Source of the DNA: Algoriphagus hitonicola
Lineage (GTDB): Bacteria; Bacteroidota; Bacteroidia; Cytophagales; Cyclobacteriaceae
Direction of reading: 5' to 3'
DNA: 64,000 nt
NCBI RefSeq assembly: GCF_900113375.1
Contig: NZ_FOPC01000007.1
Coordinates: 62,001 to 126,000 of the forward strand
Shown: in pieces, positions 1-64,000 of the stretch
Position numbering within the stretch: the first letter of the stretch is position 1
How the letters are laid out: every line of letters begins with the position of its first letter
Made by a program: the position numbers and the translations under genes
Notes under the pieces: model-generated
The model's database searches: none
What the model saw: the letters and a program-made list of their open reading frames with translations, nothing else
What the model was told of the DNA's origin: nothing

Positions 1-210
1 GGAATTCCAGTTGACATTGACCAAATAGTCTTCGTAGCGGATTAAGCCGGTACTGATATTGGCGGTGATGCTGTCAATGGGGATGCGGAGGATTTCTCCG
101 CTGGCTTCGAGCTTACTGCTTTCGCTATGCTTTGAGGGTTCCGTGCATGCAAAGGCGATGAATAGGATTAGAAGAAATGGATAATGGTTTTGATTTCTAA
201 AATAATGCAT
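1..210 (-). CDS. DUF4221-like lipoprotein, N-terminal part (runs off the left edge)
   Basis: Seventy codons are present, starting from ATG at 210, and the frame is open to the window edge. A short hydrophobic signal sequence ends in the lipobox FIAFAC, so the product should be a lipoprotein. The following stretch (DSITANIS, then TGLIRYEDYLVNVNW) resembles the start of the propeller in the complete DUF4221-type protein at 13354-14502 (IDPKIDLY, then LQYFDGDLYWWN). The family is thought to form a six-bladed beta-propeller of unknown function. Family assignment from 70 residues is tentative, but the lipoprotein signal is clear. Confidence 0.55.
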   Translation of the reverse strand, partial: MHYFRNQNHYPFLLILFIAFACTEPSKHSESSKLEASGEILRIPIDSITANISTGLIRYEDYLVNVNWNS

Positions 211-391
211 ATTCAAAACTAAGGAATTGTCTGTAAAAAAAAGGCTCAATAGGAAGATTTGATTTCTGGCAGTGATTTCCCAAGACACCATAATTCGCTA
301 ATCACCTTTGAAGTTTTTTTCATTTAGGTCGAAAACTTTAAAAAAATGGCATTGCGAATTATCTTCGAAGCATCTTACCCGATATACCCTG

Positions 392-874
392 ATGAAAACC
401 ATCCACGATATCCTCAAGCTCGGCGACCCCCGATTGTATCAAACTTGTGAGCCGGTACTTCAGTCTGAACTTCCCCAAGTCTCCGAATGGACTCAGCAGC
501 TTCATGAGGCGATGGAGGATATCCGCCGGGTTTATGGATTTGGAAGGGGAATCGCTGCTCCACAGTTGGGAATTATGAAGCGGCTATTTTACCTCAATCT
601 CGACCGGCCCTATGTGGTAATTAATCCGGAACTGAAAAATCTAAGTAGTGAAAAATTCGAACTCTGGGATGATTGCATGTCCTTTCCCCATCTTTTTGTC
701 AAAATAGAAAGACATCAAAGTCTGACTTTGGAATATTGGGATGAAAACTGGCAAAAACAAAGTTGGAAAGTAGATGGAGCAATTTCCGAACTGATCCAGC
801 ATGAATACGATCATCTCGATGGTGTGCTTTGTACGATGCGGGCGATGGATGATAAGAGTTTTAAGTGGAGGTAA
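392..874 (+). CDS. def: Divergent peptide deformylase
   Basis: The product should remove the N-formyl group from the starting methionine of new proteins in the cytoplasm. Motif 1 is present (GRGIAAPQ, the GxGxAAxQ box) and so is motif 3 (HEYDH, two metal histidines and the catalytic Glu). Motif 2, usually EGCLS, is here DDCMS; the metal-binding Cys is kept but the flanking Glu-Gly is not. I chose ATG 392 because the usual start of the family, ending in a GDPRL-type motif, begins there; an upstream ATG at 308 would add 28 unrelated residues. At 160 residues it is a little shorter than most deformylases. It stands alone, with intergenic DNA on both sides. It may be an accessory deformylase rather than the main one. 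Confidence 0.8.
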   Translation: MKTIHDILKLGDPRLYQTCEPVLQSELPQVSEWTQQLHEAMEDIRRVYGFGRGIAAPQLGIMKRLFYLNLDRPYVVINPELKNLSSEKFELWDDCMSFPHLFVKIERHQSLTLEYWDENWQKQSWKVDGAISELIQHEYDHLDGVLCTMRAMDDKSFKWR

Positions 875-880
875 AATTTG

Positions 881-992
881 AAAGATAGCCTTGCAGATAG
901 GGCTCCCTTTGGTCGCTAAGATATGCTATTCAAGATAAACGCCTAATTCTAAGGTTTTGCCCTATCTGGGAAGCCTTGTCTACCTTATCTTC
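881..992. repeat. Hairpin-like inverted repeat downstream of def
   Basis: A perfect 10-base inverted repeat, CAGATAGGGC at 894-903 and GCCCTATCTG at 959-968, extends imperfectly outwards (GCCTTG against CTTCCC-type flanks, then AAGATA against TATCTT). The ends enclose about 55 bases. It could be a degenerate miniature element or a weak terminator; there is no T-run next to the stem. Together with 1130-1206 it fills most of the 344-base gap between def and xerD; I see nothing else there apart from AT-rich DNA. Confidence 0.35.
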
Positions 993-1129
993 TTATTTGC
1001 GAAGCGATCTTATTTTTTTATATGGCCCCATTTTTGACCTTATTCATAAAACTCATTAGGTATTCCGCTTTCCTGCCAGTAAGAGGAAAATACGGCCAAT
1101 CATTAGCCCAATAGATCAGAACCCGGAAG

Positions 1130-1206
1130 CTTCGGTCTTCGGTCATCGGTCCTCCAATCGGTCAAGCAAAGAAAATATGTCAACTGGCATGATTGCGAAT
1201 AATCAG
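1130..1206 (+). repeat. Dispersed 77-base repeat, copy 1 (CGGTC repeat plus short reading frame)
   Basis: It starts with TTCGGTC, TTCGGTC, ATCGGTC and, after five bases, another ATCGGTC. It then runs through AAGCAAAGAAAATATG to ATAATCAG. A gapless copy lies 46 kb away on the opposite strand at 47244-47320; aligned by hand, about 65 of 77 bases agree. The ATG at 1177 opens a 12-codon frame (MSTGMIANNQKI) that stops three bases before xerD. The second copy starts MATGIITDNQ at the same point. Confidence 0.7.
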
Positions 1207-1218
1207 AAAATTTAATTC

Positions 1219-2136
1219 ATGTCCAAATCCTGGGAATCGTATAACAAACAATTTCGGCACTACCTGAAAATCGAGCGTTCGCTGAGCGAAAATTCGATTG
1301 AAGCCTATTGTCGGGATGTGCAGCGATTGGGACAATTTGTGGAGTCTACCTTTGGCGGATTGAGTCCCTTGGATTTAAGCTCCAAAGAGCTTCAGACTTT
1401 TGTCCAAACCATTGGCGAGCTCGAGCTTTCCGAATTTACCCAAGCTCGGATGATCTCGGGGATTAAAGCATTTTATCGCTTTCTGATGTATGAAGGCCAG
1501 ATCAAAAAGGATCCCGCCCAATTGCTCGAAGCTCCCCGATTAGGAAGAAAACTTCCGGATACTTTGAGCTTTCACGAAATCAATCAAATCCTCGAAGGCA
1601 TTCCCCTCGGCGAGCCTCAAGGTCATCGTAACCGGGCCATGTTGGAATTACTTTACAGCAGTGGTTTGCGGGTTTCGGAACTGATTAGTTTGAAAAAAAG
1701 CCAGATTTTTGAAGACATCGGTTTTCTGCGAATCGTGGGAAAGGGAAATAAGGAGCGTTTGGTTCCTGTCGGAAAAGATGCGCTTAAGTACCTGAACATT
1801 TATCAGCAGGAAGTACGCAGTCATCAGGATATCGCCCGTGGACATGAGGAATATGTTTTTCTCAATCGACGAGGCAAAAAGCTGAGTCGGGTGATGATTT
1901 TTATGATTATCAAAGAAGCTGTATCGCAGGTAGGAATTCAAAAAAATGTGAGCCCCCACACTTTTCGGCATTCTTTTGCGACACATTTGATCGAAGGAGG
2001 GGCTGACCTTCGTGCCGTCCAGGAAATGCTTGGACATGAGAGCATCACGACTACCGAAATTTACACGCATTTGGATCGGGATTACCTGCGTCAGGTTTTG
2101 ACGGATTTTCATCCCAGAAATCAGAAAAACGCATAA
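1219..2136 (+). CDS. xerD: Site-specific tyrosine recombinase XerD/XerC
   Basis: This is a 305-residue tyrosine recombinase of the type that resolves chromosome dimers at dif during division. It has a SAM-like core-binding domain (about 1-90) and a catalytic domain (about 105-300). The catalytic set is complete: R151 in SGLRVSEL, K175 in GKGNKER, H247 and R250 in HTFRHSFATHL, H273 in GHES, and the nucleophile Y282 in EIYTH. Length and motifs match housekeeping Xer proteins, not phage or transposon integrases, which are usually longer and more divergent. Whether it is XerC or XerD cannot be settled here; Bacteroidota annotation mostly uses xerD. The start ATG lies three bases after the short frame in the dispersed repeat. 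Confidence 0.9.
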   Translation: MSKSWESYNKQFRHYLKIERSLSENSIEAYCRDVQRLGQFVESTFGGLSPLDLSSKELQTFVQTIGELELSEFTQARMISGIKAFYRFLMYEGQIKKDPAQLLEAPRLGRKLPDTLSFHEINQILEGIPLGEPQGHRNRAMLELLYSSGLRVSELISLKKSQIFEDIGFLRIVGKGNKERLVPVGKDALKYLNIYQQEVRSHQDIARGHEEYVFLNRRGKKLSRVMIFMIIKEAVSQVGIQKNVSPHTFRHSFATHLIEGGADLRAVQEMLGHESITTTEIYTHLDRDYLRQVLTDFHPRNQKNA

Positions 2137-2198
2137 TTGGTGATCATATTCACTGAATATACGTATATTTGGTGATTATATTCACCAAATATGCATAT
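2137..2198 (+). promoter_or_regulatory. Tandem palindromic operator overlapping the start of the AAA ATPase gene
   Basis: There are two units 32 bases apart. Each has an inverted repeat (TTGGTGA, six bases, TCACTGA at 2137-2156; TTGGTGA, six bases, TCACCAA at 2169-2188, the second perfect), then an AT-rich palindrome (ATATACGTATAT; ATATGCATAT). The second AT palindrome contains the ATG at 2191. The first unit begins directly after the xerD stop codon. Position and symmetry suggest a dimeric regulator that blocks transcription or translation of the downstream gene. Confidence 0.55.
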
Positions 2199-3327
2199 AA
2201 ATCGAAAAATATTCGAAAAACTGTTTTCCAAATTAGGCTCTGGAAAAGCCATTATTCTTTTAGGGCCCAGGCAAGTTGGAAAAACAACTTTGGTAAAAAA
2301 ACTGGCAGGTTCACTGGGGGAGTTTTTGTATCTCAATGCAGACGAACCGACGGTTATTGCCTCACTTACCCGCCCGACACTTCCTTTTCTCAAAGCTTAT
2401 TTGGCAAATACGAAGACGATTGTCATTGATGAGGCGCAAAGAATTCCAGATGTTGGAATTACACTCAAATTGATTACGGATAATTTTCAAGACTTGAATT
2501 TGATTGTGACGGGTTCTTCATCTTTAGAATTAGCGAATCAAATTCATGAACCTTTGACTGGTAGAAAATGGGAGTTTCAGCTTTTCCCTATGAGTTGGGG
2601 CGAACTTGTCAATGCTTTTGGGGTTCCTTCCATGCTTTCGGAGCTGGAAAAAACCCTTGTTTTTGGTTCATATCCTGAGGTAGTCACTAATTCAGGATAT
2701 GAAGTAGAACTATTAAAGAATTTAGCATCAAGTTATCTCTATAAAGATTTATTAAATTTCCAGGGAATTAGAAAGCCGGAATTACTCCAAAAAATTCTTC
2801 AGGCTCTAGCCTGGCAACTTGGCTCGGAGGTAAGTTTGAATGAATTAGGGAGGACAGTACAGGCAGATAAAAACACAGTTTCAAATTACCTTGACTTATT
2901 AGAAAAGGCTTTTATCATTTTTCGCCTCCAGCCATTTTCTAGAAATTTGAGAACTGAAATAAGCAGCAGCCGAAAGATCTATTTTATTGATAATGGGATT
3001 CGAAATTCCGTGGTTGGGAATTACGCTGCATTCGGGAATAGACAGGATATCGGTTCTTTATGGGAAAACTTTCTAATTAGTGAAAGAATAAAACTGCTCA
3101 GTTACCATGGGTTTTATGGAAAAAATTATTTTTGGAGGTTAGCTCGAGGCGGAGAAATAGACTATATAGAAGAGATTGATGGTCAATTATATCCGTTTGA
3201 ATTCAAGTGGAATCCAAAGGCGAAAGTGAAAGTTCCTAAAGCTTTTATCGAAAATTACAGAACAGCACCGGTACAAGTGATTCACCGAGAAAACTTTATG
3301 GATTGGCTTTTAGAATATCCATATTAA
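2191..3327 (+). CDS. AAA-family ATPase with DUF4143 C-terminal domain
   Basis: The N-terminal half is a P-loop ATPase: Walker A GPRQVGKT at 25-32, Walker B IVIDEAQ at 77-83, and a sensor-like TGSSS near 107. The C-terminal half (about 190-370) is DUF4143-like, with a predicted winged-helix stretch followed by a nuclease-fold-like region containing GGEIDYI and FEFKW. This pattern (an Asp, then E-x-K) is seen in PD-(D/E)xK nucleases, but activity is not established for this family. Such proteins are common, often strain-specific and of unknown role. The gene is visibly more AT-rich than xerD before it, which fits acquisition by transfer. It ends in front of a perfect hairpin shared with the convergent gene. 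Confidence 0.85.
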   Translation: MHINRKIFEKLFSKLGSGKAIILLGPRQVGKTTLVKKLAGSLGEFLYLNADEPTVIASLTRPTLPFLKAYLANTKTIVIDEAQRIPDVGITLKLITDNFQDLNLIVTGSSSLELANQIHEPLTGRKWEFQLFPMSWGELVNAFGVPSMLSELEKTLVFGSYPEVVTNSGYEVELLKNLASSYLYKDLLNFQGIRKPELLQKILQALAWQLGSEVSLNELGRTVQADKNTVSNYLDLLEKAFIIFRLQPFSRNLRTEISSSRKIYFIDNGIRNSVVGNYAAFGNRQDIGSLWENFLISERIKLLSYHGFYGKNYFWRLARGGEIDYIEEIDGQLYPFEFKWNPKAKVKVPKAFIENYRTAPVQVIHRENFMDWLLEYPY

Positions 3328-3331
3328 AAAA

Positions 3332-3364
3332 AACTTTTCCAAAGTTCTAAACTTTGGAAAAGTT
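3332..3364. terminator. Bidirectional terminator hairpin
   Basis: A perfect 14-base stem (AACTTTTCCAAAGT at 3332-3345 and its complement at 3351-3364) surrounds a five-base loop. It lies between two convergent genes. An A-run on the left gives a T-run for minus-strand transcripts; for plus-strand transcripts the U-tract is weaker. Confidence 0.75.
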
Positions 3365-3375
3365 GCAGTGCAAAA

Positions 3376-4518
3376 TTACTTCTTCAACACCTCTCTCGAA
3401 ATCACCAATTTTTGAATCTCCGAAGTGCCTTCACCGATCGTGCACAATTTAACATCTCGATAGTATTTCTCCACGGGATAGTCCTTGGTAAAGCCATAGC
3501 CACCGAAAATCTGAACTGCTTCATTGGCGACTGAAACAGCGATTTCAGAAGCATACAATTTCGCTTGCGCTCCAGCCAAGGTCACTTTTTCACCCCGGTT
3601 TTTCAGGTCAGCTGCTTTGAAAGTCAATAGACTTGCCGCTTCTACTTGTGTAGCCATTTCGGCTAATTTGAAAGAAATCCCTTGAAATTTACTGATCGGC
3701 TGATTGAATTGCTGACGCTCTTTGGAATACTGAATGGAAGCTTCCAGCGCACCCTCAGCAATACCGAGGGAAAGTGCAGCTATCGAAATCCTACCCCCGT
3801 CCAATATCTTCATGGATTGAATAAATCCTTCTCCTACTTCACCGAGAATCTGACTTTCGTGGATTTTGCAGTCTTCAAAAATCATCTCGGCTGTTTCGGA
3901 TGCTCGCATGCCGAGTTTATCTTCTTTTCTGCCTCCTTTGAAGCCCGGAGTACCCTTTTCGACCACAAAAGCGGTCATTCCATGAGAATCTCCCACTTCG
4001 CCTGTCCGGGCAATGACCACCGCTACATCTCCGGAATAGCCGTGGGTAATGAAGTTTTTGGCACCGTTCAGAATGTAGTATTCGCCTTCTTTTTTGGCTA
4101 CGGTGCGCATATTTCCGGCATCCGAACCGGTATTTGGTTCGGTCAAGCCCCAAGCCCCCAGCCACTCACAAGTGGCTAGTTTGGGGAGGTATTTTTTCTT
4201 TTGCTCCTCATTCCCAAACATCATGATGTGTCCGGTACAAAGCGAATTGTGTGCGGCCATGGAAAGTCCTACCGAGGGATCCAATTTGGAAAGCTCCACG
4301 ATGGCAGTCACGTATTCATAATATCCGAAGCCCGAGCCCCCGTATTCGGAGGGCACCAAGACGCCCATGAGACCGAGTTCCCCGAGTTTTTTGAAAATTT
4401 CAATCGGGAAATGTTGCTTGTCGTCCCAGTCTTTACGAAAAGGGGTGATTTCTTTGGCTCCGAAATCACGAATCATCTCAGCGATCATTTGCTGATTTTC
4501 GTTGAGGTTAAAATTCAT
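3376..4518 (-). CDS. Acyl-CoA dehydrogenase
   Basis: This is a 380-residue FAD flavoprotein that introduces the alpha-beta double bond into acyl-CoA and passes electrons to electron-transfer flavoprotein. It contains the family signature [17 protein letters not shown] near residue 130, the C-terminal QIFGGYGF motif, and the IGEGTSEIQ segment that carries the catalytic Glu in short/medium-chain enzymes. Start ATG 4518 gives the typical N-terminus [18 protein letters not shown]; a start at 4569 would add 17 residues unlike the family. It stands alone, so the substrate chain type (butyryl, isovaleryl or another) cannot be told from context. Confidence 0.92.
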
Positions 4519-4573
4519 TTTGTTACTATTTGGGTTTATATGCTGTGAATCAAACCCTAAGTTTCGCAATTAG

Positions 4574-4859
4574 TTTGGTTTCAGCAAATCCGAATCCGAT
4601 GGACTATATTTTTATACCATTGAATATCTCTTTCCAAAAACCAAGAGAATCGGGGTTATCGATCAATTATATTTCTTACCTGAAGAGAAAAGCCAATTAT
4701 TCCTTCGTTTGAATGGGTGAAAATCTTTTGGAAAAAATCCTTCGGACCGATAGACTACATGGAGATATAAATAGGCCTTTTGTCGTATGGAGTTGGAAAT
4801 GGATTGATTTTAACTTTGGTTTCTATAAAAATAAATCCGAATTGGCTACTTATGATTGA
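4574..4859 (+). pseudogene. Possible decayed gene, two overlapping frames
   Basis: Two protein-like frames follow each other. Frame one (4574-4720, no usable start codon) reads through segments such as GLYFYTIEYLFPKTKR and FLPEEKSQLFLRLNG. Frame two (ATG 4713 to TGA 4859, 48 residues) continues with GENLLEKILRTDRLHGDINR and VVWSWKWIDFNF. They overlap at the residues NG/MGEN, as if one gene had suffered a single frameshift and lost its start. Frame two ends overlapping the ATG at 4852 of the next gene. No family is recognised; chance open frames in AT-rich DNA remain possible. Confidence 0.3.
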
Positions 4860-5118
4860 ATTCCTGTTTCAGCCTATATTTTTGAAAGTGATTATTTCCT
4901 TGATCTTAGGAAGCTTTTTAATGCTGTATTATTTTCTCTACTGTGAATTTTCAAAATCAAAACATATTCAAAATAAGCGGATCACGGATTTGGAGAAAAT
5001 CATTGACAAAGAAATAATTCGGTCAAAGCAAATTTTAGAAATTAACTTAACCTTGAACCAAATCAATGAAAAAGCAAGTGAAAAATTGGACTTGGTGAAG
5101 CTTCGGAAAAAGAGCTAG
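4852..5118 (+). CDS. Small membrane protein of unknown function
   Basis: Eighty-eight residues starting at ATG 4852: one strong transmembrane segment (about residues 9-28, LKVIISLILGSFLMLYYFL) followed by a charged, helix-forming cytoplasmic tail with heptad-like leucine/isoleucine spacing (about 45-85), probably a coiled coil. An in-frame ATG at 4780 would add 24 residues, but 4852 overlaps the stop of the preceding short frame (ATGATTGA), as in translational coupling. No family is recognised. It is convergent with the GH16 gene, 35 bases away. Confidence 0.45.
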   Translation: MIEFLFQPIFLKVIISLILGSFLMLYYFLYCEFSKSKHIQNKRITDLEKIIDKEIIRSKQILEINLTLNQINEKASEKLDLVKLRKKS

Positions 5119-5153
5119 TTTTTTTCATTGAAAGATGCAATCTTGTTTTCCGA

Positions 5154-6032
5154 TTATTTTTTTAATGGTCGATAGGACATCCAATCTACTTCCAGTTCGA
5201 ATCGATGCTTAGGTTTCTCCAAAGCTTGCGGGTTGGTTTCCACAGCCCAATTATCGGTATGCCAAAAATTCATCAAATACTTGCTCGGGTGTTGAGGAAT
5301 CCCGCGCGTTCCCCGATAATCCCAAAGAACCAAGGTATCCCTCCGATACGGATGAATCATCCACCACCGGATGCGATCAGGATACCAGTCAAAGCCATAG
5401 GTGTGAAACTCTGCTGAGGCGTCGAAGTCGGGAATCGTTTCTATAAACGTAGGCTGATGCTGCTCATGAGTGATGTCTTCTCTGATTTTTTGGGCGTCTT
5501 CCCGGTATTCACTGGTGTAGATCAATCCCTGGGCAAGGTTGATGGTTCGGCCCACCCGCTTCAAATTCCCGCTTTTGCCAGTCCAGGTACCTACATAAAT
5601 GACTTCTGGATCTGCCAATAGCCATTCAAAATCGATTTCACTCAGTCCCAAAATAGAGTCATTGGTGTAGGTAAAATATCCGACTACTGCTCCCACATTA
5701 GCTTGCTTAAATCTGGCATCGGGCACCTTGAGCCGAGCTGCGTAGTGACCAAAGTGAACTGATTTTTTAGAGCTGATTTCAGGACCTCTTCCGGGACCGA
5801 CAGGATCTTTTGGGTCTAGTTTGAAAGAAAGAATGGAGGTTTCTTTCTCTTGCTTTGAAGAAATCCCTGATCGCCACTTAAATGGGGAATCAGATCCCCT
5901 GGAAACGTACTCAAAGTGTTGGAGATTTTCGGAGTCAAACTCCTCTACCAATGCATCATGAAATTCTGGATTCACTTGCATAGGAATGAGAAATGATAAA
6001 ATGAGGAAAGCGAAAAGAGTGAATAATTTCAT
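5154..6032 (-). CDS. GH16-family glycoside hydrolase, secreted
   Basis: A 292-residue secreted beta-jelly-roll hydrolase. A hydrophobic signal peptide covers about residues 1-20. The catalytic motif is EIDFE (nucleophile E132, D134, acid/base E136), the ExDxE form of licheninases and xyloglucan enzymes, not the bulged ExDxxE form of laminarinases and kappa-carrageenases. Aromatic residues that could line a glycan cleft follow (TYGFDWYPDRIRWWMI and NFWHTDNW). It begins 11 bases after the PQQ dehydrogenase gene ends, so the two should be co-transcribed. The natural substrate cannot be read from sequence; a beta-1,3/1,4-glucan or galactan is the family range. Confidence 0.85.
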   Translation of the reverse strand: MKLFTLFAFLILSFLIPMQVNPEFHDALVEEFDSENLQHFEYVSRGSDSPFKWRSGISSKQEKETSILSFKLDPKDPVGPGRGPEISSKKSVHFGHYAARLKVPDARFKQANVGAVVGYFTYTNDSILGLSEIDFEWLLADPEVIYVGTWTGKSGNLKRVGRTINLAQGLIYTSEYREDAQKIREDITHEQHQPTFIETIPDFDASAEFHTYGFDWYPDRIRWWMIHPYRRDTLVLWDYRGTRGIPQHPSKYLMNFWHTDNWAVETNPQALEKPKHRFELEVDWMSYRPLKK

Positions 6033-6043
6033 GGATTAGAAAT

Positions 6044-8221
6044 TCAATTTTCGACATTTTCCGGCAAGGCAAAAGCCACATAGGAATCTCCGCTTTTGGT
6101 GCCTTTGCCACCTCCACAGGCAATGACCAAAAACTGTTTACCGTCTTTTTCATACATCGCGGGCGTCGCATGTCCGGCAGCAGGTAAGTTGGCTTGCCAG
6201 AGTAATTCCCCAGTATCCTTATCAAATGCCCGGATTTTTTCATCTTTTGTGGCCGCTATGAAAAGTAGTCCGCCGGCTGTGACGACTGGTCCGCCGTAAT
6301 TTTCAGTCCCAGTATTGGTGAATCCCTGAGCGGCTAAACTGTCTATTTCTCCCAATGGAATCTGCCATTTTTTCAGTCCAGTTTGCATATCGAGTGCAGT
6401 GAGCAGGCCCCATGGAGGATTTGATCCATAAAGTCCCTCTTTGGTGAGGAGTTTTTTGTAGCCATTCATGTAGTAGCGGGGATTGAGATTACTCGGGGTG
6501 GATTCGAGTTCTACTTTGTCCCCTTCCTCAATAGTTCCCATCAGATAATCGACCAAGACTTTTCGAGTTTCTTGAGTCAAATAGTCAAAAGCCGGCATGG
6601 CTCCACGACCTTTTTGGAGGAGTTGATCCAAGGAGTCGGGGGTATATTTTTCCTGAATTTGAATCAAGCCCGGAATAGCAGGGGGATTTCCTTTTCGCTC
6701 CAATCCGTGACAATTGCCGCAGTAATTGGTGTAGGCGGATTTTCCTACATTTTCAAAATCCGCATTGGGTGTCATCTCGATGATCCAGGGGATTTGATTG
6801 GCGTTGACATAAAAAGTCTGGGTTTCAGGATCGAAAGCCGATCCACCCCATTCGGCCCCGCCGTCCATTCCAGGGAATAAAACAATCGGCTTTTCTGCAT
6901 TGGGAGGGAGCCACATATCTCCGTAAAGCGCATTTTTTAATTGATCCCGGATATCAGCTTCCCATTCAGGTTTGAGGTTCAAAATGTCTTTTTCCTCAAA
7001 AATCATATTCATAAAAGGTTCTGGAAGTGTCGGAGCGGGCTGAGTGGGACTGGTTTTTTCACCGGGAAGAGTACTTTGAGTAACGGGCATCTCCTCAATT
7101 GGCCAAACAGGTTCACCGGTTTCCCGATTTAGTACAAAAGTGTATCCTTGCTTGGAAGGCTGAGCGACGGCATCGATCCATTTTCCTTCCTTTTTGATCC
7201 GTATCAGGGTTGGAGGTGAAGGAAAATCCCGATCCCAAATATCATGATGAACCCCTTGAAAATGCCAGATTCTTTCCCCTGTTTTGGCATCAAGAGCGAT
7301 CAGGGAGTTGGCGAACAGGTTGTCTCCATGTCGATATCCACCCCAGAAGTCATAAGTAGCCGAACCGGTGGGTACAAAGACGATTCCTCTCGAATAATCG
7401 ACAACCATCCCCGCCCAATTATTTGCACCGCCGATTTGACGAATGTATGCTGGGTCCCAGGTCTCATATCCAAATTCCCCTTCTTTTGGGATGGTGTGAA
7501 AGGTCCATTCCAGTTTTCCAGTCTCGATATGATAGGCTCGAATATGACCCGGTGCAGCGTCAAGTCCCTCAGAAAGGCGCATGCCGATAATTACCAAGTC
7601 TTGGTAAACTACTCCTGGGGCATTGGCCACGATTAAAAAATCCTCCCGCTCTGAATCCAAATTTTTACGCAGATCCAGTTTTCCATTGTCACCAAAATCT
7701 TCAATGGGATTTCCCGTTTCAGCGTCCACAGCCATCAGCCAATTGCCAGCACCGAAAAGTATGCGTTTATCTTCCCCTTTTTCCCAGTAGGATACTCCGC
7801 GATTTGTTCCAGCCCAGGAGTTTTCCCCTCCTAAAATCTCGAATGGATCAAATCTCCAAATTTCAGTCCCCGTTGATGCATCTAAAGCAAAAATATTCAG
7901 TGAAGGTGTGCTGCCGTAGAGCAATCCGTTTTTGACAATCGGCTGGCATTGTATCTGAGATCGTTCGGTGACATCTTCCGTGCGATAAGTCCAGGCTACC
8001 TCGAGCTGAGCGACATTTTCTTTGGTGATTTGGGAAAGGCTAGAATACCGGCTCCCATCTTCAGGGCCTCCGTAATGAGACCAATCCGTGTAGTCAATTT
8101 CTGAATTGGGAGATTGGCAGGAAAGGGCCAAAATGGAGCCCAATAAAAGTAGAATGGTACCTGTTGAAGGGGAAAAGAATGAAGGAAATGTAGCTTTGAG
8201 GAAGGGGAGAATGGCGCACAT
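6044..8221 (-). CDS. PQQ-dependent dehydrogenase with built-in cytochrome c domain, lipoprotein
   Basis: A 725-residue quinoprotein with an eight-bladed PQQ propeller. A cytochrome c domain is inserted near the C-terminal third: CGNCH at residues 501-505 binds haem c covalently. The N-terminus has a signal sequence ending in LALSC, so it should be anchored by lipid on the periplasmic side. Propeller repeats with W-docking motifs (ALDAxTGxxxW) occur several times. The enzyme oxidises a sugar or alcohol and passes electrons via haem to the respiratory chain. The inserted haem domain matches Bacteroidota PQQ sugar dehydrogenases. PQQ synthesis genes are not in the window. It is first of a two-gene unit with the GH16 hydrolase, which suggests oxidation of a released sugar (inference). 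Confidence 0.88.
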   Translation of the reverse strand: MCAILPFLKATFPSFFSPSTGTILLLLGSILALSCQSPNSEIDYTDWSHYGGPEDGSRYSSLSQITKENVAQLEVAWTYRTEDVTERSQIQCQPIVKNGLLYGSTPSLNIFALDASTGTEIWRFDPFEILGGENSWAGTNRGVSYWEKGEDKRILFGAGNWLMAVDAETGNPIEDFGDNGKLDLRKNLDSEREDFLIVANAPGVVYQDLVIIGMRLSEGLDAAPGHIRAYHIETGKLEWTFHTIPKEGEFGYETWDPAYIRQIGGANNWAGMVVDYSRGIVFVPTGSATYDFWGGYRHGDNLFANSLIALDAKTGERIWHFQGVHHDIWDRDFPSPPTLIRIKKEGKWIDAVAQPSKQGYTFVLNRETGEPVWPIEEMPVTQSTLPGEKTSPTQPAPTLPEPFMNMIFEEKDILNLKPEWEADIRDQLKNALYGDMWLPPNAEKPIVLFPGMDGGAEWGGSAFDPETQTFYVNANQIPWIIEMTPNADFENVGKSAYTNYCGNCHGLERKGNPPAIPGLIQIQEKYTPDSLDQLLQKGRGAMPAFDYLTQETRKVLVDYLMGTIEEGDKVELESTPSNLNPRYYMNGYKKLLTKEGLYGSNPPWGLLTALDMQTGLKKWQIPLGEIDSLAAQGFTNTGTENYGGPVVTAGGLLFIAATKDEKIRAFDKDTGELLWQANLPAAGHATPAMYEKDGKQFLVIACGGGKGTKSGDSYVAFALPENVEN

Positions 8222-8330
8222 TCTATTGGGATTTAAATTATTCCGAGAATATGCGCATTTTCTTTTAAAAATCCTTTGAGATGCAAAAATCAGTTGGGTG
8301 ACCTAAAAAATTTTTACTTAGTCAGAGTAA

Positions 8331-9155
8331 CTATTGTTGGTATGGAAAATCCAAAGGATCCGGAAATGTAAATTCAAATCCGGAATCGATAATTTTCTGG
8401 GAAGAAACGAGACGCTGTTCGGCTGGATTTTCGGGAGCGAAGCTAGCAGGAGGAGCAATTCCAAGATCTTGAGCATTTTTCTCATAAACTTCCTTTCGCA
8501 GTGGATGAAGCGGAGCTACTCCGTTGAAGGTTTTGCCCCATAACTCGTTTGCTAGAATAAAATGCATCATCTGCACCGCGTCATTTCTGTAGATGTAATT
8601 GACTCTAGTATGGCCGATCACATTTTCTTTTCCGGAGAAATATCTTCCTGGAATGCGATCATCACCTAATAATCCTCCAAATCGGACGATGGTCAAGTCT
8701 TGCTCAAGATTGTCAAGAAGGTAGCGCTCTGCTTTCCATAGCGCAGGGTTACCGGCGGTACTAAGGCTGATGGCTTCTTCTTCAGTATATTCCTCGGAGC
8801 GAAAATCCTCTGGATAAACTCCCGTCGAACTCACATATAGGACCTTTTGGATGGGGGAATTATTAAGCAAGGCGGTAAGGAACTTCAACTGCTCCAAATA
8901 CTTTTCTCCGCCGTCCTGCCGACTACGGGGAGGAATATTAAGTACGATGACATCTCCTTGGAAAAGTTGATGAAATCCTGAGCCTATAGGGTGAGGATCT
9001 AGCGCAAAATGAATGGAGGGAATTCCCAAATTTTGAAGTGAAGAAGCTTTTGCTGAAGTAGTCGAACTTCCGATTACTTTAACATTTTTTTCTAAAAGCA
9101 ATTTTGCCAAGGGCAATCCGATCCAACCAAGTCCGATGATTGAAATTTTATTCAT
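8331..9155 (-). CDS. Atypical SDR / NAD(P)-binding epimerase-like protein (YeeZ type)
   Basis: About 274 residues with a Rossmann fold: the nucleotide-binding loop IGLGWIGLPLA at the very N-terminus, then VLYVSSTGVYPE near residue 110 in the place of the SDR catalytic Ser strand, and a downstream WKAERYLL helix. The usual SDR YxxxK is not obvious, as in the YeeZ-like atypical group, whose role is unknown. ATG 9155 starts directly at the fold; ATG 9164 would add three residues. A terminator for the upstream hydroxylase gene separates the two, so it probably has its own transcript or depends on read-through. Confidence 0.7.
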   Translation of the reverse strand: MNKISIIGLGWIGLPLAKLLLEKNVKVIGSSTTSAKASSLQNLGIPSIHFALDPHPIGSGFHQLFQGDVIVLNIPPRSRQDGGEKYLEQLKFLTALLNNSPIQKVLYVSSTGVYPEDFRSEEYTEEEAISLSTAGNPALWKAERYLLDNLEQDLTIVRFGGLLGDDRIPGRYFSGKENVIGHTRVNYIYRNDAVQMMHFILANELWGKTFNGVAPLHPLRKEVYEKNAQDLGIAPPASFAPENPAEQRLVSSQKIIDSGFEFTFPDPLDFPYQQ

Positions 9156-9170
9156 GGGCTTCATGATTAA

Positions 9171-9194
9171 AAAACCTCCCGTGAGAGAGGTTTT
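9171..9194 (-). terminator. Terminator after the fatty-acid hydroxylase gene
   Basis: AAAACCTC at 9171-9178 pairs with GAGGTTTT at 9187-9194. On the minus strand the stem is followed by a run of six T. It lies between the hydroxylase stop and the SDR start. Confidence 0.7.
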
Positions 9195-9197
9195 GAT

Positions 9198-9821
9198 TTA
9201 ATCTCTTTTTGGCATAGTGCCGAGAATAATATCCCATAGCGGGGTACTTACCCCAAAAGCGACATCAGGATCTTTGTAGTGATGGATGGCATGATTGACC
9301 CAGAGTATTTTCAGGAAATTCTTTGGAGGATTGTAGGCATGGACAATGTAATGGACACCCAAGTAACTGGCATATCCGATTAAGAATCCCGGAAGGAAAT
9401 AAAATGCAAAATCACCCATGATCAATTTAAAAACCAAATAAGCAATCGCCGCATAGGCCGCACTGACAAAAGGAGGCATGGCTAATCGATCCTTGTCTTT
9501 TGGGTAATCATGATGTACGCCGTGAACAGAATATTGGAGTTTGTCCTTCATCGGGGTATCAGGTTCCATGTGAAAAAAATACTTGTGCATCATGTATTCT
9601 ACAAAAGTGAAGAATATATATCCAGCAAAAAGTATTACTAATCCTTTTGCAAAAGGAATCGTGGTATCCAAGGCGTAATAGAATGAAATTGCCGACAAAA
9701 CGCCAAACATCGTAATCGGGATACTGATATGTGTCCGAGATAGACGTTCTAATATTGGGTTATCGAACATTCTAACTGAACCAAAATTGTCCGGTCTTTC
9801 GAGTCTTCCAATCTTTTTCAT
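9198..9821 (-). CDS. Fatty acid hydroxylase (sterol desaturase superfamily)
   Basis: A 207-residue integral membrane di-iron enzyme. It has two N-terminal and about two more membrane segments and the full histidine set: HKYFFH, HGVHHDYPKD, HYIVH and NHAIHHY. The HxxxxH, HxxHH and HxxHH spacing and the HHDYPKDKDRL stretch match fatty-acid 2-hydroxylases (FA2H/Scs7 type) better than sterol desaturases or carotenoid hydroxylases. In Bacteroidota this activity would put a 2-hydroxyl on sphingolipid or sulfonolipid acyl chains. No lipid-synthesis genes lie next to it. A TACCTTTG promoter element stands 17 bases before the ATG. Confidence 0.85.
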   Translation of the reverse strand: MKKIGRLERPDNFGSVRMFDNPILERLSRTHISIPITMFGVLSAISFYYALDTTIPFAKGLVILFAGYIFFTFVEYMMHKYFFHMEPDTPMKDKLQYSVHGVHHDYPKDKDRLAMPPFVSAAYAAIAYLVFKLIMGDFAFYFLPGFLIGYASYLGVHYIVHAYNPPKNFLKILWVNHAIHHYKDPDVAFGVSTPLWDIILGTMPKRD

Positions 9822-9838
9822 ATTGTTCGTGAATTAAT

Positions 9839-9846
9839 CAAAGGTA
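9839..9846 (-). promoter_or_regulatory. Minus 7 promoter element of the fatty-acid hydroxylase gene
   Basis: On the minus strand this reads TACCTTTG, a full match to the Bacteroidota TAnnTTTG element. It would place the transcript start about 10-12 bases before the ATG at 9821. I see no TTG at the ideal -33 distance. Confidence 0.45.
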
Positions 9847-9933
9847 AAATAAATAGTTGGTTTTAATAAGTACTGCAAAAATAGCCCTTAAGGTTTGGTG
9901 TCACTGTGATTTTTGTCAGTTTATTTTAGTTTT

Positions 9934-11070
9934 TTAAATGGTAGCCAGGGTTTTTTCTATGGTTTTCTGGTAATAGTCCACATAACGTGGCAGAATTTGA
10001 GAAATGTCAAATTCCTTTGCGCGAGCCAATGCATTGGCTTTAAATGTTGCAAAATGTTCATCCGAAAGGATTCTCAAGGCTTTCACCTTCATATCTTGAA
10101 TATCGCCAATTTCGCAGACATGTCCGGTAACTCCGTCGATATTCAATTCCGGAATACCTCCGGCATTTGATGTCAGAATTGGTACTTCACAAGCCATGGC
10201 CTCCAGTGCCGCCAAGCCAAAACTTTCTTTTTCCGAAGGCATGATAAATAGATCCGCCACCGACAGCACTTCCTCCACAGCATCGAGTTTGCCCAGAAAC
10301 CGAATGTCTTCGCAGGTACCCAGGTCTCTACAGAGACGCTCCATTTTGTCCCGCTCTGGGCCATCTCCGACCAGAAGTAGCTTGGCTGGGATTTCCTTTC
10401 GTACTTCATAAAATACTCGCACGACATCTTCCACTCGCTTTACTTTTCGGAAGTTGGACGTATGGACGAGTAGCTTTTCATCATTGGGACAGATGGCTTT
10501 TTTGAAATGTTCTTTTTTCTGTTTTTTGAATCGCTCCAAGTCGATGAAATTCGGGATGACTTCGATCTCTCGCTTGATATCAAAATATGCAAAGGTTTCT
10601 TTTCTCAAATCTTCGGAAACTGCAGTAACTCCATCGGATTTATTGATGCTGAAAGTGACTACCGGTTCGTAGCTTGGGTCTTTTCCGACCAACGTAATAT
10701 CCGTTCCGTGGAGCGTAGTGACTACAGGGATCTGAATGCCTTGGTCTTTCAGGATTTGCTTGGCCATATAAGCCGCAGAAGCATGAGGAATGGCATAGTG
10801 TACATGCAGCAAGTCCAGGTTTTCATATTTGACCACAGAGACCATTTTACTGGCTAAAGCCAATTCGTAGGGAGCATGTTCAAAAAGAGGATAGCTTTTG
10901 ATATCTACCTCGTGATAATAGAGGTTTTCGCTGAAAAAATCCAGACGGGATGGCTGACTGTAAGTGATAAAATGAACTTCATGACCGACTTTGGCCAAGC
11001 CTTTTCCCAGCTCGGTAGCCACTACCCCGCTCCCACCAAAGGTAGGATAACATACAATTCCAATTTTCAT
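9934..11070 (-). CDS. bshA: N-acetyl-alpha-D-glucosaminyl L-malate synthase
   Basis: A 378-residue GT4 glycosyltransferase that joins UDP-GlcNAc to L-malate, the first step of bacillithiol synthesis. The start KIGIVCYPTFGGSGVVATELG is the characteristic BshA N-terminus; HVHYAIPHA and TTLHGTDITLVG follow. The C-terminal nucleotide-binding domain has the E-x7-E motif (EKESFGLAALEAMACEVPI). Length matches the Bacillus and Bacteroidota enzymes. The other bacillithiol genes (bshB, bshC) are not in the window. It implies that this organism uses bacillithiol instead of glutathione as its main low-molecular thiol. Confidence 0.92.
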   Translation of the reverse strand: MKIGIVCYPTFGGSGVVATELGKGLAKVGHEVHFITYSQPSRLDFFSENLYYHEVDIKSYPLFEHAPYELALASKMVSVVKYENLDLLHVHYAIPHASAAYMAKQILKDQGIQIPVVTTLHGTDITLVGKDPSYEPVVTFSINKSDGVTAVSEDLRKETFAYFDIKREIEVIPNFIDLERFKKQKKEHFKKAICPNDEKLLVHTSNFRKVKRVEDVVRVFYEVRKEIPAKLLLVGDGPERDKMERLCRDLGTCEDIRFLGKLDAVEEVLSVADLFIMPSEKESFGLAALEAMACEVPILTSNAGGIPELNIDGVTGHVCEIGDIQDMKVKALRILSDEHFATFKANALARAKEFDISQILPRYVDYYQKTIEKTLATI

Positions 11071-11336
11071 AGCTTTGATTTACGCCTTTTTGGCTAATCT
11101 GTTTTAAACACGCATACCTGTTAAATTTGTTCAATTAAGGCGGTATTTATGTTGGCTCCTCTTGAGGTTATTTTTAATATAAAGTAAAGATAAACTGATT
11201 ATCAAGAAATTGTAGGGTTTATACCTTTGGTTTTGCTTTTTGACTTGGGAAGAGATTTATAGGATATTTGAAATCGAAAAGGGATTTATTTGGGATTTAC
11301 TCTTATTTTAAAATTTGATATCAAAAATGTGTTTTT

Positions 11337-12653
11337 ATGCTTCAATCCATTCTTGTTTTATTTATCCTAATCGCCACTATGGCGGCATGCAGCCCTCCGG
11401 TCGAGAGTACATCAGACTCACTTCCTGATTGGTCGGATAATCCTTGGCCCGAAATCCGAAAAGAGCGAATCAACCGCCTTTTACCAGAAGCGATGAAAGC
11501 GGCAGGAGTGGACTGTTGGATCAGTATCTGTCGGGAAAATCACAATGATCCCATCGCTTCTCATATTGGGGGAGAAAATGCCGGTGGAACGGCCGTTTTT
11601 CTATTTTACCTCGATGAAGGGGGATTTCATTCCTTGGTGTTTTCGCCAGATGGCGAAGCCACCGCACTGGATGAATTGGATATTCATGAAGAAGTGAGGA
11701 GAGTGCCTCGTGGAGAATCCGCAGTGGAGGCCGCAGCCGCTTTTATTGGAGAAAAGAATTTTGGGAAAATCGCGGTGAATAGTTCCGAATCCAATGCCAT
11801 GGCTGATGGATTATCCTACAGCCAGCGTATGGAGCTAGAAGAAGCTTTAGGCGAGGTAGCAGATAAAATGGTTTCTTCCACCGAATTAGTTTATGAATGG
11901 CTTTCGATCAAGCTTCCGGCTGAAGTCGAAATCATGCGTCAAGCCGCCCAATTGGCTTCAGATTTTCAGTATCAAGCCTATGACATGATAGAGCCTGGAA
12001 AAACCACCGATGCGGAAGTCGCTCAATTTTTAAAAGAAAAAATGTCAGAATATGGCGTAAAAGATGCCTGGCACCCTGATCAAAATCCCAATGTGAATTC
12101 CGGGCCCGATCGGGGACATTCGCATGCTACAGAAAAGGTGATCATGCCTGGGGATGTGATTCAGATTGATTTCGGGGTGAAACTTTATGATATCTGGGTC
12201 AGTGATATTCAGCGCTTCGCCTATGTGCTGAACGAAGGGGAGACGGAAGCTCCTGCAGCTATTCAATCTTACTGGGAGCATGGCAAAGCAGGTTCTCGAG
12301 CAGCCTTTGCAGCAATGAAGCCGGGAGTCAAGGGCGTGGAGGTAGATCGGGCACAACGGGAACTGATGGAAAAGGCCGGTTCGGAATATGTCATGTGGAG
12401 TACCGGTCATCCGGTGGGTTATGTAGCTCATGATGTAGGTCCTAATTTAGGCGGAGCCCAAAGCCCATCTGTGCGGCCTGCTGCCGAAAAGGAATTAAAA
12501 GCAGGAATGGTATTCGCTTTCGATGGATTCCATTCTTGGAAACGAACCGATGGCACCTTCAAAACAATTTCTGTGGAGGAAATGGCTGTGGTGACAGAAT
12601 ATGGGGCTGAATTTTTGATCCAGCCTCAAGAGGAATTGATTCTGGTGAGGTAG
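11337..12653 (+). CDS. M24-family peptidase (Xaa-Pro aminopeptidase-like), lipoprotein
   Basis: A 438-residue pita-bread peptidase preceded by a lipoprotein signal (lipobox ATMAAC). The N-terminal creatinase-like domain (about 35-190) is followed by the M24 domain (about 195-430). Candidate metal ligands are D278 (IDFG), D290 (SDIQR), H358 (GHPVG), E414 (SVEEMAV), and D396 in FAFDGF, where the family almost always has Glu (TIEPG). The active site is thus nearly complete, with one Glu-to-Asp change. It should cut N-terminal dipeptides containing proline, in the periplasm. It is a single-gene unit followed by two hairpins. Confidence 0.82.
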   Translation: MLQSILVLFILIATMAACSPPVESTSDSLPDWSDNPWPEIRKERINRLLPEAMKAAGVDCWISICRENHNDPIASHIGGENAGGTAVFLFYLDEGGFHSLVFSPDGEATALDELDIHEEVRRVPRGESAVEAAAAFIGEKNFGKIAVNSSESNAMADGLSYSQRMELEEALGEVADKMVSSTELVYEWLSIKLPAEVEIMRQAAQLASDFQYQAYDMIEPGKTTDAEVAQFLKEKMSEYGVKDAWHPDQNPNVNSGPDRGHSHATEKVIMPGDVIQIDFGVKLYDIWVSDIQRFAYVLNEGETEAPAAIQSYWEHGKAGSRAAFAAMKPGVKGVEVDRAQRELMEKAGSEYVMWSTGHPVGYVAHDVGPNLGGAQSPSVRPAAEKELKAGMVFAFDGFHSWKRTDGTFKTISVEEMAVVTEYGAEFLIQPQEELILVR

Positions 12654-12663
12654 ATTTTAGCGA

Positions 12664-12733
12664 AACCTTTGAGATCTTTTTAGACCTCGAAGGTTTATAA
12701 AAGAATAAAAATCTTCGGGGTTTATAAAACCCC
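12664..12733 (+). terminator. Pair of terminator-like hairpins after the M24 gene
   Basis: Hairpin 1: AACCTTTGAG at 12664-12673 pairs imperfectly with CTCGAAGGTT at 12686-12695. Hairpin 2: GGGGTTT at 12717-12723 pairs perfectly with AAACCCC at 12727-12733. Both contain GGTTTATAAAA-like stretches, so they may be degenerate copies of one unit. The rest of the 324-base gap up to 12978 holds the promoter of the next gene. Confidence 0.55.
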
Positions 12734-12886
12734 AAAGGTTTAGCGCAGCCGCCAAATGTTCAGCAATTTGGGCTGAAACCAGGAATTCGAAAATCGAGTA
12801 AACGATCAAACCGTATCCTAAAGGGACTTTAACTAGCAACTTGAGGCTGTTTTGAAAAAAAATGACAAAAATTTCTTAGTAAACAC

Positions 12887-12919
12887 TTGACTTTTTCATG
12901 GGGGGGGGCAGTATGTTTA
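12887..12919 (+). promoter_or_regulatory. Promoter with a nine-G spacer run, before the small peptide gene
   Basis: TTG at 12887-12889 and TATGTTTA at 12912-12919 (one mismatch to TAnnTTTG) are 22 bases apart, slightly longer than the 19-20 seen at the tRNA promoters here. The spacer contains nine consecutive G (12900-12908). A homopolymer in a promoter spacer can change length by slippage and so switch promoter strength. The leader from the predicted start to the ATG at 12978 is about 50 bases. Confidence 0.45.
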
Positions 12920-12977
12920 GTTTAAGTTTTCGGCGCTGAGGGCTTTTATATTATTTCTAAACAATCAATTTATCAAA

Positions 12978-13193
12978 ATGAAAAATTCAATTAAAAAACT
13001 CGTTTTGGCTTTAAGTCTATTACTTTTCCTGGGTGCTATATCCAGTAACACCATGGCACAAAGTGATGTGATTTATTGTAAATGGTCTGAGGAGGTTCAG
13101 TTTTGTTTAACTACAGCCCCTGATGGATTATGTGCTTATGGAGGTGCCGACTGTTCAACAACCTATCCCGTAGTTGAGGCATCCGAGCTTTAA
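12978..13193 (+). CDS. Small secreted cysteine-containing peptide, unknown function
   Basis: A 71-residue precursor. Residues 1-27 form a clear signal peptide (KK-rich start, hydrophobic LVLALSLLLFLGAI core, cleavage after TMA-Q). The mature part is about 43 residues with four cysteines (CKWSEEVQFC, GLCAYG, ADC), enough for two disulfides. No family is recognised. It sits directly before a DUF4221 lipoprotein, with a hairpin in between. That layout recalls the small NVEALA-type secreted peptides found next to beta-propeller lipoproteins in Bacteroides, but the NVEALA motif itself is absent, so this is only an analogy. Confidence 0.6.
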   Translation: MKNSIKKLVLALSLLLFLGAISSNTMAQSDVIYCKWSEEVQFCLTTAPDGLCAYGGADCSTTYPVVEASEL

Positions 13194-13210
13194 GGGTTAA
13201 ATTCTCTAAT

Positions 13211-13239
13211 CAGGTCTAGCCACAATAGGGCTAGGCCTG
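13211..13239 (+). terminator. Terminator or attenuator between the small peptide and DUF4221 genes
   Basis: CAGGTCTAGCC at 13211-13221 pairs with GGCTAGGCCTG at 13229-13239 (11 base pairs, one G-U), followed by ATTTTATTTT. It would end most transcripts after the peptide gene and let some pass to the lipoprotein gene. Confidence 0.75.
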
Positions 13240-13353
13240 ATTTTATTTTGATAATAAAATCTATCAAATCGAGAATGACATGGAAATCACCTATTGGCAT
13301 GACTATCAAACCTACAAGGTTTAATGTTGCCTCTGAAAATCAATTATATACAG

Positions 13354-14502
13354 ATGAAAGAAAAACTAGTATTATTACTTCTTCTTTTTCACATTTCATG
13401 TAATGAAAGGAAAATAAATTCTGATAATCCTTTAGATTTCATTGTAGACACGACTACAATTTCCATTGATCCAAAAATAGATCTCTACACTAGAACCCTG
13501 CAGTATTTTGATGGTGATCTTTATTGGTGGAATGCAAATCAGCAAACCATTTCAGTTTTTAATCTTACCAGCAAAACCTTAAAGAAATCAATAAAATTAG
13601 AGACGGAGGGCCCAAATGGGTTAGGTATGCCTCTTGGTTTCTACGTGGCTAATGAGGATAGTATTTACATTCCAACTATGGCGTACCAATTTGTGTTGAT
13701 TGACTCAGATGGAAATAAGCTTCTTGAATATGATTATTTTAATGAATCTAAACTTGGAGGAGTCTTTGTCTCAATGACTAGATTTTCGAATACTATTCAA
13801 AAAGATGGAAAAGGCCGATATTTCTTTTTAATGGGAGATCTTCAGAATATTTTCCCTTCTGACTTAAATGAAGAGACTTTAAAAGATTATCCTCCAATCT
13901 TTTCCTTCAATCAAAAAAGCGAAAAATTTGATTACTTGGCATTCAAGGCGCCTGAGTCTTTGTTGAAGTTTAATGATGCGATAGATTTTGGTCTTTCTGC
14001 TACTTCGAATTCACTTCTCCTACTCCATGATCAAAGTAATACCATGTTTGAAATTGATTTTAATGGAAATAGATTTGAAGAATATAAGTTAAAATCTAAT
14101 TTGATTCGGAATTTTTCTAATGAATATTGGAATTCTCCTAGAATGTCCCAATCTCCTAATGAAAATATCAATCTTCTGTACAAGAGCTCTTCGAATTTGG
14201 GTATATCCTTTGATGCATATAATAACTTGTTATTTCGTTTTGGTTGGCCGGGAGAAGATATCTCAGGCGATGAGGATGCTATGAAATTTGGATATACGCC
14301 AAGGTTTTTCACCATCAGTATATATAATCTGGAGGATTTTTCCTTAATAAAGGAGTTTGTTCTTCCTAGAAATGTGTATTTAAGCCACCATTACTTTATT
14401 GATAAAAACGGACTAAACTTGTTCCCTATGCATCCTGATAATCCATCTTTCAAAGAGGATGAATTAGTTTTTCACACATTCAACTTTAATGACCTAAGAT
14501 AA
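13354..14502 (+). CDS. DUF4221-family lipoprotein (six-bladed beta-propeller type)
   Basis: About 382 residues from ATG 13354; the next upstream ATG (13324) would add ten residues before the signal sequence. The signal MKEKLVLLLLLFHISC ends in a lipobox, so the protein should be membrane-anchored. The rest is made of beta-rich repeats with no catalytic motif (for example LYWWNANQQTISVFNL and IYIPTMAYQFVLIDSDGNKL), as in DUF4221 proteins that are predicted to fold as six-bladed propellers. Function is unknown. The gene is clearly more AT-rich than those around it, suggesting transfer. A short palindrome, AAACCT-ACA-AGGTTT, lies at 13308-13322 before it. Confidence 0.7.
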   Translation: MKEKLVLLLLLFHISCNERKINSDNPLDFIVDTTTISIDPKIDLYTRTLQYFDGDLYWWNANQQTISVFNLTSKTLKKSIKLETEGPNGLGMPLGFYVANEDSIYIPTMAYQFVLIDSDGNKLLEYDYFNESKLGGVFVSMTRFSNTIQKDGKGRYFFLMGDLQNIFPSDLNEETLKDYPPIFSFNQKSEKFDYLAFKAPESLLKFNDAIDFGLSATSNSLLLLHDQSNTMFEIDFNGNRFEEYKLKSNLIRNFSNEYWNSPRMSQSPNENINLLYKSSSNLGISFDAYNNLLFRFGWPGEDISGDEDAMKFGYTPRFFTISIYNLEDFSLIKEFVLPRNVYLSHHYFIDKNGLNLFPMHPDNPSFKEDELVFHTFNFNDLR

Positions 14503-14575
14503 CTTTTACTTAAGGTATTTCTAGAATTAAATATATAATTATCCGAAAAGATATTGAAAAATATTTTAGCGATTT

Positions 14576-17530
14576 TTAGTTTTTTGCCAGGGCCTTATAA
14601 ATAATATCGTGGATTTCAGTTCGGATCCCCTCTTTGAGCAACTTGGTGTTTTCTGCCTCAGGATAGACCCGATTGGATAGAAAAACATAGATTAAGTTGT
14701 TTTCAGGGTCCGCCCAGACGCAGGTTCCGGTAAATCCGGTATGCCCAAATGTCGTCTTGGGAGCCAAATCTCCTGCCGAACCCCCTTTTCCCAATTCAGG
14801 TTCGGGTTTGTCCCAGCCCCACCCTCTACGGCTTTGGGTGGATTGCCGCTGGGTAAATGCTGCTACTGTAGCAGGTTTGAGCAAACTGAGTTCGCCATAA
14901 TAACCCTGATTGAGCATAAGCTGCATCATGACGGCAAGGTCATTTGCCTTTCCAAAAAGGCCTGCATGTCCAGCTACTCCACCATACATGGCCGCACCGG
15001 GATCGTGTACATAGCCTTTAACTTGTCGTTTTCTAAAGGCAACATCGTTTTCAGTAGGAGCGATGTTGTCGATCGGCATTTTTTCGAATGGCTTAAACGT
15101 CAGGCTATACAATCCTAGCGGCTCATAGAAGTTTTGGTCCAAAAACTCGTTCAAGGGTTGATTGACGATTCGCTCGACCACGGCCTGCATAAAATACATG
15201 GTCAGGTCGGAATAGACGTAGCGATTTCGGCCCCCGCTTTTTGGAAGCAAATCGGATGTTACGGTCCAGTGCCAGATACTATCCCGAAGGTGATTTACCG
15301 CAAACATGTCGTTGGAAACGGGACTTGAAAAACCGGGCGCAGGGTTTGGCTGGTAATACTCATTACGCCACTGTCCGCTTTCTACTGTTTTTACGTAATG
15401 AGGAATAAATGCTTTTAATCCTGCTTCATGTGCCATCACATCCCGAAGGATCAACTTTGCTTTGTTGGTGCCTTTTAGCTCTGGGAGGTAATCGCCCAAA
15501 GTTTTGTTCATGTCCAATTCACCTCGGCTGTGAAGAAACATCACAGCCTGGGTAGTGGCCAGGACTTTGGTGATCGAGGCCAGGTCGTAAACGGTTTCAG
15601 AATTCACTTTTGGGGAGCGTTTGTATTCGAGTTGCCCATAGGAGCGTTCAAACACTACTTTCCCATCTTTGACCACGAGTACGCTCGCTCCCGGAGTAGC
15701 TTGGATGCGAATCGCTTTTTCAGCTACTTCATCAATTTGGTCCAGTGTCTTGCTGTCAAGCCCCACACTCTCAGGAGTGCCATAGGAAAGTCTGTTCATC
15801 CCCTGCAAAAATCCTCCGACGCCATAGGTGAATTGGGTGCTCACGGATACTGGAAGGATTCCTTGTGCCGGTCTCGCACCGAAAAGAATCTGGGGGCTTA
15901 GTTTTTGAGTTAATTCATTGTTTTCAAATGCAAAAACCACATGCTCCAATCCCTCCAAAAACTGGGAGGCGTAAGCATTTCCAAACAGTACGGTGACGAC
16001 TTTTTGGCGCTTTTGAAGCATTCGCAGCAATTCCACATCTCCAGGGGCTATTCCAAAAGCCCTTCTCGGAAGATTGGTCACTCCCATAAACCCGACGACT
16101 ACGACATCGTAATCTTCCAGTTTTTTCATGAGCTTATAATGCTCAGATTCACTGGAGGCTTTTTCGATGTCGAAATGATCAAATTTCGTGTATTTGCCAA
16201 GCTGGTTCTGAAATTCTTGCCCATCCCCACCAATGGTCAGACTGGCAAATCGCTTCATGTCCAGTCCTTTGAAAGGAATCAATTCGTCCTTGTTGGCGGC
16301 TACAGTGATAGCATTTGCATACAATTCCTCCCGAATCACTTCGGCCTCGGGCGTGTTTAGGCGATCGATTAGTCCAGAAGTTTTGATGGGGCGATAGTCA
16401 TTAAGTCCTACCTGGTATTTTGCTCTGAGGATTTTTTTGATTTTGCGTTCAATTTCTTTCTCCGAGATCTTTCCGTCCTGTATAGCTTCTTTGATTAGGG
16501 TTTTGGCTTTAGGGACATCCTGAGAGTAGAGGAGGACGTCATTTCCTGCAAGAAGGGCTTTCAGATCCACTTCTCCAGGACTACTGGATTGCAATACTCC
16601 ACGCATATTAAGCGCATCGGTGAAGACCAAGCCCTGGAAATTCATTTGGTTTTGGAGCAGGTCCGTGACGACTTTTCTGCTTAAACTAGTCGGGGTGTTA
16701 GCGGTATTGTCCAGTGAGGGAATATTGAGATGGGCCACCATGACCGACATGAGGTTTTCGCGGAAAAGCTCCTGATACGGATATAAGTCGATGTCCCAAA
16801 TTCTATTTTCGGGATGCTTGATGACCGGCAGGGCGTAGTGGCTGTCGGCTTCGGTATCTCCATGTCCGGGGAAATGTTTGGCGTTGGCAATAACTCCATG
16901 GTCTTGCAGCCCTTTCATGTAAGCAACTGCACGCTTGGCAACAAGTTGTTTGTTTTCCCCAAAGGCGCGATAGCCGATCACGGGGTTATCAGGATTGGAA
17001 TTGACGTCCACGACCGGAGCAAAATTAATATGCATACCCATTTCCTTGAATTGGCGGGCCATTTCGGTGCCCATAGTGTAGATCAATTCGGTATTTTGAA
17101 TGGCGCCGAGCGTCATGGCTTTTGGAAAATCAGGAATAGAATCCAAGCGCATACTTAATCCCCATTCGGCATCCATGGCAATGAATAGTGGAGTTTTGGC
17201 CTGTGCCTGATAATAATTGGTCAGTTTGGCTTGGCGATCCGGACCGCCCTGAAAAAATATTAATCCGCCTAAATTTTCGTTCTTTACCAGTTGGCTAATC
17301 TCATCGACGTGAGATTCGTCTTTATTTGAATAAGCGGCCACCATAAATAGTTGGCCGAGTCGTTCATCTAAGCTGAGGTTTTGATAAACTGAATCTACCC
17401 AGTTGAGCTGGGCAATGGGGTCTGGAGCGATTAAAGGGTCTTCGACTAAAAGGGCATTGTCTATTTTTCCTGAGGTGAAAAATAGGGCAACCAAGCAGAT
17501 GCCTAAAACCCTCCGAACCGTAACATGCAT
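14576..17530 (-). CDS. GH3 beta-N-acetylhexosaminidase fused to a serine beta-lactamase-like domain
   Basis: About 984 residues in two enzymes. The N-terminal GH3 domain (about 45-350) carries the NagZ signature KHFPGHGDT (218-226) with the DSH acid/base dyad (229-231) and nucleophile D305 in VFTDALNMRG; a GH3 C-terminal domain follows to about 580. The C-terminal part (about 600-980) is a class C beta-lactamase/esterase-type serine hydrolase with S652-x-x-K655 (SITK) and YSD near 774 in the place of YxN. A signal sequence follows ATG 17530; ATG 17578 would add 16 residues. Such fusions occur in Bacteroidota. The GH3 half should release GlcNAc from peptidoglycan fragments, and the serine hydrolase may act on muropeptides or esters. 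It stands alone. Confidence 0.88.
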   Translation of the reverse strand: MHVTVRRVLGICLVALFFTSGKIDNALLVEDPLIAPDPIAQLNWVDSVYQNLSLDERLGQLFMVAAYSNKDESHVDEISQLVKNENLGGLIFFQGGPDRQAKLTNYYQAQAKTPLFIAMDAEWGLSMRLDSIPDFPKAMTLGAIQNTELIYTMGTEMARQFKEMGMHINFAPVVDVNSNPDNPVIGYRAFGENKQLVAKRAVAYMKGLQDHGVIANAKHFPGHGDTEADSHYALPVIKHPENRIWDIDLYPYQELFRENLMSVMVAHLNIPSLDNTANTPTSLSRKVVTDLLQNQMNFQGLVFTDALNMRGVLQSSSPGEVDLKALLAGNDVLLYSQDVPKAKTLIKEAIQDGKISEKEIERKIKKILRAKYQVGLNDYRPIKTSGLIDRLNTPEAEVIREELYANAITVAANKDELIPFKGLDMKRFASLTIGGDGQEFQNQLGKYTKFDHFDIEKASSESEHYKLMKKLEDYDVVVVGFMGVTNLPRRAFGIAPGDVELLRMLQKRQKVVTVLFGNAYASQFLEGLEHVVFAFENNELTQKLSPQILFGARPAQGILPVSVSTQFTYGVGGFLQGMNRLSYGTPESVGLDSKTLDQIDEVAEKAIRIQATPGASVLVVKDGKVVFERSYGQLEYKRSPKVNSETVYDLASITKVLATTQAVMFLHSRGELDMNKTLGDYLPELKGTNKAKLILRDVMAHEAGLKAFIPHYVKTVESGQWRNEYYQPNPAPGFSSPVSNDMFAVNHLRDSIWHWTVTSDLLPKSGGRNRYVYSDLTMYFMQAVVERIVNQPLNEFLDQNFYEPLGLYSLTFKPFEKMPIDNIAPTENDVAFRKRQVKGYVHDPGAAMYGGVAGHAGLFGKANDLAVMMQLMLNQGYYGELSLLKPATVAAFTQRQSTQSRRGWGWDKPEPELGKGGSAGDLAPKTTFGHTGFTGTCVWADPENNLIYVFLSNRVYPEAENTKLLKEGIRTEIHDIIYKALAKN

Positions 17531-17578
17531 GTTTGAGTTAATTATAATCCTTAAATTTGAGATAAATTTGTGAGGCAC

Positions 17579-17929
17579 ACCATTGAACGTTTATTCATTC
17601 ATTCTGGTATGCTTATTCCCGAGAGGTCATTCTACTTATTCCTTTTCAGGTAAAAGTAATTTGAAGATAGTAAAGAAAGGACAACAATGAGTTCCTTTTC
17701 GGGTTAAAATTGGTATAAATTTGATTGTCGGCTGTAGCTTACTTCCAAAACCCCTGAGGTCGGTAAGTCTGTGGTTAAAAAATAATCCAACTGGAGAATT
17801 GACATGATTCAACCGTTGCCTTTAGAGATAATGGGGTTGTCCAATGAAATTCCAAAACTGAAAGTGGGCAGGATCCGGTTTGATTTCGATCCGGATATTT
17901 AGCCCTTTGAAGAAGAAAATTGTAAAAAA
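17579..17929. other. Intergenic region with one possible 32-residue frame
   Basis: This 351-base gap separates divergent genes and must hold both promoters, but I find no full TAnnTTTG match on either strand. One short plus-strand frame (ATG 17804 to TAG 17902) has reasonable composition (MIQPLPLEIMGLSNEIPKLK, then VGRIRFDFDPDI) and contains the duplicated heptamer GATCCGG. It has no supporting signal and may be chance. Confidence 0.3.
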
Positions 17930-18334
17930 ATGAAATTCCCATCCATATTTCGGACTGCAAATCCGGCTCGATTTGATATAAAGCCTAGGTATTATGATCC
18001 TGTTAGAGAGGAGCTAGATCAGCGTACTTCAAGGATTAAACAAGAACTCGAAGCAGAAGGGAAACTTGGAGAAATAACTGAGGAGGAAAGACTCAAGCGA
18101 TACGAATCCGGTATACGTGGAGCTTTTGCCCAATATCAAGGGATTCGAGAAAAGGAAAGCAGCATGATGAACTCCACTGCTTTGATCAGGACGTTGATTT
18201 TTCTTTTCCTTTTGACGGGTATGGGTGGATATATTTATCTCGGTCCAGTTATTTTTGAATATCTTTTATACCTAGGAATAATCGTTGCTGCGGGCTTTTA
18301 TTTCACTAAGCTCAAAAAATCCCGCAATGAGTGA
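17930..18334 (+). CDS. Small two-pass membrane protein upstream of mutL
   Basis: A 134-residue protein with a charged cytoplasmic N-terminal half (about 1-80, including KPRYYDPVREELDQR and a helical Glu/Arg-rich stretch) followed by two transmembrane segments (about 84-105 and 107-126). Its stop codon overlaps the mutL start by eight bases, so the two are co-translated. Small proteins of this look precede mutL in related genomes as far as I recall; no function is known. A coupling with mismatch repair is not implied. Confidence 0.7.
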   Translation: MKFPSIFRTANPARFDIKPRYYDPVREELDQRTSRIKQELEAEGKLGEITEEERLKRYESGIRGAFAQYQGIREKESSMMNSTALIRTLIFLFLLTGMGGYIYLGPVIFEYLLYLGIIVAAGFYFTKLKKSRNE

Positions 18335-20177
18335 TATTATACAGCTTTTACCCGATGCCATCGCCAATCAGATTGCTGCGGGTGAAGTCGTACAGCGACC
18401 AGCATCTGCACTCAAAGAGATGCTCGAAAATGCTATTGATGCTGGAGCGAGCAAAGTTCAAGTAATAGTCAAGGAAGCCGGAAAGCAGCTGATCCAGGTC
18501 ATAGACAATGGAAGAGGGATGTCTGCCACAGATGCGCGAATGAGTTTTGAGCGGCATGCTACTTCAAAAATCCGGACGAGTGCGGACTTGTTTGCCATCC
18601 GAACCTTTGGTTTTCGGGGAGAGGCTTTGGCCTCGATCGCAGCAGTAGCACAAGTCGAGCTCAAAACCAGACAAGCTGATCAAGAGCTCGGAACGCTGAT
18701 TCAAATCGAAGGATCGGAAGTCAAAAAGCAAGAACCCATCGCCACCAGTCCGGGTACCTCAGTGGCCATGAAAAATCTATTTTTCAATGTGCCTGCACGC
18801 AGAAATTTCCTCAAATCCAATCCTGTGGAAATGCGCCATATTGTGGAGGAATTTCAGCGGGTAGCCTTGTCCTATTCCGAAATCGGATTTGTACTGATGC
18901 AAAATGATTTGGAGGTTTTTAATCTTCAGCCGGGGAAATTGAGCCAGCGGATCGTTGGGCTTTTTGGAAAAAATTATCAAAGTAATCTCGTGCCCTGTGA
19001 AGAACTTACTCCTCATCTCAATGTCAAAGGGTACATCGGAAAACCCGAGTGTGCAAAAAAGACCCGGGGCGAGCAGTATTTCTTTGTCAACAATCGATAT
19101 ATCAAAAGCAATTACCTTCATCATGCGGTTTCTACCGCTTTTGAAGGGCTGATTCAAAATGATCAGCACCCCTTTTATGTGTTGTTTTTGGAAATTGACC
19201 CTTCGCATATTGATATCAACGTGCATCCAACTAAAACTGAAATTAAGTTTGAAGATGAACGGACGGTCTATGCCGTAATCCGATCTGCGGTCAAGCAAGC
19301 CCTTGGCGCCCATCATGTGGTACCGGCCCTGGACTTCAGTATTGATGTCAATTTCACCGAAAACTGGAGCAAAGATCCCGAGAAAAAAGCCGCAGTAGAT
19401 CGAGAGTACAGTTATAAAACCTTCAATACCCCGGAATTTAAAAGATCAAGTGCCAGTGGCTGGGAGCGATTATTTGAGGGGAATCAACCGGTGTCGGAAA
19501 CTCCTGGAGACCGACAGGCTGACAGTGATGATGAGCAGATTTTGACTTTTAAAAGTAAAGCAAATGCTGAAGCGGATCTGCCTGTTTTGTCAAGATCCCC
19601 GGAGGAGGAAGCAACAGGAACTACTTTTCAGGTCGAGCTAAATTACATTGTGGCCCAAATGTCCACCGGCCTTTTGATCGTGGACCAGCAGTCGGCACAT
19701 GAGCGAATTCTATACGAGCGCTACCTCAGACAGCTGAAACTTGCCCAAGGCCCTTCCCAGCAGTGCTTGTTTCCCCCGGTGGTGGAACTGAGTCCCGGGG
19801 ATTTTGAATTGGTTTCTGGGCTGATGCCCGAATTACACAGTCTGGGATTTATGATTTCTGAATTTGGAAACAATACAGTGTTGGTTCAAGGAGTACCGGC
19901 AGATGTTCAGTTGAAAAATGAAAAAGACCTTTTCGAAGGCTTGATTGAACAATTTAAAAATTTCAAAAATGAATTATCCCTCGACAAAAGGGAAAATCTG
20001 GCCCGCTCCTTGGCAAGAAAATCCTCTTTGAAGCGAGGACAAAAACTCAACCCCCAAGAAATGGAAACCCTCGTGGGACAGCTTTTTGCCTGTCAAAATC
20101 CAAATTATGGACTGAGCGGGAACAAAACCTTTGTCAAATTGGATTTAACCAGCATCCACTCTTTTTTCGGAAAATAG
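18327..20177 (+). CDS. mutL: DNA mismatch repair protein MutL
   Basis: A 616-residue MutL with a GHKL ATPase domain: EMLENAIDAGA (motif I), DNGRGM (motif II), TFGFRGEAL (motif III). The transducer domain ends near residue 330, a variable linker follows, and a C-terminal dimerisation/endonuclease domain. The endonuclease motif DQHA-x2-E-x4-E reads DQQSAHERILYE; the Asp and both Glu are kept but HA is replaced by QS. ATG 18327 (SDIIQLLPDAIANQIAAGEV) is the family start; an upstream ATG at 18285 lies within the preceding gene. The first rhomboid gene follows after one base, so three or four genes form one unit. Confidence 0.93.
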   Translation: MSDIIQLLPDAIANQIAAGEVVQRPASALKEMLENAIDAGASKVQVIVKEAGKQLIQVIDNGRGMSATDARMSFERHATSKIRTSADLFAIRTFGFRGEALASIAAVAQVELKTRQADQELGTLIQIEGSEVKKQEPIATSPGTSVAMKNLFFNVPARRNFLKSNPVEMRHIVEEFQRVALSYSEIGFVLMQNDLEVFNLQPGKLSQRIVGLFGKNYQSNLVPCEELTPHLNVKGYIGKPECAKKTRGEQYFFVNNRYIKSNYLHHAVSTAFEGLIQNDQHPFYVLFLEIDPSHIDINVHPTKTEIKFEDERTVYAVIRSAVKQALGAHHVVPALDFSIDVNFTENWSKDPEKKAAVDREYSYKTFNTPEFKRSSASGWERLFEGNQPVSETPGDRQADSDDEQILTFKSKANAEADLPVLSRSPEEEATGTTFQVELNYIVAQMSTGLLIVDQQSAHERILYERYLRQLKLAQGPSQQCLFPPVVELSPGDFELVSGLMPELHSLGFMISEFGNNTVLVQGVPADVQLKNEKDLFEGLIEQFKNFKNELSLDKRENLARSLARKSSLKRGQKLNPQEMETLVGQLFACQNPNYGLSGNKTFVKLDLTSIHSFFGK

Positions 20178-20178
20178 C

Positions 20179-20970
20179 ATGTTTAGAAATATTACACCTG
20201 TCGTACAGAATCTTTTATTGATCAATATTGGTCTATTCATTGTGAGTGGTTTTGTTTTACCCCAGCTCAATGAATGGTTTGCGTTATATTATATCGGGAG
20301 TGAAAACTTCAAGCCTTTCCAGTTTCTGACCTATATGTTTATGCATGCCGATTTTTGGCATTTGTTCAGTAATATGTTTGGCTTGTTTATTTTCGGTCCG
20401 CTTCTCGAGCAGTTTTTGGGCCCTAAAAAATTGTTGATTCTTTGGATGGTTTGTGGCGTAGGATCGGGAGTGTTGTATTCCGGCTACAATATTTACCGGA
20501 TGAGTAGTTTTGAATCCACGGTGGAGCAGTTTCAAGCAGATCCTGACCCCGAGAGCTTCAATCGGATAGTTATCCAAAACCGAAATTTCTTTAATCGGGA
20601 GGTTTTTGATTTTATCGATGATTATAGCAGAAATCCTGAGGATCCAATTAAGGTTTCTCAAGCCAACCAAACCCTGGATTCTATTATGGATCTAAAAGCA
20701 AATATCCCCATGGTAGGAGCATCGGGGGCTTTGTTTGGAGTTTTGATTGCTTTTGGGATGCTATTTCCAAATACGCAGCTTTTTCTGCTGTTTCCTCCCA
20801 TGCCGGTCAAAGCCAAATATTTGGTCCTGTTTTACGGACTTTACACGATTTACAACGTATTGAACAATAATCCTTTGGATAATGTAGCACACTTTGCTCA
20901 CTTGAGTGGATTGATCATCGGAGGATTGCTAGTATATAAGTGGAAAAAGGATAGAAATAGCTTTTATTAA
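20179..20970 (+). CDS. Rhomboid-family intramembrane serine protease, copy 1
   Basis: A 263-residue protease with six membrane segments. Catalytic Ser is S182 in GASGALFG and the His is H241 in HFAHLSGL; the upstream HLFSN motif (61-65) is in the usual loop 1 position. There is an insert of about 65 polar residues between the third and fourth segments (about 105-172), longer than in GlpG. It cleaves membrane-spanning proteins in their transmembrane region. It sits between mutL and a second rhomboid (one base on either side), so all are co-transcribed. The natural substrate is unknown. Confidence 0.9.
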   Translation: MFRNITPVVQNLLLINIGLFIVSGFVLPQLNEWFALYYIGSENFKPFQFLTYMFMHADFWHLFSNMFGLFIFGPLLEQFLGPKKLLILWMVCGVGSGVLYSGYNIYRMSSFESTVEQFQADPDPESFNRIVIQNRNFFNREVFDFIDDYSRNPEDPIKVSQANQTLDSIMDLKANIPMVGASGALFGVLIAFGMLFPNTQLFLLFPPMPVKAKYLVLFYGLYTIYNVLNNNPLDNVAHFAHLSGLIIGGLLVYKWKKDRNSFY

Positions 20971-20971
20971 G

Positions 20972-21919
20972 ATGTACGGAAATTTTTGGGAGAATTTAAA
21001 GAATGCCTTTCGGCACGGAGACAATAGCCTCTATAAGCTCATTGCGATTAACTTGATCTTGTGGGCGGTATTTATCGTGCTCAATGTTTTTATGACGATT
21101 AGCGGTTTTGGGGAAGTTTACGCCCAGCTGATCTCCTATTTTATGCTTCCGGCATCCTTGGCCAGGTTACTGACTCAGCCCTGGAGCTTGTTTACCTATA
21201 TGTTTTTGCATGAAGGGCTTTTTCATATTCTATTCAATATGCTCTTTCTGTATTGGTTTGGACAATTGATCCATCAGTTTCTGGGAAGTCGAAAACTCAC
21301 CAACTTATATGTTTTAGGAGGTTTGGCAGGTGGAGTTTTTTACCTGTTGATCTATAACTTAGCACCGTATTTTAGCTCATCGGTGGACAGTTCTTTGATG
21401 TTGGGAGCCAGTGCGGGTGTATTTGCCATAGTAGTCGGAGCAGCCACTTTGTCTCCCAATACCACATTTTTCTTATTGCTCTTGGGGCCTGTAAAGATCA
21501 AGTACATTGCTATTTTTTATGTCATTTTATCCTTTGTCAATTCTGCCGGAGCTAATGCTGGAGGAGAATTGGCGCATTTGGGAGGGGCACTGATTGGATA
21601 TCTTTATATCATCCAGCTGCGAAGAGGAGTGGATTTGGGAGTGCCCGTTCAAAAAGTAGGGATCTTTTTCGAAAACTTATTCAGCAGAAATCCATCCAAA
21701 ATCAAAGTCAGTTTTCGAAGACCAAAAGCCAAGACTGGTACTTTCTCTTCTTATTCCAAGCCTACTGATACCACTTCCAAAGTGGGCTCTACAAAGCGAT
21801 CATCTGAAGAAACCAGTCAAGAGGAAATCGACCGGATTCTGGATAAAATCGCCGAAAGAGGTTATGAATCTTTAAATAAAGAGGAGAAACGAAAGCTTTT
21901 TGAGTTCAGCAAAAAGTAA
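20972..21919 (+). CDS. Rhomboid-family intramembrane serine protease, copy 2, with cytoplasmic tail
   Basis: A 315-residue rhomboid with Ser S147 in GASAGVFA and His H202 in ELAHLGGAL, and HILFN at 85-89. After the last membrane segment (about 210) there is a tail of about 100 residues, basic at first, with a Thr/Ser-rich linker and an acidic-basic helical end (EEIDRILDKIAERGYESL), which resembles the short C-terminal domain seen on many Bacteroidota rhomboids. The tandem copies are similar only in motifs and topology, so they may be old paralogues with different substrates. The gene ends three bases before the convergent outer-membrane protein gene. Confidence 0.9.
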   Translation: MYGNFWENLKNAFRHGDNSLYKLIAINLILWAVFIVLNVFMTISGFGEVYAQLISYFMLPASLARLLTQPWSLFTYMFLHEGLFHILFNMLFLYWFGQLIHQFLGSRKLTNLYVLGGLAGGVFYLLIYNLAPYFSSSVDSSLMLGASAGVFAIVVGAATLSPNTTFFLLLLGPVKIKYIAIFYVILSFVNSAGANAGGELAHLGGALIGYLYIIQLRRGVDLGVPVQKVGIFFENLFSRNPSKIKVSFRRPKAKTGTFSSYSKPTDTTSKVGSTKRSSEETSQEEIDRILDKIAERGYESLNKEEKRKLFEFSKK

Positions 21920-21921
21920 AA

Positions 21922-22404
21922 TTAGAGCGGAAATGCCAGTCCAAATCGAAAACCGGCTTCTCTAGGAGTCTGACTTTGTACGCGAAATTCCGTGCTGAGA
22001 CCTACCCAATCTACCAACCGAATATAAGCACCAACGCCTACATTGGCGCCTTTGAATGAGCGGGTGACCCCGGGGCCACCAACGGTGTTGGGGGTTTCCC
22101 AATTTTGGCTATATCCTGCCATGAAGTACATCTGAGATGGGCCGTCCGAAACGTAATATCTCAGATCCATGCTAAAATTTGATGCGTTTCCTACTCGGGG
22201 AAAAATCCGGGTATAGCTGGGTTTAATGGCAAATTGATCCACAAAAAAATATTCCAAGCCGACTCCAGTTCCAAAGTTTTTCCACCGAAGACCGTAATTT
22301 CCAAAAGCGTGAGCTCGCACGTTTCCTTGATCCTGAGTCTGGGCCATCATTTCACCAGCACTGCAGACAATTAAAAATAAACAAATCACCAAAGCCTTTT
22401 TCAT
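21922..22404 (-). CDS. Small outer-membrane beta-barrel protein
   Basis: About 160 residues. ATG 22404 gives a typical signal peptide (KKALVICLFLIVCSAGEMMAQ); ATG 22419 would add five residues before it. The mature part alternates polar and aromatic residues in short strands (GNYGLRWKNFGTGVGLEYFF and so on) and ends in a Phe-rich strand, FGLAFPL, as outer-membrane barrels do. An eight-stranded barrel would fit its size. No ligand or transport role can be read from it. Confidence 0.7.
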   Translation of the reverse strand: MKKALVICLFLIVCSAGEMMAQTQDQGNVRAHAFGNYGLRWKNFGTGVGLEYFFVDQFAIKPSYTRIFPRVGNASNFSMDLRYYVSDGPSQMYFMAGYSQNWETPNTVGGPGVTRSFKGANVGVGAYIRLVDWVGLSTEFRVQSQTPREAGFRFGLAFPL

Positions 22405-22465
22405 ACTGCAAAACGTCAACGTTGAAGCATAAAAATTAGGTGGCTTTGGTGATTAAAACAAGAAC

Positions 22466-25138
22466 TTATTCTAAAACTCTGACGAGACGTCCTAATCTTC
22501 CCTCGGCATCCATCCCCTCGATAATCAAAAGTTGGCGCTTAGCCACATCGGAATTGTAATATTCTAAATCGATTTCACCATTTTCTCCGATCTCAAGAAG
22601 CGGGTTCCAATAAATGGTTGCTCGTTTATCATCAATAGCATTCTCTGGAGTCTTTTCGTCATACTTTGGCGTATAGAATTCTTTGGGGATGGAATATCCC
22701 CCATAGTTGGAGACTAAAGTACCGCCTACGCTAGGTGAAACTCCAGCTCCGGATTTGGTATAGACAGCGATCACACCATTTGCGCCTTGTGCACCAAAGA
22801 TAGCCGAGCGAGCAGGATCTTTGAAGACGTCCACGTTAGCTACATCCCGAGGGCTGACCTGAAGAAGCGTATTGGCATCTACCGGAGTATTGTCAAGAAG
22901 GAATAACGGCTGCGTTCCCGATCCCCCCAATGACCCAATGCCCCGGATATTAACACTGACATCAGTGCCTGCAATGTAAACGGAAACGCCGGATACTCGT
23001 CCTTGGATCAATTGAAAGACATTGGTAAAGCCGACAGATCCCGGGATTTTTTCGGGATCCAAGGTCACATCCCCAGCTCCATAGATTTTTCTGATTTCTT
23101 CTTCTTCGGCTTCAATTGTTTGTCCCTCTACCGTCACTTCATCCAAATCCAAAATGTCGGGATCTTCATTCATTCGCTGCATCAGGGTTCTTTCCTGATA
23201 GGTGGCTGCCAGGGCTTCGGGCCAGACTATCTCAGATTGATAGCTGCCCTCGGTACCCTTAAATACCGGCTCGGGCTGGATTACCTCGACATCTACAAAA
23301 TTCTTTAGTCGATTGTCTTCCGCAGTGATGGTGACATTGACAGAATCTTGATATTCCAAATCCCGTAAAATAAACCTTCCATTTGGACCGTATTCAGATG
23401 AAATGATTTCGATTCCCTCTCCGACTACAGCACTGACCTTTCCTCCGGAAAGACCCTTGCGGGTATCTTCTGCATCGGTGATTTGACCTTCGATATTGAT
23501 CCCCCGTTCGATGAAATAATCAATTTTCGGAAGTTGGTTGGAAGTCACTTGATCCCATTGAAATCTTGTCCAGCCATGAGTCAGCATGACTAAGTCTAAA
23601 GCTTCTTGTGTTTCTTCGGATTGATTCTGAAAATAATAGCCGGGTGAATGGACATTTCCTTTCAGATCTGAATCCAATAATAGACTGGAGAAAATGGTGC
23701 CCGATGCTTCACTTTCATCTTTTTGTTGGTCTGCATCGACTACCGAAAGGGAATAACTACCTGCGGCAGGCTGTCCATCCACCTGACTTTGGATACTTAA
23801 TTTTATAAGATCTCTGGACCCAAGCGTGCCTGACTTTGATAATTCAAGGGATAGTTCAGGTTCTTGATTGATATATACCAAGCGTTCTAATAAGGGAATT
23901 CCCTTGCCATCAAGCACGGTAATTTGGTTGATTCCCATCAGGAGATTTTCCTTGGGAATTCTCACTCCCCAAACTCCATTAGTCAATCCACCCTGAATCA
24001 TGTAATTGATTATCCCCCTAGTTTGGCTGACAAGAAGGAGGTCTTGATTTTCCTCCGTTCCCTGCACAAATGCTGTCAAGTAGCTGGTCTCAGGATTGTT
24101 GACTACCTGCATGGTCAAGCCTTTCGATAGGGCTTTTGGAAGCGGTAAAGTAATTGACTGCCCCAACTCATTTTGAATTTGGGCTTCATAGTCCGCCTGA
24201 TTTGGCATGAGGGTAATCTTTCCCAATCCCGCAAAATTACTTTCGAAGGTACTGTTTTCAACGCCCTCGATTTGGCCGGTGAAGGTAAGTGGAGTGCCAT
24301 CGGGTTCCACTCCCCGGAAAGCAATAGTTGAATTTTTGCCAATCAGCCAATTTCCACTTTCCGGCATAAACTGAATATCAGCCAGTGATAAGCTGTATGG
24401 AAGGCGGATTTTTTGGGTCACTTCATAATTTTCATTTTCGAAAAAGCCTAAAACTACGTGCTGACTGGGGTAGGCTTTTTCAGGAATCGAAAAACTAAAG
24501 CTGACTTGTCCGTCTTGGTTAAGGACTAATTCTTGGTTTAATATTTCTTCATTTCCTCCAAAAGCTTTTAAGCCGATTTTTTTTGAGGAAAGCGGATTTC
24601 CGGATTCGTCAATCGCCTGTAGTTCGGCTCGATAGGTGACCTTTCCTTCAGTGGAGGAAATTTCAATGAATTTTAGCTGTGGAAGAAAACTCCCACCCTG
24701 ACCATCTATCACGTTGAGTTTTTGATTGAAAAAATAATCCTCACCAAAATTTCTCATCCAAGACGTATACGCCTTGATTCGGTAAGTACCCGGCTTCCCA
24801 AAGGCAGGCAATTGAAAATCTCCCTTTCCCCGTCCATTTTCAATTCGGACGATTTTCTGCTCGAGCAGCAAGCCATCCCCATCAAAAAGATCAACATAAA
24901 GGGTCTGACTCAGAGGAGAGGGAATCTGTACGCTTCCCGCCACTACATAGGCACTAAACCATACATCTTCTCCCAAAGTATAGGTATGCTTGTCAAAATG
25001 CAGATAAGCCTTCTCGGGAGGAGTTTCTTTTTGATAATTTTCGAAATAGGTCTGAATCTGTGTAGGAAGCTCTTCTTGTGCAAAAACTGCAGGAAAAAAA
25101 GCAAAGTAGGCGAATAGCCCGAAAAGTAACTTTTTCAT
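22466..25138 (-). CDS. Large secreted protein with MG2-like domain and TonB-receptor plug domain
   Basis: An 890-residue secreted protein. A signal peptide covers 1-20. An MG2-type macroglobulin domain (about 40-145, with PPEKAYLHFDKHTYTLGEDVWF) is followed by further beta-sandwich domains. A TonB plug-like domain lies near residues 690-800 (FQLIQGRVSGVSVYIAG, PLFLLDNTPVDAN, AIFGAQGANGVIAVYT). There is no barrel, so it cannot be a receptor by itself. Proteins of this build are common in Bacteroidota and of unknown function. It is separated by 61 bases from the small outer-membrane protein downstream, which may be its partner (inference). Confidence 0.78.
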   Translation of the reverse strand: MKKLLFGLFAYFAFFPAVFAQEELPTQIQTYFENYQKETPPEKAYLHFDKHTYTLGEDVWFSAYVVAGSVQIPSPLSQTLYVDLFDGDGLLLEQKIVRIENGRGKGDFQLPAFGKPGTYRIKAYTSWMRNFGEDYFFNQKLNVIDGQGGSFLPQLKFIEISSTEGKVTYRAELQAIDESGNPLSSKKIGLKAFGGNEEILNQELVLNQDGQVSFSFSIPEKAYPSQHVVLGFFENENYEVTQKIRLPYSLSLADIQFMPESGNWLIGKNSTIAFRGVEPDGTPLTFTGQIEGVENSTFESNFAGLGKITLMPNQADYEAQIQNELGQSITLPLPKALSKGLTMQVVNNPETSYLTAFVQGTEENQDLLLVSQTRGIINYMIQGGLTNGVWGVRIPKENLLMGINQITVLDGKGIPLLERLVYINQEPELSLELSKSGTLGSRDLIKLSIQSQVDGQPAAGSYSLSVVDADQQKDESEASGTIFSSLLLDSDLKGNVHSPGYYFQNQSEETQEALDLVMLTHGWTRFQWDQVTSNQLPKIDYFIERGINIEGQITDAEDTRKGLSGGKVSAVVGEGIEIISSEYGPNGRFILRDLEYQDSVNVTITAEDNRLKNFVDVEVIQPEPVFKGTEGSYQSEIVWPEALAATYQERTLMQRMNEDPDILDLDEVTVEGQTIEAEEEEIRKIYGAGDVTLDPEKIPGSVGFTNVFQLIQGRVSGVSVYIAGTDVSVNIRGIGSLGGSGTQPLFLLDNTPVDANTLLQVSPRDVANVDVFKDPARSAIFGAQGANGVIAVYTKSGAGVSPSVGGTLVSNYGGYSIPKEFYTPKYDEKTPENAIDDKRATIYWNPLLEIGENGEIDLEYYNSDVAKRQLLIIEGMDAEGRLGRLVRVLE

Positions 25139-25208
25139 AAATAAATTGGCTTAGTTCTATTAAGTCGTAAATAAACTAAGACCTATTTAAAATTCAAGTG
25201 AAAAAATC

Positions 25209-26276
25209 TTAAATCTTCACTAATTCAGCAACTTCGTTTTTATTGGCTAGTTGACCACAGGCCGCATCGATATCCTGACCTCTGGATTTTCGGACTTTTG
25301 CGATGATTCCCTGGCTCTCCAGTATTCGTACATACATCTCTACTGCAGCCTTGGACGCTTGTCGAAATTCCCCCTCGTCGATGGGGTTGTATTGGATGAT
25401 ATTGACTTTGGAGGGAATGATTTTGCAGAACTTTGCCAAAGCTCTCGCATGTTGCTCGTCATCATTGATCCCATCCCAAATCACGTATTCATAGGTAACT
25501 TTTCGTTTGGTCTTTTCATACCAATAGCGCAATGACTCTCCCAACTCCTCCAAAGGGCTCTTGTCGTTGATTGGCATCAGTCGGGAGCGGGTTTCATTGA
25601 TGGCTGAGTGGAGGGAAATAGCCAAATTGAATTTGACCCCGTCATCGGCCATTTTTTTGATCATTTTGGGAATTCCCACGGTCGAAAGGGTAATTCGCCG
25701 TGGAGCCATGCCGAGTCCATCAGAAGAAGTGATTTTATCGATGGCATCGATCACATTGGAATAATTGAGTAGCGGTTCGCCCATGCCCATAAATACGATA
25801 TTGGTCAGGGGGCGCTTAAAATAGGTTTCTGCTTCGTCCTTGATTGCCACCACTTGGTCGTAGATTTCATCTGCATTGAGATTTCGCATGCGCTTGAGGC
25901 GGGCAGTGGCACAAAAATTACAATCCAAGCTACAGCCTACCTGAGAAGAAACACAAGCTGTAATTCTTTTGCTCGTAGGGATGAGCACAGATTCCACGAT
26001 TTTGTCATCAAAAAGCTTTACGGCGTTTTTGATGGTTCCATCCTGAGAATGCTGCATGAGGTCCACTTGGATGTGATTGATGATAAAATACTTCTTGAGC
26101 ATTTCCCGAGTAGAAAGGGAAATATTGGTCATTTCGTCAAAATTCTTCAGGGATTTATTCCATAGCCATTCATAGACTTGCTTGGCCCGAAATTTTTTTT
26201 CGCCCTGTTCCAAAAAGAATTCTTCCAAATCCGCTTGGCTGAGTTTACGAATGTCCCTTTTTTGGATTTCTTCCAT
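25209..26276 (-). CDS. rlmN: Dual-specificity RNA methyltransferase RlmN
   Basis: A 355-residue radical SAM enzyme that methylates A2503 of 23S rRNA (and A37 of some tRNAs). The 4Fe-4S cysteines are C115, C119 and C122 (CSLDCNFC). The two catalytic cysteines of the ping-pong mechanism are also present: C108 in ITACVSSQ and the C-terminal one in DAACGQL. The N-terminal KAKQVYEWLW stretch is the RNA-binding part. This is RlmN and not the related Cfr, judging by overall match to the housekeeping form. The ATG lies only four bases after a TAGCTTTG promoter element, so the message may have no leader. Confidence 0.93.
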   Translation of the reverse strand: MEEIQKRDIRKLSQADLEEFFLEQGEKKFRAKQVYEWLWNKSLKNFDEMTNISLSTREMLKKYFIINHIQVDLMQHSQDGTIKNAVKLFDDKIVESVLIPTSKRITACVSSQVGCSLDCNFCATARLKRMRNLNADEIYDQVVAIKDEAETYFKRPLTNIVFMGMGEPLLNYSNVIDAIDKITSSDGLGMAPRRITLSTVGIPKMIKKMADDGVKFNLAISLHSAINETRSRLMPINDKSPLEELGESLRYWYEKTKRKVTYEYVIWDGINDDEQHARALAKFCKIIPSKVNIIQYNPIDEGEFRQASKAAVEMYVRILESQGIIAKVRKSRGQDIDAACGQLANKNEVAELVKI

Positions 26277-26280
26277 GCTG

Positions 26281-26288
26281 CAAAGCTA
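26281..26288 (-). promoter_or_regulatory. Minus 7 promoter element directly before rlmN
   Basis: On the minus strand this is TAGCTTTG, a full TAnnTTTG match, followed by CAGC and the ATG at 26276. The same arrangement (TAGCTTTG, four bases, ATG) occurs before marC. I do not see a clear -33 TTG at the usual distance. Confidence 0.5.
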
Positions 26289-26441
26289 CGAATTTGATTG
26301 TGGAATGCTGAATCCCATTCTTTTAAAAATAAGAGGAGTTAATTTTAAAAATCTTTGAATACTACCAGGCACCTAGCTGAATATCTGTACTTAGTTTTTA
26401 ACTTTGGTTGAAATCCAGTTTTAGCTTTCAACCTATCGCTT

Positions 26442-26855
26442 GTGAAAATTCAAATAATAAATGGACCTAATCTGAATCTGCTGGGAAAGCGGGAACCTGA
26501 AGTCTACGGAAGCCAAACCTTTGAGGAGTATTTGGATTCCCTCCGTAGGCAGTTTCCAGAGATACAGATCGAATATTTTCAAAGCAATATTGAGGGAGAA
26601 ATCATCGATAAGATTCATGAAATTGGATTTTCATATGATGGGATTTTGCTCAATGCCGGAGGCTACACCCATACCTCAGTGGCCATCTCCGATGCCATCG
26701 CGGGAGTAACTACCCCAGTTTTAGAAGTTCACATTTCCAATATTTACAAACGAGAAGAATTCCGTCATAAAAGTATTATTTCCAAGTCCTGTGTAGGGAT
26801 GGTTTCCGGTTTGGGGCTGAAAGGCTACGAATTGGCTATCCGATATTTTCTTTAA
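26442..26855 (+). CDS. aroQ: 3-dehydroquinate dehydratase, type II
   Basis: A 137-residue dodecameric dehydratase for the third step of the shikimate pathway. It starts at GTG (26442), giving the conserved KIQIINGPNLNLLGKREP. Catalytic residues are R17 and Y22 (GKREPEVYG), N71 in LNAGGYTHTS, and H97 in EVHISN. The length is typical. It begins after the divergent rlmN and is followed 14 bases later by the SerC-like gene, so the two are probably co-transcribed. Confidence 0.93.
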   Translation: MKIQIINGPNLNLLGKREPEVYGSQTFEEYLDSLRRQFPEIQIEYFQSNIEGEIIDKIHEIGFSYDGILLNAGGYTHTSVAISDAIAGVTTPVLEVHISNIYKREEFRHKSIISKSCVGMVSGLGLKGYELAIRYFL

Positions 26856-26869
26856 ATCAATCTTTGACC

Positions 26870-27925
26870 ATGTTGACCTTTGCCGCCGGACCTTCAAAAG
26901 TCTACGATGTCCTTCCCCAATACCTCGCCGATGCCTATGCTCAGGGGATTTTGAGTGCCAATCACCGGAGTTCGGTGTTTATGAATCTCTATCAGGAAAC
27001 CGAGCGTTTGATGAGAGAAAAGCTTCATGTTCCCGAGGATTATCAACTGCTTTTCACTTCCTCTGCTACCGAAAACTGGGAAATCATTTCTCAATCTATC
27101 GTCGAAAGTGCGAGTTTCCATATTTTTTCTGGTTCTTTTGGGAAAAAGTGGATCGAATTTGCCAAGTATATTCTGCCTGGTACGGATGGGATCAAAATCC
27201 AGCCTACTCAGGTGATCGATGTGCCAGGCTTGGAAATAGACGAGAAGTTTGATCTGATCGCCATTACCCAAAATGAAACCTCCAATGCTTCTCAGGTAAA
27301 AATGGAATATCTGGAAGCAATTCGTGAGAAATTTCCCGAGAAATTGATCGCAGTGGACACGACTTCGAGTATGGCCGGGATCGAGCTCAAGTTTGAATTG
27401 GCTGATATTTGGTATGCTTCAGTTCAAAAATGTTTTGGCCTTCCCGCTGGTTTGGGATTGTTGATTTTAGGGCCAAAAGCAAAAGAGCAAACTCAGCAAA
27501 AAGGAGAACGTGGTCGATACAATTCCCTGAATTTTATCTTGGAAAACGCGGCTAGCTATCAAACGCATTATACTCCAAATGTATTGGGAATCTATTTGCT
27601 GAAGCGGGTGCTTCAGGATATTCCAGAAATTCAGCATACCGATCAGAATCTCCGCGAGCGAATGGTAAAATTGGAAAACTGTATTGCACAATCCTCCTCT
27701 TTACGCCTATTGGTAGATCACGAATTGAGCAGAAGTACCACCGTGCTGGGTGTGACGGGTCCCGAAGAATTGATTTCCCGTGTCAAAAAAGAAGCAGAAA
27801 AAGAGGGGATGCAGCTGGGAAGTGGCTACGGCCCATTGAAGCCGACTTCATTCCGTATTGCGAATTTTCCTGCCATTACGGATGCTGAGATTGACCGACT
27901 GATTACATTTTTGTCAAAATATTAA
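26870..27925 (+). CDS. Aminotransferase class V, SerC-like
   Basis: About 351 residues of a fold-type I PLP enzyme. It begins TFAAGPSKVYDVLPQYLADA, the phosphoserine aminotransferase-like start, and the PLP-binding lysine is K187 in YASVQKCFGLPAG; the early HRSSVFMNLYQETE segment binds the cofactor phosphate. ATG 26870 is preferred to a TTG two codons earlier. It is most like phosphoserine aminotransferase, which needs serine synthesis partners (serA) not seen here, so another class V substrate such as alanine/glyoxylate is possible. It follows aroQ after 14 bases. Confidence 0.75.
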   Translation: MLTFAAGPSKVYDVLPQYLADAYAQGILSANHRSSVFMNLYQETERLMREKLHVPEDYQLLFTSSATENWEIISQSIVESASFHIFSGSFGKKWIEFAKYILPGTDGIKIQPTQVIDVPGLEIDEKFDLIAITQNETSNASQVKMEYLEAIREKFPEKLIAVDTTSSMAGIELKFELADIWYASVQKCFGLPAGLGLLILGPKAKEQTQQKGERGRYNSLNFILENAASYQTHYTPNVLGIYLLKRVLQDIPEIQHTDQNLRERMVKLENCIAQSSSLRLLVDHELSRSTTVLGVTGPEELISRVKKEAEKEGMQLGSGYGPLKPTSFRIANFPAITDAEIDRLITFLSKY

Positions 27926-28023
27926 TTCGGAAAGAAGGCTTCTCCTTCCAAAAAAGGCGCTTAGAAAATTCATGTTTTCAAGGGGTTCGCAATAATTCAC
28001 AATTGCCTAATATGAAATTGCTT

Positions 28024-28052
28024 TTTGGCAAATTTTATTTGGTGTAGCTTTG
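28024..28052 (+). promoter_or_regulatory. Promoter of marC
   Basis: TTTG at 28024-28027 and TAGCTTTG at 28045-28052 are 17 bases apart, slightly short for the Bacteroidota promoter. The ATG of marC (28057) follows four bases later, so the transcript may start at or near the start codon. Confidence 0.45.
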
Positions 28053-28056
28053 TGGC

Positions 28057-28638
28057 ATGGTTGACTTCAAGCAAATTCTTTCGGTGTCATTGATTCTCTT
28101 TTCAGTGATTGATATACTCGGATCCATACCGATCATTATCAATTTGAGAAAAAAGGTTGGTCATATTCAATCTGAAAAAGCCACCTTGGCCGCTGGGCTG
28201 TTGATGATTTTGTTTTTGCTGGCAGGAAAGTCCATTTTGGGTCTTTTTGGGATCGGAGTGGAGGATTTCGCGATAGCGGGAGCTCTGATCATTTTTGCCT
28301 TGGGTGCAGAAATGATTCTGGGTATTGAGCTTTTTAAGCCTGACCCGGAAGCATCCTCAGGTGCCTCTATTGTTCCTATCGCTTTCCCTCTGATAGCTGG
28401 GGCTGGAACTTTGACGACGATTTTGACTTTGAAAGCTGAATTTGCTCAAGTCAATATTGCCATCGGAATTCTATTGAATTTGGTTTTTGTCTATGCGGTT
28501 TTGAAAAGCACCAATTGGCTGGAGCGAAAGCTTGGAAAAACCGGGTTGGATGTATTGCGTCGGATTTTTGGCATTATCCTACTTTCGATTGCAGTCAAAA
28601 TTTTCAAAACGAACGCCTTCCCGATGGATATCATCTAA
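28057..28638 (+). CDS. MarC family integral membrane protein
   Basis: A 193-residue protein with six predicted membrane segments and the family features: DILGSIPIII in the first segment and a mirrored half with FPLIAGAGTLTT. MarC proteins were once thought to give multiple antibiotic resistance; that link has not held up, and no transport substrate is firmly known. The start at ATG 28057 is the family start. It lies 30 bases before rnhA, so both may be on one transcript, although rnhA has its own promoter-like TTTG before its ATG. Confidence 0.85.
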   Translation: MVDFKQILSVSLILFSVIDILGSIPIIINLRKKVGHIQSEKATLAAGLLMILFLLAGKSILGLFGIGVEDFAIAGALIIFALGAEMILGIELFKPDPEASSGASIVPIAFPLIAGAGTLTTILTLKAEFAQVNIAIGILLNLVFVYAVLKSTNWLERKLGKTGLDVLRRIFGIILLSIAVKIFKTNAFPMDII

Positions 28639-28668
28639 GGTGCCGATTTTTATTCTTTTCTTTGTGCC

Positions 28669-29121
28669 ATGATTACGATTTATACCGATGGTGCTGCCAA
28701 AGGAAATCCCGGTCCCGGAGGTTATGGAGCAGTTTTGAAATTCAACAAACATCGAAAAGAGCTTTCGGAAGGCTTTCGTCTGACGACCAATAACAGAATG
28801 GAGCTTTTGGCTGTGATTCGGGCGTTGCAGGAGTTAAAACTAACGGGAATCCCGGTGACGATTTATTCGGATAGCAAATACGTGGTCGATGCAGTGGAAA
28901 AGGGCTGGCTTTGGGGTTGGCAGAAAAAGGGCTTTAAAGACAAGAAAAACCCTGATCTCTGGCTACGCTATATTCCCCTTCATCTGAAGTACAAACCGAA
29001 ATTCGTGTGGGTAAAGGGTCATGCCGGCAATATCGAAAACGAACGCTGCGATCAGCTAGCTGTTGCCGCCGCGGAAGGACATGGGCTGAAAGTGGACGTG
29101 GGGTATGAGTCTGGAAATTGA
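28669..29121 (+). CDS. rnhA: Ribonuclease HI
   Basis: A 150-residue enzyme that degrades the RNA of RNA-DNA hybrids, including primers and R-loops. All active-site residues are present: D7 (YTDGAAKGNPGPGGYG), E45 (MELLAVI), D68 (YSDSKYV), H118 (VKGHAGN) and D128 (RCDQLA). The basic handle region (GWQKKGFKDKKNPDLW) is the same type as in E. coli RNase HI, so it needs no extra hybrid-binding domain. It is followed by a long inverted repeat. Confidence 0.95.
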   Translation: MITIYTDGAAKGNPGPGGYGAVLKFNKHRKELSEGFRLTTNNRMELLAVIRALQELKLTGIPVTIYSDSKYVVDAVEKGWLWGWQKKGFKDKKNPDLWLRYIPLHLKYKPKFVWVKGHAGNIENERCDQLAVAAAEGHGLKVDVGYESGN

Positions 29122-29176
29122 ATTTTTGGTAACGGATTTAGCTCATTTTTAACCTTGACTTCGGATATCAATTCAG

Positions 29177-29220
29177 GTTTATATTGACAAAATAAACATT
29201 TATATTTTGTCAATATAAAC
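29177..29220. repeat. Long AT-rich inverted repeat, 18-base perfect arms
   Basis: GTTTATATTGACAAAATA at 29177-29194 is the exact inverse of 29203-29220, around an eight-base loop. It lies between convergent rnhA and the isomerase gene, ending two bases before the latter's stop codon. There is no GC-rich core, but on both strands it could act as a weak terminator. Its symmetric form also resembles an operator or the scar of a mobile element. Confidence 0.65.
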
Positions 29221-29221
29221 T

Positions 29222-30349
29222 CTATCCTTGTAAGTCCTTCATTGTCATCAATGGGAGGTCTTTTCGATAGACTTCTTTCAAAAATTTATATTCAGAATTT
29301 GGATAAACCCAACCCTCCTCAGTCAGTTCGTAAAGTAATGGGGCGAGGTTTTGAACTGCCGCTTTACAACCTTGAACTATCGCGCCTATTTTCCCCGTTT
29401 GCTTGGAGAGCACGGCTTCATTTTCGATTTCAAATGGCCCCTCAAATCCTCTTTCTTTTAGCACATGGACAAAAGTTCTCCAATCCATTGAATCTCCCAG
29501 TCCAAAGCCTGGCAAGGTGGCTTCGTAATGATGTCTGTCCCAAGGATTGGTGCTTGAGGGTATTCCTGCTTTTTTTGCCCAGTCCTCTGGAATCTGATGC
29601 ATGGGATACATATTTCCCCAGAAAGGATCCGGATTATTTCGGGTTGATTTGACGTGAATACGTTTGAGGCGTGACCTATCCGTATTTCGGATTACCTCCA
29701 CCGGATCGGTATGCTGCCAAATGTCATGAGAAGGATCGTAGATTTCTCCATGATTGGGGGAGGGGATCAGTTCGTACATCAATTTTCGGGCAGCAAGAAC
29801 ACCGGGTAAATTATTGTAGGTGCCAAAATATCCCGAGTTTCTCCAACCTTCCATCGGGCAATTTTCATACAGAATGCATACGCCAAGATCGGCTGCATAC
29901 TTGATGATCGGAGTGAAAATCCGCTGGAATTCCAACAGGTTTTTTTCAAAACCTCCCTCTTCATTTCCCAATTCATGATTATAGCCGACAAATGTGCCGA
30001 CTTTGACATCATTTTCATCTCCTCCAAGCAGGTAAGCCATTCGGATCAATCGCAACAGGTGATTTTGATTTTTAACTCGCTGACCCGGATCCCCTCCGAT
30101 AAGGTTTTCGAAAGCTCCGATGGATAATCTCAATTCTGCTGAGTTAAATTGATCGATCAGTTTTTTGGCATCCTCGGGACCAAAACTTTCATAATTCAAA
30201 TGTGTAGCGACAAAATCATCTCGTGTACCGTCTCTACGGAAAACGCAAAGGTCCAATCCTTGCACACCGATTTCTTTTGCCTTTTCTATGGTTTGATCCA
30301 GATTGAGCTGGTCAAAAGCAGAAGTCATAATCCAAATGGGATTTGCCAT
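29222..30349 (-). CDS. Sugar-phosphate isomerase/epimerase-like TIM barrel
   Basis: A 375-residue xylose-isomerase-like TIM barrel. Motifs fitting a metal site are CILYENCPMEGW (Glu on a barrel strand), IYDPSHDIWQ (Asp-His), RIHVKSTR (His) and FEIENEA (Glu at the end). The order E, D/H, H, E is that of the family's divalent-metal ligands. The family covers isomerases, epimerases and dehydratases of sugars and inositols, so the substrate is not defined. It has no signal peptide and is cytoplasmic. It lies downstream of the haloperoxidase-like gene behind a terminator, as the last gene of the susCD locus, perhaps expressed by read-through. Confidence 0.75.
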   Translation of the reverse strand: MANPIWIMTSAFDQLNLDQTIEKAKEIGVQGLDLCVFRRDGTRDDFVATHLNYESFGPEDAKKLIDQFNSAELRLSIGAFENLIGGDPGQRVKNQNHLLRLIRMAYLLGGDENDVKVGTFVGYNHELGNEEGGFEKNLLEFQRIFTPIIKYAADLGVCILYENCPMEGWRNSGYFGTYNNLPGVLAARKLMYELIPSPNHGEIYDPSHDIWQHTDPVEVIRNTDRSRLKRIHVKSTRNNPDPFWGNMYPMHQIPEDWAKKAGIPSSTNPWDRHHYEATLPGFGLGDSMDWRTFVHVLKERGFEGPFEIENEAVLSKQTGKIGAIVQGCKAAVQNLAPLLYELTEEGWVYPNSEYKFLKEVYRKDLPLMTMKDLQG

Positions 30350-30372
30350 TATTTTAATTTTTGGGTCAAAAA

Positions 30373-30392
30373 AACAGCCCTTTCGGGCTGTT
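30373..30392 (-). terminator. Terminator after the haloperoxidase-like gene
   Basis: AACAGCCC and GGGCTGTT pair perfectly around TTTC. Read on the minus strand, the stem is followed by a run of seven T. It separates the haloperoxidase-like gene from the isomerase gene. Confidence 0.85.
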
Positions 30393-30396
30393 CAAT

Positions 30397-31740
30397 TTAT
30401 TCATTTTGTGCAAGATTTTTAGGCTTGGTGCTAATTCTGGACCAGAGGAGTTCACCTACTTTTTGGCCTTGCCATACTCCTTCTTCAATCGCAGGCATGT
30501 AGTGAATTCCACCATAAAACCGTGAAATCGCTGCTTCCTCGGCTGCCTCTGAAAAGGAATTATATTCCCGAACCGGAAGTCCATAATTTACTTCGGAGCT
30601 ATCCACAAAATGGAAATCCTCCCCAAATAGCTGCGTCAAGGTGTATGCTGCTGCTGTGGAAGCCACACTGTGTCCGCTAGTGTGTTCTGGGAATGGAGGA
30701 GTTTGAAGCAAGGGGACCCATTCTTCATCAATAAATTGATTGATGTAAGTCTCCGGGCGAACGAGCTTGCTTCGGTATTTTTCATCCCAGCAAGCCACAA
30801 AGGCATCATGAAGCGAAATACCCGTAAGCGCAAGGGCTTCGGCGGTTTTTTTCCAATCCGATTCTGCGGTTTTTGCAGCAATTGCTGCAATACTCATCCA
30901 ATGCCCACCGGGTGTAATTTTTTTCTCGGCAAACATCACATGACCTTTGACATTCATTTTGTAGGGATTACAATCCCAAAACATGGCAATATCCAATTCC
31001 TCTTTTTCCGCAGCATTAACCGCATCATAAACTTCTTTGGCTCGTTTGAAAAACTCCGATTCGGGATCGGTGGAATAAGGCGGTGGGGGAGAAACTTTGT
31101 ACTGACCTGCTGAATCTAAGGTGAAGGTTCGGATTTTGTTCCAATGCGGTTCAATCCCTTCCATGTAGGCCGGAGGTGTCGGCTCCCAAGTTCCGGGGAG
31201 ATTAGTGACTGTGTATTTTGGAAAGGAACGGCTCTGATGATAATTATCCTGTGCGGAATAGGCTTTGACGGCTTCGGCCACTTCTTTACCAAATTCAACA
31301 GAAGCTTCAAAAACATCTCTTGGAATTCCTTTTTCTTTTAATTCCTCAAAGGCTTTGTCCCGATGGGCGTTGACCATTTCTTCGGAGAAAATCAAATGAG
31401 TACCCATGGTATAATAAGCCGCTAGAGAAGCTAGGGGAGGATAAATATTTTCAGGTACGGTGAATTTTACTTCTTCAGAACCCTTGAGTTGCCCCAAGAG
31501 TGATTGGTAGTTGGGGTCTACTGCTGCGGCTACTTCATAGGCCGCCAAGGAAGAATAAGAGTAAATCCGTGCCGCTACCGGAGGGGAAAAGATGTCGTGG
31601 ATAATGACTTCGGTAATCCGGTCTTGAGCCTCGTTTAGGTAATGTCCATCCGTAATGGCTTGACTATAATCAACCGGCTCAGAACAGGAGATTGCCAATG
31701 CAACTAATCCTAAATAAAGCAGGCTTTTAATACGATTCAT
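30397..31740 (-). CDS. PAP2/vanadium haloperoxidase superfamily lipoprotein
   Basis: A 447-residue lipoprotein (lipobox ALAISC) with a mostly helical body. The whole vanadate/phosphate-binding set is present: K321-x6-R328-P in KYRSKLVRPE, the TSGH motif (H353 and H357 in PEHTSGHS), and SR-x5-H with R407 and H413 (SRFYGGIHY). H413 would bind the metal or phosphate. It could be a vanadium haloperoxidase or an acid phosphatase; the two share this site and cannot be told apart from motifs alone. It lies downstream of three VCBS proteins and SusC/SusD. The outer position by lipid anchor points to an extracellular or periplasmic substrate. Confidence 0.82.
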   Translation of the reverse strand: MNRIKSLLYLGLVALAISCSEPVDYSQAITDGHYLNEAQDRITEVIIHDIFSPPVAARIYSYSSLAAYEVAAAVDPNYQSLLGQLKGSEEVKFTVPENIYPPLASLAAYYTMGTHLIFSEEMVNAHRDKAFEELKEKGIPRDVFEASVEFGKEVAEAVKAYSAQDNYHQSRSFPKYTVTNLPGTWEPTPPAYMEGIEPHWNKIRTFTLDSAGQYKVSPPPPYSTDPESEFFKRAKEVYDAVNAAEKEELDIAMFWDCNPYKMNVKGHVMFAEKKITPGGHWMSIAAIAAKTAESDWKKTAEALALTGISLHDAFVACWDEKYRSKLVRPETYINQFIDEEWVPLLQTPPFPEHTSGHSVASTAAAYTLTQLFGEDFHFVDSSEVNYGLPVREYNSFSEAAEEAAISRFYGGIHYMPAIEEGVWQGQKVGELLWSRISTKPKNLAQNE

Positions 31741-31922
31741 ATTTTATTATTTTGCTAAGGGTGCTTTGTGCTTGATTCCAAATTTGGATAAAGGGCAGAA
31801 AGCAGTGATTCTTACAGCCTTAAATTTAATCATTGCCAATCAAAGCTCAAATTATTATCGCTTGTTCCATGGAAGGAAAAGTCAAAGCTAATCTCATTTA
31901 TGAGTCGCACAAATGACTTTTA

Positions 31923-34900
31923 TCAATTTTCTTCAATTTTTAATTGATAAACAGGACCATTATTCGTCACCAGCAATAATTGAGATTGATTTTTGGGCTT
32001 GGGTGAGATAATCGCCCGAACCTCTGAATGGAGTGGGATTGGAATTGAGTGGAGTAAGCTTTCCCATGAGGAACCTGTCCATTTGAGTTGGTGAAATGAC
32101 CGGGCGGTTGATTTTCCTAAATCCACTCGATATCCCGATTCATTTCCTCCTAAACTCAGGAGGCGACTTGACTCATCCCAATGAATAGCCTGTACCGGAC
32201 TTAACTGGATTTCCCACGGAAATGGTTCAAACTCAAAGCTTCCGTCCTCTTGCTGAAAGTACACTCCTGAGCGGAGCTCCACTGCTTTTTTTGGCTTAAC
32301 TTGATTAATGAGCTCAGCTCCGAAAAGGGACTCCGGTGAATCAATCTGGGCATAGCTTGAATAACTCGGATGAAGGCGTTTGATCGAAGGAATTTGCTTG
32401 ATCAGATCATCGCGAGTAGCAAAAGGAACTAGTTTATCCTGCATGTAGTGAAAAATAATGGGGTCGGCCTGACCATTTTGATCAAAATCCGCATGGTATA
32501 ACCAAATCGGTTTTTCCGGGCTTGCTTTGAGTTTTGAGTTTAATCCCAAGTTACCCACGATCATATCCATCAATCCGTCACCGTTAATATCAGCAGTTTT
32601 TATCGCATTGATCCAACCTGAGGAATTCTCAAGCCCATCCAGTTGGATTTCATGAAGTTGGGTTTCAGAAAGTGTAAAAACCCGTATGTCCTGCCAATCC
32701 CCAGCAAGGATCAACTCCTTTTTTCCATCTTGATTTAGATCCGCCCATTGGGCTGAATTGATCATTCCTAATTCTGTGTTGGGTCCAAAAAATGCAGCAG
32801 TGGCCTCTTGAAATTGACCTGAACCATTATTGATTAATAAGTAGCTTTTCGGATTGGCGCCATAGTCTCCCGGCACATTGGAAACGCTCACGAAAATATC
32901 CAAAGCTCCATCTCCATTCACGTCTTCGATTGCCAGACTTGCGGTATTTTCTCCGAGGGGAGGGAGGGCAGTTGGGGAGAAAATAAAATTACCCTTTCCA
33001 TCACCAAAGAAGATCCGGTCAAATAGAAAAAGATTGCCTGATTTTTCTTCATTTCCTCCACTTCCCACATAGAGATCAAGGTTTCCATCTCCATTTAGGT
33101 CGGCGAACTCAGCCACCACATCTTCTGCTTTTGCCAACTGTTCAAAAAACGGATTGGGCACCTCCTGAAAGCTTCCACCCTTATTTTGCAAAAAAAGACT
33201 TCCCGCTTGATCTTTGGCTCCGCCCAAATAAATATCATCCAGCCCATCTCCATTGACATCAGCTGTAGCGACAGCAGGTCCACGGTTGGCAAAACTTTTT
33301 GGAATTAGGTATTCTCGGGCAGATTCATCGAGTTCGGTTTTTTCTTGGTGTTTCCAGTCGATAGGGAAGGAATATCCGTCAGTCTCCGGTTTGCTTATTT
33401 CTTCATTTCGAGGAGTTCCACTTCCTTGCTTCAGCTTCAGTTCTTGATTGCTAGCTACTCCATCAAACTTTTCTAGGTTTCCTTCTGGCCAACGCACCAA
33501 AACGGAATCGATTTTAGTGGTATTTCCCAGTCCAAAAACCAATTCGGTAGGGGTTCCGGATTGGAAACCTCTGCTAGTACTCAGACGCTGTCTCCAGGTT
33601 TGGTTTTCAGCAAAAACACGCACTTCCGCTCCAATTGCCTGAGGGTTTAGACTGGGTGATTTGAGTTTGATTCGAAGAAAATGGTGGAGTAGTTTTTCGC
33701 TTCTATTTTGATAAATAAAAGCTTCCTGATCAATATTATTGATGATCAAATCCAAGTCTCCGTCATTGTCTAGGTCGGCGTAAGTACTACCGTTGGAGTA
33801 GCTGGGCTGATCCAAACCCCAGTTTTTTGCCATCTGCTCAAACTTCAGCTGACCGGTATTTCGAAACGTGTAATTGGGCAACTTGACATTGGGGAGCATG
33901 TCGATTTGCTTTTGACGAACTTGATCCAGTGTGAGTGTAGGATCGACTGTTTGGGAATATTGGATAAAATCCAGATCGTTTGGGCGCTTGACAATGCCAT
34001 TACTGATGTGGAGGTCGGTGAGTCCATCATTATCCATATCAAAAAGTAGTGGAGACCAGCTCCAGTCCGAGGCAAATACCTCCGAGTAAAGTGCGATTTC
34101 ACTGAATCCCTGAGCTCCTTGATTGAGTTGGAGATGGTTACGGACATATTGATCACCATAGTTCAGGTTTTTTTTGATCTTGTAGACTTCCGCTTTATCT
34201 TCTCCGACTGACTTCATCCAGATTTCTGGGTCTTCGGGAAGCATATCGGTGGTGATGATTTCGGGAAGACCATCTCCATTGAGGTCTGCGGCATCATTTC
34301 CCATCGAATAGCGGGAGGTGTGGGCGATCAGTTTCTCCAGGGATTCGGTAAATGTCCCATCTTGATTATTCAGGTAGAGGTAATCGTTTTCGGTAAAATC
34401 ATTGGAAACATAAATGTCCGGCCAGCCATCTCCATTGAAATCCTCAATGCTGAGACCTAAACCAAAACCCAAAATGCTGGAATAAATTCCAGCTTCATCT
34501 GTCACTTCCTCAAACCCAATATCCCCTTCGGCGGCAAAATTTTTAAAGAGTTTATCTCCACTCTGTTCGGGAAGATTTCTGTTTTCTGCTTTCACAAAGA
34601 CTTCTGGCGATTTGATCCCATGATTGAGTAGGTAAAGATCCAGATCCCCATCCCGATCGTAGTCAAAAAATGCCGCATGGGTGCTGAAACCTTCGAAATC
34701 CAATCCATATTCCGCTGCAACTTCCTCGAAAGTCGAGTCTCCCTGATTGAGATAAAGTTTGTTTTTTCCGCTTAGGCCTAAGTAATTCCCTACCTGACAG
34801 ACATAGATGTCCAAGAGACCATCCCCATTGACATCAGCCATGGTAACTCCCGTGGACCAGCCACCATCCCCAGACACGCCGGCAGATTCGGTGATGTCTC

Positions 34901-35204
34901 GGAATTTGAAATTTCCCTCGTTGAGGTAAAGCTTATTGGAAACTTGATTTCCGGTAAAATAAAGGTCGACCAAGCCGTCATTATTTATGTCACCAGCCGC
35001 CACGCCCCCTCCATTGTAAAAATAGAGGTACTCTAAAATGTTGAGTTCGGAGGTGGAGGTTAACTCATTGGAAAAAGTGATTCCAGTTTGATTTCCGGGG
35101 AGTAATTCAAACAGCGTTTCCTTCTTCGGCTCTTCTTTGCAGGAAAAAAAACATAATCCCACCGCCAGAAACCAGCTAGATCCAATTATTTTATTCAATC
35201 CCAT
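31923..35204 (-). CDS. VCBS/FG-GAP repeat lipoprotein with ASPIC/UnbV domain, paralogue 1
   Basis: About 1093 residues. ATG 35204 gives a clean lipoprotein signal (GLNKIIGSSWFLAVGLCFFSC); ATG 35228 would add eight residues. It then has two sets of FG-GAP/VCBS beta-propeller repeats with calcium-loop motifs DxNxDG (ADVNGDGLLDIY and many others), with an ASPIC/UnbV domain near residues 505-600 between them. The start overlaps the end of the preceding paralogue by 14 bases. The family (CRTAC1-like) is extracellular and calcium-binding; function is unknown. This copy is separated from the haloperoxidase gene by 182 bases with no clear terminator. Confidence 0.85.
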   Translation of the reverse strand: MGLNKIIGSSWFLAVGLCFFSCKEEPKKETLFELLPGNQTGITFSNELTSTSELNILEYLYFYNGGGVAAGDINNDGLVDLYFTGNQVSNKLYLNEGNFKFRDITESAGVSGDGGWSTGVTMADVNGDGLLDIYVCQVGNYLGLSGKNKLYLNQGDSTFEEVAAEYGLDFEGFSTHAAFFDYDRDGDLDLYLLNHGIKSPEVFVKAENRNLPEQSGDKLFKNFAAEGDIGFEEVTDEAGIYSSILGFGLGLSIEDFNGDGWPDIYVSNDFTENDYLYLNNQDGTFTESLEKLIAHTSRYSMGNDAADLNGDGLPEIITTDMLPEDPEIWMKSVGEDKAEVYKIKKNLNYGDQYVRNHLQLNQGAQGFSEIALYSEVFASDWSWSPLLFDMDNDGLTDLHISNGIVKRPNDLDFIQYSQTVDPTLTLDQVRQKQIDMLPNVKLPNYTFRNTGQLKFEQMAKNWGLDQPSYSNGSTYADLDNDGDLDLIINNIDQEAFIYQNRSEKLLHHFLRIKLKSPSLNPQAIGAEVRVFAENQTWRQRLSTSRGFQSGTPTELVFGLGNTTKIDSVLVRWPEGNLEKFDGVASNQELKLKQGSGTPRNEEISKPETDGYSFPIDWKHQEKTELDESAREYLIPKSFANRGPAVATADVNGDGLDDIYLGGAKDQAGSLFLQNKGGSFQEVPNPFFEQLAKAEDVVAEFADLNGDGNLDLYVGSGGNEEKSGNLFLFDRIFFGDGKGNFIFSPTALPPLGENTASLAIEDVNGDGALDIFVSVSNVPGDYGANPKSYLLINNGSGQFQEATAAFFGPNTELGMINSAQWADLNQDGKKELILAGDWQDIRVFTLSETQLHEIQLDGLENSSGWINAIKTADINGDGLMDMIVGNLGLNSKLKASPEKPIWLYHADFDQNGQADPIIFHYMQDKLVPFATRDDLIKQIPSIKRLHPSYSSYAQIDSPESLFGAELINQVKPKKAVELRSGVYFQQEDGSFEFEPFPWEIQLSPVQAIHWDESSRLLSLGGNESGYRVDLGKSTARSFHQLKWTGSSWESLLHSIPIPLHSEVRAIISPKPKNQSQLLLVTNNGPVYQLKIEEN

Positions 35205-38200
35205 AATTCCAGAATTCCGCCGAGTCATTGTTTTTGATGATCAGCAGGCGATTGTTTCCCAAATTTGAAATCGCTCGGATGTCTCCTTCGAGTTTCAAAC
35301 CGTGCTCCGCATTTGGCATAAAGGTGAAGGTCCCATCTCCTTTTCCCAGTAATACCTCACCAAAACCCGCATCTGATTTCCCAATCTCCGGTTTGATGCC
35401 ATAGAGGTTTCCTCCTAAAATTAAATCCAGAATTCCGTCTTCGTTCAAGTCTAGGGTCTCTATGGCAAAAGTCCAGGTTTTTTGAGCCATTCGAGGAAAG
35501 GCTTTCCATTCAAATTTCCCCGAACCTTCATTTATAAGGACGCCGGATTCAAAATGATTGACTTCCCGAATGATGGATTTGGAGATCGTTTCCGCATCAA
35601 AAATCTGATCTAGACTTTGATTGTTGTAACTCGTGTAGCGAACGTATTTTTTTCTGATTTCCGGGATTTGCTTTTCCAATTCATGCTTGAGTACAAAGGG
35701 AATCTGTTTACCGGATTCCGTGGTGGTAAAAAGTTGCTCAATGGATCCGTTTTGATCAAAATCATTCAAATACATGCGAATGGGATTATCCGCACTTGCC
35801 TTGAAACGCGTATTAAGCCCTTGATTTCCCAAAAGAATATCCGGAAGTCCATCAGCATTCATGTCAGCGATTTCCACGGTACGGTACCAGCCTTTGAGTT
35901 TTTCGAATTCGGGCATTTCGATCTTTTCAAACTTTCCTCCAGTATTTTTAAAAAAAATCGGAGCGATCCAATCTCCCACCAAAACCAGATCCTGTAGACC
36001 ATCCTGATCCCAGTCCAAAATTGCCGCATCCGAGATCATCCCAACTTCCTTAAATTCTGGTGCAAGTTCTTCGGTTTGATTACTGAAACTTCCCTTTCCA
36101 TCATTGATCCAAACCTGACTGGAAGCTGGAGCTCCATAGACGAAAGGCACCAATCGCTCGGTAATAATGAGGTCATCGGCTCCATCATCATTGATATCGA
36201 TAATCTGCACAGATGAGCTACTCCCGCGGATTTGCTGAAGCCCAGAGCTTGTGTTTTTGGAGAAGTTTCCTTTTCCATCGTTGAGATAGATTCGGTCTGC
36301 CAAATCGGGAGCATTTCGAGGGGATTCATTTCCGCCCGAAGTCACGATTAAATCCAGAAAGCCATCTCCATTGGCATCGAAAAAGGCAGCGTCAGTATCC
36401 TCCGAAGCAGCATCGACTGAGAAATCCGCTTGTTCTTTTTCCACAAACCGACCATCTGAAATACCTAGATATAATTTCCCGGTATTTCCCTTTGCGCCAC
36501 CAAGATAAAGGTCATCCAATCCATCGCCATCGACATCCCCTTTCGCAAAAGCAGGCCCCTCAGTAGAAAGCATGTGATAGGTCAATCGATCCCGATCAAA
36601 ATCTACAAAAGGGTTTTCCTGATGGGTGTAATTGAGTGAGTTTTGGTCATTTCGGGCGAATTTGATGCCCATCGGAGATTTTTTTATTGGGTTTTGGTAC
36701 ACTTGCGCGTCTTCCCAACTGAGTTTTAGGAGTTGGTTTGCCTGAATATTTTCCAGGATAGTTTGAGAACCATCCGGCCAGGTCACAGTCAATTCATCGA
36801 GTTGGGTGATTTTTCCCAAACCCAAGGTGAGCTTAGGATCTACCGAAGACTGGAATCCTCTGTTGGGCATTTGCTCCAAATAAAACACCTGGTCTCCCGC
36901 TTTTGCCTTTAGCTGGGCACCGATGGCAAAGGTGTTTTGATCTTTGCCGACAAGGCGAAATTGAATAAAGTTATTTTCGGGAGCGATTTCCCGCTGGGCA
37001 TTTTTAAAGATCTGGGCAGGCCGGTTGACATTGTTCACGACCAAGTCCAGCGTTCCGTCATTGTTCAAATCTCCATAAGCTGCGCCATTGGAGTGAATGG
37101 CTTCGCCAAGTCCCCAATCATCTGCTTTGTTTTCAAACTTCAAGTCCCCTAAGTTTTGGTAGGCATAGTTGGGAATGGGATTGATCGGAATGGGATCGAT
37201 GAGTGCCTTATAATCCACTCCTTCTTGGGAAATGATCTTGATTTTGGTCTCCTCATCATCGATGAAGTTGAGGTAATCCAAATCTGTAATGTCTTGATAG
37301 ATGCCATTAGCCACAAATAAATCCCGAAGGCCATCATTGTCCATATCAAAAATCAAGGCTCCCCAACTCCAGTCGGTAGCTTCGACATTGGCCATTCGTC
37401 CCAGTTCACTGAATGTGCCATCCCCATTGTTGATGTGGAGCATGTTTCTGGAAAATTGATAATGGTAACCATGGGTTTTATTGAACTGAAACCTATCCCA
37501 ATTCTCAAAAGTCGTGACCTGCTTCAGCCGGGCAAGAGGCTCGGGTAGCATATCAGTGACAAAAATATCCAGCAGACCGTCCCCATTGATATCAGCAATG
37601 TCTGCACCCATAGATGCTGCGGAAATGGATCGCATGGAGTTTTCCAGCGATTCGGTAAATGTCCCGTCCTGATTATTGATGTATAGGTAATCCCGTTCAA
37701 AAAAATCATTGGAAATAAAGATATCCGGCCAGCTATCCTGATTGACATCTCCGATGGTGATTCCCAAACCAAAACCAATGATGGAACCATAAATTCCGGC
37801 TTCCTCACTCACATCGGTGAAGCGATCCCCGTCATTTCTGAATAATTTATCTCCGCCTACGGGATCTCGTTTGGGCCGCTCATTTTGCATTTTGTTGAAG
37901 CTTCCGATAGCTTGATAGCTATTGTTGAGTAAATAAACGTCCAGGTCACCGTCTTTGTCATAATCAAAGAATACCGCATGGGTAGAGAAGCCCTGATCGG
38001 CCAATCCATACTCTTCGGCTTTTTCGACAAAAGTACCATCACCTTGATTGATGAAAAGTTCGTTTTGCTTATTGTCTCCGGAGATGTCCCCTGAGTTGCA
38101 GACGTAAATGTCCAAAAACCCGTCTCCGTTTACATCTGCCATGGCTACTCCGGTACTCCATGCTCGATTTCCTGCCACGCCTGCTTGCTCAGTGACATCT

Positions 38201-38493
38201 TCAAATTGAAAATTTCCCTTATTTAAATAAAGCTTGTTGCTCGTCAGGTTCCCTGTAAAATAAATATCCAGCAAGCCATCATTATTGACATCTCCCAAGG
38301 CGACTCCACCACCATTGTAATAATTCCGATAGGTGAAAATGTTAAAATCTTCATCAAAGGAAAGGTCATTGCTAAAGGAAACTCCGGAGCTCTCTGGCGA
38401 TACCTCTTGAAAAAGAGTAGGGGCAGTTTCCTTTGGAGTGGAGCAAGCCATAAGCCCGACGAAAGCTGCTAAATAAAGTGCCTTTATCTTCAT
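35191..38493 (-). CDS. VCBS/FG-GAP repeat lipoprotein with ASPIC/UnbV domain, paralogue 2
   Basis: An 1100-residue lipoprotein (signal YLAAFVGLMAC). It has the same layout as its neighbours: DxNxDG calcium-loop repeats from about 50 to 480, an ASPIC/UnbV domain near 505-600, then another repeat set to the end. The N-terminal module, with SSGVSFSNDL and YNGGGVALGDVNNDGLLDIY, is almost the same as in the other two copies, so the three arose by duplication. Its start overlaps the stop of the small lipoprotein gene by four bases (ATGA), which points to translational coupling. Function is unknown; a surface role with the SusC/SusD pair is inferred. Confidence 0.87.
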   Translation of the reverse strand: MKIKALYLAAFVGLMACSTPKETAPTLFQEVSPESSGVSFSNDLSFDEDFNIFTYRNYYNGGGVALGDVNNDGLLDIYFTGNLTSNKLYLNKGNFQFEDVTEQAGVAGNRAWSTGVAMADVNGDGFLDIYVCNSGDISGDNKQNELFINQGDGTFVEKAEEYGLADQGFSTHAVFFDYDKDGDLDVYLLNNSYQAIGSFNKMQNERPKRDPVGGDKLFRNDGDRFTDVSEEAGIYGSIIGFGLGITIGDVNQDSWPDIFISNDFFERDYLYINNQDGTFTESLENSMRSISAASMGADIADINGDGLLDIFVTDMLPEPLARLKQVTTFENWDRFQFNKTHGYHYQFSRNMLHINNGDGTFSELGRMANVEATDWSWGALIFDMDNDGLRDLFVANGIYQDITDLDYLNFIDDEETKIKIISQEGVDYKALIDPIPINPIPNYAYQNLGDLKFENKADDWGLGEAIHSNGAAYGDLNNDGTLDLVVNNVNRPAQIFKNAQREIAPENNFIQFRLVGKDQNTFAIGAQLKAKAGDQVFYLEQMPNRGFQSSVDPKLTLGLGKITQLDELTVTWPDGSQTILENIQANQLLKLSWEDAQVYQNPIKKSPMGIKFARNDQNSLNYTHQENPFVDFDRDRLTYHMLSTEGPAFAKGDVDGDGLDDLYLGGAKGNTGKLYLGISDGRFVEKEQADFSVDAASEDTDAAFFDANGDGFLDLIVTSGGNESPRNAPDLADRIYLNDGKGNFSKNTSSGLQQIRGSSSSVQIIDINDDGADDLIITERLVPFVYGAPASSQVWINDGKGSFSNQTEELAPEFKEVGMISDAAILDWDQDGLQDLVLVGDWIAPIFFKNTGGKFEKIEMPEFEKLKGWYRTVEIADMNADGLPDILLGNQGLNTRFKASADNPIRMYLNDFDQNGSIEQLFTTTESGKQIPFVLKHELEKQIPEIRKKYVRYTSYNNQSLDQIFDAETISKSIIREVNHFESGVLINEGSGKFEWKAFPRMAQKTWTFAIETLDLNEDGILDLILGGNLYGIKPEIGKSDAGFGEVLLGKGDGTFTFMPNAEHGLKLEGDIRAISNLGNNRLLIIKNNDSAEFWNYGIE

Positions 38494-39074
38494 GAAGCTT
38501 CTTTTTCGAGTTGTTTTTGGATTTTGAGATCGACGATTTCTGCGCGGATGGTGGATAGGTCTTTTTTGAAAATCCGGATTCTTCGGTTCCCATCGATTTT
38601 TACAAAGGCAATCAGACTTTTATCCTCATTGCTGACCTCAAAAAATCCCTCTCCGTATAAGTTTTCAAAATACCCGACGACATCTTCTCTGAGTTTTTCT
38701 ACCGCCAATTCTTCATTCCAAGGTGCCCAACCGTCATAGGTGAATTCCACCGGCATCAAGTAGATTTTTTCATTTTCAAATTTGGGATAAAATCGCATAC
38801 GGGCAGGTTTTCCTGAGGGAAGCTCGGGAACATATTCCACAGATAGCTCAGTGGGCCCATTAGTCAATACCCCTTCTTTGTTCAGGTCCCAGCAGGTCTC
38901 ATAAAACCCCTTGCGATCCATGCCTAATTGCAATCCGAGAAAGAGTTCATTCACTTCTTTGCCAGAGGCAAGCTCCCGCTCTTCAATCTTTTGATATTCG
39001 GATTGGCAGGCTGCCAGAAGAATGAGTAAAAAGGTGACTTTAGCGAATCTTAAATAAAATCGGTTCCTGATCAT
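38490..39074 (-). CDS. Small lipoprotein of unknown family, between the VCBS paralogues
   Basis: About 194 residues from ATG 39074; ATG 39122 is possible but would run deeper into the preceding gene and add a non-signal stretch. The signal ends in LLAACQ, a lipobox. The mature part is mixed alpha/beta (QLGMDRKGFYETCWDLNKEG, VEFTYDGWAPWNEE) with a basic, helical C-terminus. No family is recognised. It overlaps both its neighbours (35 bases with paralogue 3, four bases with paralogue 2), so it is surely made with them, perhaps as a periplasmic partner. Confidence 0.65.
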   Translation of the reverse strand: MIRNRFYLRFAKVTFLLILLAACQSEYQKIEERELASGKEVNELFLGLQLGMDRKGFYETCWDLNKEGVLTNGPTELSVEYVPELPSGKPARMRFYPKFENEKIYLMPVEFTYDGWAPWNEELAVEKLREDVVGYFENLYGEGFFEVSNEDKSLIAFVKIDGNRRIRIFKKDLSTIRAEIVDLKIQKQLEKEAS

Positions 39075-42000
39075 TTCGTAAAACGAGTAAATGTGGTTTG
39101 TTTTCAATTTGTATTTTTTCAAAATCCCTTATTTCTCCCGGAATTGCCATTCCACTGGCTTCGGGATAGAGCGCTTTCCATTCTCCTTGTTGGGTTTGCT
39201 TCAATACCCATCCGTAACTTCCCAGATTACTGCCAAGTTCGGGTTTGATGCGGGATTGATTTCCACCCAGAACCAGGTAGGACTCTCCATCCGAATCTTG
39301 AAAATGATTGATGGCATAGATTGGGGCAAACTGGACTTCTATGGGGAGTACTTTTTTATCAAAACCACCTTTTCCATTATTTAGCCAAAGGCTGGTTTCC
39401 TGTAAGTCTAGCTCCAAAATTAAGGAATTTGAGAGAACTATGGGAAAAAAGAGCTCTTCCATTGTCTTGTCCTGATAGGCCGCATAGGTGGTCAATTGTT
39501 TTCTCAAATAGGGGAGTTGGCGGATAAGTGCATTTTTGGTCAACAGCGGAAAATTTCTGCCGTTTTCCAGACGAGTCAGAATGGGGTCCCAAGATCCATT
39601 TTGATCAAAGTCATTAATAAACATTCGGTTTATGAATTTATTCCTTGAGTTTAGCCGACTGTTTAATCCGATATTCCCCGCCAAAATATCGGGTAATCCA
39701 TCCTCGTTGAGATCCTCGACTAGAAGGGAATTCCAAAGTCCTCTCGTCTGAACCAGTCCAAAGTTCTTAGTGATATCCTCAAATTGACCATTCGCCGTTT
39801 GGAAAATTTTGATTCCCATCCATTCACCTGCCAGAATCAATTCTTCCAAGCCGTCTTGATCCAAATCCGCCAATGCTCCGCTGGTAATCATTCCGATTTG
39901 AGAAAGTGCCGGATTTGCTTTTGTATTGACTTCGGTAAATTTTCCATTTCCTTGGTTTTCCCAGAGGCCTAGCCCTACCGCTTCGCCATAGTGAAAAGGA
40001 GCCGCTCGCTGTCCCAAAATCAAATCCAGATCTCCATCTCGATCCCAATCCAAGGAAAGGGCGAAGGAGGTGGATTGACTGGAGAAGGTTTGCGAGACTT
40101 CGGAGAAATTCCCCTTACCATCATTCAGATACAAGCGATCCTGATAAAAAGGACTTCCCTCGCCAAACTCTATACTTCCACTATACACCAAAATATCGAG
40201 ATGACTGTCCTGATTGGCGTCAAAAAAGTGTACTCCAATGTCTTCAGAGAGCTTATTTTTTTCCGAATCGGGGAGAAAATTTGCGGTGAATGAGCCATCC
40301 CTATTTTGGAAAAAAAGCTGACTGGGAAACCCTTTGGCTCCTGGCAAAAGCAAGTCCATCAAGCCATCCGAGTTGAGGTCTCCGAGCTCACCTTTTGGGC
40401 CTTCGTTGCTGATTGCCCAAAACCGTAATCGATCCCGGTCAAAATCAATAAAATCACTTTCCTGATGTCGGTAGTCAAGGGGCAGGGAAACTCTCGAAAG
40501 TAAAGTTGCTAATGTCTCTGGTTTAGGTTTGGGCGGCTGAGTATTTTCTGTGGTTAATTTCAGCGTTTGATTGGTCGGAATGTCAGTAAGGATACTTTGG
40601 AGATTATTGGGCCAATCGATGATGATCGAGTCGATTTGGGTGGAATTGCCCAATCCAAAATGCACCAATGGGTCAACAGAGGACATGTAGCCTTTGACCG
40701 CTTGATATTCTTGGGTGAAGGTTTGATTTTGAGCTTTTAGGGTGATTTTAGCACCAAATTCGCTTCCCAGATCAAACTTTAGATAGTTGCCCAAGCCCTG
40801 TTCGATAGCCATATTTTTAAAAACTCCAGCCTCCGAGTTGAGGTTGTTTACGACCAAATCCAGGTCTCCGTCATTGTCGAGATCACCATAAGCCGCTCCG
40901 GAGCTGAAGGTGGATTGGTCCAAGCCTGAGGAAGCCGCCCGATTTTCAAAGTTCCAATTTCCGAGATTTTTAAACCAATAATTCTGAAGGGGATTGGAGG
41001 GGAACTCGTCAATCATTTTGGTGATCAGCAGGGAATCGGATTTGTTTTGCTTGACTTCCTGCTGCTTATCCAAATAGAAGTCCACGAAATCAAAATCAGT
41101 GAGGTCTTTAACAATTCCATTGGCGACAAAGACGTCTTTCCAGCCATCCAAATCCGCATCAAAAATCAAGGCTCCCCAGCTCCAGTCCGTGGCATGCATC
41201 CCGGTCAGTCGGCTGATTTCTGCAAAGATGGGTTCACCCGTTTCCGGATGTTTGCCAAGGTTCTTTTGAAGGGTATTTCGGGTAAACTGTCGATGGTATC
41301 CTGCATCGAAATTTGCCTGAAACTTATCCCATTCTTCAAAGGGAGTTTTGGTCTTTACCCGGGCGAGATCCTCGGGGAGCATTTCTGTGACAAATACATC
41401 GGGTAGACCGTCATTATCCAAATCGGCAATATCCGCGCCCATAGAACCCAGACTGATTTCCGGCATGGCTTCAGGTAGTATCTCCCTGAAAGTCCCGTCT
41501 TGATTGTTGAGGTAAAGGTAGTCCCGCTCAAAAAAATCATTGGAAACGTAAAGATCCGGCCAATTGTCTCCATTTAAATCGGCCACTGTCACGCCCAAAC
41601 CATAGCCAATGCTACTACCATAAATCCCGGCTTCTTCACTGACATCCGTAAAATAATCTCCTTCATTTCTATACAGCTTATTCCCTCCATCAGGATCACG
41701 GATTTCCCGTTGGCCCTCTCGTAGGTCATAGATGCCTACCGATCTTCCCGAGTTGCTGAGGAGATAGAAATCCAGATCCCCGTCTTTGTCATAATCAAAA
41801 AATACGGCATGCTGAGAAAGCCCCTGATCATTCAGCCCATAGGATTTTGACATTTCCTTGAAGGTCAAATCTCCCTGATTGATAAATAACTCATTGTGTC
41901 GTTTCTCGCCTCCCGGAGGCCCGGATTTGCAGAGGTAAATGTCGATTAGCCCGTCGCCATTGATGTCGGCCATACTCACTCCGGTGGTCCAATACCCAAT

Positions 42001-42327
42001 GGACTCAAGACCTGCCGAGTTGGTTATATCTTTGAATTTGAAGTTCCCTTCGTTGAGGTAAAGTCTGTTTGAGCATTGATTTCCTGCGAAAAAAATATCA
42101 ATCAGTCCATCATTGTTGATGTCTCCCAAGGCGACACCGGCGCCGTTATAAAAATTTCGGAAGGTATAGGGATTGATTTCTTCGGTGTAAAAAAGATCAT
42201 TTCTAAAGTCTATTCCACTAAGATCTGAGTTGATAGGGGAAAAAAGTGTAGCCGTCTCCTCGCTCTCATCAGTACAAGAGAGTAACACGTTGAAGCTAAG
42301 CAGGAAGATAATTATCCTGTATTTCAT
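39040..42327 (-). CDS. VCBS/FG-GAP repeat lipoprotein with ASPIC/UnbV domain, paralogue 3
   Basis: About 1095 residues from ATG 42327, which gives the signal KYRIIIFLLSFNVLLSC; ATG 42357 lies within the upstream terminator hairpin. It shows the same design as paralogues 1 and 2: repeat set, ASPIC/UnbV domain near residues 510-600, then a second set. It is the first of the four linked genes after susD and the copy closest to the import pair. The hairpin between susD and this gene means that it may be expressed at a lower level than SusCD. Function is unknown. Confidence 0.86.
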   Translation of the reverse strand: MKYRIIIFLLSFNVLLSCTDESEETATLFSPINSDLSGIDFRNDLFYTEEINPYTFRNFYNGAGVALGDINNDGLIDIFFAGNQCSNRLYLNEGNFKFKDITNSAGLESIGYWTTGVSMADINGDGLIDIYLCKSGPPGGEKRHNELFINQGDLTFKEMSKSYGLNDQGLSQHAVFFDYDKDGDLDFYLLSNSGRSVGIYDLREGQREIRDPDGGNKLYRNEGDYFTDVSEEAGIYGSSIGYGLGVTVADLNGDNWPDLYVSNDFFERDYLYLNNQDGTFREILPEAMPEISLGSMGADIADLDNDGLPDVFVTEMLPEDLARVKTKTPFEEWDKFQANFDAGYHRQFTRNTLQKNLGKHPETGEPIFAEISRLTGMHATDWSWGALIFDADLDGWKDVFVANGIVKDLTDFDFVDFYLDKQQEVKQNKSDSLLITKMIDEFPSNPLQNYWFKNLGNWNFENRAASSGLDQSTFSSGAAYGDLDNDGDLDLVVNNLNSEAGVFKNMAIEQGLGNYLKFDLGSEFGAKITLKAQNQTFTQEYQAVKGYMSSVDPLVHFGLGNSTQIDSIIIDWPNNLQSILTDIPTNQTLKLTTENTQPPKPKPETLATLLSRVSLPLDYRHQESDFIDFDRDRLRFWAISNEGPKGELGDLNSDGLMDLLLPGAKGFPSQLFFQNRDGSFTANFLPDSEKNKLSEDIGVHFFDANQDSHLDILVYSGSIEFGEGSPFYQDRLYLNDGKGNFSEVSQTFSSQSTSFALSLDWDRDGDLDLILGQRAAPFHYGEAVGLGLWENQGNGKFTEVNTKANPALSQIGMITSGALADLDQDGLEELILAGEWMGIKIFQTANGQFEDITKNFGLVQTRGLWNSLLVEDLNEDGLPDILAGNIGLNSRLNSRNKFINRMFINDFDQNGSWDPILTRLENGRNFPLLTKNALIRQLPYLRKQLTTYAAYQDKTMEELFFPIVLSNSLILELDLQETSLWLNNGKGGFDKKVLPIEVQFAPIYAINHFQDSDGESYLVLGGNQSRIKPELGSNLGSYGWVLKQTQQGEWKALYPEASGMAIPGEIRDFEKIQIENKPHLLVLRNDQEPILFKIR

Positions 42328-42341
42328 AAGGGTAGTAAAAA

Positions 42342-42371
42342 AAAGGAAGTGCACCAATGTACACTTCCTTT
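42342..42371 (-). terminator. Terminator or attenuator after susD
   Basis: AAAGGAAGTG at 42342-42351 pairs with CACTTCCTTT at 42362-42371. On the minus strand the stem is followed by eight T. It would end susCD transcripts and let a part continue to the VCBS genes. Confidence 0.8.
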
Positions 42372-42390
42372 CAATTTATTCAGGTATAAA

Positions 42391-43881
42391 TTAATAACCT
42401 GGGTTCTGAGTCAAAGTAGGGTTAGCATTGATTTGCTGCAATGGAATAGGGAACAAAGCTCTGAATGGCTCTGATTGTCCTTTTTCCCACCAAGGCTGAG
42501 TCCACTTTCCGAATCGAATCTGATCTGTTCTTCTAGAAGCTTCAGCGAAGAACTCAAATCCTCTTTCGTTGAAAATATCATCCAAAGTTAAAGCTCCTAA
42601 TGGGTCTAAACCGGCTCTTTCTCTGACCATATTGAATGGCTCAAGCGCTTCAGAAGCATTTCCTTGACGGAAAGCAGCTTCCGCTTTGGTCAAATACATA
42701 TCGCTCAATCGGATCAACGGATAATCGTTGCTTAGATTGGAGGATGCACCAGAGGCGATTTCATATTTTCCCACACGGACACCTGCTTGTCTTAGCGCGT
42801 TTGGCGCTAACTGATTAATCTCTGGAGTGAAGGTTAATGGCTCACCGTCCGGATCATTGTCCTCAGCAGAAATGTCGTTGAGGCGTGTGCCGTCAGCAGC
42901 AAACTGAGGTCCCTCTAGGAAGGAGTTCTTTCTGACATCGTCATCATCGAATGAATTGTAAAACTCTTCAAGGGATGCGTAGCCATTCCAAGGCTGCTCT
43001 TGCAAGTCATAAGTAGCCTGATTAGAATAGTGAAGCGTCATCTGTGCGATGTTGAATCCTCCAGCATTATTCTCGTCATAAGGCAGCGTCAGGATATTTT
43101 CAGTCGATCCACCATTTCTAGTCGCAAAGTTTGCAAAGTAGTTTTGAGAAAGAGAATAAAGACCACTATTGATCACGACGTCCGCAGCAGCTTCCGCGTC
43201 AGCCCATCTCGGAGTTCCCGTATAGACTTCCGCGTTTAGATAAAGCTTTGCCAAAACTGCATGTGCAGAATAGTAATTCAAGGTGGTTTTGGTATCTTCT
43301 TTTGGAAGTAAATCAACATTTTCTAAAATTGAAGCTTCGATAAAATCGAATACCTCTTGTCTGGTATTGTTGGTTGGGTTTCCTTCCAAATCATCTTCTG
43401 TGATGATCGGAACATTTCCAAAGCTGTCGATCAGCCAAGAATAAACCAAAGCTCTCAACACGCGTAATTCTGCGGTAAGTAGTTCTACATCTCTATAGGC
43501 TACAATCAAGTTGTTGATCTCACCGATTGCCGTGTAGCAATAAGCCCAAGAGTTATTGAAAGCTTCATCAGATGGTTGCCAGGTGTGCCTGTGCATTCTT
43601 AACCATAGTCCGCCATCTTCCCAGTCAGCTCCTTTTTGAGGAATAGCCATCTCATCGGAAGAGATTTCGTAAATGGACCAAATACTGTTATGAGACCCCC
43701 AGCTCCCGACGATTCGGGAGTAGGCAGAGGCTTTCAAGACATCAATCAATACCGGATTGTTGCTATTATTTACCTCTTCCTGCGTAATCCCATCCAGCAC
43801 CTCTTGATCCAACTCCCAGCATGATCCCAGCATCAATGTCGCAGGGATCAAAAGAAAGGTTTTTCTAAATGATTTAAACAT
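42391..43881 (-). CDS. susD: SusD/RagB family nutrient-binding outer-membrane lipoprotein
   Basis: A 496-residue surface lipoprotein (lipobox LMLGSC) with the SusD helical TPR body. Recognisable pieces are the N-terminal EVLDGITQEEVNN region, SRIVGSWGSHN, the RVLRALVYSWLIDSFGNVPI helix with its central Tyr/Trp, the C-terminal LTKAEAAFRQGNASEALEP helix and the final INANPTLTQNPGY. It binds the ligand over the SusC pore and acts as its lid. It starts 19 bases after susC. The ligand cannot be read from sequence; the gene symbol denotes the family only. Confidence 0.92.
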   Translation of the reverse strand: MFKSFRKTFLLIPATLMLGSCWELDQEVLDGITQEEVNNSNNPVLIDVLKASAYSRIVGSWGSHNSIWSIYEISSDEMAIPQKGADWEDGGLWLRMHRHTWQPSDEAFNNSWAYCYTAIGEINNLIVAYRDVELLTAELRVLRALVYSWLIDSFGNVPIITEDDLEGNPTNNTRQEVFDFIEASILENVDLLPKEDTKTTLNYYSAHAVLAKLYLNAEVYTGTPRWADAEAAADVVINSGLYSLSQNYFANFATRNGGSTENILTLPYDENNAGGFNIAQMTLHYSNQATYDLQEQPWNGYASLEEFYNSFDDDDVRKNSFLEGPQFAADGTRLNDISAEDNDPDGEPLTFTPEINQLAPNALRQAGVRVGKYEIASGASSNLSNDYPLIRLSDMYLTKAEAAFRQGNASEALEPFNMVRERAGLDPLGALTLDDIFNERGFEFFAEASRRTDQIRFGKWTQPWWEKGQSEPFRALFPIPLQQINANPTLTQNPGY

Positions 43882-43900
43882 ATCTCTGTATTTTGATTGA

Positions 43901-46891
43901 TTATTTGAAGTTTAAAGAAAGTCCCAATGTAAATGAGCGAGTTTGGAAATACGTATTTCTTCGCTCAATACCTGGAGAAAGTGAAGTGGTGAATCCATCT
44001 CCATTTTCCAAATCTGTTACTCTTGCTTCCGGATCAATTCCTGAATAGTTGGTAATGGTAAACAGGTTTTGTCCAGCGAAGTACACCCTTAAAGAACCCA
44101 AATTTGGAGAATTGGTTTTGAAGTTATAACCAATTTCCATGTTGTCCAGACGGACAAAGCTTGCATCTTCTACATACGAACTGTTGAATGTAGGAGTTGA
44201 AGTAATAAACGGATCGGTAGGAGTTTTGTCAGTGACTACAGAATTCCAAGTAATTGAAGCACCGTCTGCGTTTTCGTAGAATCCTCGGTAAGAGTTATAC
44301 AAATCATGTCCCCAAACTCCTCTCAAGAAGAAATTCAAGGTGAATTGTCTCCAAGCAAAGTTGTTGGCAAATCCAAATTCTCCTTTTGGAAGACCGTTGC
44401 CCAATCGCTCGAATTCATCCGGATTGGTCGTAGAAAGGATGTATTCACCGGATTCTGAGATGCCTTCCAATCTTGGACCATAGATGTCACCCAACGTCTG
44501 ACCTACTCGGTTGTAGATAATTGGGTTGTTGTTTTGTCCAGGAGAGCCTGGAGTTGCAAAACGTAATTCATCAAAACCAAGACCTGATGCTGATAAGCTA
44601 TTGATCTGAGTTTTCTGGTAGATAGTGAAGTTACCACTAGGAGTCCAAATCACCTCTCCGAGGTTAAGGCCGTTGACAGCAACTGAGAATTCAAAACCTG
44701 CATTGCTCAAATCTGCCAAGTTTACCCAAGTACTTCCTACCGTATTGAATCGTCCTGGATCAAAGATGTTTGGTCCACCGCCCACAGGTACGTTGAATAG
44801 TAGGTCAGAAATATTTCGGGTATAGTAGTCCATGCTACCCGTTACCTTATTATCCCAAATCCCGAAGTCAATACCCACGTTAAATTCTTCTTTGGTTTCC
44901 CACTTTAGGAATCGGTTAGGGTTTGAATTTTGGACGATACCCACATATACGTCATCGGTAGAAAGCGGATCTCCATCCAAATCAATTCGGTTACCATTTC
45001 CGAAGACACCTAAAGCAAGGGTAGGAGAAGGAGGAAGATTACCCGTTACACCGAATGAAACTCTTGGCTTGAATTGGGAAAATAAGCCCATATCAAACAG
45101 CTGAGTAAAGTCAGATCCTATAGAGAATGCAGGGAACACACCAGTTTGATTTTCCGGTCCAAAACCAGAATACGTTTCTGCCCTTACAGATGCTGAGACA
45201 AACAGGTAATTATTGTAATTGAAGTTTGCTCTTCCGAAAACGGAATTCAACTGATCCTGATTGGCATAGGAGTACATGTTGGTAAAGTTACCCACTCGGA
45301 TCGCTCCAGCTCCCAAATTGTCCCAGCCCGTGTCGAAAAGGAACTGTCTGGATCTAGCGCCAAATCCTTGGTTTTTGGTAGTTTGAGTACCCACACCACC
45401 CAACAATGCTAAATTCAAGCCATCTGTGATATCTACTTCATATCGAAGGGTAGATTCAAAGATTTGCTGTCTTCTGTCATTGGTGATTCGCTCCGCCGAA
45501 CCTCTGGATCCAAGTCCAACTTGAAAATCCTGTCTTGACCAGAAACCACCGATCAAATCATTACTTCTGTCTTCAGAATACTGAGCCGAAACCGTCAAAT
45601 TCGGTAAAATATCATATTCCGCACGATAAGAGGTCAAAGCAGTTTTTCTTTCATTTCTGAATTTCTGCTGATTGATCATTGCGACCGGGTTGAAGAAGTC
45701 AAATAGGTCTCTCTGGAAATATCCTCCAAATCGTTCATTTGCATCCTCAGTATCCTCAAAAATTGGCGCAGTTGGATTGTAAATGGTAGCATATCTGAAT
45801 GCCGCATCATTGATGGAATTCGATTCGATAGTACTGAAGGATAAATTCACATTCATTCTCAGCTTATTATCAAAAGCAGCTTGAGAAAGGTTGATTCGAG
45901 TATTTATCCGGTCATTTGATGAGCCCTGAACGATACCATTGTTACTTCTATAGTTTACAGCAGCCAAATAATTGGTGTTGTTAAATCCACCAGAAACACT
46001 GGCATTGGTCGTGTAGGAATAAGCGTCCCGAATCAGTTCTTGTCTCCAATCGGTTTCACTGCCAAAGTCTGTGCCTCCTCTTGCTACAAATTCTTCTGCA
46101 GAAAGGATAGGAATTAGATTGGCAGCTTTGTCCAAAGTACCAAATGAGTTGATGTTGACTTCCGCTCTTCCTTCTTTGCTTCCTTTTTTGGTCGTGGTGA
46201 TCAAGATAACACCGGATGAACCTCTAGCACCGTAGATCGCTGCTGCCGAACCGTCTTTCAATACATCGATGGACTGAATGTCATTGGGATCGACGTTTTC
46301 AAGCGATGCTCCAATTACTCCATCCAATACAATCAATGGAGAAGAGTTGGCTCCGAACGTGGAAAGACCACGAAGACGAATATTGAATCCGGCATTTGGG
46401 TTACCACCAGGTCGGGTGATGGATAGACCGGCTACTTTACCTTGTAGCAATTGAGCCGGATTAGAGACATTACCTCGGTTGAAATCCTCCGGAGAAACAC
46501 CCACTACTGCGGAGGTGATTTCTTTCTTGTCTTGAGAACCGTAACCGATGACTACCGCCTCTTCCAAACTTTGGATATCTTCTTCGAGGTTGATAGTAAA
46601 TGTACTTTGGCTACCAATCTCAATTTCTTGAGTCAGATAACCAACGAACGACACCACGAGAATTTCATCTCCTGGTCTTACTTCCAAGGTGAACTTTCCG
46701 TCTAGATCAGTAGGAACGCCTCGCGTGGTCCCCTTGATCAAAACTGTGGCACCTGGAACAGGGTCTCCAAAGGAAGCATCCAGGACAGTACCCGTGATGG
46801 TTCTACTTTGGGCATTGGCTACTAACGTGGCTCCAAAAAGGAGCATGATCGCCAGCGTCAATGTCTTTGCTTTTTGTAAATAATTTCTCAT
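43901..46891 (-). CDS. susC: SusC/RagA family TonB-linked outer-membrane transporter
   Basis: About 996 residues. ATG 46891 (RNYLQKAKTLTLAIMLLFGA) gives a good signal peptide; ATG 46942 would add 17 residues. A CarboxypepD-regulatory-like domain (about 30-110, TITGTVLDASFGDPVPGATV) precedes the plug (about 115-235; LLQGKVAGLSITRPGGNPNAGFNIRLRG and SSGVILITTTKKG) and a 22-stranded barrel ending in LGLSLNFK. The transporter imports a ligand held by SusD using TonB energy. No SusR-type regulator or anti-sigma factor is in the neighbourhood, but two palindromes lie upstream. The gene symbol denotes the family only. Confidence 0.93.
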   Translation of the reverse strand: MRNYLQKAKTLTLAIMLLFGATLVANAQSRTITGTVLDASFGDPVPGATVLIKGTTRGVPTDLDGKFTLEVRPGDEILVVSFVGYLTQEIEIGSQSTFTINLEEDIQSLEEAVVIGYGSQDKKEITSAVVGVSPEDFNRGNVSNPAQLLQGKVAGLSITRPGGNPNAGFNIRLRGLSTFGANSSPLIVLDGVIGASLENVDPNDIQSIDVLKDGSAAAIYGARGSSGVILITTTKKGSKEGRAEVNINSFGTLDKAANLIPILSAEEFVARGGTDFGSETDWRQELIRDAYSYTTNASVSGGFNNTNYLAAVNYRSNNGIVQGSSNDRINTRINLSQAAFDNKLRMNVNLSFSTIESNSINDAAFRYATIYNPTAPIFEDTEDANERFGGYFQRDLFDFFNPVAMINQQKFRNERKTALTSYRAEYDILPNLTVSAQYSEDRSNDLIGGFWSRQDFQVGLGSRGSAERITNDRRQQIFESTLRYEVDITDGLNLALLGGVGTQTTKNQGFGARSRQFLFDTGWDNLGAGAIRVGNFTNMYSYANQDQLNSVFGRANFNYNNYLFVSASVRAETYSGFGPENQTGVFPAFSIGSDFTQLFDMGLFSQFKPRVSFGVTGNLPPSPTLALGVFGNGNRIDLDGDPLSTDDVYVGIVQNSNPNRFLKWETKEEFNVGIDFGIWDNKVTGSMDYYTRNISDLLFNVPVGGGPNIFDPGRFNTVGSTWVNLADLSNAGFEFSVAVNGLNLGEVIWTPSGNFTIYQKTQINSLSASGLGFDELRFATPGSPGQNNNPIIYNRVGQTLGDIYGPRLEGISESGEYILSTTNPDEFERLGNGLPKGEFGFANNFAWRQFTLNFFLRGVWGHDLYNSYRGFYENADGASITWNSVVTDKTPTDPFITSTPTFNSSYVEDASFVRLDNMEIGYNFKTNSPNLGSLRVYFAGQNLFTITNYSGIDPEARVTDLENGDGFTTSLSPGIERRNTYFQTRSFTLGLSLNFK

Positions 46892-46939
46892 AGGGTTTTT
46901 TGTTTTTGAAAAAGCGAAATAGGTATGAGTACTTAATTT

Positions 46940-46947
46940 CAAACCTA
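46940..46947 (-). promoter_or_regulatory. Minus 7 promoter element of susC
   Basis: On the minus strand this is TAGGTTTG, a full TAnnTTTG match, about 48 bases before the susC ATG. The nearest TTG-like -33 is about 25 bases upstream and lies inside the palindrome at 46973-46988. Confidence 0.5.
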
Positions 46948-46972
46948 ATGTGACGCATTAATTTTAATTTTG

Positions 46973-46988
46973 CAATTGTTAACAATTG
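46973..46988. promoter_or_regulatory. Perfect 16-base palindrome over the susC -33 region
   Basis: CAATTGTTAACAATTG reads the same on both strands. It covers the place of the -33 element of the susC promoter, so a bound protein would block, or help, RNA polymerase. Confidence 0.5.
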
Positions 46989-47080
46989 GCTTTAGTGATT
47001 GTTGAAAAAGAGACAATTAACAGAATAATGTATATTTTAATGAATTCTCAGTGAATTGTTAATTTAAGTATTAAGACACT

Positions 47081-47100
47081 AATGGAAATCGATTTCCATT
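47081..47100. promoter_or_regulatory. Perfect 20-base palindrome with central CG, candidate operator
   Basis: AATGGAAATCGATTTCCATT is a perfect inverted repeat with CG at its centre (47090-47091), a form typical of LacI-family operators. It lies about 190 bases before susC and about 430 before the divergent DUF5686 gene. The rest of the 46892-47526 gap is AT-rich, with the dispersed repeat copy 2 and no gene that I can support. Confidence 0.5.
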
Positions 47101-47243
47101 TACGGATAATTAAAAAAAATCATATTTATTAATTATTCGAAAATTCACCCATTTTTCGAAATGTTCGTTTTTAGGCTGATTTCCACATTTTTAAAAAATT
47201 TAAGGAAGTTCTTTTGTTTTGATGAAATATTTTTAAATAAAAA

Positions 47244-47320
47244 CTGATTATCCGTAATTATACCAGTAGCCATATTTTCTTTGCTTAAGCGGCTGGAAGA
47301 CCGATGACCGATGACCGAAG
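47244..47320 (-). repeat. Dispersed 77-base repeat, copy 2
   Basis: On the minus strand it starts CTTCGGTC, ATCGGTC, ATCGGTC and ends ATAATCAG. By hand alignment about 65 of 77 bases agree with 1130-1206 without gaps. An ATG at 47273 starts MATGIITDNQ, the same point as MSTGMIANNQ in copy 1, and stays open for 42 codons. TTTGCTTAA flanks the heptamers on both sides (47280-47288 and 47321-47329). Confidence 0.7.
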
Positions 47321-47526
47321 TTTGCTTAAATTGAACTTCAACCCTCATTTTGGTCCGTGCACAATTCTTACTGGTAAGAAAGCAGATATACATAAAAGAA
47401 AAAATTGAAATTCAGCTTTTATTTCGGTGGCTAGCAAACCTTTTGCCTTCTTAAAGCATCTTAAATCTGAGTACCCCGTTTTGGGATTTGGGTCAAATCG
47501 TTAATCTTCGGAAAAATTCAATTGTT

Positions 47527-50166
47527 ATGATCTCCTTTTTAAAATTTGTTTTGGTTTTTGGCCTGCTCTTTTTGTCCAGTCCTGTTACTTTTTCACAAGG
47601 GATCAAAGGGAAAATAACCGACGATCAAGACAATCCTTTGGGCTTTGCCTCTGTCTATGTCCGGAATATTAGTGAAGGTGTTCCTTCCAATGAAGAGGGG
47701 GATTTTGAACTCAAGCTTCCTCCCGGAGTCTATGATGTATTATTTCAGTACTTGGGATACAAATCTGTCATCGAGACAGTCACGGTAGCCGAGGATTGGG
47801 TATCGCTCAATGTAAAGCTGATTCCCCAAGATTACACTTTAGCGGAGGTGGAGGTTAGAGCGGGTCAAGAGGATCCTGCTCTTACTATTATGCGCAAAGC
47901 CATCACCAAAGCCAAGTATCATCGACGACAACTTGATGCCTACTCAATGATGGTCTATCTCAAAGGAACCGGACAACTGACTGATGCCCCGTTTTTCCTG
48001 AAAAAAACACTGGAAAAAGAAGGGCTTAACCTGAATGAAGCCTACACTTCGGAGTCTGTTTCGAAAATCACTTTTACTCAACCCGACAAGGTAGAGGAGG
48101 AGGTAATTTCGATCCGAACCAACGGGGACAATCAGTCCACCTCACCGGCACCTTATATTCAGACAAGTTTTTACCAAGATAAAATTAATGAAATCGTGTC
48201 TCCACTTTCTCGGATGGCTTTTCAATACTATAAATTCCGATATGAAGGCAGCTTTTTTGATCAGGAGGTATTGGTATCAAAAATCCGAGTCACTCCCCGC
48301 TCTAGAGGAGAACAGGTATTTGAAGGCCACATCTACATTATTGAGGATTTGTGGGCAATTCATAGTTTGGATTTGAAAACTTCTTATTTAGGCTTTCAAA
48401 TTGAGGCCAAGCAACAGTATGCTCAAGTGGCCGAAAACGTTTGGATGCCCTTTACCCATACCTATCGCTTTGGAGGCAAGTTTTTTGGATTTGAGGGAGA
48501 GTTCAACTATCTGGCCTCCACCAATGATTATGAAATCACCCTAAATCCTGACCTTATCCAAACGCCAGATATTATTGATGAAAAAGTGGAGGACGTTCCT
48601 GAATCAACGGTAAGCCTTCCTGAAGGTCTTTCTACCTTGGAAAAGCTCACGACCGAGGAGCCCAAAACCCGGAAGGAATACCGCAAGCTGATCAATGCCT
48701 ATGAAAAGGAGCTTTTGGAAGAAAAGCAGGAGGAGGCCGTAGTCACGGAGCGCTATTACAAGGTAGATTCTATGGCCAAAAAGCGGGATTTGAGTTATTG
48801 GGACAGCATTCGGCCTATTCCACTTACAGATACTGAAATCCAGGGCTATCAGCGCGATGATAGCTTGGCCACCGTGGAGGCTGCTAAAATGAGTGAGGTG
48901 GACTCGGTGGCCAAAAAAGCCCGAAGAAAATACCGTCCCCTGGATTTTTTGAATGGTGCCAGCTATAGTTTTGGGAAAGGGAAAAGTTTGGGATTTGACC
49001 AAAACTGGACTAAAATTTCTTTCAACACCGTAGAGGGATGGAAAGTGGGAATGAAGCTTTTCTATCGAAAATTTTCAAATCAAGCCCAAACCGACAGCAC
49101 CGAAAGATTCAGCAGGAGTTTCAATATCGAACCGGAACTTCGCTATGGATTTGCCAGTAAGCGCTTTTATGGAAAAACGAATTTCAGATGGTCAACTACG
49201 GAGGCCATTTCCGGTAAAACCTGGGGAATAGAAGGCGGTCGCTTTATCGAGCAATTTAACGGGGGTGAGCCGATCAATGAACAAGTCAATGCGCTTTATT
49301 CCCTGCTATTTCGACAAAATTACATGAAACTCTATGAGCAGGATTTTGCCAAAATCTACTGGTACCATCGGGTGAATTATGGTCTGACCTATCGGATGAA
49401 TTTCACGCTGGCTGAGCGGCGTTCCCTTCAAAATAACTCGGACCTCAGCTGGTACAATAAACCCGAGCGAAGCTATACCTCCAATCAGCCCGATAATGTG
49501 GAAGCGGGTCAGGAAGCTTTTGCAAATCATCGACTAGCCAAACTCAATCTCTCTTTAGAATGGAGACCGGGTATTCGCTATGGAATCCGGAATGGTCGAA
49601 AGTATCCCATTACGGATCGTTCCCCTTTAATCAGAGCAACTTTTAATAAGGCCATTCCTACTCTTTTCCAAAGCGATGAAGCGGCTGATTTTGATCAGGT
49701 GGAACTCGGAATCGAGCATGACTTTAAATTTGGAGTAAGTGGCAAATTTGATTTCAATATTACTGCGGGTACCTTCCTCAATCAGGACCGGGTGTATTTT
49801 CAGGATTTTGCCCACTTTGGCGGCAATCGGACGATCTTTTCCAATTTTGGTCCAGCTTCCAACTTCCGTTTTATGGATTATTACCGATACAGTACGAGTT
49901 CGACCTATTTGACTGGAATTTTCCACTATCAATTTCGAAAATTCCTCCTGACTCAATTGCCGATGTTGCGGTTTTCGGGATTGCGGGAAAATATTTTCCT
50001 CAATTACCTCAAAACCGAAAACTCGCCTCATTATGTGGAGTTGGGCTATTCCATAGATAATCTGTTCCGGATATTCCGGGTGGAATTTGGGGCAGGTTTC
50101 GAAAATGGAAAGTACCTGAGAGGCAGAGCCCGCTTTGGAGTGGCGACCTTTATTCAGATTCAGTAA
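47527..50166 (+). CDS. DUF5686 outer-membrane protein with carboxypeptidase-regulatory-like domain
   Basis: About 879 residues starting at ATG 47527 (ISFLKFVLVFGLLFLSS, signal peptide); a TTG at 47488 would add 13 residues. A CarboxypepD-regulatory-like domain (about 25-105, GIKGKITDDQDNPLGFASVY) is followed by the DUF5686 region, whose C-terminal 350 residues alternate polar and aromatic amino acids, as in a beta-barrel of about 16 strands, ending in RARFGVATFIQIQ. Function is unknown. It is divergent to susC across 635 bases and may share its control. Confidence 0.85.
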   Translation: MISFLKFVLVFGLLFLSSPVTFSQGIKGKITDDQDNPLGFASVYVRNISEGVPSNEEGDFELKLPPGVYDVLFQYLGYKSVIETVTVAEDWVSLNVKLIPQDYTLAEVEVRAGQEDPALTIMRKAITKAKYHRRQLDAYSMMVYLKGTGQLTDAPFFLKKTLEKEGLNLNEAYTSESVSKITFTQPDKVEEEVISIRTNGDNQSTSPAPYIQTSFYQDKINEIVSPLSRMAFQYYKFRYEGSFFDQEVLVSKIRVTPRSRGEQVFEGHIYIIEDLWAIHSLDLKTSYLGFQIEAKQQYAQVAENVWMPFTHTYRFGGKFFGFEGEFNYLASTNDYEITLNPDLIQTPDIIDEKVEDVPESTVSLPEGLSTLEKLTTEEPKTRKEYRKLINAYEKELLEEKQEEAVVTERYYKVDSMAKKRDLSYWDSIRPIPLTDTEIQGYQRDDSLATVEAAKMSEVDSVAKKARRKYRPLDFLNGASYSFGKGKSLGFDQNWTKISFNTVEGWKVGMKLFYRKFSNQAQTDSTERFSRSFNIEPELRYGFASKRFYGKTNFRWSTTEAISGKTWGIEGGRFIEQFNGGEPINEQVNALYSLLFRQNYMKLYEQDFAKIYWYHRVNYGLTYRMNFTLAERRSLQNNSDLSWYNKPERSYTSNQPDNVEAGQEAFANHRLAKLNLSLEWRPGIRYGIRNGRKYPITDRSPLIRATFNKAIPTLFQSDEAADFDQVELGIEHDFKFGVSGKFDFNITAGTFLNQDRVYFQDFAHFGGNRTIFSNFGPASNFRFMDYYRYSTSSTYLTGIFHYQFRKFLLTQLPMLRFSGLRENIFLNYLKTENSPHYVELGYSIDNLFRIFRVEFGAGFENGKYLRGRARFGVATFIQIQ

Positions 50167-50184
50167 TTCATTCCTATTTCAATG

Positions 50185-50201
50185 CCATGGCTAAGCCTTG
50201 G
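50185..50201 (+). terminator. Weak terminator after the DUF5686 gene
   Basis: CCATGGC and GCCTTGG pair with one mismatch around TAA, followed by TTTCTTTAGGTTTTC. The stem is short, so confidence is low. Confidence 0.4.
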
Positions 50202-50321
50202 TTTCTTTAGGTTTTCTTCGGCGTTCATTCGGATATTCTTCGGGTTTCCTTCGACTCGGACTGAGATAAACTCGATGAAAATGCGGAGATGGTACGGACC
50301 ACCTGAGGGTTAAATTGGGCA

Positions 50322-50403
50322 GATGGAAGAAGTCAGCTTCATAAAATTAGCTAAATATGTGAAGTTGAGTTCATGAATTTAGCTAAATTCTGGAAGTTGG
50401 GAG
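50322..50403. repeat. Degenerate tandem repeat, unit of 32 bases
   Basis: Two units beginning CAT at 50340 and 50372 share TTAGCTAAAT and GAAGTTG; a half copy seems to lie before the first. The second unit contains the perfect 14-base palindrome AATTTAGCTAAATT (50376-50389). It lies in the 294-base gap between the convergent DUF5686 and frr genes. No gene is seen in that gap. Confidence 0.55.
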
Positions 50404-50460
50404 TATGAGACTCTTCAAAAAACTATATCAGTTTATAGGGTTTCTAGCTTTCAAAATCAA

Positions 50461-50491
50461 AAAAGCCACTCTCTTTCGGAAAGTGGCTTTT
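50461..50491 (-). terminator. Terminator after frr
   Basis: AAAAGCCACT at 50461-50470 pairs with AGTGGCTTTT at 50482-50491, with CTTTC-GG-AAAG in the loop region. On the minus strand a run of six T follows. Confidence 0.85.
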
Positions 50492-50510
50492 GAAAGGTAT
50501 TTTACCCTCC

Positions 50511-51071
50511 TTAGACTTTCATAATATCCGCTTCTTTTTTGGCTAGAAGCTCGTCGATTTTGGTTGAGTACTGATCGGTGAGTTTTTGGACTTTGTCTTC
50601 GGCGCGTTTGATGTCATCCTCGGAAACTCCATCATTTTTGAGTTTTTTCAATGCATCATTGGTGTCCTTACGGATCGTACGAATGGAAATTTTTCCGTTT
50701 TCTGTTTCGTTTTTCGCATTTTTGACCAAGTTAATCCGACGCTCCTCTGTCAAAGTCGGGATGGTCAGGATGATCATTTCTCCGTTGTTTTGCGGAGCTA
50801 GCCCCAGATCCGAATTGATGATGGCTTTTTCGATTTCTCCGATCAGATTTTTCTCAAATGGGCGAATCGCCAAGGTACGTGCATCCGGGGTGGTTACTGA
50901 TGATACTTGATTGAGCGGAGTGGGGGAACCATAGTACATGACTAGGATCCCGTCTAGCATATTAGGCATAGCCTTGCCTGCCCTGATTTTCAACAGCTCA
51001 GCTGCGGTATGATCCACGGCTTTTTGCATCATTTCTTTAGCCTCTTCTAGGTATAATTCGATCTCTTCCAT
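50511..51071 (-). CDS. frr: Ribosome recycling factor
   Basis: A 186-residue factor that, with EF-G, splits the ribosome after termination. The sequence is typical from start to end: ELLKIRAGKAMPNMLDGI, PLNQVSSVTTPDARTLAIRPF, NNGEMIILTIPTLTEERR and a helical C-terminus. It follows pyrH after seven bases, the usual pyrH-frr pair. The rpsB-tsf pair, which often precedes it in other groups, is not here. A strong terminator follows. Confidence 0.96.
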   Translation of the reverse strand: MEEIELYLEEAKEMMQKAVDHTAAELLKIRAGKAMPNMLDGILVMYYGSPTPLNQVSSVTTPDARTLAIRPFEKNLIGEIEKAIINSDLGLAPQNNGEMIILTIPTLTEERRINLVKNAKNETENGKISIRTIRKDTNDALKKLKNDGVSEDDIKRAEDKVQKLTDQYSTKIDELLAKKEADIMKV

Positions 51072-51078
51072 GATTATT

Positions 51079-51789
51079 TTATAGTGAGGTGATGAGTGTT
51101 CCGATTTGTTCTCCTTCGACTAGTTTGCTTAAGTTGCCAGCTTTGTTCATATCAAAAACGATAATGGGCAAATTGTTTTCCTGGCAAAGCGTAAAAGCAG
51201 TCATGTCCATCACGTTGAGGTTTTTTTCATAGACCTCATGAAAGGAAATGGTTTGATATTTTGTCGCGGTTTTATCTTTTTCGGGATCTGCGGTGTAAAC
51301 CCCATCTACCCGCGTTCCTTTCAAGACCACATCCGCTTCGATTTCGATTGCTCTCAAACTCGCCGTGGAGTCGGTGGTAAAATAGGGATTTCCGATTCCT
51401 GCTCCAAAAATAACGATTCGTCCTTTTTCCAAGTGCCGGATCGCTCTTCTTCGGATAAAGGGTTCGCAGACCGATTCGATTTTGATCCCGGACATCAGGC
51501 GGGTAAACATTCCGGCTTGTTCGAGGGCACTTTGTAAAGCCATGGCATTGATTAGCGTGGCGAGCATGCCCATGTAATCCCCTTGCACTCGATCGATTCC
51601 TGATTTTTCGGCCTGCACTCCTCTAAAAATATTACCTCCTCCGATCACAATGGCGATTTCCACCCCCATTTCTTTTACTTTCTTGATTTCTTGGGTGTAT
51701 TGCTGTAGTCTGTTGGGATCTATTCCATAGCTTTTGTCGCCCATCAGCGCTTCCCCACTGAGTTTGAGGAGGATTCTATTGTATTTCAT
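51079..51789 (-). CDS. pyrH: Uridylate kinase
   Basis: A 236-residue hexameric bacterial UMP kinase that makes UDP. Recognised by the N-terminal [23 protein letters not shown], and [21 protein letters not shown] near 130-150 in the central part; length is typical. It is unrelated to eukaryotic UMP/CMP kinases. It is the first gene of a two-gene unit with frr. Confidence 0.96.
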
Positions 51790-51844
51790 AGGTGTCGTTT
51801 TTTTTCAAAAGAGTGCAATGCCTGGTTTTTCAAAAATAACCGGA

Positions 51845-51852
51845 CAAATATA
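51845..51852 (-). promoter_or_regulatory. Minus 7 promoter element of pyrH-frr
   Basis: On the minus strand TATATTTG, a full TAnnTTTG match, about 55 bases before the pyrH ATG. A TTTG lies 24 bases upstream of it, longer than the ideal distance. Confidence 0.45.
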
Positions 51853-51925
51853 ATTTGTTCCTTTCAGAATGCTAGTCAAAATTTCAATTTGCCCAAAAGG
51901 GTACGATTCAATTCCTGCGCCAAAA

Positions 51926-52420
51926 TTAAAAGGTGATCATGACTTGATTTTTTTCCACGCTTTGTTTGAGCGAGACTTTTACTTCTTTGACGACCCCATC
52001 CCCAGGAGCTTTGATGATGTTTTCCATCTTCATGGCTTCCAATATCAAGACTACATCACCTTTTTTAACCTCGTCTCCAGGAGCCACTTTCAGATCCAGA
52101 ATCAAACCTGGCATGGGAGCTTTGATGTCCTGAATATTGCTTTGATTGAGATCAGTCATTCCCAACTCCTCCAATAAAAGATCAAATCTATCCTTTAATT
52201 GAACATCCACGATCTTGTTTGCCAACTTGATCTGAAGGGATTTTTCCACGCGGTTTAGACTGACCAACTCCGCCTCCATGGAGTTTCCGTTTTTGATCAG
52301 GTGGATTTTACGATCGGAAATCCATCGGATATCCCAATCTAGGATTTGATCGTTTACTTTGAGACGTTTGTCGGATTTTTCGACCGAAAACGTCTTTTGG
52401 TTGAGGATTACTGAAAACAT
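51926..52420 (-). CDS. Biotin carboxyl carrier-like protein
   Basis: A 164-residue protein with a short N-terminal region and a C-terminal biotinyl domain (about 95-164) in which K131 of the EAMKM motif carries biotin; APMPGLI and a second half with AP(G)DG are typical. It resembles the carrier subunits of acetyl/propionyl-CoA or pyruvate/oxaloacetate carboxylases. No biotin carboxylase or carboxyltransferase gene is next to it, so its partners lie elsewhere. The gene is divergent to the M1 aminopeptidase and downstream of pyrH-frr on the minus strand is not possible, since it lies upstream of pyrH; it could even read into pyrH. Confidence 0.88.
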   Translation of the reverse strand: MFSVILNQKTFSVEKSDKRLKVNDQILDWDIRWISDRKIHLIKNGNSMEAELVSLNRVEKSLQIKLANKIVDVQLKDRFDLLLEELGMTDLNQSNIQDIKAPMPGLILDLKVAPGDEVKKGDVVLILEAMKMENIIKAPGDGVVKEVKVSLKQSVEKNQVMITF

Positions 52421-52493
52421 TCCTGCTAATTTGAGTCGCTATAGTTGTCAAGCTCATAGACATGAGCCTATTTCTACTCCAAATATCAAATAA

Positions 52494-55112
52494 ATGATTA
52501 CGAAGCCAAAGAATATTTTGCAATTCACGATTAGAATTTTGGGAATTGCCTTGATTTTTTTTCAGATAGCCTGCAAGTCCACCCAGCCGACTCCCTCGAC
52601 ACCTTCCATTCCTCAGGAACCTGTAGAAGTGGTGGAAGAGGAGGTCAATGAGGACTCGATCCGATTAACTCAAAATAAGGAGTATGCTCTAAATTCCTAT
52701 CGGGCAGCTGCTCCCCGAATCATGGATTTGGTCCACATGGATTTAGCTGTCGGTTTTGATTTCGATGAGCAGGTGGTTATTGGAGATGCGATCTTGACTT
52801 TGACTCCATATGCCCGACCGCAGACTACGATGACGTTGGATGCCCAGGATTTTGAATGGGGCAAGGTAAACTTGGTAGAATCTGATGAAGAAACTTCTCT
52901 TGGCTACCGCTATGATGATAGGGAGTTGCTGGTGTATTTTCCGGATACCGTGGCGGTAGGTGATACGGTTCAGCTTCGATTGGCCTATCAGGCATTTCCT
53001 GAGCGAAATGCCCGAGAAGGAAGTGCCGCGATCACAGATACCAAAGGATTGTACTTCATCGATCCGCTGGACACGATAGATTCTAAACCCACCATGATTT
53101 GGACGCAGGGGGAAACTTCCCATAACTCCAAGTGGTTTCCGACGATAGACGAACCGAATGAGCGGTTTACCCACCAGATCAAAGTAAGTGTGCCAGACAC
53201 GATGGTCTCTGTAAGCAATGGGAAATTGATCAATCAGGAAAAAGCGGATAATGGCCTTCGAGTCGATACTTGGCTGATGGATCTGCCTCATGCACCGTAC
53301 TTGGTTGCCTTGGCGATTGGCGATTTTGAAAAAGTCTCAGACAGCTATGAGGAGATTCCTCTTGGGTATTATGTAGAGAGAGGCTATGGCGCGGGAGCCA
53401 AGAAAGTATTTCAGCATACCCCGGAAATGATTGAATACTTTGAGGATTTACTGGGGGTAGAATATCCCTGGCAAAAATACGATCAAATTGTGGTCAGGGA
53501 CTTTGTTTCCGGTGCGATGGAAAATACTACCGCGTCGATATTTATGGAGGAACTTCGGCTGGATGAGCGGGAGGCGATTGATTCGGAGTGGGATTATATT
53601 ATTGCTCATGAGCTGTTTCATCAGTGGTTTGGAGATTATGTGACGACAGAATCTTGGTCCAATTTAACCCTAAATGAAGCTTTTGCCAATTACAGTGAAT
53701 TTCTCTGGCATGAATACAAATATGGCGAGGATGAAGCGAAGCTGAAGTTGATGACCGAGCTTGAAAACTATCTATTGGAGTCGGATAGTAAGCAGGTCGA
53801 TTTGATCCGCTTTCAGTATGCCTCTGCAGAAGATATGTTTGATTCCCACAGTTATTCCAAGGGCGGCTGGGTCCTGCATCAGTTAAGAAAGTACCTTGGA
53901 GATCGATTATTCTTTGAGGGGCTCAAGCATTATTTAAATGAAAATGCACTGAATAGCGTGGAAGTACATGATCTCCGACTGGCTTTCGAGGAGGTCAGTG
54001 GGGAAGATTTAAATTGGTTTTTCAATCAATGGTTTTTGGACAAAGGACATCCTCAGCTGGCTTTTGAAGTCGATTACTCCGTGCCGGAAAATCTCTTGAT
54101 TACAGTAAGACAAAAACAAAACTTGGAGAATACTCCGCTCTATCGGATCCCTTTCAAAGTGAGCTGGTATGCGGAGGGCAAAAGACAAGAAAAGACATTT
54201 ATTTTAGAGCGGGCTTTTCAGCAGTTTGCTTTAGAAAATAAGCAAGTAGTCGATCAAGTATATATCGATGAGCAAAAAGACCTCTTGGCCGTTCGTCAGC
54301 AAGAATTAAGTCCGGAGTTCATGGTTCGTCAGTTCAAGGAGTCCGAATTTGGAGTAGCCCGATACGAAGCATTGGATAGTTTGTCAGCTTGGGAAGCAGA
54401 AGACCAACTTAAGGAGTTGATCGCTCAGGCCTTGGAGGATGAGTTTTGGGCAGTGAGAGAATCTGCATTGAGAGTAGTTCAAAATTACACGGAGTGGTTG
54501 GGAATGGATCCGGAATTAGAAGAGCAGGTGTACCTACTTGCCGAAGAAGACTCGAGAAATTCAGTGAGAGCGGGAGCCATTGATGTGCTTTCTGCATTTG
54601 ATGCGGATAAATATTACCAGGCTTTCCGAAGGTTTGCCAATGATTCTTCCTATTTGATCGTCAGTTCGGCTTTGATGGCAATCAATCAAACTGAAACGAC
54701 GTCGATTGATGTCGAATTTATAGAAGGTTTTGCCCAATCGAGCAATTACCGCGTGGCTGTACCGTTGGCAGAATATTATTTGACTAAGGAATTGAAAGGA
54801 AAAGGAAACTGGTTTCGACAGAAGACTGAGGAGCTTAGTGGGGAGGGATTATATTATTTCTTAGGATATTTTAGTGAATATTTCGTGCGAAATCCAGAGG
54901 AAGGAAAAAATGAAGCGGTTGAATATTTATTTTCTGAATTGGAGAATAGCGGACAGGTTTATGTAAGACTGGGTGCCTTTCAGGGGCTCTTAGGTTTTGC
55001 AGATGAAGCGGGAGTAGCGGAGCGATTAAGGAAGGCTGTGGCAGGAGAAAGCAATCAAGAGATCAAAAATTACATGGAATATTTTCTTCAGGCACTTTCT
55101 GATGAAAATTAA
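52494..55112 (+). CDS. M1-family metallo-aminopeptidase, lipoprotein
   Basis: An 872-residue zinc aminopeptidase. A lipoprotein signal (lipobox FQIAC) is followed by the M1 N-terminal beta domain, the catalytic domain with the exopeptidase motif GAMEN (340-344), the zinc site H372-E-x-x-H376 with E395 (HELFHQ, then TLNEAF), and an alpha-helical, HEAT-like C-terminal domain (about 620-870). Substrates would be peptides in the periplasm or outside the cell. The C-terminal helical array is longer than in short M1 enzymes. It is a single-gene unit. Confidence 0.92.
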   Translation: MITKPKNILQFTIRILGIALIFFQIACKSTQPTPSTPSIPQEPVEVVEEEVNEDSIRLTQNKEYALNSYRAAAPRIMDLVHMDLAVGFDFDEQVVIGDAILTLTPYARPQTTMTLDAQDFEWGKVNLVESDEETSLGYRYDDRELLVYFPDTVAVGDTVQLRLAYQAFPERNAREGSAAITDTKGLYFIDPLDTIDSKPTMIWTQGETSHNSKWFPTIDEPNERFTHQIKVSVPDTMVSVSNGKLINQEKADNGLRVDTWLMDLPHAPYLVALAIGDFEKVSDSYEEIPLGYYVERGYGAGAKKVFQHTPEMIEYFEDLLGVEYPWQKYDQIVVRDFVSGAMENTTASIFMEELRLDEREAIDSEWDYIIAHELFHQWFGDYVTTESWSNLTLNEAFANYSEFLWHEYKYGEDEAKLKLMTELENYLLESDSKQVDLIRFQYASAEDMFDSHSYSKGGWVLHQLRKYLGDRLFFEGLKHYLNENALNSVEVHDLRLAFEEVSGEDLNWFFNQWFLDKGHPQLAFEVDYSVPENLLITVRQKQNLENTPLYRIPFKVSWYAEGKRQEKTFILERAFQQFALENKQVVDQVYIDEQKDLLAVRQQELSPEFMVRQFKESEFGVARYEALDSLSAWEAEDQLKELIAQALEDEFWAVRESALRVVQNYTEWLGMDPELEEQVYLLAEEDSRNSVRAGAIDVLSAFDADKYYQAFRRFANDSSYLIVSSALMAINQTETTSIDVEFIEGFAQSSNYRVAVPLAEYYLTKELKGKGNWFRQKTEELSGEGLYYFLGYFSEYFVRNPEEGKNEAVEYLFSELENSGQVYVRLGAFQGLLGFADEAGVAERLRKAVAGESNQEIKNYMEYFLQALSDEN

Positions 55113-55176
55113 TAGGCTGATTTAGAAAGGATTGAAGTGATTAGATGAAAAATCTTCTTAAAAATAAAATCCTTGT

Positions 55177-55207
55177 TTTGAAACTTTAAGAAAAGCCTAT
55201 AATTTTG
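55177..55207 (+). promoter_or_regulatory. Promoter P1 of the tRNA-tuf cluster
   Basis: TTTG at 55177-55180 and TAATTTTG at 55200-55207 with 19 bases between: a very good match to the Bacteroidota promoter. The first tRNA starts about 50 bases downstream. It probably drives all three tRNAs and tuf. Confidence 0.8.
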
Positions 55208-55259
55208 CCATCCGTTAAGAGAGATACACCACCAAAGTGTAGGGATCGAAACGCTAGTT

Positions 55260-55342
55260 GGGGGAATACCAAAGCGGCCAACTGGGACGGACTGTAAATC
55301 CGTTGACTTATGTCTTCACAGGTTCGAATCCTGTTTCCCCCA
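55260..55342 (+). tRNA. tRNA-Tyr (GTA)
   Basis: The acceptor stem GGGGGAA/TTCCCCC closes with discriminator A at 55342. The anticodon GTA is at 55294-55296. A long variable arm is present, as is usual for bacterial tyrosine tRNA. The 3' CCA is not encoded. The T arm is GGTTCGAATCC. Confidence 0.95.
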
Positions 55343-55373
55343 CAAAATTGCCTGAATTGTGAAATTTTTTTTC

Positions 55374-55381
55374 TAGTTTTG
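55374..55381 (+). promoter_or_regulatory. Possible second promoter before tRNA-Gly
   Basis: TAGTTTTG is a full TAnnTTTG match between the tRNA-Tyr and tRNA-Gly genes; the nearest usable TTG is about 23 bases upstream, so the -33 is not ideal. Confidence 0.4.
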
Positions 55382-55416
55382 CAGGGCAAAAAATATTCGG
55401 CTTTGCCGGATCAAAA

Positions 55417-55489
55417 GCGGGAGTAGCTCAGTTGGTAGAGCGGCAGCCTTCCAAGCTGCAGGTCGCGGGTTCGAGCCTCGTCTCCCGCT
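55417..55489 (+). tRNA. tRNA-Gly (TCC)
   Basis: The stem GCGGGAG/CTCCCGC with discriminator T. The anticodon TCC is at 55450-55452. D arm AGCTCAGTTGGTAGAGC and T arm GGTTCGAGCC are canonical. No encoded CCA. Confidence 0.95.
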
Positions 55490-55522
55490 CAATGCTTTTC
55501 TCTTGAAAAGCATCGGGTAAAA

Positions 55523-55594
55523 GCCGACGTAGCTCAGGGGTAGAGTACTTCCTTGGTAAGGAAGGGGTCAGGGGTTCAAATCCCCTCGTTGGCT
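55523..55594 (+). tRNA. tRNA-Thr (GGT)
   Basis: The stem GCCGACG/CGTTGGC has one G-U pair, with discriminator T at 55594. The anticodon GGT is at 55555-55557. The T arm is GGTTCAAATCC. It lies 60 bases before the tuf start. Confidence 0.95.
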
Positions 55595-55654
55595 CTTAAC
55601 GGCTTTAAAATAATTCTAAACATATCTTTAAACTTAAACTGAGGATTTTCACGC

Positions 55655-56842
55655 ATGGCAAAAGCAACATTCGACCGTTCCAAGCCGCACGTTAACATCG
55701 GTACGATTGGACACGTAGACCATGGCAAAACTACATTGACTGCCGCCATTACTACCGTATTGGCAAAAAAAGGTCTTTCCGAACTAAGAGATTTCTCTTC
55801 TATCGATAACGCGCCGGAAGAAAAAGAAAGAGGTATTACCATCAATACTTCGCACGTAGAATATCAAACTGAGGCTAGACACTACGCACACGTAGACTGT
55901 CCTGGTCACGCTGACTACGTTAAAAACATGGTAACTGGTGCCGCCCAGATGGACGGAGCTATTCTAGTAGTAGCTGCGACTGACGGACCAATGCCACAAA
56001 CTAGAGAACACATCCTTTTGGCTCGCCAGGTAGGTGTGCCAGCTCTAGTAGTATTCATGAACAAAGTTGATATGGTTGACGATCCTGAGCTTCTTGAGCT
56101 TGTGGAAATGGAAATCAGAGAGCTTCTTTCGTTCTATGAGTTCGACGGTGACAACATCCCTGTAATCGCTGGTTCTGCACTAGGTGCATTGAACGGTGAA
56201 GAGAAGTGGGTTGAAACTGTAATGGAATTGATGAATGCAGTTGATAACTACATTCCGCTTCCTGAGCGATTGATCGACAAAGACTTCTTGATGCCTGTTG
56301 AAGACGTATTCTCCATCACTGGTAGAGGTACGGTAGCAACTGGTAGAATCGAAAGAGGAGTAATCAACTCTGGAGATCCAGTTGACATCATCGGTATGGG
56401 AGCTGAAGGACTGAAGTCTACCGTAACTGGTGTAGAGATGTTCCGTAAGATTCTTGATAGAGGTGAAGCTGGTGACAACGTAGGTTTGTTGCTAAGAGGT
56501 ATTGAAAAAGCGCAGATCAAGCGAGGTATGATTATCTGTAAGCCAGGATCTGTAACTCCTCACGCTCACTTCAAAGCTGAAGTTTACGTACTTTCAAAAG
56601 AAGAAGGTGGACGTCACACTCCATTCTTTAACAAATACAGACCACAGTTCTACTTGAGAACCACTGACGTGACTGGAGAGATCAAACTTCCAGAAAACGT
56701 AGAAATGGTGATGCCAGGTGATAACGTGACTATTGAAGTTAACTTGCTTAACTCAATTGCTCTTGAAAAAGGTCTTCGTTTCGCTATCCGTGAAGGTGGC
56801 CGAACTGTAGGTGCAGGTCAGGTGACTGAAATTCTTGACTAA
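55655..56842 (+). CDS. tuf: Elongation factor Tu
   Basis: A 395-residue GTPase that delivers aminoacyl-tRNA to the ribosome. It shows P-loop GHVDHGKT (19-26), [12 protein letters not shown] (switch II), NKVD near 137 and GSAL-type G5 motif. The three domains have normal length. The gene uses preferred codons strongly, as expected for a very highly expressed protein. It ends with a hairpin terminator and is downstream of tRNA-Tyr, -Gly and -Thr. Confidence 0.98.
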
Positions 56843-56870
56843 TTCAGTACTGATTCTTAATAAATATACA

Positions 56871-56900
56871 ATGCGATCCTGAATATTTTTGGGATCGCAT
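56871..56900 (+). terminator. Terminator after tuf
   Basis: ATGCGATCC at 56871-56879 pairs with GGATCGCAT at 56892-56900, followed by TTGTTTCTTT. The last stem base is also the first base of the TTTG of promoter P2. Confidence 0.8.
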
Positions 56901-56931
56901 TTGTTTCTTTAGGCAGTTATATCTAATTTTG
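56900..56931 (+). promoter_or_regulatory. Promoter P2 before tRNA-Trp, secE, nusG and rplKAJL
   Basis: TTTG at 56900-56903 and TAATTTTG at 56924-56931 with 20 bases between: a near-perfect Bacteroidota promoter. tRNA-Trp starts about 28 bases further. Confidence 0.8.
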
Positions 56932-56959
56932 CGTTCCCATTAGCGGAGCGTTCATTCAC

Positions 56960-57030
56960 ACGGGCATAGTTCAATGGCAGAATAGCGGTCTCCAAAACCG
57001 TTGATGGGAGTTCGAATCTCTCTGCCCGTG
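56960..57030 (+). tRNA. tRNA-Trp (CCA)
   Basis: Acceptor stem ACGGGCA/TGCCCGT with discriminator G at 57030, as usual for tryptophan. The anticodon CCA is at 56992-56994. T arm AGTTCGAATCT. Seventeen bases separate it from secE. Confidence 0.93.
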
Positions 57031-57047
57031 CTAGTAAGAAAGACATT

Positions 57048-57236
57048 ATGAATCTCAAAAACTTTGTCCTCGAGTCATATGATGAAATGAAAAACAAGGT
57101 CACATGGCCTAAGTATTCGTTTCTTCAAAATTCAGCAGTATTGGTGTTGGTAGCATCTTTAATCTTTGCGCTTTTCATAGGTGCGGTTGATTTGGGATTT
57201 GAGAACATCATGACATGGTTTTATGATTTATTTTAA
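57048..57236 (+). CDS. secE: Preprotein translocase subunit SecE
   Basis: Sixty-two residues with the amphipathic start NLKNFVLESYDEMKNKVTWPKY and one transmembrane segment (about 27-50). This is the short, one-helix SecE form of Bacteroidota. It forms the SecYEG channel with SecY and SecG. It is followed by nusG, as in most bacteria. Confidence 0.93.
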   Translation: MNLKNFVLESYDEMKNKVTWPKYSFLQNSAVLVLVASLIFALFIGAVDLGFENIMTWFYDLF

Positions 57237-57254
57237 TTGAACTGACATTACAGA

Positions 57255-57812
57255 ATGGCTGAACATAAATGGTACGTACTCAGGGTAGTAGCGGGACAGG
57301 AAAAGAAAACCAAGACTTATCTGGAAAATGAAATTGCCAGACAAAAGCTGGATGAATTTATCCCCGAAGTCCTCATTCCCTCTGAGAAGGTATATGAGAT
57401 GCGAAATGGCAAAAAACGAGTCAGAGAAAGAAACTTCTTTCCGGGCTATGTTTTAGTCAATGCGGATCTTACCAATGGTGAAGCCAATCACGTAATAACA
57501 AGCATTCCGGGAGTAATCGGATTTCTAGGATCAAACCAAGGGGGAGCTTCCAAAACCCCTGAACCATTACGACAGTCTGAAGTCAACCGTATCTTAGGTA
57601 AGGTTGAGGAGATTGATGAGTTTGCCGAGAAGTTAGATACCCCATTTATAGTTGGAGAGTCCGTAAAAGTAATGGACGGACCTTTCAGTGGGTTTACCGG
57701 GACAATTGAGGAAGTGTTTGATGACAAGAAGAAATTGAATGTTATGGTCAAGATCTTCGGTCGAAACACTCCTGTAGAATTAAACTTTATACAAGTAGAA
57801 AAACAAGACTAA
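57255..57812 (+). CDS. nusG: Transcription termination/antitermination protein NusG
   Basis: A 185-residue factor: NGN domain (about 1-110, [20 protein letters not shown] and [11 protein letters not shown]) and C-terminal KOW domain ([18 protein letters not shown]). It binds RNA polymerase and links it to Rho or to the ribosome. Its end is three bases from rplK. Confidence 0.96.
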
Positions 57813-57815
57813 GCA

Positions 57816-58259
57816 ATGGCTAAGGAAATCACTGGTTATTTAAAACTGCAAGTGAAAGGTGGCCAGGCAAACCCGTCACCTCCAGTAGGTCCGGCTCTTG
57901 GTTCCAAGGGCTTGAATATCATGGAGTTTTGTAAGCAATTCAATGCACGTACCCAAGAAAAAATGGGTCAAACGTGTCCTGTATTGATTACGATTTACTC
58001 GGATAAGTCTTTTGACTTTGTAGTAAAAACTCCTCCTGCGGCAAATATGCTACTCGAGGCAGCAAAGGTCAAAAGCGGATCTGCAGAGCCAAACCGTAAG
58101 AAGGTCGGTTCTGTTACCTGGGATCAGGTAAAGGAAATAGCGGAAGTAAAAATGCCTGACCTAAATGCCTTCAAAGTGGAGTCAGCTATGAAAATGATAG
58201 CTGGTACCGCACGAAGCATGGGAATCACAGTATCTGGAAAAGCCCCTTGGGAAGTATAA
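57816..58259 (+). CDS. rplK: 50S ribosomal protein L11
   Basis: A 147-residue protein: [20 protein letters not shown] at the N-terminus and [12 protein letters not shown] at the end. It binds the GTPase-associated region of 23S rRNA. Second gene of the nusG-rplKAJL run. Confidence 0.97.
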
Positions 58260-58269
58260 TAAATAAACT

Positions 58270-58968
58270 ATGGCTAAGTTAACAAAAAAGCAAAAAGAAG
58301 CTCTTTCTAAGTACGACCCAAGCCAAGTGTACTCCCTGGAGGAAGCTTCTTCGATCGTGAAGGAAATCACTAATACAAAATTCGATGCTTCAGTGGACGT
58401 AGACGTTCGCTTAGGTGTGGATCCTCGTAAGGCCGATCAAATGGTCCGAGGTGTAGTAGCTCTTCCTCACGGTACAGGAAAAGACATCAAAGTATTGGTG
58501 CTTTGTACTCCTGACAAAGAAGCTGAAGCTAAAGAAGCAGGTGCAGATTACGTTGGATTGGACGACTACATTGCTAAGATCGAAGGCGGATGGACTGACA
58601 TTGATGTCATTATCACCATGCCAAACGTGATGGCAAAAGTAGGTAGATTAGGTAGAGTGCTCGGACCAAGAGGTCTGATGCCAAATCCTAAAGCAGGAAC
58701 AGTAACACTAGAAGTAGGAAAAGCTGTCAAAGAAGTAAAAGCAGGTAAAATCGATTTTAAAGTCGACAAATTCGGAATCATTCACGCTAGCGTGGGCAAG
58801 GTGTCATTCTCTCCAGATAAACTCGAAGAGAATATCAAAGAATTGATCTTGACGATTTCCAAGTTGAAGCCAGCTTCTTCTAAAGGGACATATTTTAAGA
58901 GTATTCACGTATCCAGTACAATGTCTCCTGGTATCTCAGTGGACAAGGGTAGCATTCAAGGAATTTAA
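58270..58968 (+). CDS. rplA: 50S ribosomal protein L1
   Basis: A 232-residue protein of the L1 stalk; it has [39 protein letters not shown] and the C-terminal [15 protein letters not shown]. It also acts as a translational repressor of its own operon in E. coli, which may apply here. Ten bases separate it from rplK. Confidence 0.97.
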
Positions 58969-58970
58969 TC

Positions 58971-59507
58971 ATGACTAGAGACGAAAAGAAAGAAATAATC
59001 GACGGTCTTACCGAGAAATTCAGAGAAAACCCTTTCTTCTACATTACAGATGCCGGTGGATTCTCTGTAGCTGAAGTGAACGCATTCAGAAGAACCTGCT
59101 ACGAAAAAGGAGTGGAGTACAAAGTGTACAAAAACACCTTGATCAAAAAAGCATTGGAAAATCTGGAAGCGGACTTTTCAGGATTGGATGAATCACTTAA
59201 AGGATTCTCAGGAATCATTTTCTCTAAAGAGACTAGTAACCTGCCAGCTAAAGTATTGCTGGATTTCAGGAAAAAAATAGGTAAAAAAGAGACTAGACCA
59301 GTATTCAAAGGCGCAGCAATCGATACAGATGTCTTTATCGGTGAAGCCAACTTGGAAATGCTCTCTAAACTCAAGTCAAAGGAAGAATTGCTCGGAGATC
59401 TTATCGGTCTACTTCAAGCTCCTGCGATGAACCTTATCTCTGCCCTTCAAAGTGGTCAAAACAACCTTACCGGTGTGTTGAAAACTCTAGAAAGCAGAGG
59501 AGAATAA
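58971..59507 (+). CDS. rplJ: 50S ribosomal protein L10
   Basis: A 178-residue protein that anchors L7/L12 dimers to the stalk. Recognised by the N-terminal TRDEKKEIIDGL, the GGFSVAEVNAFRR segment and the C-terminal helix that binds L7/L12. The start codon follows the rplA stop after two bases; no separate leader is present. Confidence 0.96.
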   Translation: MTRDEKKEIIDGLTEKFRENPFFYITDAGGFSVAEVNAFRRTCYEKGVEYKVYKNTLIKKALENLEADFSGLDESLKGFSGIIFSKETSNLPAKVLLDFRKKIGKKETRPVFKGAAIDTDVFIGEANLEMLSKLKSKEELLGDLIGLLQAPAMNLISALQSGQNNLTGVLKTLESRGE

Positions 59508-59558
59508 CAATACTTCAAATTCAATCAAAAAAAACGAAAAATCTAAATTTATAATACA

Positions 59559-59942
59559 ATGGCAGATCTTACACAACTTGCAGAACAGTTGGTAAACTTG
59601 ACTGTAAAAGAGGTTAAAGAATTGACAGACATCCTTAAAGATCAGTACGGAATCGAACCTGCTGCAGCAGCTGTTGCAGTAGCGGGACCTGCTGCTGGTG
59701 GTGCCGATGGTGCTGCTGCTGAAGAGGAAAAAACTGCATTCGACGTAGTTCTTAAAGCAGCTGGTGGACAGAAGCTAGCAGTAGTTAAGCTTGTAAAAGA
59801 ATTAACTGGTCTTGGCTTGAAAGAAGCAAAAGAATTGGTTGACTCCGCACCGAAAGCCTTGAAAGAAGGTATCGCTAAGGACGAAGCTGAAGCGTTGAAA
59901 AAGTCTCTCGAAGAAGCTGGAGCTGAAGTAGAGATCAAATAA
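59559..59942 (+). CDS. rplL: 50S ribosomal protein L7/L12
   Basis: A 127-residue protein: N-terminal dimerisation domain (1-35), alanine-rich hinge ([20 protein letters not shown]), and C-terminal domain (about 57-127) with [16 protein letters not shown]. It recruits the GTPase translation factors. A hairpin follows it, before rpoB. Confidence 0.97.
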
Positions 59943-59982
59943 TTTGGTTCATCCGGACCTGTTTAGGTTTGGGTGAGGCCCT

Positions 59983-60009
59983 AAGACCTGACTATTTAAG
60001 TCAGGTCTT
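59983..60009 (+). terminator. Attenuator between rplL and rpoB
   Basis: AAGACCTGACT at 59983-59993 pairs perfectly with AGTCAGGTCTT at 59999-60009 around ATTTA, followed by TTCCTGTTT. Such a partial terminator after rplL would set the ratio of ribosomal protein to polymerase transcripts. Confidence 0.8.
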
Positions 60010-60099
60010 TTCCTGTTTATGCGCAGGTAAAAAATTGCATTATTTCGATCGAAAATTGTAATTTTCCTTAATTTAATTTCACTATAAACATATACTACC

Positions 60100-63000
60100 T
60101 TGGCTATCAAGAATCAAACCGAAAGGAAAAGTTTCTCCTCCATTAAGGTGGTCAAAGACTATCCGGATTTTCTAGATATTCAGCTGCAGTCATTCAAAGA
60201 CTTCTTCCAGTTGGATACTCCTGCAGAAAAACGCCGGGCGGATGGGTTATTCAAAGTGTTTTCTGAGAATTTCCCAATCTCTGATTCCAGAGAAAACTTT
60301 ACTTTGGAATTTATCGATTATGCCGTTGACCCTCCCAAATACAGTGTAGGTGAGTGCATCGATCGAGGCTTGACCTACTCCGTACCATTGAAAGCAAAAT
60401 TGAGATTACTTTGTCATGATGAGGACAATGAGGATTTCGAAACCATCGAGCAAGAGGTGTTTTTGGGAAATCTTCCTTACATGACCGAGAAAGGCTCATT
60501 TGTCATCAATGGAGCTGAGCGGGTAATCGTTTCTCAATTACACCGTTCTCCGGGAGTATTCTTTGCTCAAAGTAAACACACCAACGGTACGAAATTATAT
60601 TCGGCCCGTATTATTCCTTTCAAAGGTTCTTGGATCGAGTTTGCCACTGACATCAACAATGTCATGTATGCATACATCGATCGTAAGAAGAAATTTCCGG
60701 TTACCACACTTCTCAGAGCGATTGGATATGGATCCGATAAGGATATCCTTGACTTATTTGGACTTTCTGAAGAGGTCTCTGCAACAAAAACCGCGCTTAA
60801 GAAAGCCGCCGGTAGAAAACTTGCCGCCCGTGTATTGAGAACTTGGGTGGAGGATTTTGTGGATGAAGATACCGGAGAGGTAGTTTCCATCGACCGAAAC
60901 GAAGTATTGCTTGAGCGTGATACCGTTTTGACTGATGAGGATATTGAAATGATTTTGGACTCCGGCTCTAAGAGCATCATTCTTCACAGAGAGGATGTGA
61001 ATGTGGCTGATTACTCCATTATCTACAATACCCTACAAAAAGATAATTCAAACTCCGAGAAGGAGGCCGTTGAGGTGATTTACCGTCAGTTGAGAAATAC
61101 TGAAGCGCCTGATGAAGCCACTGCTCGTGAAGTGATCCATTCCCTATTCTTCTCCGACAAGCGATATGACTTGGGTGAAGTAGGTAGATATAGAATTAAC
61201 AAAAAGCTTGGTCTTGATATCGACTCAGACAAAATCGTTTTGACCAAGGAAGATATCATCAATATCGTGAAGTATTTGATCGGATTGATCAACTCCAAAG
61301 CGGTAGTCGATGATATTGATCACCTTTCCAACAGAAGGGTAAGAACAGTAGGCGAGCAGTTGTACAGCCAATTTGGGGTAGGTTTGGCCAGAATGGCCAG
61401 AACCATCCGAGAGCGAATGAACGTCAGAGATAATGAAGATTTCAAACCAGTTGACTTGATCAATGCCAGAACGCTGTCTTCTGTTATCAACTCTTTCTTC
61501 GGTACCAACCAGCTTTCTCAGTTCATGGATCAAACCAATCCATTGGCCGAACTCACGCACAAGCGTAGACTTTCTGCTTTGGGTCCAGGTGGTCTTTCCA
61601 GAGAGCGGGCGGGTTTTGAGGTTCGTGACGTTCACTATACGCACTACGGTCGACTTTGTACCATCGAAACACCAGAGGGACCAAACATTGGTTTGATTTC
61701 TTCTCTTTGCGTTCATGCCAAAGTGAATTCCATGGGCTTCTTGGAGACTCCTTATCGAAAAGTAAAAGACGGTAAGGTGGCTATGCAAAAAGAAGATATT
61801 GTATTCTTGACTGCTGAGGAAGAAGACGATCACAATATTGCTCAGGCAAACGCACCGTTGGATGATGCGGGTATTTTCGTAAATGAAAAGGTAAAAGCAC
61901 GATTTGAAGGGGATTTCCCAGTGCTTGACCCATCTGAAATCACCTACATGGACGTTGCTCCCAATCAAATTGTATCCGTAGCAGCTTCCTTGATTCCATT
62001 CTTGGAGCATGATGATGCAAACCGAGCGTTGATGGGATCCAACATGCAGCGACAGGCAGTTCCGTTGTTAAAGGCTGAAGCTCCAATCGTGGGAACAGGT
62101 TTGGAAGGCAAAGCGGCAACAGATTCTCGTTCGCTGATTATTGCAGAGGCAAATGGAGTCGTTGAATACGTTGACGCTCGAAAAATCACCATCAAATATG
62201 ATTTGACGGATGATGAGCTTCTAGTCAACTTCACTGACGAATATAAAACATACGATCTGATTAAATTCAGAAGAACAAACCAGGATACGACAATCAACCT
62301 AACGCCATTGGTGTTGAAAGGAGATAAGATTGTCAAAGGCCAGGTTTTGGTTGAGGGTTATTCTACCAATAACGGTGAGCTAGCCTTGGGTAAAAACCTC
62401 CGGGTGGCTTACATGCCTTGGCAGGGATATAACTTTGAGGATGCGATCGTAATCTCTGAACGAGTGGTAAGAGAGGACGTCTTTACTTCGATTCACGTAG
62501 AGGAATTCCAACTTGAAGTTCGGGATACCAAGCGCGGAGAAGAAGAATTGACTTCTGAAATTCCAAACGTATCCGAAGAGGCTGTGAAGCACTTGGACGA
62601 AAATGGTGTAATCGCCATCGGAGCAGAGGTAAAAGAAGGAGATATCATTATCGGTAAGATCACTCCAAAAGGAGAAACAGATCCTACTCCGGAAGAAAAA
62701 CTCCTTAGAGCAATTTTTGGTGACAAAGCTGGCGATGTAAAAGACGCCTCCTTGAAAGCTTCTCCATCCTTAAATGGAGTGGTTATCGAAACCAAATTAT
62801 TCTCTAGACCTAAAAAAGATAAAGATAACCGGACTAAAGCTAAAGCTGAAGTTGAAAAACTGAAAGCGAAGTATTCCAAGGATCTTTTGGGCATCCGTGC
62901 TCGAATGATTAATAAATTGGTGACTATTCTGGACGGAAAAACCTCCCTTGGTGTCAAGCATAAGTTTGGCGATGAGATCATCAGCAAGGGGATGAAGTTT

Positions 63001-63975
63001 AACCTGAAGAACATTGAAAATAACCTTTTCCCTGCTAAGAACCCTTACAGAGACGAGTCTAATTACAATGTGCCGGAAGAAGCTAATCTGATTTCTGATA
63101 TTATCTTGGATGATTGGACAGATGATGCACATACCAACGATTTGATCGTGAAATTGGTGAAAAACTACACCAACTCACGTAACGAGATCAGTGGTTTGTT
63201 TAAGCGTGATCGATTTACGCTTGAGGTTGGTGATGAATTGCCGGCCGGAATCGTACAGTTAGCCAAAGTTTATATCGCCAAGAAGCGAAAGCTGAAGGTA
63301 GGAGATAAGATGGCCGGTCGTCACGGAAATAAGGGTATTGTCGCCAGAATCGTAAGAGATGAGGACATGCCATTCCTAGAGGACGGAACTCCAATGGATA
63401 TCGTATTGAATCCACTAGGTGTACCTTCTCGAATGAACATTGGTCAAATCTTTGAAACCGTTTTGGCTTGGGCAGGACAAAAGCTAGGGAAGAAATACGC
63501 AACTCCGATCTTCGATGGAGCTTCTATGGAAGAGGTTGCAGCGGAACTCGATGCTGCGGGCTTGCCTCCATATGGCCGTACCTACCTATACGATGGATTG
63601 ACAGGTGCAAAATTTGATCAGCCCGTGACTGTAGGTATCGCATATATGCTGAAACTGGGTCACCTCGTGGATGATAAAATGCACGCAAGATCTATTGGTC
63701 CATACTCACTTATTACCCAGCAGCCATTGGGTGGTAAGGCGCAGTTTGGTGGTCAGCGATTTGGTGAGATGGAAGTTTGGGCTTTGGAAGCATTCGGTGC
63801 TTCTCATGTCCTACAAGAAATCTTAACTGTAAAGTCTGATGATGTAATCGGTAGAGCGAAAGCCTACGAGGCTATCGTGAAAGGTGAAAACCTTCCAAAG
63901 CCAAATATTCCTGAATCATTCAACGTATTGGTTCATGAGTTGAGAGGCTTGGCTCTAGAAATTACCTTAGATTAA
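60100..63975 (+). CDS. rpoB: DNA-directed RNA polymerase subunit beta
   Basis: A 1291-residue beta subunit, of normal length for Bacteroidota. The start is TTG at 60100 and reads [16 protein letters not shown], the typical N-terminus of the phylum. The rifampicin region reads [20 protein letters not shown] followed by [11 protein letters not shown], with no resistance-type change at the positions usually mutated (Asp, His and Ser of the E. coli numbering 516, 526, 531). The catalytic-region motifs [11 protein letters not shown] and [12 protein letters not shown] are intact. The stop is at 63973-63975; rpoC would follow but its start is not within the last 25 bases. Confidence 0.98.
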
Positions 63976-64000
63976 ATTGGCTCAACAGGGCGGTATTCCC

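Follow-up and report, generated by a model that had tools for sequence, protein, structure and literature searches.

A vanadium iodoperoxidase-type lipoprotein and its ASPIC/FG-GAP lipoprotein partner in Bacteroidota, often beside SusC and SusD

The described systems closest to the locus treated here are of several kinds. The vanadium iodoperoxidase of Zobellia galactanivorans, zgVIPO1, has a solved structure (PDB 4CIT/4USZ), and the portion of PMC9296495 covered here describes its paralogue vIPO3 as upregulated with the brown alga Ascophyllum and discusses it in connection with the algal halogenated defence response. Arenibacter sp. C-21 encodes five or more homologues of the Zobellia iodoperoxidase and accumulates iodine in dependence on glucose, oxygen and calcium, although glucose can be dispensed with when H2O2 is generated; the paper that describes it makes no connection with ASPIC or SusCD genes (PMC5064120). 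In the dextran PUL of Flavobacterium johnsoniae, FjDexUL, a single operon encodes SusC and SusD together with other surface lipoproteins (PMC10316084, in the part covered). FG-GAP repeats are presented as calcium binders in the corresponding part of PMC2668756. They build the beta-propellers of CRTAC1 and integrin-alpha. To our knowledge, no function is known for the bacterial ASPIC/FG-GAP lipoproteins. A search of the open-licence literature found no description of a locus that combines SusCD, ASPIC/VCBS and haloperoxidase genes; the covered part of the FG-GAP/SusD paper PMC2668756 describes no such locus, the locus terms are absent from that of PMC8626586, and the portions of this literature covered name no partner protein of bacterial vanadium iodoperoxidases.

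The window, a stretch of 64,000 nucleotides from the genome of Algoriphagus hitonicola, contains such a locus at 29222-46891, with all genes on the minus strand (Table 1). The genes and coordinates given in a preliminary description are confirmed, and the overlaps it claimed for the genes from 42327 to 31923 are real: ASPIC a shares 35 bp with the small lipoprotein gene, the latter 4 bp with ASPIC b, and ASPIC b 38 bp with ASPIC c, or less if ASPIC c starts later. The SusC-type protein contains the Pfam domains CarbopepD_reg_2 and Plug and has a SusC homolog, 8aa4, as its best solved relative (E 3.8e-74), while the SusD-type lipoprotein has the solved relatives 3jys and SusD itself (3ck7). Together they form the adjacent SusC/SusD pair by which a PUL is recognised. 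Unlike SusCD PULs, however, the locus has ASPIC proteins and a peroxidase in place of a SusE/F-type protein and a glycoside hydrolase: Pfam recognises no SusE/F-type protein in the locus and no glycoside hydrolase family within 29222-46891.

Table 1. Features of the Algoriphagus locus, in positions of the window.
Feature	Position	Strand	Basis or remark
SusC/RagA-type TonB-dependent transporter	43901..46891	-	ATG at 46891; NCBIfam OMP_RagA_SusC 606 bits (cut-off 368 bits)
SusD-type surface lipoprotein	42391..43881	-	Pfam SusD_RagB 4.5e-29
Intercistronic hairpin, 14 pairs, with T run	42341..42372	-	Between susD and the first ASPIC gene
FG-GAP/VCBS and ASPIC/UnbV lipoprotein a	39040..42327	-	Pfam
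Small lipoprotein, 194 aa, without known family	38490..39074	-	No match in Pfam and NCBIfam
FG-GAP/VCBS and ASPIC/UnbV lipoprotein b	35191..38493	-	Pfam; structure model
FG-GAP/VCBS and ASPIC/UnbV lipoprotein c	31923..35228	-	Pfam
Vanadium iodoperoxidase-type (PAP2 superfamily) lipoprotein	30397..31740	-	Pfam PAP2 4e-08; 4cit/4usz homology
Xylose-isomerase-like TIM-barrel protein	29222..30349	-	Pfam AP_endonuc_2 4.8e-16

The haloperoxidase-like lipoprotein is a full-length homologue of zgVIPO1, with 222 of 431 residues identical and a match over residues 7-446 at E 3.1e-142, and the two enzymes fall in one 80-row branch. The motifs KX6RP, TSGH and SRX5H, described earlier as a full active-site set and shared with zgVIPO1, are all found, and the vanadate-site residues K, R, S-G-H, R and H that they supply are complete. 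Across the 97 surveyed loci introduced below, K321, R328 and H413 are conserved in all, R407 in 96 and H357 in 95. PAP2 phosphatases and haloperoxidases have a common site, and each can show the activity of the other; the phosphatase consensus of motif 3 has an aspartate four residues after the histidine. This aspartate is absent from the window protein, which has alanine at the position, as does zgVIPO1. As an indirect test of function, the same position holds A, G or S in 78 of the 79 relatives that score more than 450 bits, and D in 11 of the 18 with lower scores. The preliminary description had considered phosphatase activity an equal alternative, a ranking that the homology to zgVIPO1 and the residue at this position lead us to reject. 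Membership of the PAP2 superfamily would fit a surface phosphatase that dephosphorylates the ligand before import, with vanadate binding and iodide oxidation as side activities, but a vanadium iodoperoxidase is by far the nearest solved relative, and we regard this as very unlikely, the least probable of the readings considered here. Judged by its sequence, the lipoprotein is of the vanadium iodoperoxidase type.

The phylum survey comprised 97 loci around such peroxidases in 296 sampled Bacteroidota genomes, with matches of at least 150 bits kept and weaker ones dropped; 14 of the loci are 19 kb or shorter owing to contig ends. An ASPIC gene is present in 64 of the 97 loci and in none of 40 controls, which are hand-chosen shifted regions on long enough contigs and are not orientation-matched. 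It lies upstream and co-directional in 62 loci and is the direct upstream neighbour of the peroxidase gene in 49, with some overlaps; 41 of these 49 gaps, measured from the last sense codon to the first possible start codon, fall between -58 and +41 bp. PF07593 is found in 64 of the 66 peroxidase-bearing genomes. SusC and SusD occur together in 39 of the 97 loci against 4 of the same 40 hand-chosen controls, and SusD in at least 44, a lower bound because divergent types are missed (as in L141, SusD-like_2). A gene 98% identical to the solved Zobellia enzyme also comes after three ASPIC genes, but no SusC or SusD is recognised in the 20 kb covered around it, and six loci of family f24 likewise have the ASPIC-peroxidase arrangement without SusCD.

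The recurrence of the gene order across loci excludes chance, and that of the pairing in many families of the phylum marks a real, testable partnership. At the core stands the ASPIC-iodoperoxidase pair, which in many loci is docked on SusCD. The order, which the preliminary description had proposed to look for across Bacteroidota, is therefore widespread, and a locus unique to the window genome is ruled out. This recurrence supports a conserved system, linked to SusCD, whose surface enzyme is not a CAZyme, as had been suggested. The SusCD link itself stands in part: the importer genes are frequent but not obligatory, and the ASPIC gene is the closer partner. The objection that the peroxidase might usually lie apart from SusCD is likewise partly borne out, both SusC and SusD being recognised in a minority of loci.

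A looser association would have SusCD and ASPIC serve uptake while the peroxidase is a separate enzyme of stress or chemical defence in the same operon, with no common task. SusCD-ASPIC arrangements do exist without a peroxidase, and SusC and SusD are not both recognised in 58 of the 97 loci. No ASPIC gene lies upstream in 35 of them, five of which have less than 4 kb of upstream sequence; among the 90 loci with at least 4 kb upstream, the number is 30. The response of Zobellia vIPO3 to Ascophyllum (PMC9296495, in the part covered) also agrees with a separate role. Nevertheless, the two genes are adjacent in half of the loci, some overlapping, the upstream pairing is kept across 11 family codes within the branch, and in the window genome both full-length peroxidase paralogues, which belong to different subclades, stand after an ASPIC gene. 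We consider the looser association rather unlikely.

The three ASPIC lipoproteins, of about 1,100 residues each, carry FG-GAP repeats on either side of the ASPIC domain (Pfam FG-GAP_3 and UnbV_ASPIC). In the model of ASPIC b (mean pLDDT 86), two beta-propellers flank this domain. An FG-GAP propeller followed by a UnbV_ASPIC domain is the arrangement of the CRTAC1/ASPIC family, and CRTAC1 (9etn) is matched both in fold (Z 39.0, rmsd 2.4, 460 residues) and in sequence (E 1.2e-25). In the bacterial protein, unlike CRTAC1, the ASPIC domain is followed by another propeller, and the N-terminus is of the lipoprotein type. PF07593 is found in 141 of the 296 sampled genomes. In seven of eight hand-chosen genomes with ASPIC proteins and without such a peroxidase, a SusD gene lies at most about 5.3 kb upstream of an ASPIC domain, which indicates that ASPIC proteins are regular partners of SusCD. 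The first propeller also resembles in fold, among others, the metal-dependent aldos-2-ulose dehydratase 4a7k (Z 27.9, rmsd 2.9, 345 residues), although a sequence search up to E 10 does not bring up this enzyme. The resemblance underlies a very unlikely reading, in which the double propellers would be more than binding proteins, namely calcium-dependent enzymes that oxidise or rearrange sugars at the cell surface and feed H2O2 or keto-sugar to the iodoperoxidase, the whole forming a surface machine for sugar-fuelled iodination docked on the SusCD importer. If true, it would account for the glucose-, oxygen- and calcium-dependent iodine uptake in marine Bacteroidota.

The nature of the ligand is suggested by neighbouring genes in related loci. 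A Pfam scan of 31 of the 32 window ORFs of at least 200 aa places a protein with GH3 and beta-lactamase domains at 14576-17578 and a GH16 protein at 5154-6032. They lie roughly 12 and 23 kb away from the locus, too far to make it a plain PUL. Among 24 loci with the SusD type of the window, 13 carry GH65, trehalase or GH97. Most of these sister operons thus have glycoside hydrolases, largely from alpha-glucoside families. GH65 occurs in 11 of the 24 (a GH65 profile built from the very 13 loci it detects is informative for controls only); trehalase is found in L142 and GH97 in L143, and a GH116/MGH1-like protein in three more loci (L149, L150 and L153). The one GH65 tested is of the kind of FjGH65A, a kojibiose hydrolase (E 3.8e-198), so that these sister loci resemble FjDexUL in this respect as well (PMC10316084, in the part covered). 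Genes for a PfkB kinase, amylase-type proteins and MFS sugar transporters adjoin some loci. Among the matches listed, GH65 lies within 35 kb of the peroxidase on the same contig in 8 of 14 genomes from five genera, which is suggestive only. The absence of CAZymes noted earlier is thus true of the window locus but is a feature of its lineage rather than of the system, given the hydrolases of the 13 sister loci. Other subtypes adjoin GH29, GH2, GH30 or sulfatase genes, which argues against a uniformly alpha-glucosidic ligand.

Some parts of the locus are local. The preliminary description had pictured terminators at the edges, but a strong hairpin with a T run also sits within the locus, and segments 3' of susD are structured in 23 hand-picked loci, the window's own among them (z-scores from shuffles keeping single-base content only). 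The small lipoprotein, correctly described as belonging to no known family according to Pfam and NCBIfam, has no counterpart in a fold search with a cut-off of E 0.001, the best hit having E 6.1e-3. Its orthologues occur, with its own locus counted, in five of the 97 phylum loci and in 50 of a set of 80 close loci, which are the best of 355 and are close relatives of one another (11 of the 80 have less than 5 kb upstream and are excluded where upstream sequence matters, leaving 69). The TIM-barrel gene follows the peroxidase gene within 600 bp in 15 of the 80 close loci and is present in only two phylum loci, L120 and the window's own L216, which marks it as a lineage-specific neighbour and probably not a core part.

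The reading we favour, with moderate confidence, is that of an outer-membrane uptake operon resembling a PUL, in which a vanadium iodoperoxidase occupies the slot of the surface enzyme that is usually a glycoside hydrolase. The ASPIC lipoproteins, which calcium probably stabilises, would stand in for SusE/F-type surface binding proteins and keep ligand and peroxidase close to SusCD. SusCD would take in a small sugar-containing ligand, in the window subtype most likely an alpha-glucoside, to be cleaved by enzymes encoded elsewhere in Algoriphagus. The peroxidase would draw on environmental or host H2O2 and on iodide at the surface; no H2O2-forming enzyme is recognised in the window operon. Its most likely purpose would be the removal of H2O2 and the formation of hypoiodite beside the importer, as protection during feeding on algae or phytoplankton, and less likely the alteration of the ligand before import. 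As a counterpoint to an uptake complex, the genes may share regulation only.

The peroxidase could instead serve iodine acquisition, oxidising iodide at the surface to I2 or HOI with H2O2 from sugar oxidation, while ASPIC and SusCD capture oxidised or organically bound iodine. The requirements of iodine accumulation in Arenibacter sp. C-21 agree with this, as do the calcium-binding FG-GAP repeats and the glucose that the glucoside hydrolases of sister operons would free. However, no oxidase is recognised in the operon and many loci lack SusCD; we know of no iodine uptake by the window organism and of no SusCD pairs that act as iodine transporters. Iodine acquisition is therefore unlikely.

Through the conserved pairing, the iodoperoxidase and ASPIC families each gain a partner and a setting that lends itself to direct tests: in many cases a SusCD importer and, in one subtype, neighbouring alpha-glucoside hydrolases. 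If the favoured uptake operon is real, Sus-type surface machines can bear redox enzymes in place of hydrolases, which would bear on marine iodine cycling and on bacterial feeding near H2O2-releasing algae.

Within the locus under study, the genes for a SusC transporter and a SusD lipoprotein (together SusCD) are followed by those of three ~1,100-residue FG-GAP/VCBS and ASPIC/UnbV lipoproteins (ASPIC a, b and c), a small lipoprotein and a vanadium iodoperoxidase-type lipoprotein of the PAP2 superfamily, hereafter the peroxidase. Every gene overlaps the next one from ASPIC a through ASPIC c, as had been claimed in the preliminary description. The flanking genes all lie on the plus strand, with RNase H and MarC on one side and DUF5686 on the other. 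A scan of 31 of the 32 window ORFs of at least 200 aa for glycoside hydrolases found a GH3 protein and a GH16 protein, both well outside the locus. The former is a fusion with a beta-lactamase domain, and the GH16 gene has as its neighbour a PQQ-type dehydrogenase that also contains a cytochrome c domain, ~22 kb from the peroxidase gene. PQQ-type dehydrogenases as a class are calcium-using enzymes of sugar or alcohol oxidation.

Features of the locus in gene order, and further features of the same genome
Feature	Position	Strand
Whole locus	46891-29222	minus
SusC		minus
SusD		minus
14-pair hairpin and T run, between susD and ASPIC a	42341-42372	
ASPIC a		minus
Small lipoprotein		minus
ASPIC b		minus
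ASPIC c		minus
Peroxidase (PAP2-superfamily lipoprotein)	30397-31740	minus
TIM-barrel protein		minus
GH16	5154-6032	
GH16 with PQQ-type dehydrogenase	5154-8221	
GH3 + beta-lactamase fusion	14576-17578	
Second ASPIC-peroxidase pair (locus L181, contig 27:74206-93917)	9839-17146 of L181	

Among all solved structures, the window peroxidase matches zgVIPO1 of Zobellia galactanivorans (PDB 4cit/4usz) over residues 7-446 (E 3.1e-142; second-best match, E 0.036), with 222 of 431 aligned residues identical. The Zobellia enzyme is known as an iodoperoxidase, as the title of Fournier et al. (2014) states. The closest named peroxidase loci in a search of relatives belong to an Algoriphagus MAG (94% peroxidase identity) and A. 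faecimaris (91%). Across 97 phylum-wide loci the active-site K, R and motif-3 H are invariant, and motif-2 H and motif-3 R are kept in 95 and 96 loci, respectively. The preliminary description treated phosphatase activity of this PAP2-superfamily protein as an equal alternative. Aspartate four residues after the motif-3 His is a feature of PAP2 phosphatases, and it is found in 11 of the 18 relatives scoring below 450 bits. Since 78 of the 79 relatives above 450 bits carry A, G or S there, the phosphatase reading appears less probable, as far as residues can indicate, and with the homology to zgVIPO1 it no longer ranks as equal.

The genes of the locus, their families, their order and its conservation are matters of observation. 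Of 296 Bacteroidota genomes sampled, 66 have peroxidase profile matches and 141 have PF07593 (ASPIC); the 141 include 64 of the 66 (missing: G247, G294). The phylum-wide loci comprise ~20 kb around 97 peroxidase matches of at least 150 bits, some shortened by contig ends, and were compared with 40 shifted control regions on contigs of the same genome set. An ASPIC gene is present in 64/97 loci vs 0/40 controls, SusC in 51/97 vs 9/40 and SusD in 44/97 vs 4/40. The gene order proposed earlier does recur in Bacteroidota: SusC and SusD occur together in 39/97 loci vs 4/40 controls, with an ASPIC gene too in 37 of the 39. A co-directional ASPIC gene lies upstream of the peroxidase in 62/97 loci (60/90 among those with at least 4 kb of upstream sequence) and is its direct neighbour in 49/97 (47/79 among peroxidases above 450 bits), the gap being -58 to +41 bp in 41 of the 49 adjacent pairs. 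Among close loci (the best 80 of 355, 69 of them with at least 5 kb upstream), a co-directional ASPIC gene precedes the peroxidase in 66/69, and at least two complete ones do so in 56/69; none was found upstream in L029, L074 and L076 of these 69.

A peroxidase tree of the 97 loci, the window protein and zgVIPO1 places 80 rows in the branch that bears zgVIPO1, 59 with an upstream ASPIC gene, 19 without and 2 uncounted; the 59 represent 11 family codes. Across the full tree, 14 changes of the upstream-ASPIC label are needed vs 28.8 in shuffles that ignore relatedness (0/500 as low). The window genome has two full-length peroxidase paralogues in different subclades of this branch, each behind an ASPIC gene. 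Its second ASPIC-peroxidase pair (L181) is flanked by a ROK-family regulator and by a sulfatase, with no SusCD recognised within the 20 kb read.

When 397 genomes from a single family were searched with the 4cit residues, genome G182 proved to encode a 98% identical protein, whose gene (locus L135) lies directly 3' of three co-directional ASPIC genes. No SusCD genes were recognised within the 20 kb read there, so the ASPIC-peroxidase pair is the constant core and SusCD a frequent partner. The proposed link between peroxidase and SusCD thus stands in part, with both SusCD genes at two-fifths of the 97 loci and none recognised at L135. A rival reading is a loose neighbourhood of two systems. ASPIC proteins appear to be general SusCD partners because, in eight genomes hand-chosen for having ASPIC genes and no match in the peroxidase profile search, seven (exception: G112) have a SusD gene within ~5.3 kb upstream of the ASPIC domain on the same strand; the peroxidase looks like an addition in one large group. 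Six loci of family f24 (L187, L190-L194) have ASPIC-peroxidase pairs near a conserved 327-aa protein, with no SusCD recognised; an ORF in five of the six resembles an LptF/LptG permease.

The AlphaFold2 model of ASPIC b (mean pLDDT 86, pTM 0.86) predicts a propeller, an ASPIC domain and a second propeller. Murine CRTAC1 is its top match by Foldseek (E 4.7e-27, target TM 0.72), by VIA-align (Z 39.0, rmsd 2.4 over 460 residues, model 25-601) and by sequence (E 1.2e-25). Weaker fold matches are LGI1 (Z ~29-31), the aldos-2-ulose dehydratase propeller (Z 27.9) and unrelated propellers (Z ~24-27); the dehydratase scores little above the unrelated propellers and is not recovered by sequence at E values up to 10. 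The small lipoprotein model (pLDDT 88) has no solved-fold match at E 0.001 or better. Their N-termini and gene company would place the lipoproteins at the cell surface.

The strong hairpin after susD keeps its position while diverging in sequence between the window and 22 relatives. In these 23 hand-picked loci, the segment 3' of the susD stop codon is structured (z between -2.3 and -7.0 relative to single-base shuffles), most often forming a hairpin with a T run behind it; L163 looks different. It is possibly an internal terminator or mRNA stabiliser separating SusCD from the downstream lipoproteins, and these segments hint that SusCD may be produced more abundantly than the proteins encoded downstream.

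Clues to the ligand come from sister loci. A window-type SusD (>480 bits against the window-type profile) occurs in 24 loci, 22 of them with at least two ASPIC genes. GH65 is found in 11/24 of these vs 1/20 loci with a lower-scoring SusD, and GH65 of the same type in 13/97 target loci vs 0/40 controls. One GH65 was tested, and its match is the kojibiose hydrolase FjGH65A (E 3.8e-198), which belongs to a known dextran locus (PMC10316084). Other window-type-SusD loci carry a trehalase (L142), a GH97 (L143) or a GH116/MGH1-like protein (L149, L150, L153), whose best solved relative in L149 is an amylo-alpha-1,6-glucosidase (E 1.6e-11). An alpha-glucoside hydrolase is thus present in 13/24, with a weaker candidate in three more; none was recognised in the remaining eight, four of them Algoriphagus-type. 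Several sister loci adjoin PfkB kinases, an amylase-type protein and MFS sugar transporters, and a GH65 gene also lies outside the locus in the window genome, on contig 12. An alpha-glucoside ligand is a reasonable guess in the window's subtype but not across the whole group, because loci of other subclasses carry GH29 (a cluster of five, L174 tested), GH2 (L183), GH30 (L177), a sulfatase (L181), or nothing of this kind that was recognised.

Other genes accompany the peroxidase elsewhere. In L152, L155, L156 and L157 a second, longer haloperoxidase-like gene (513-552 aa) lies downstream of the iodoperoxidase-type gene in the same orientation, separated from it by one or two genes of 310-369 aa. 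ASPIC-peroxidase operons in L140, L141 and L144 encode a protein with a weak Cu2_monoox_C match and CxxCH (L140 tested; the others are of the same cluster). In L140 and L141 a redoxin-like protein (AhpC/TSA in L140, the one tested) adds to the redox company of these operons. A conserved ~300-aa protein near the peroxidase in ten loci (L124, L125, L127, L136, L138, L139, L142, L143, L145, L147) has a GyrI-like small-molecule-binding domain, above the Pfam cut-off in L142 and below it in L125, the two tested.

The best supported reading is a PUL-like surface uptake machine with an iodoperoxidase, for which we infer binding, a complex, a ligand and a purpose. The ASPIC double propellers would stand in for SusE/F-type binders and the iodoperoxidase would fill the surface-enzyme slot, most likely removing H2O2 and generating hypoiodite next to the importer. 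A rival use of the same enzyme would be to acquire iodine as Arenibacter does (PMC5064120). The enzyme, the SusCD pair and the ASPIC proteins are individually known, and no report of the conserved SusCD-ASPIC-iodoperoxidase combination was found among the open-licence papers searched. Read as an uptake machine, the locus would be a Sus-like system carrying a redox enzyme.
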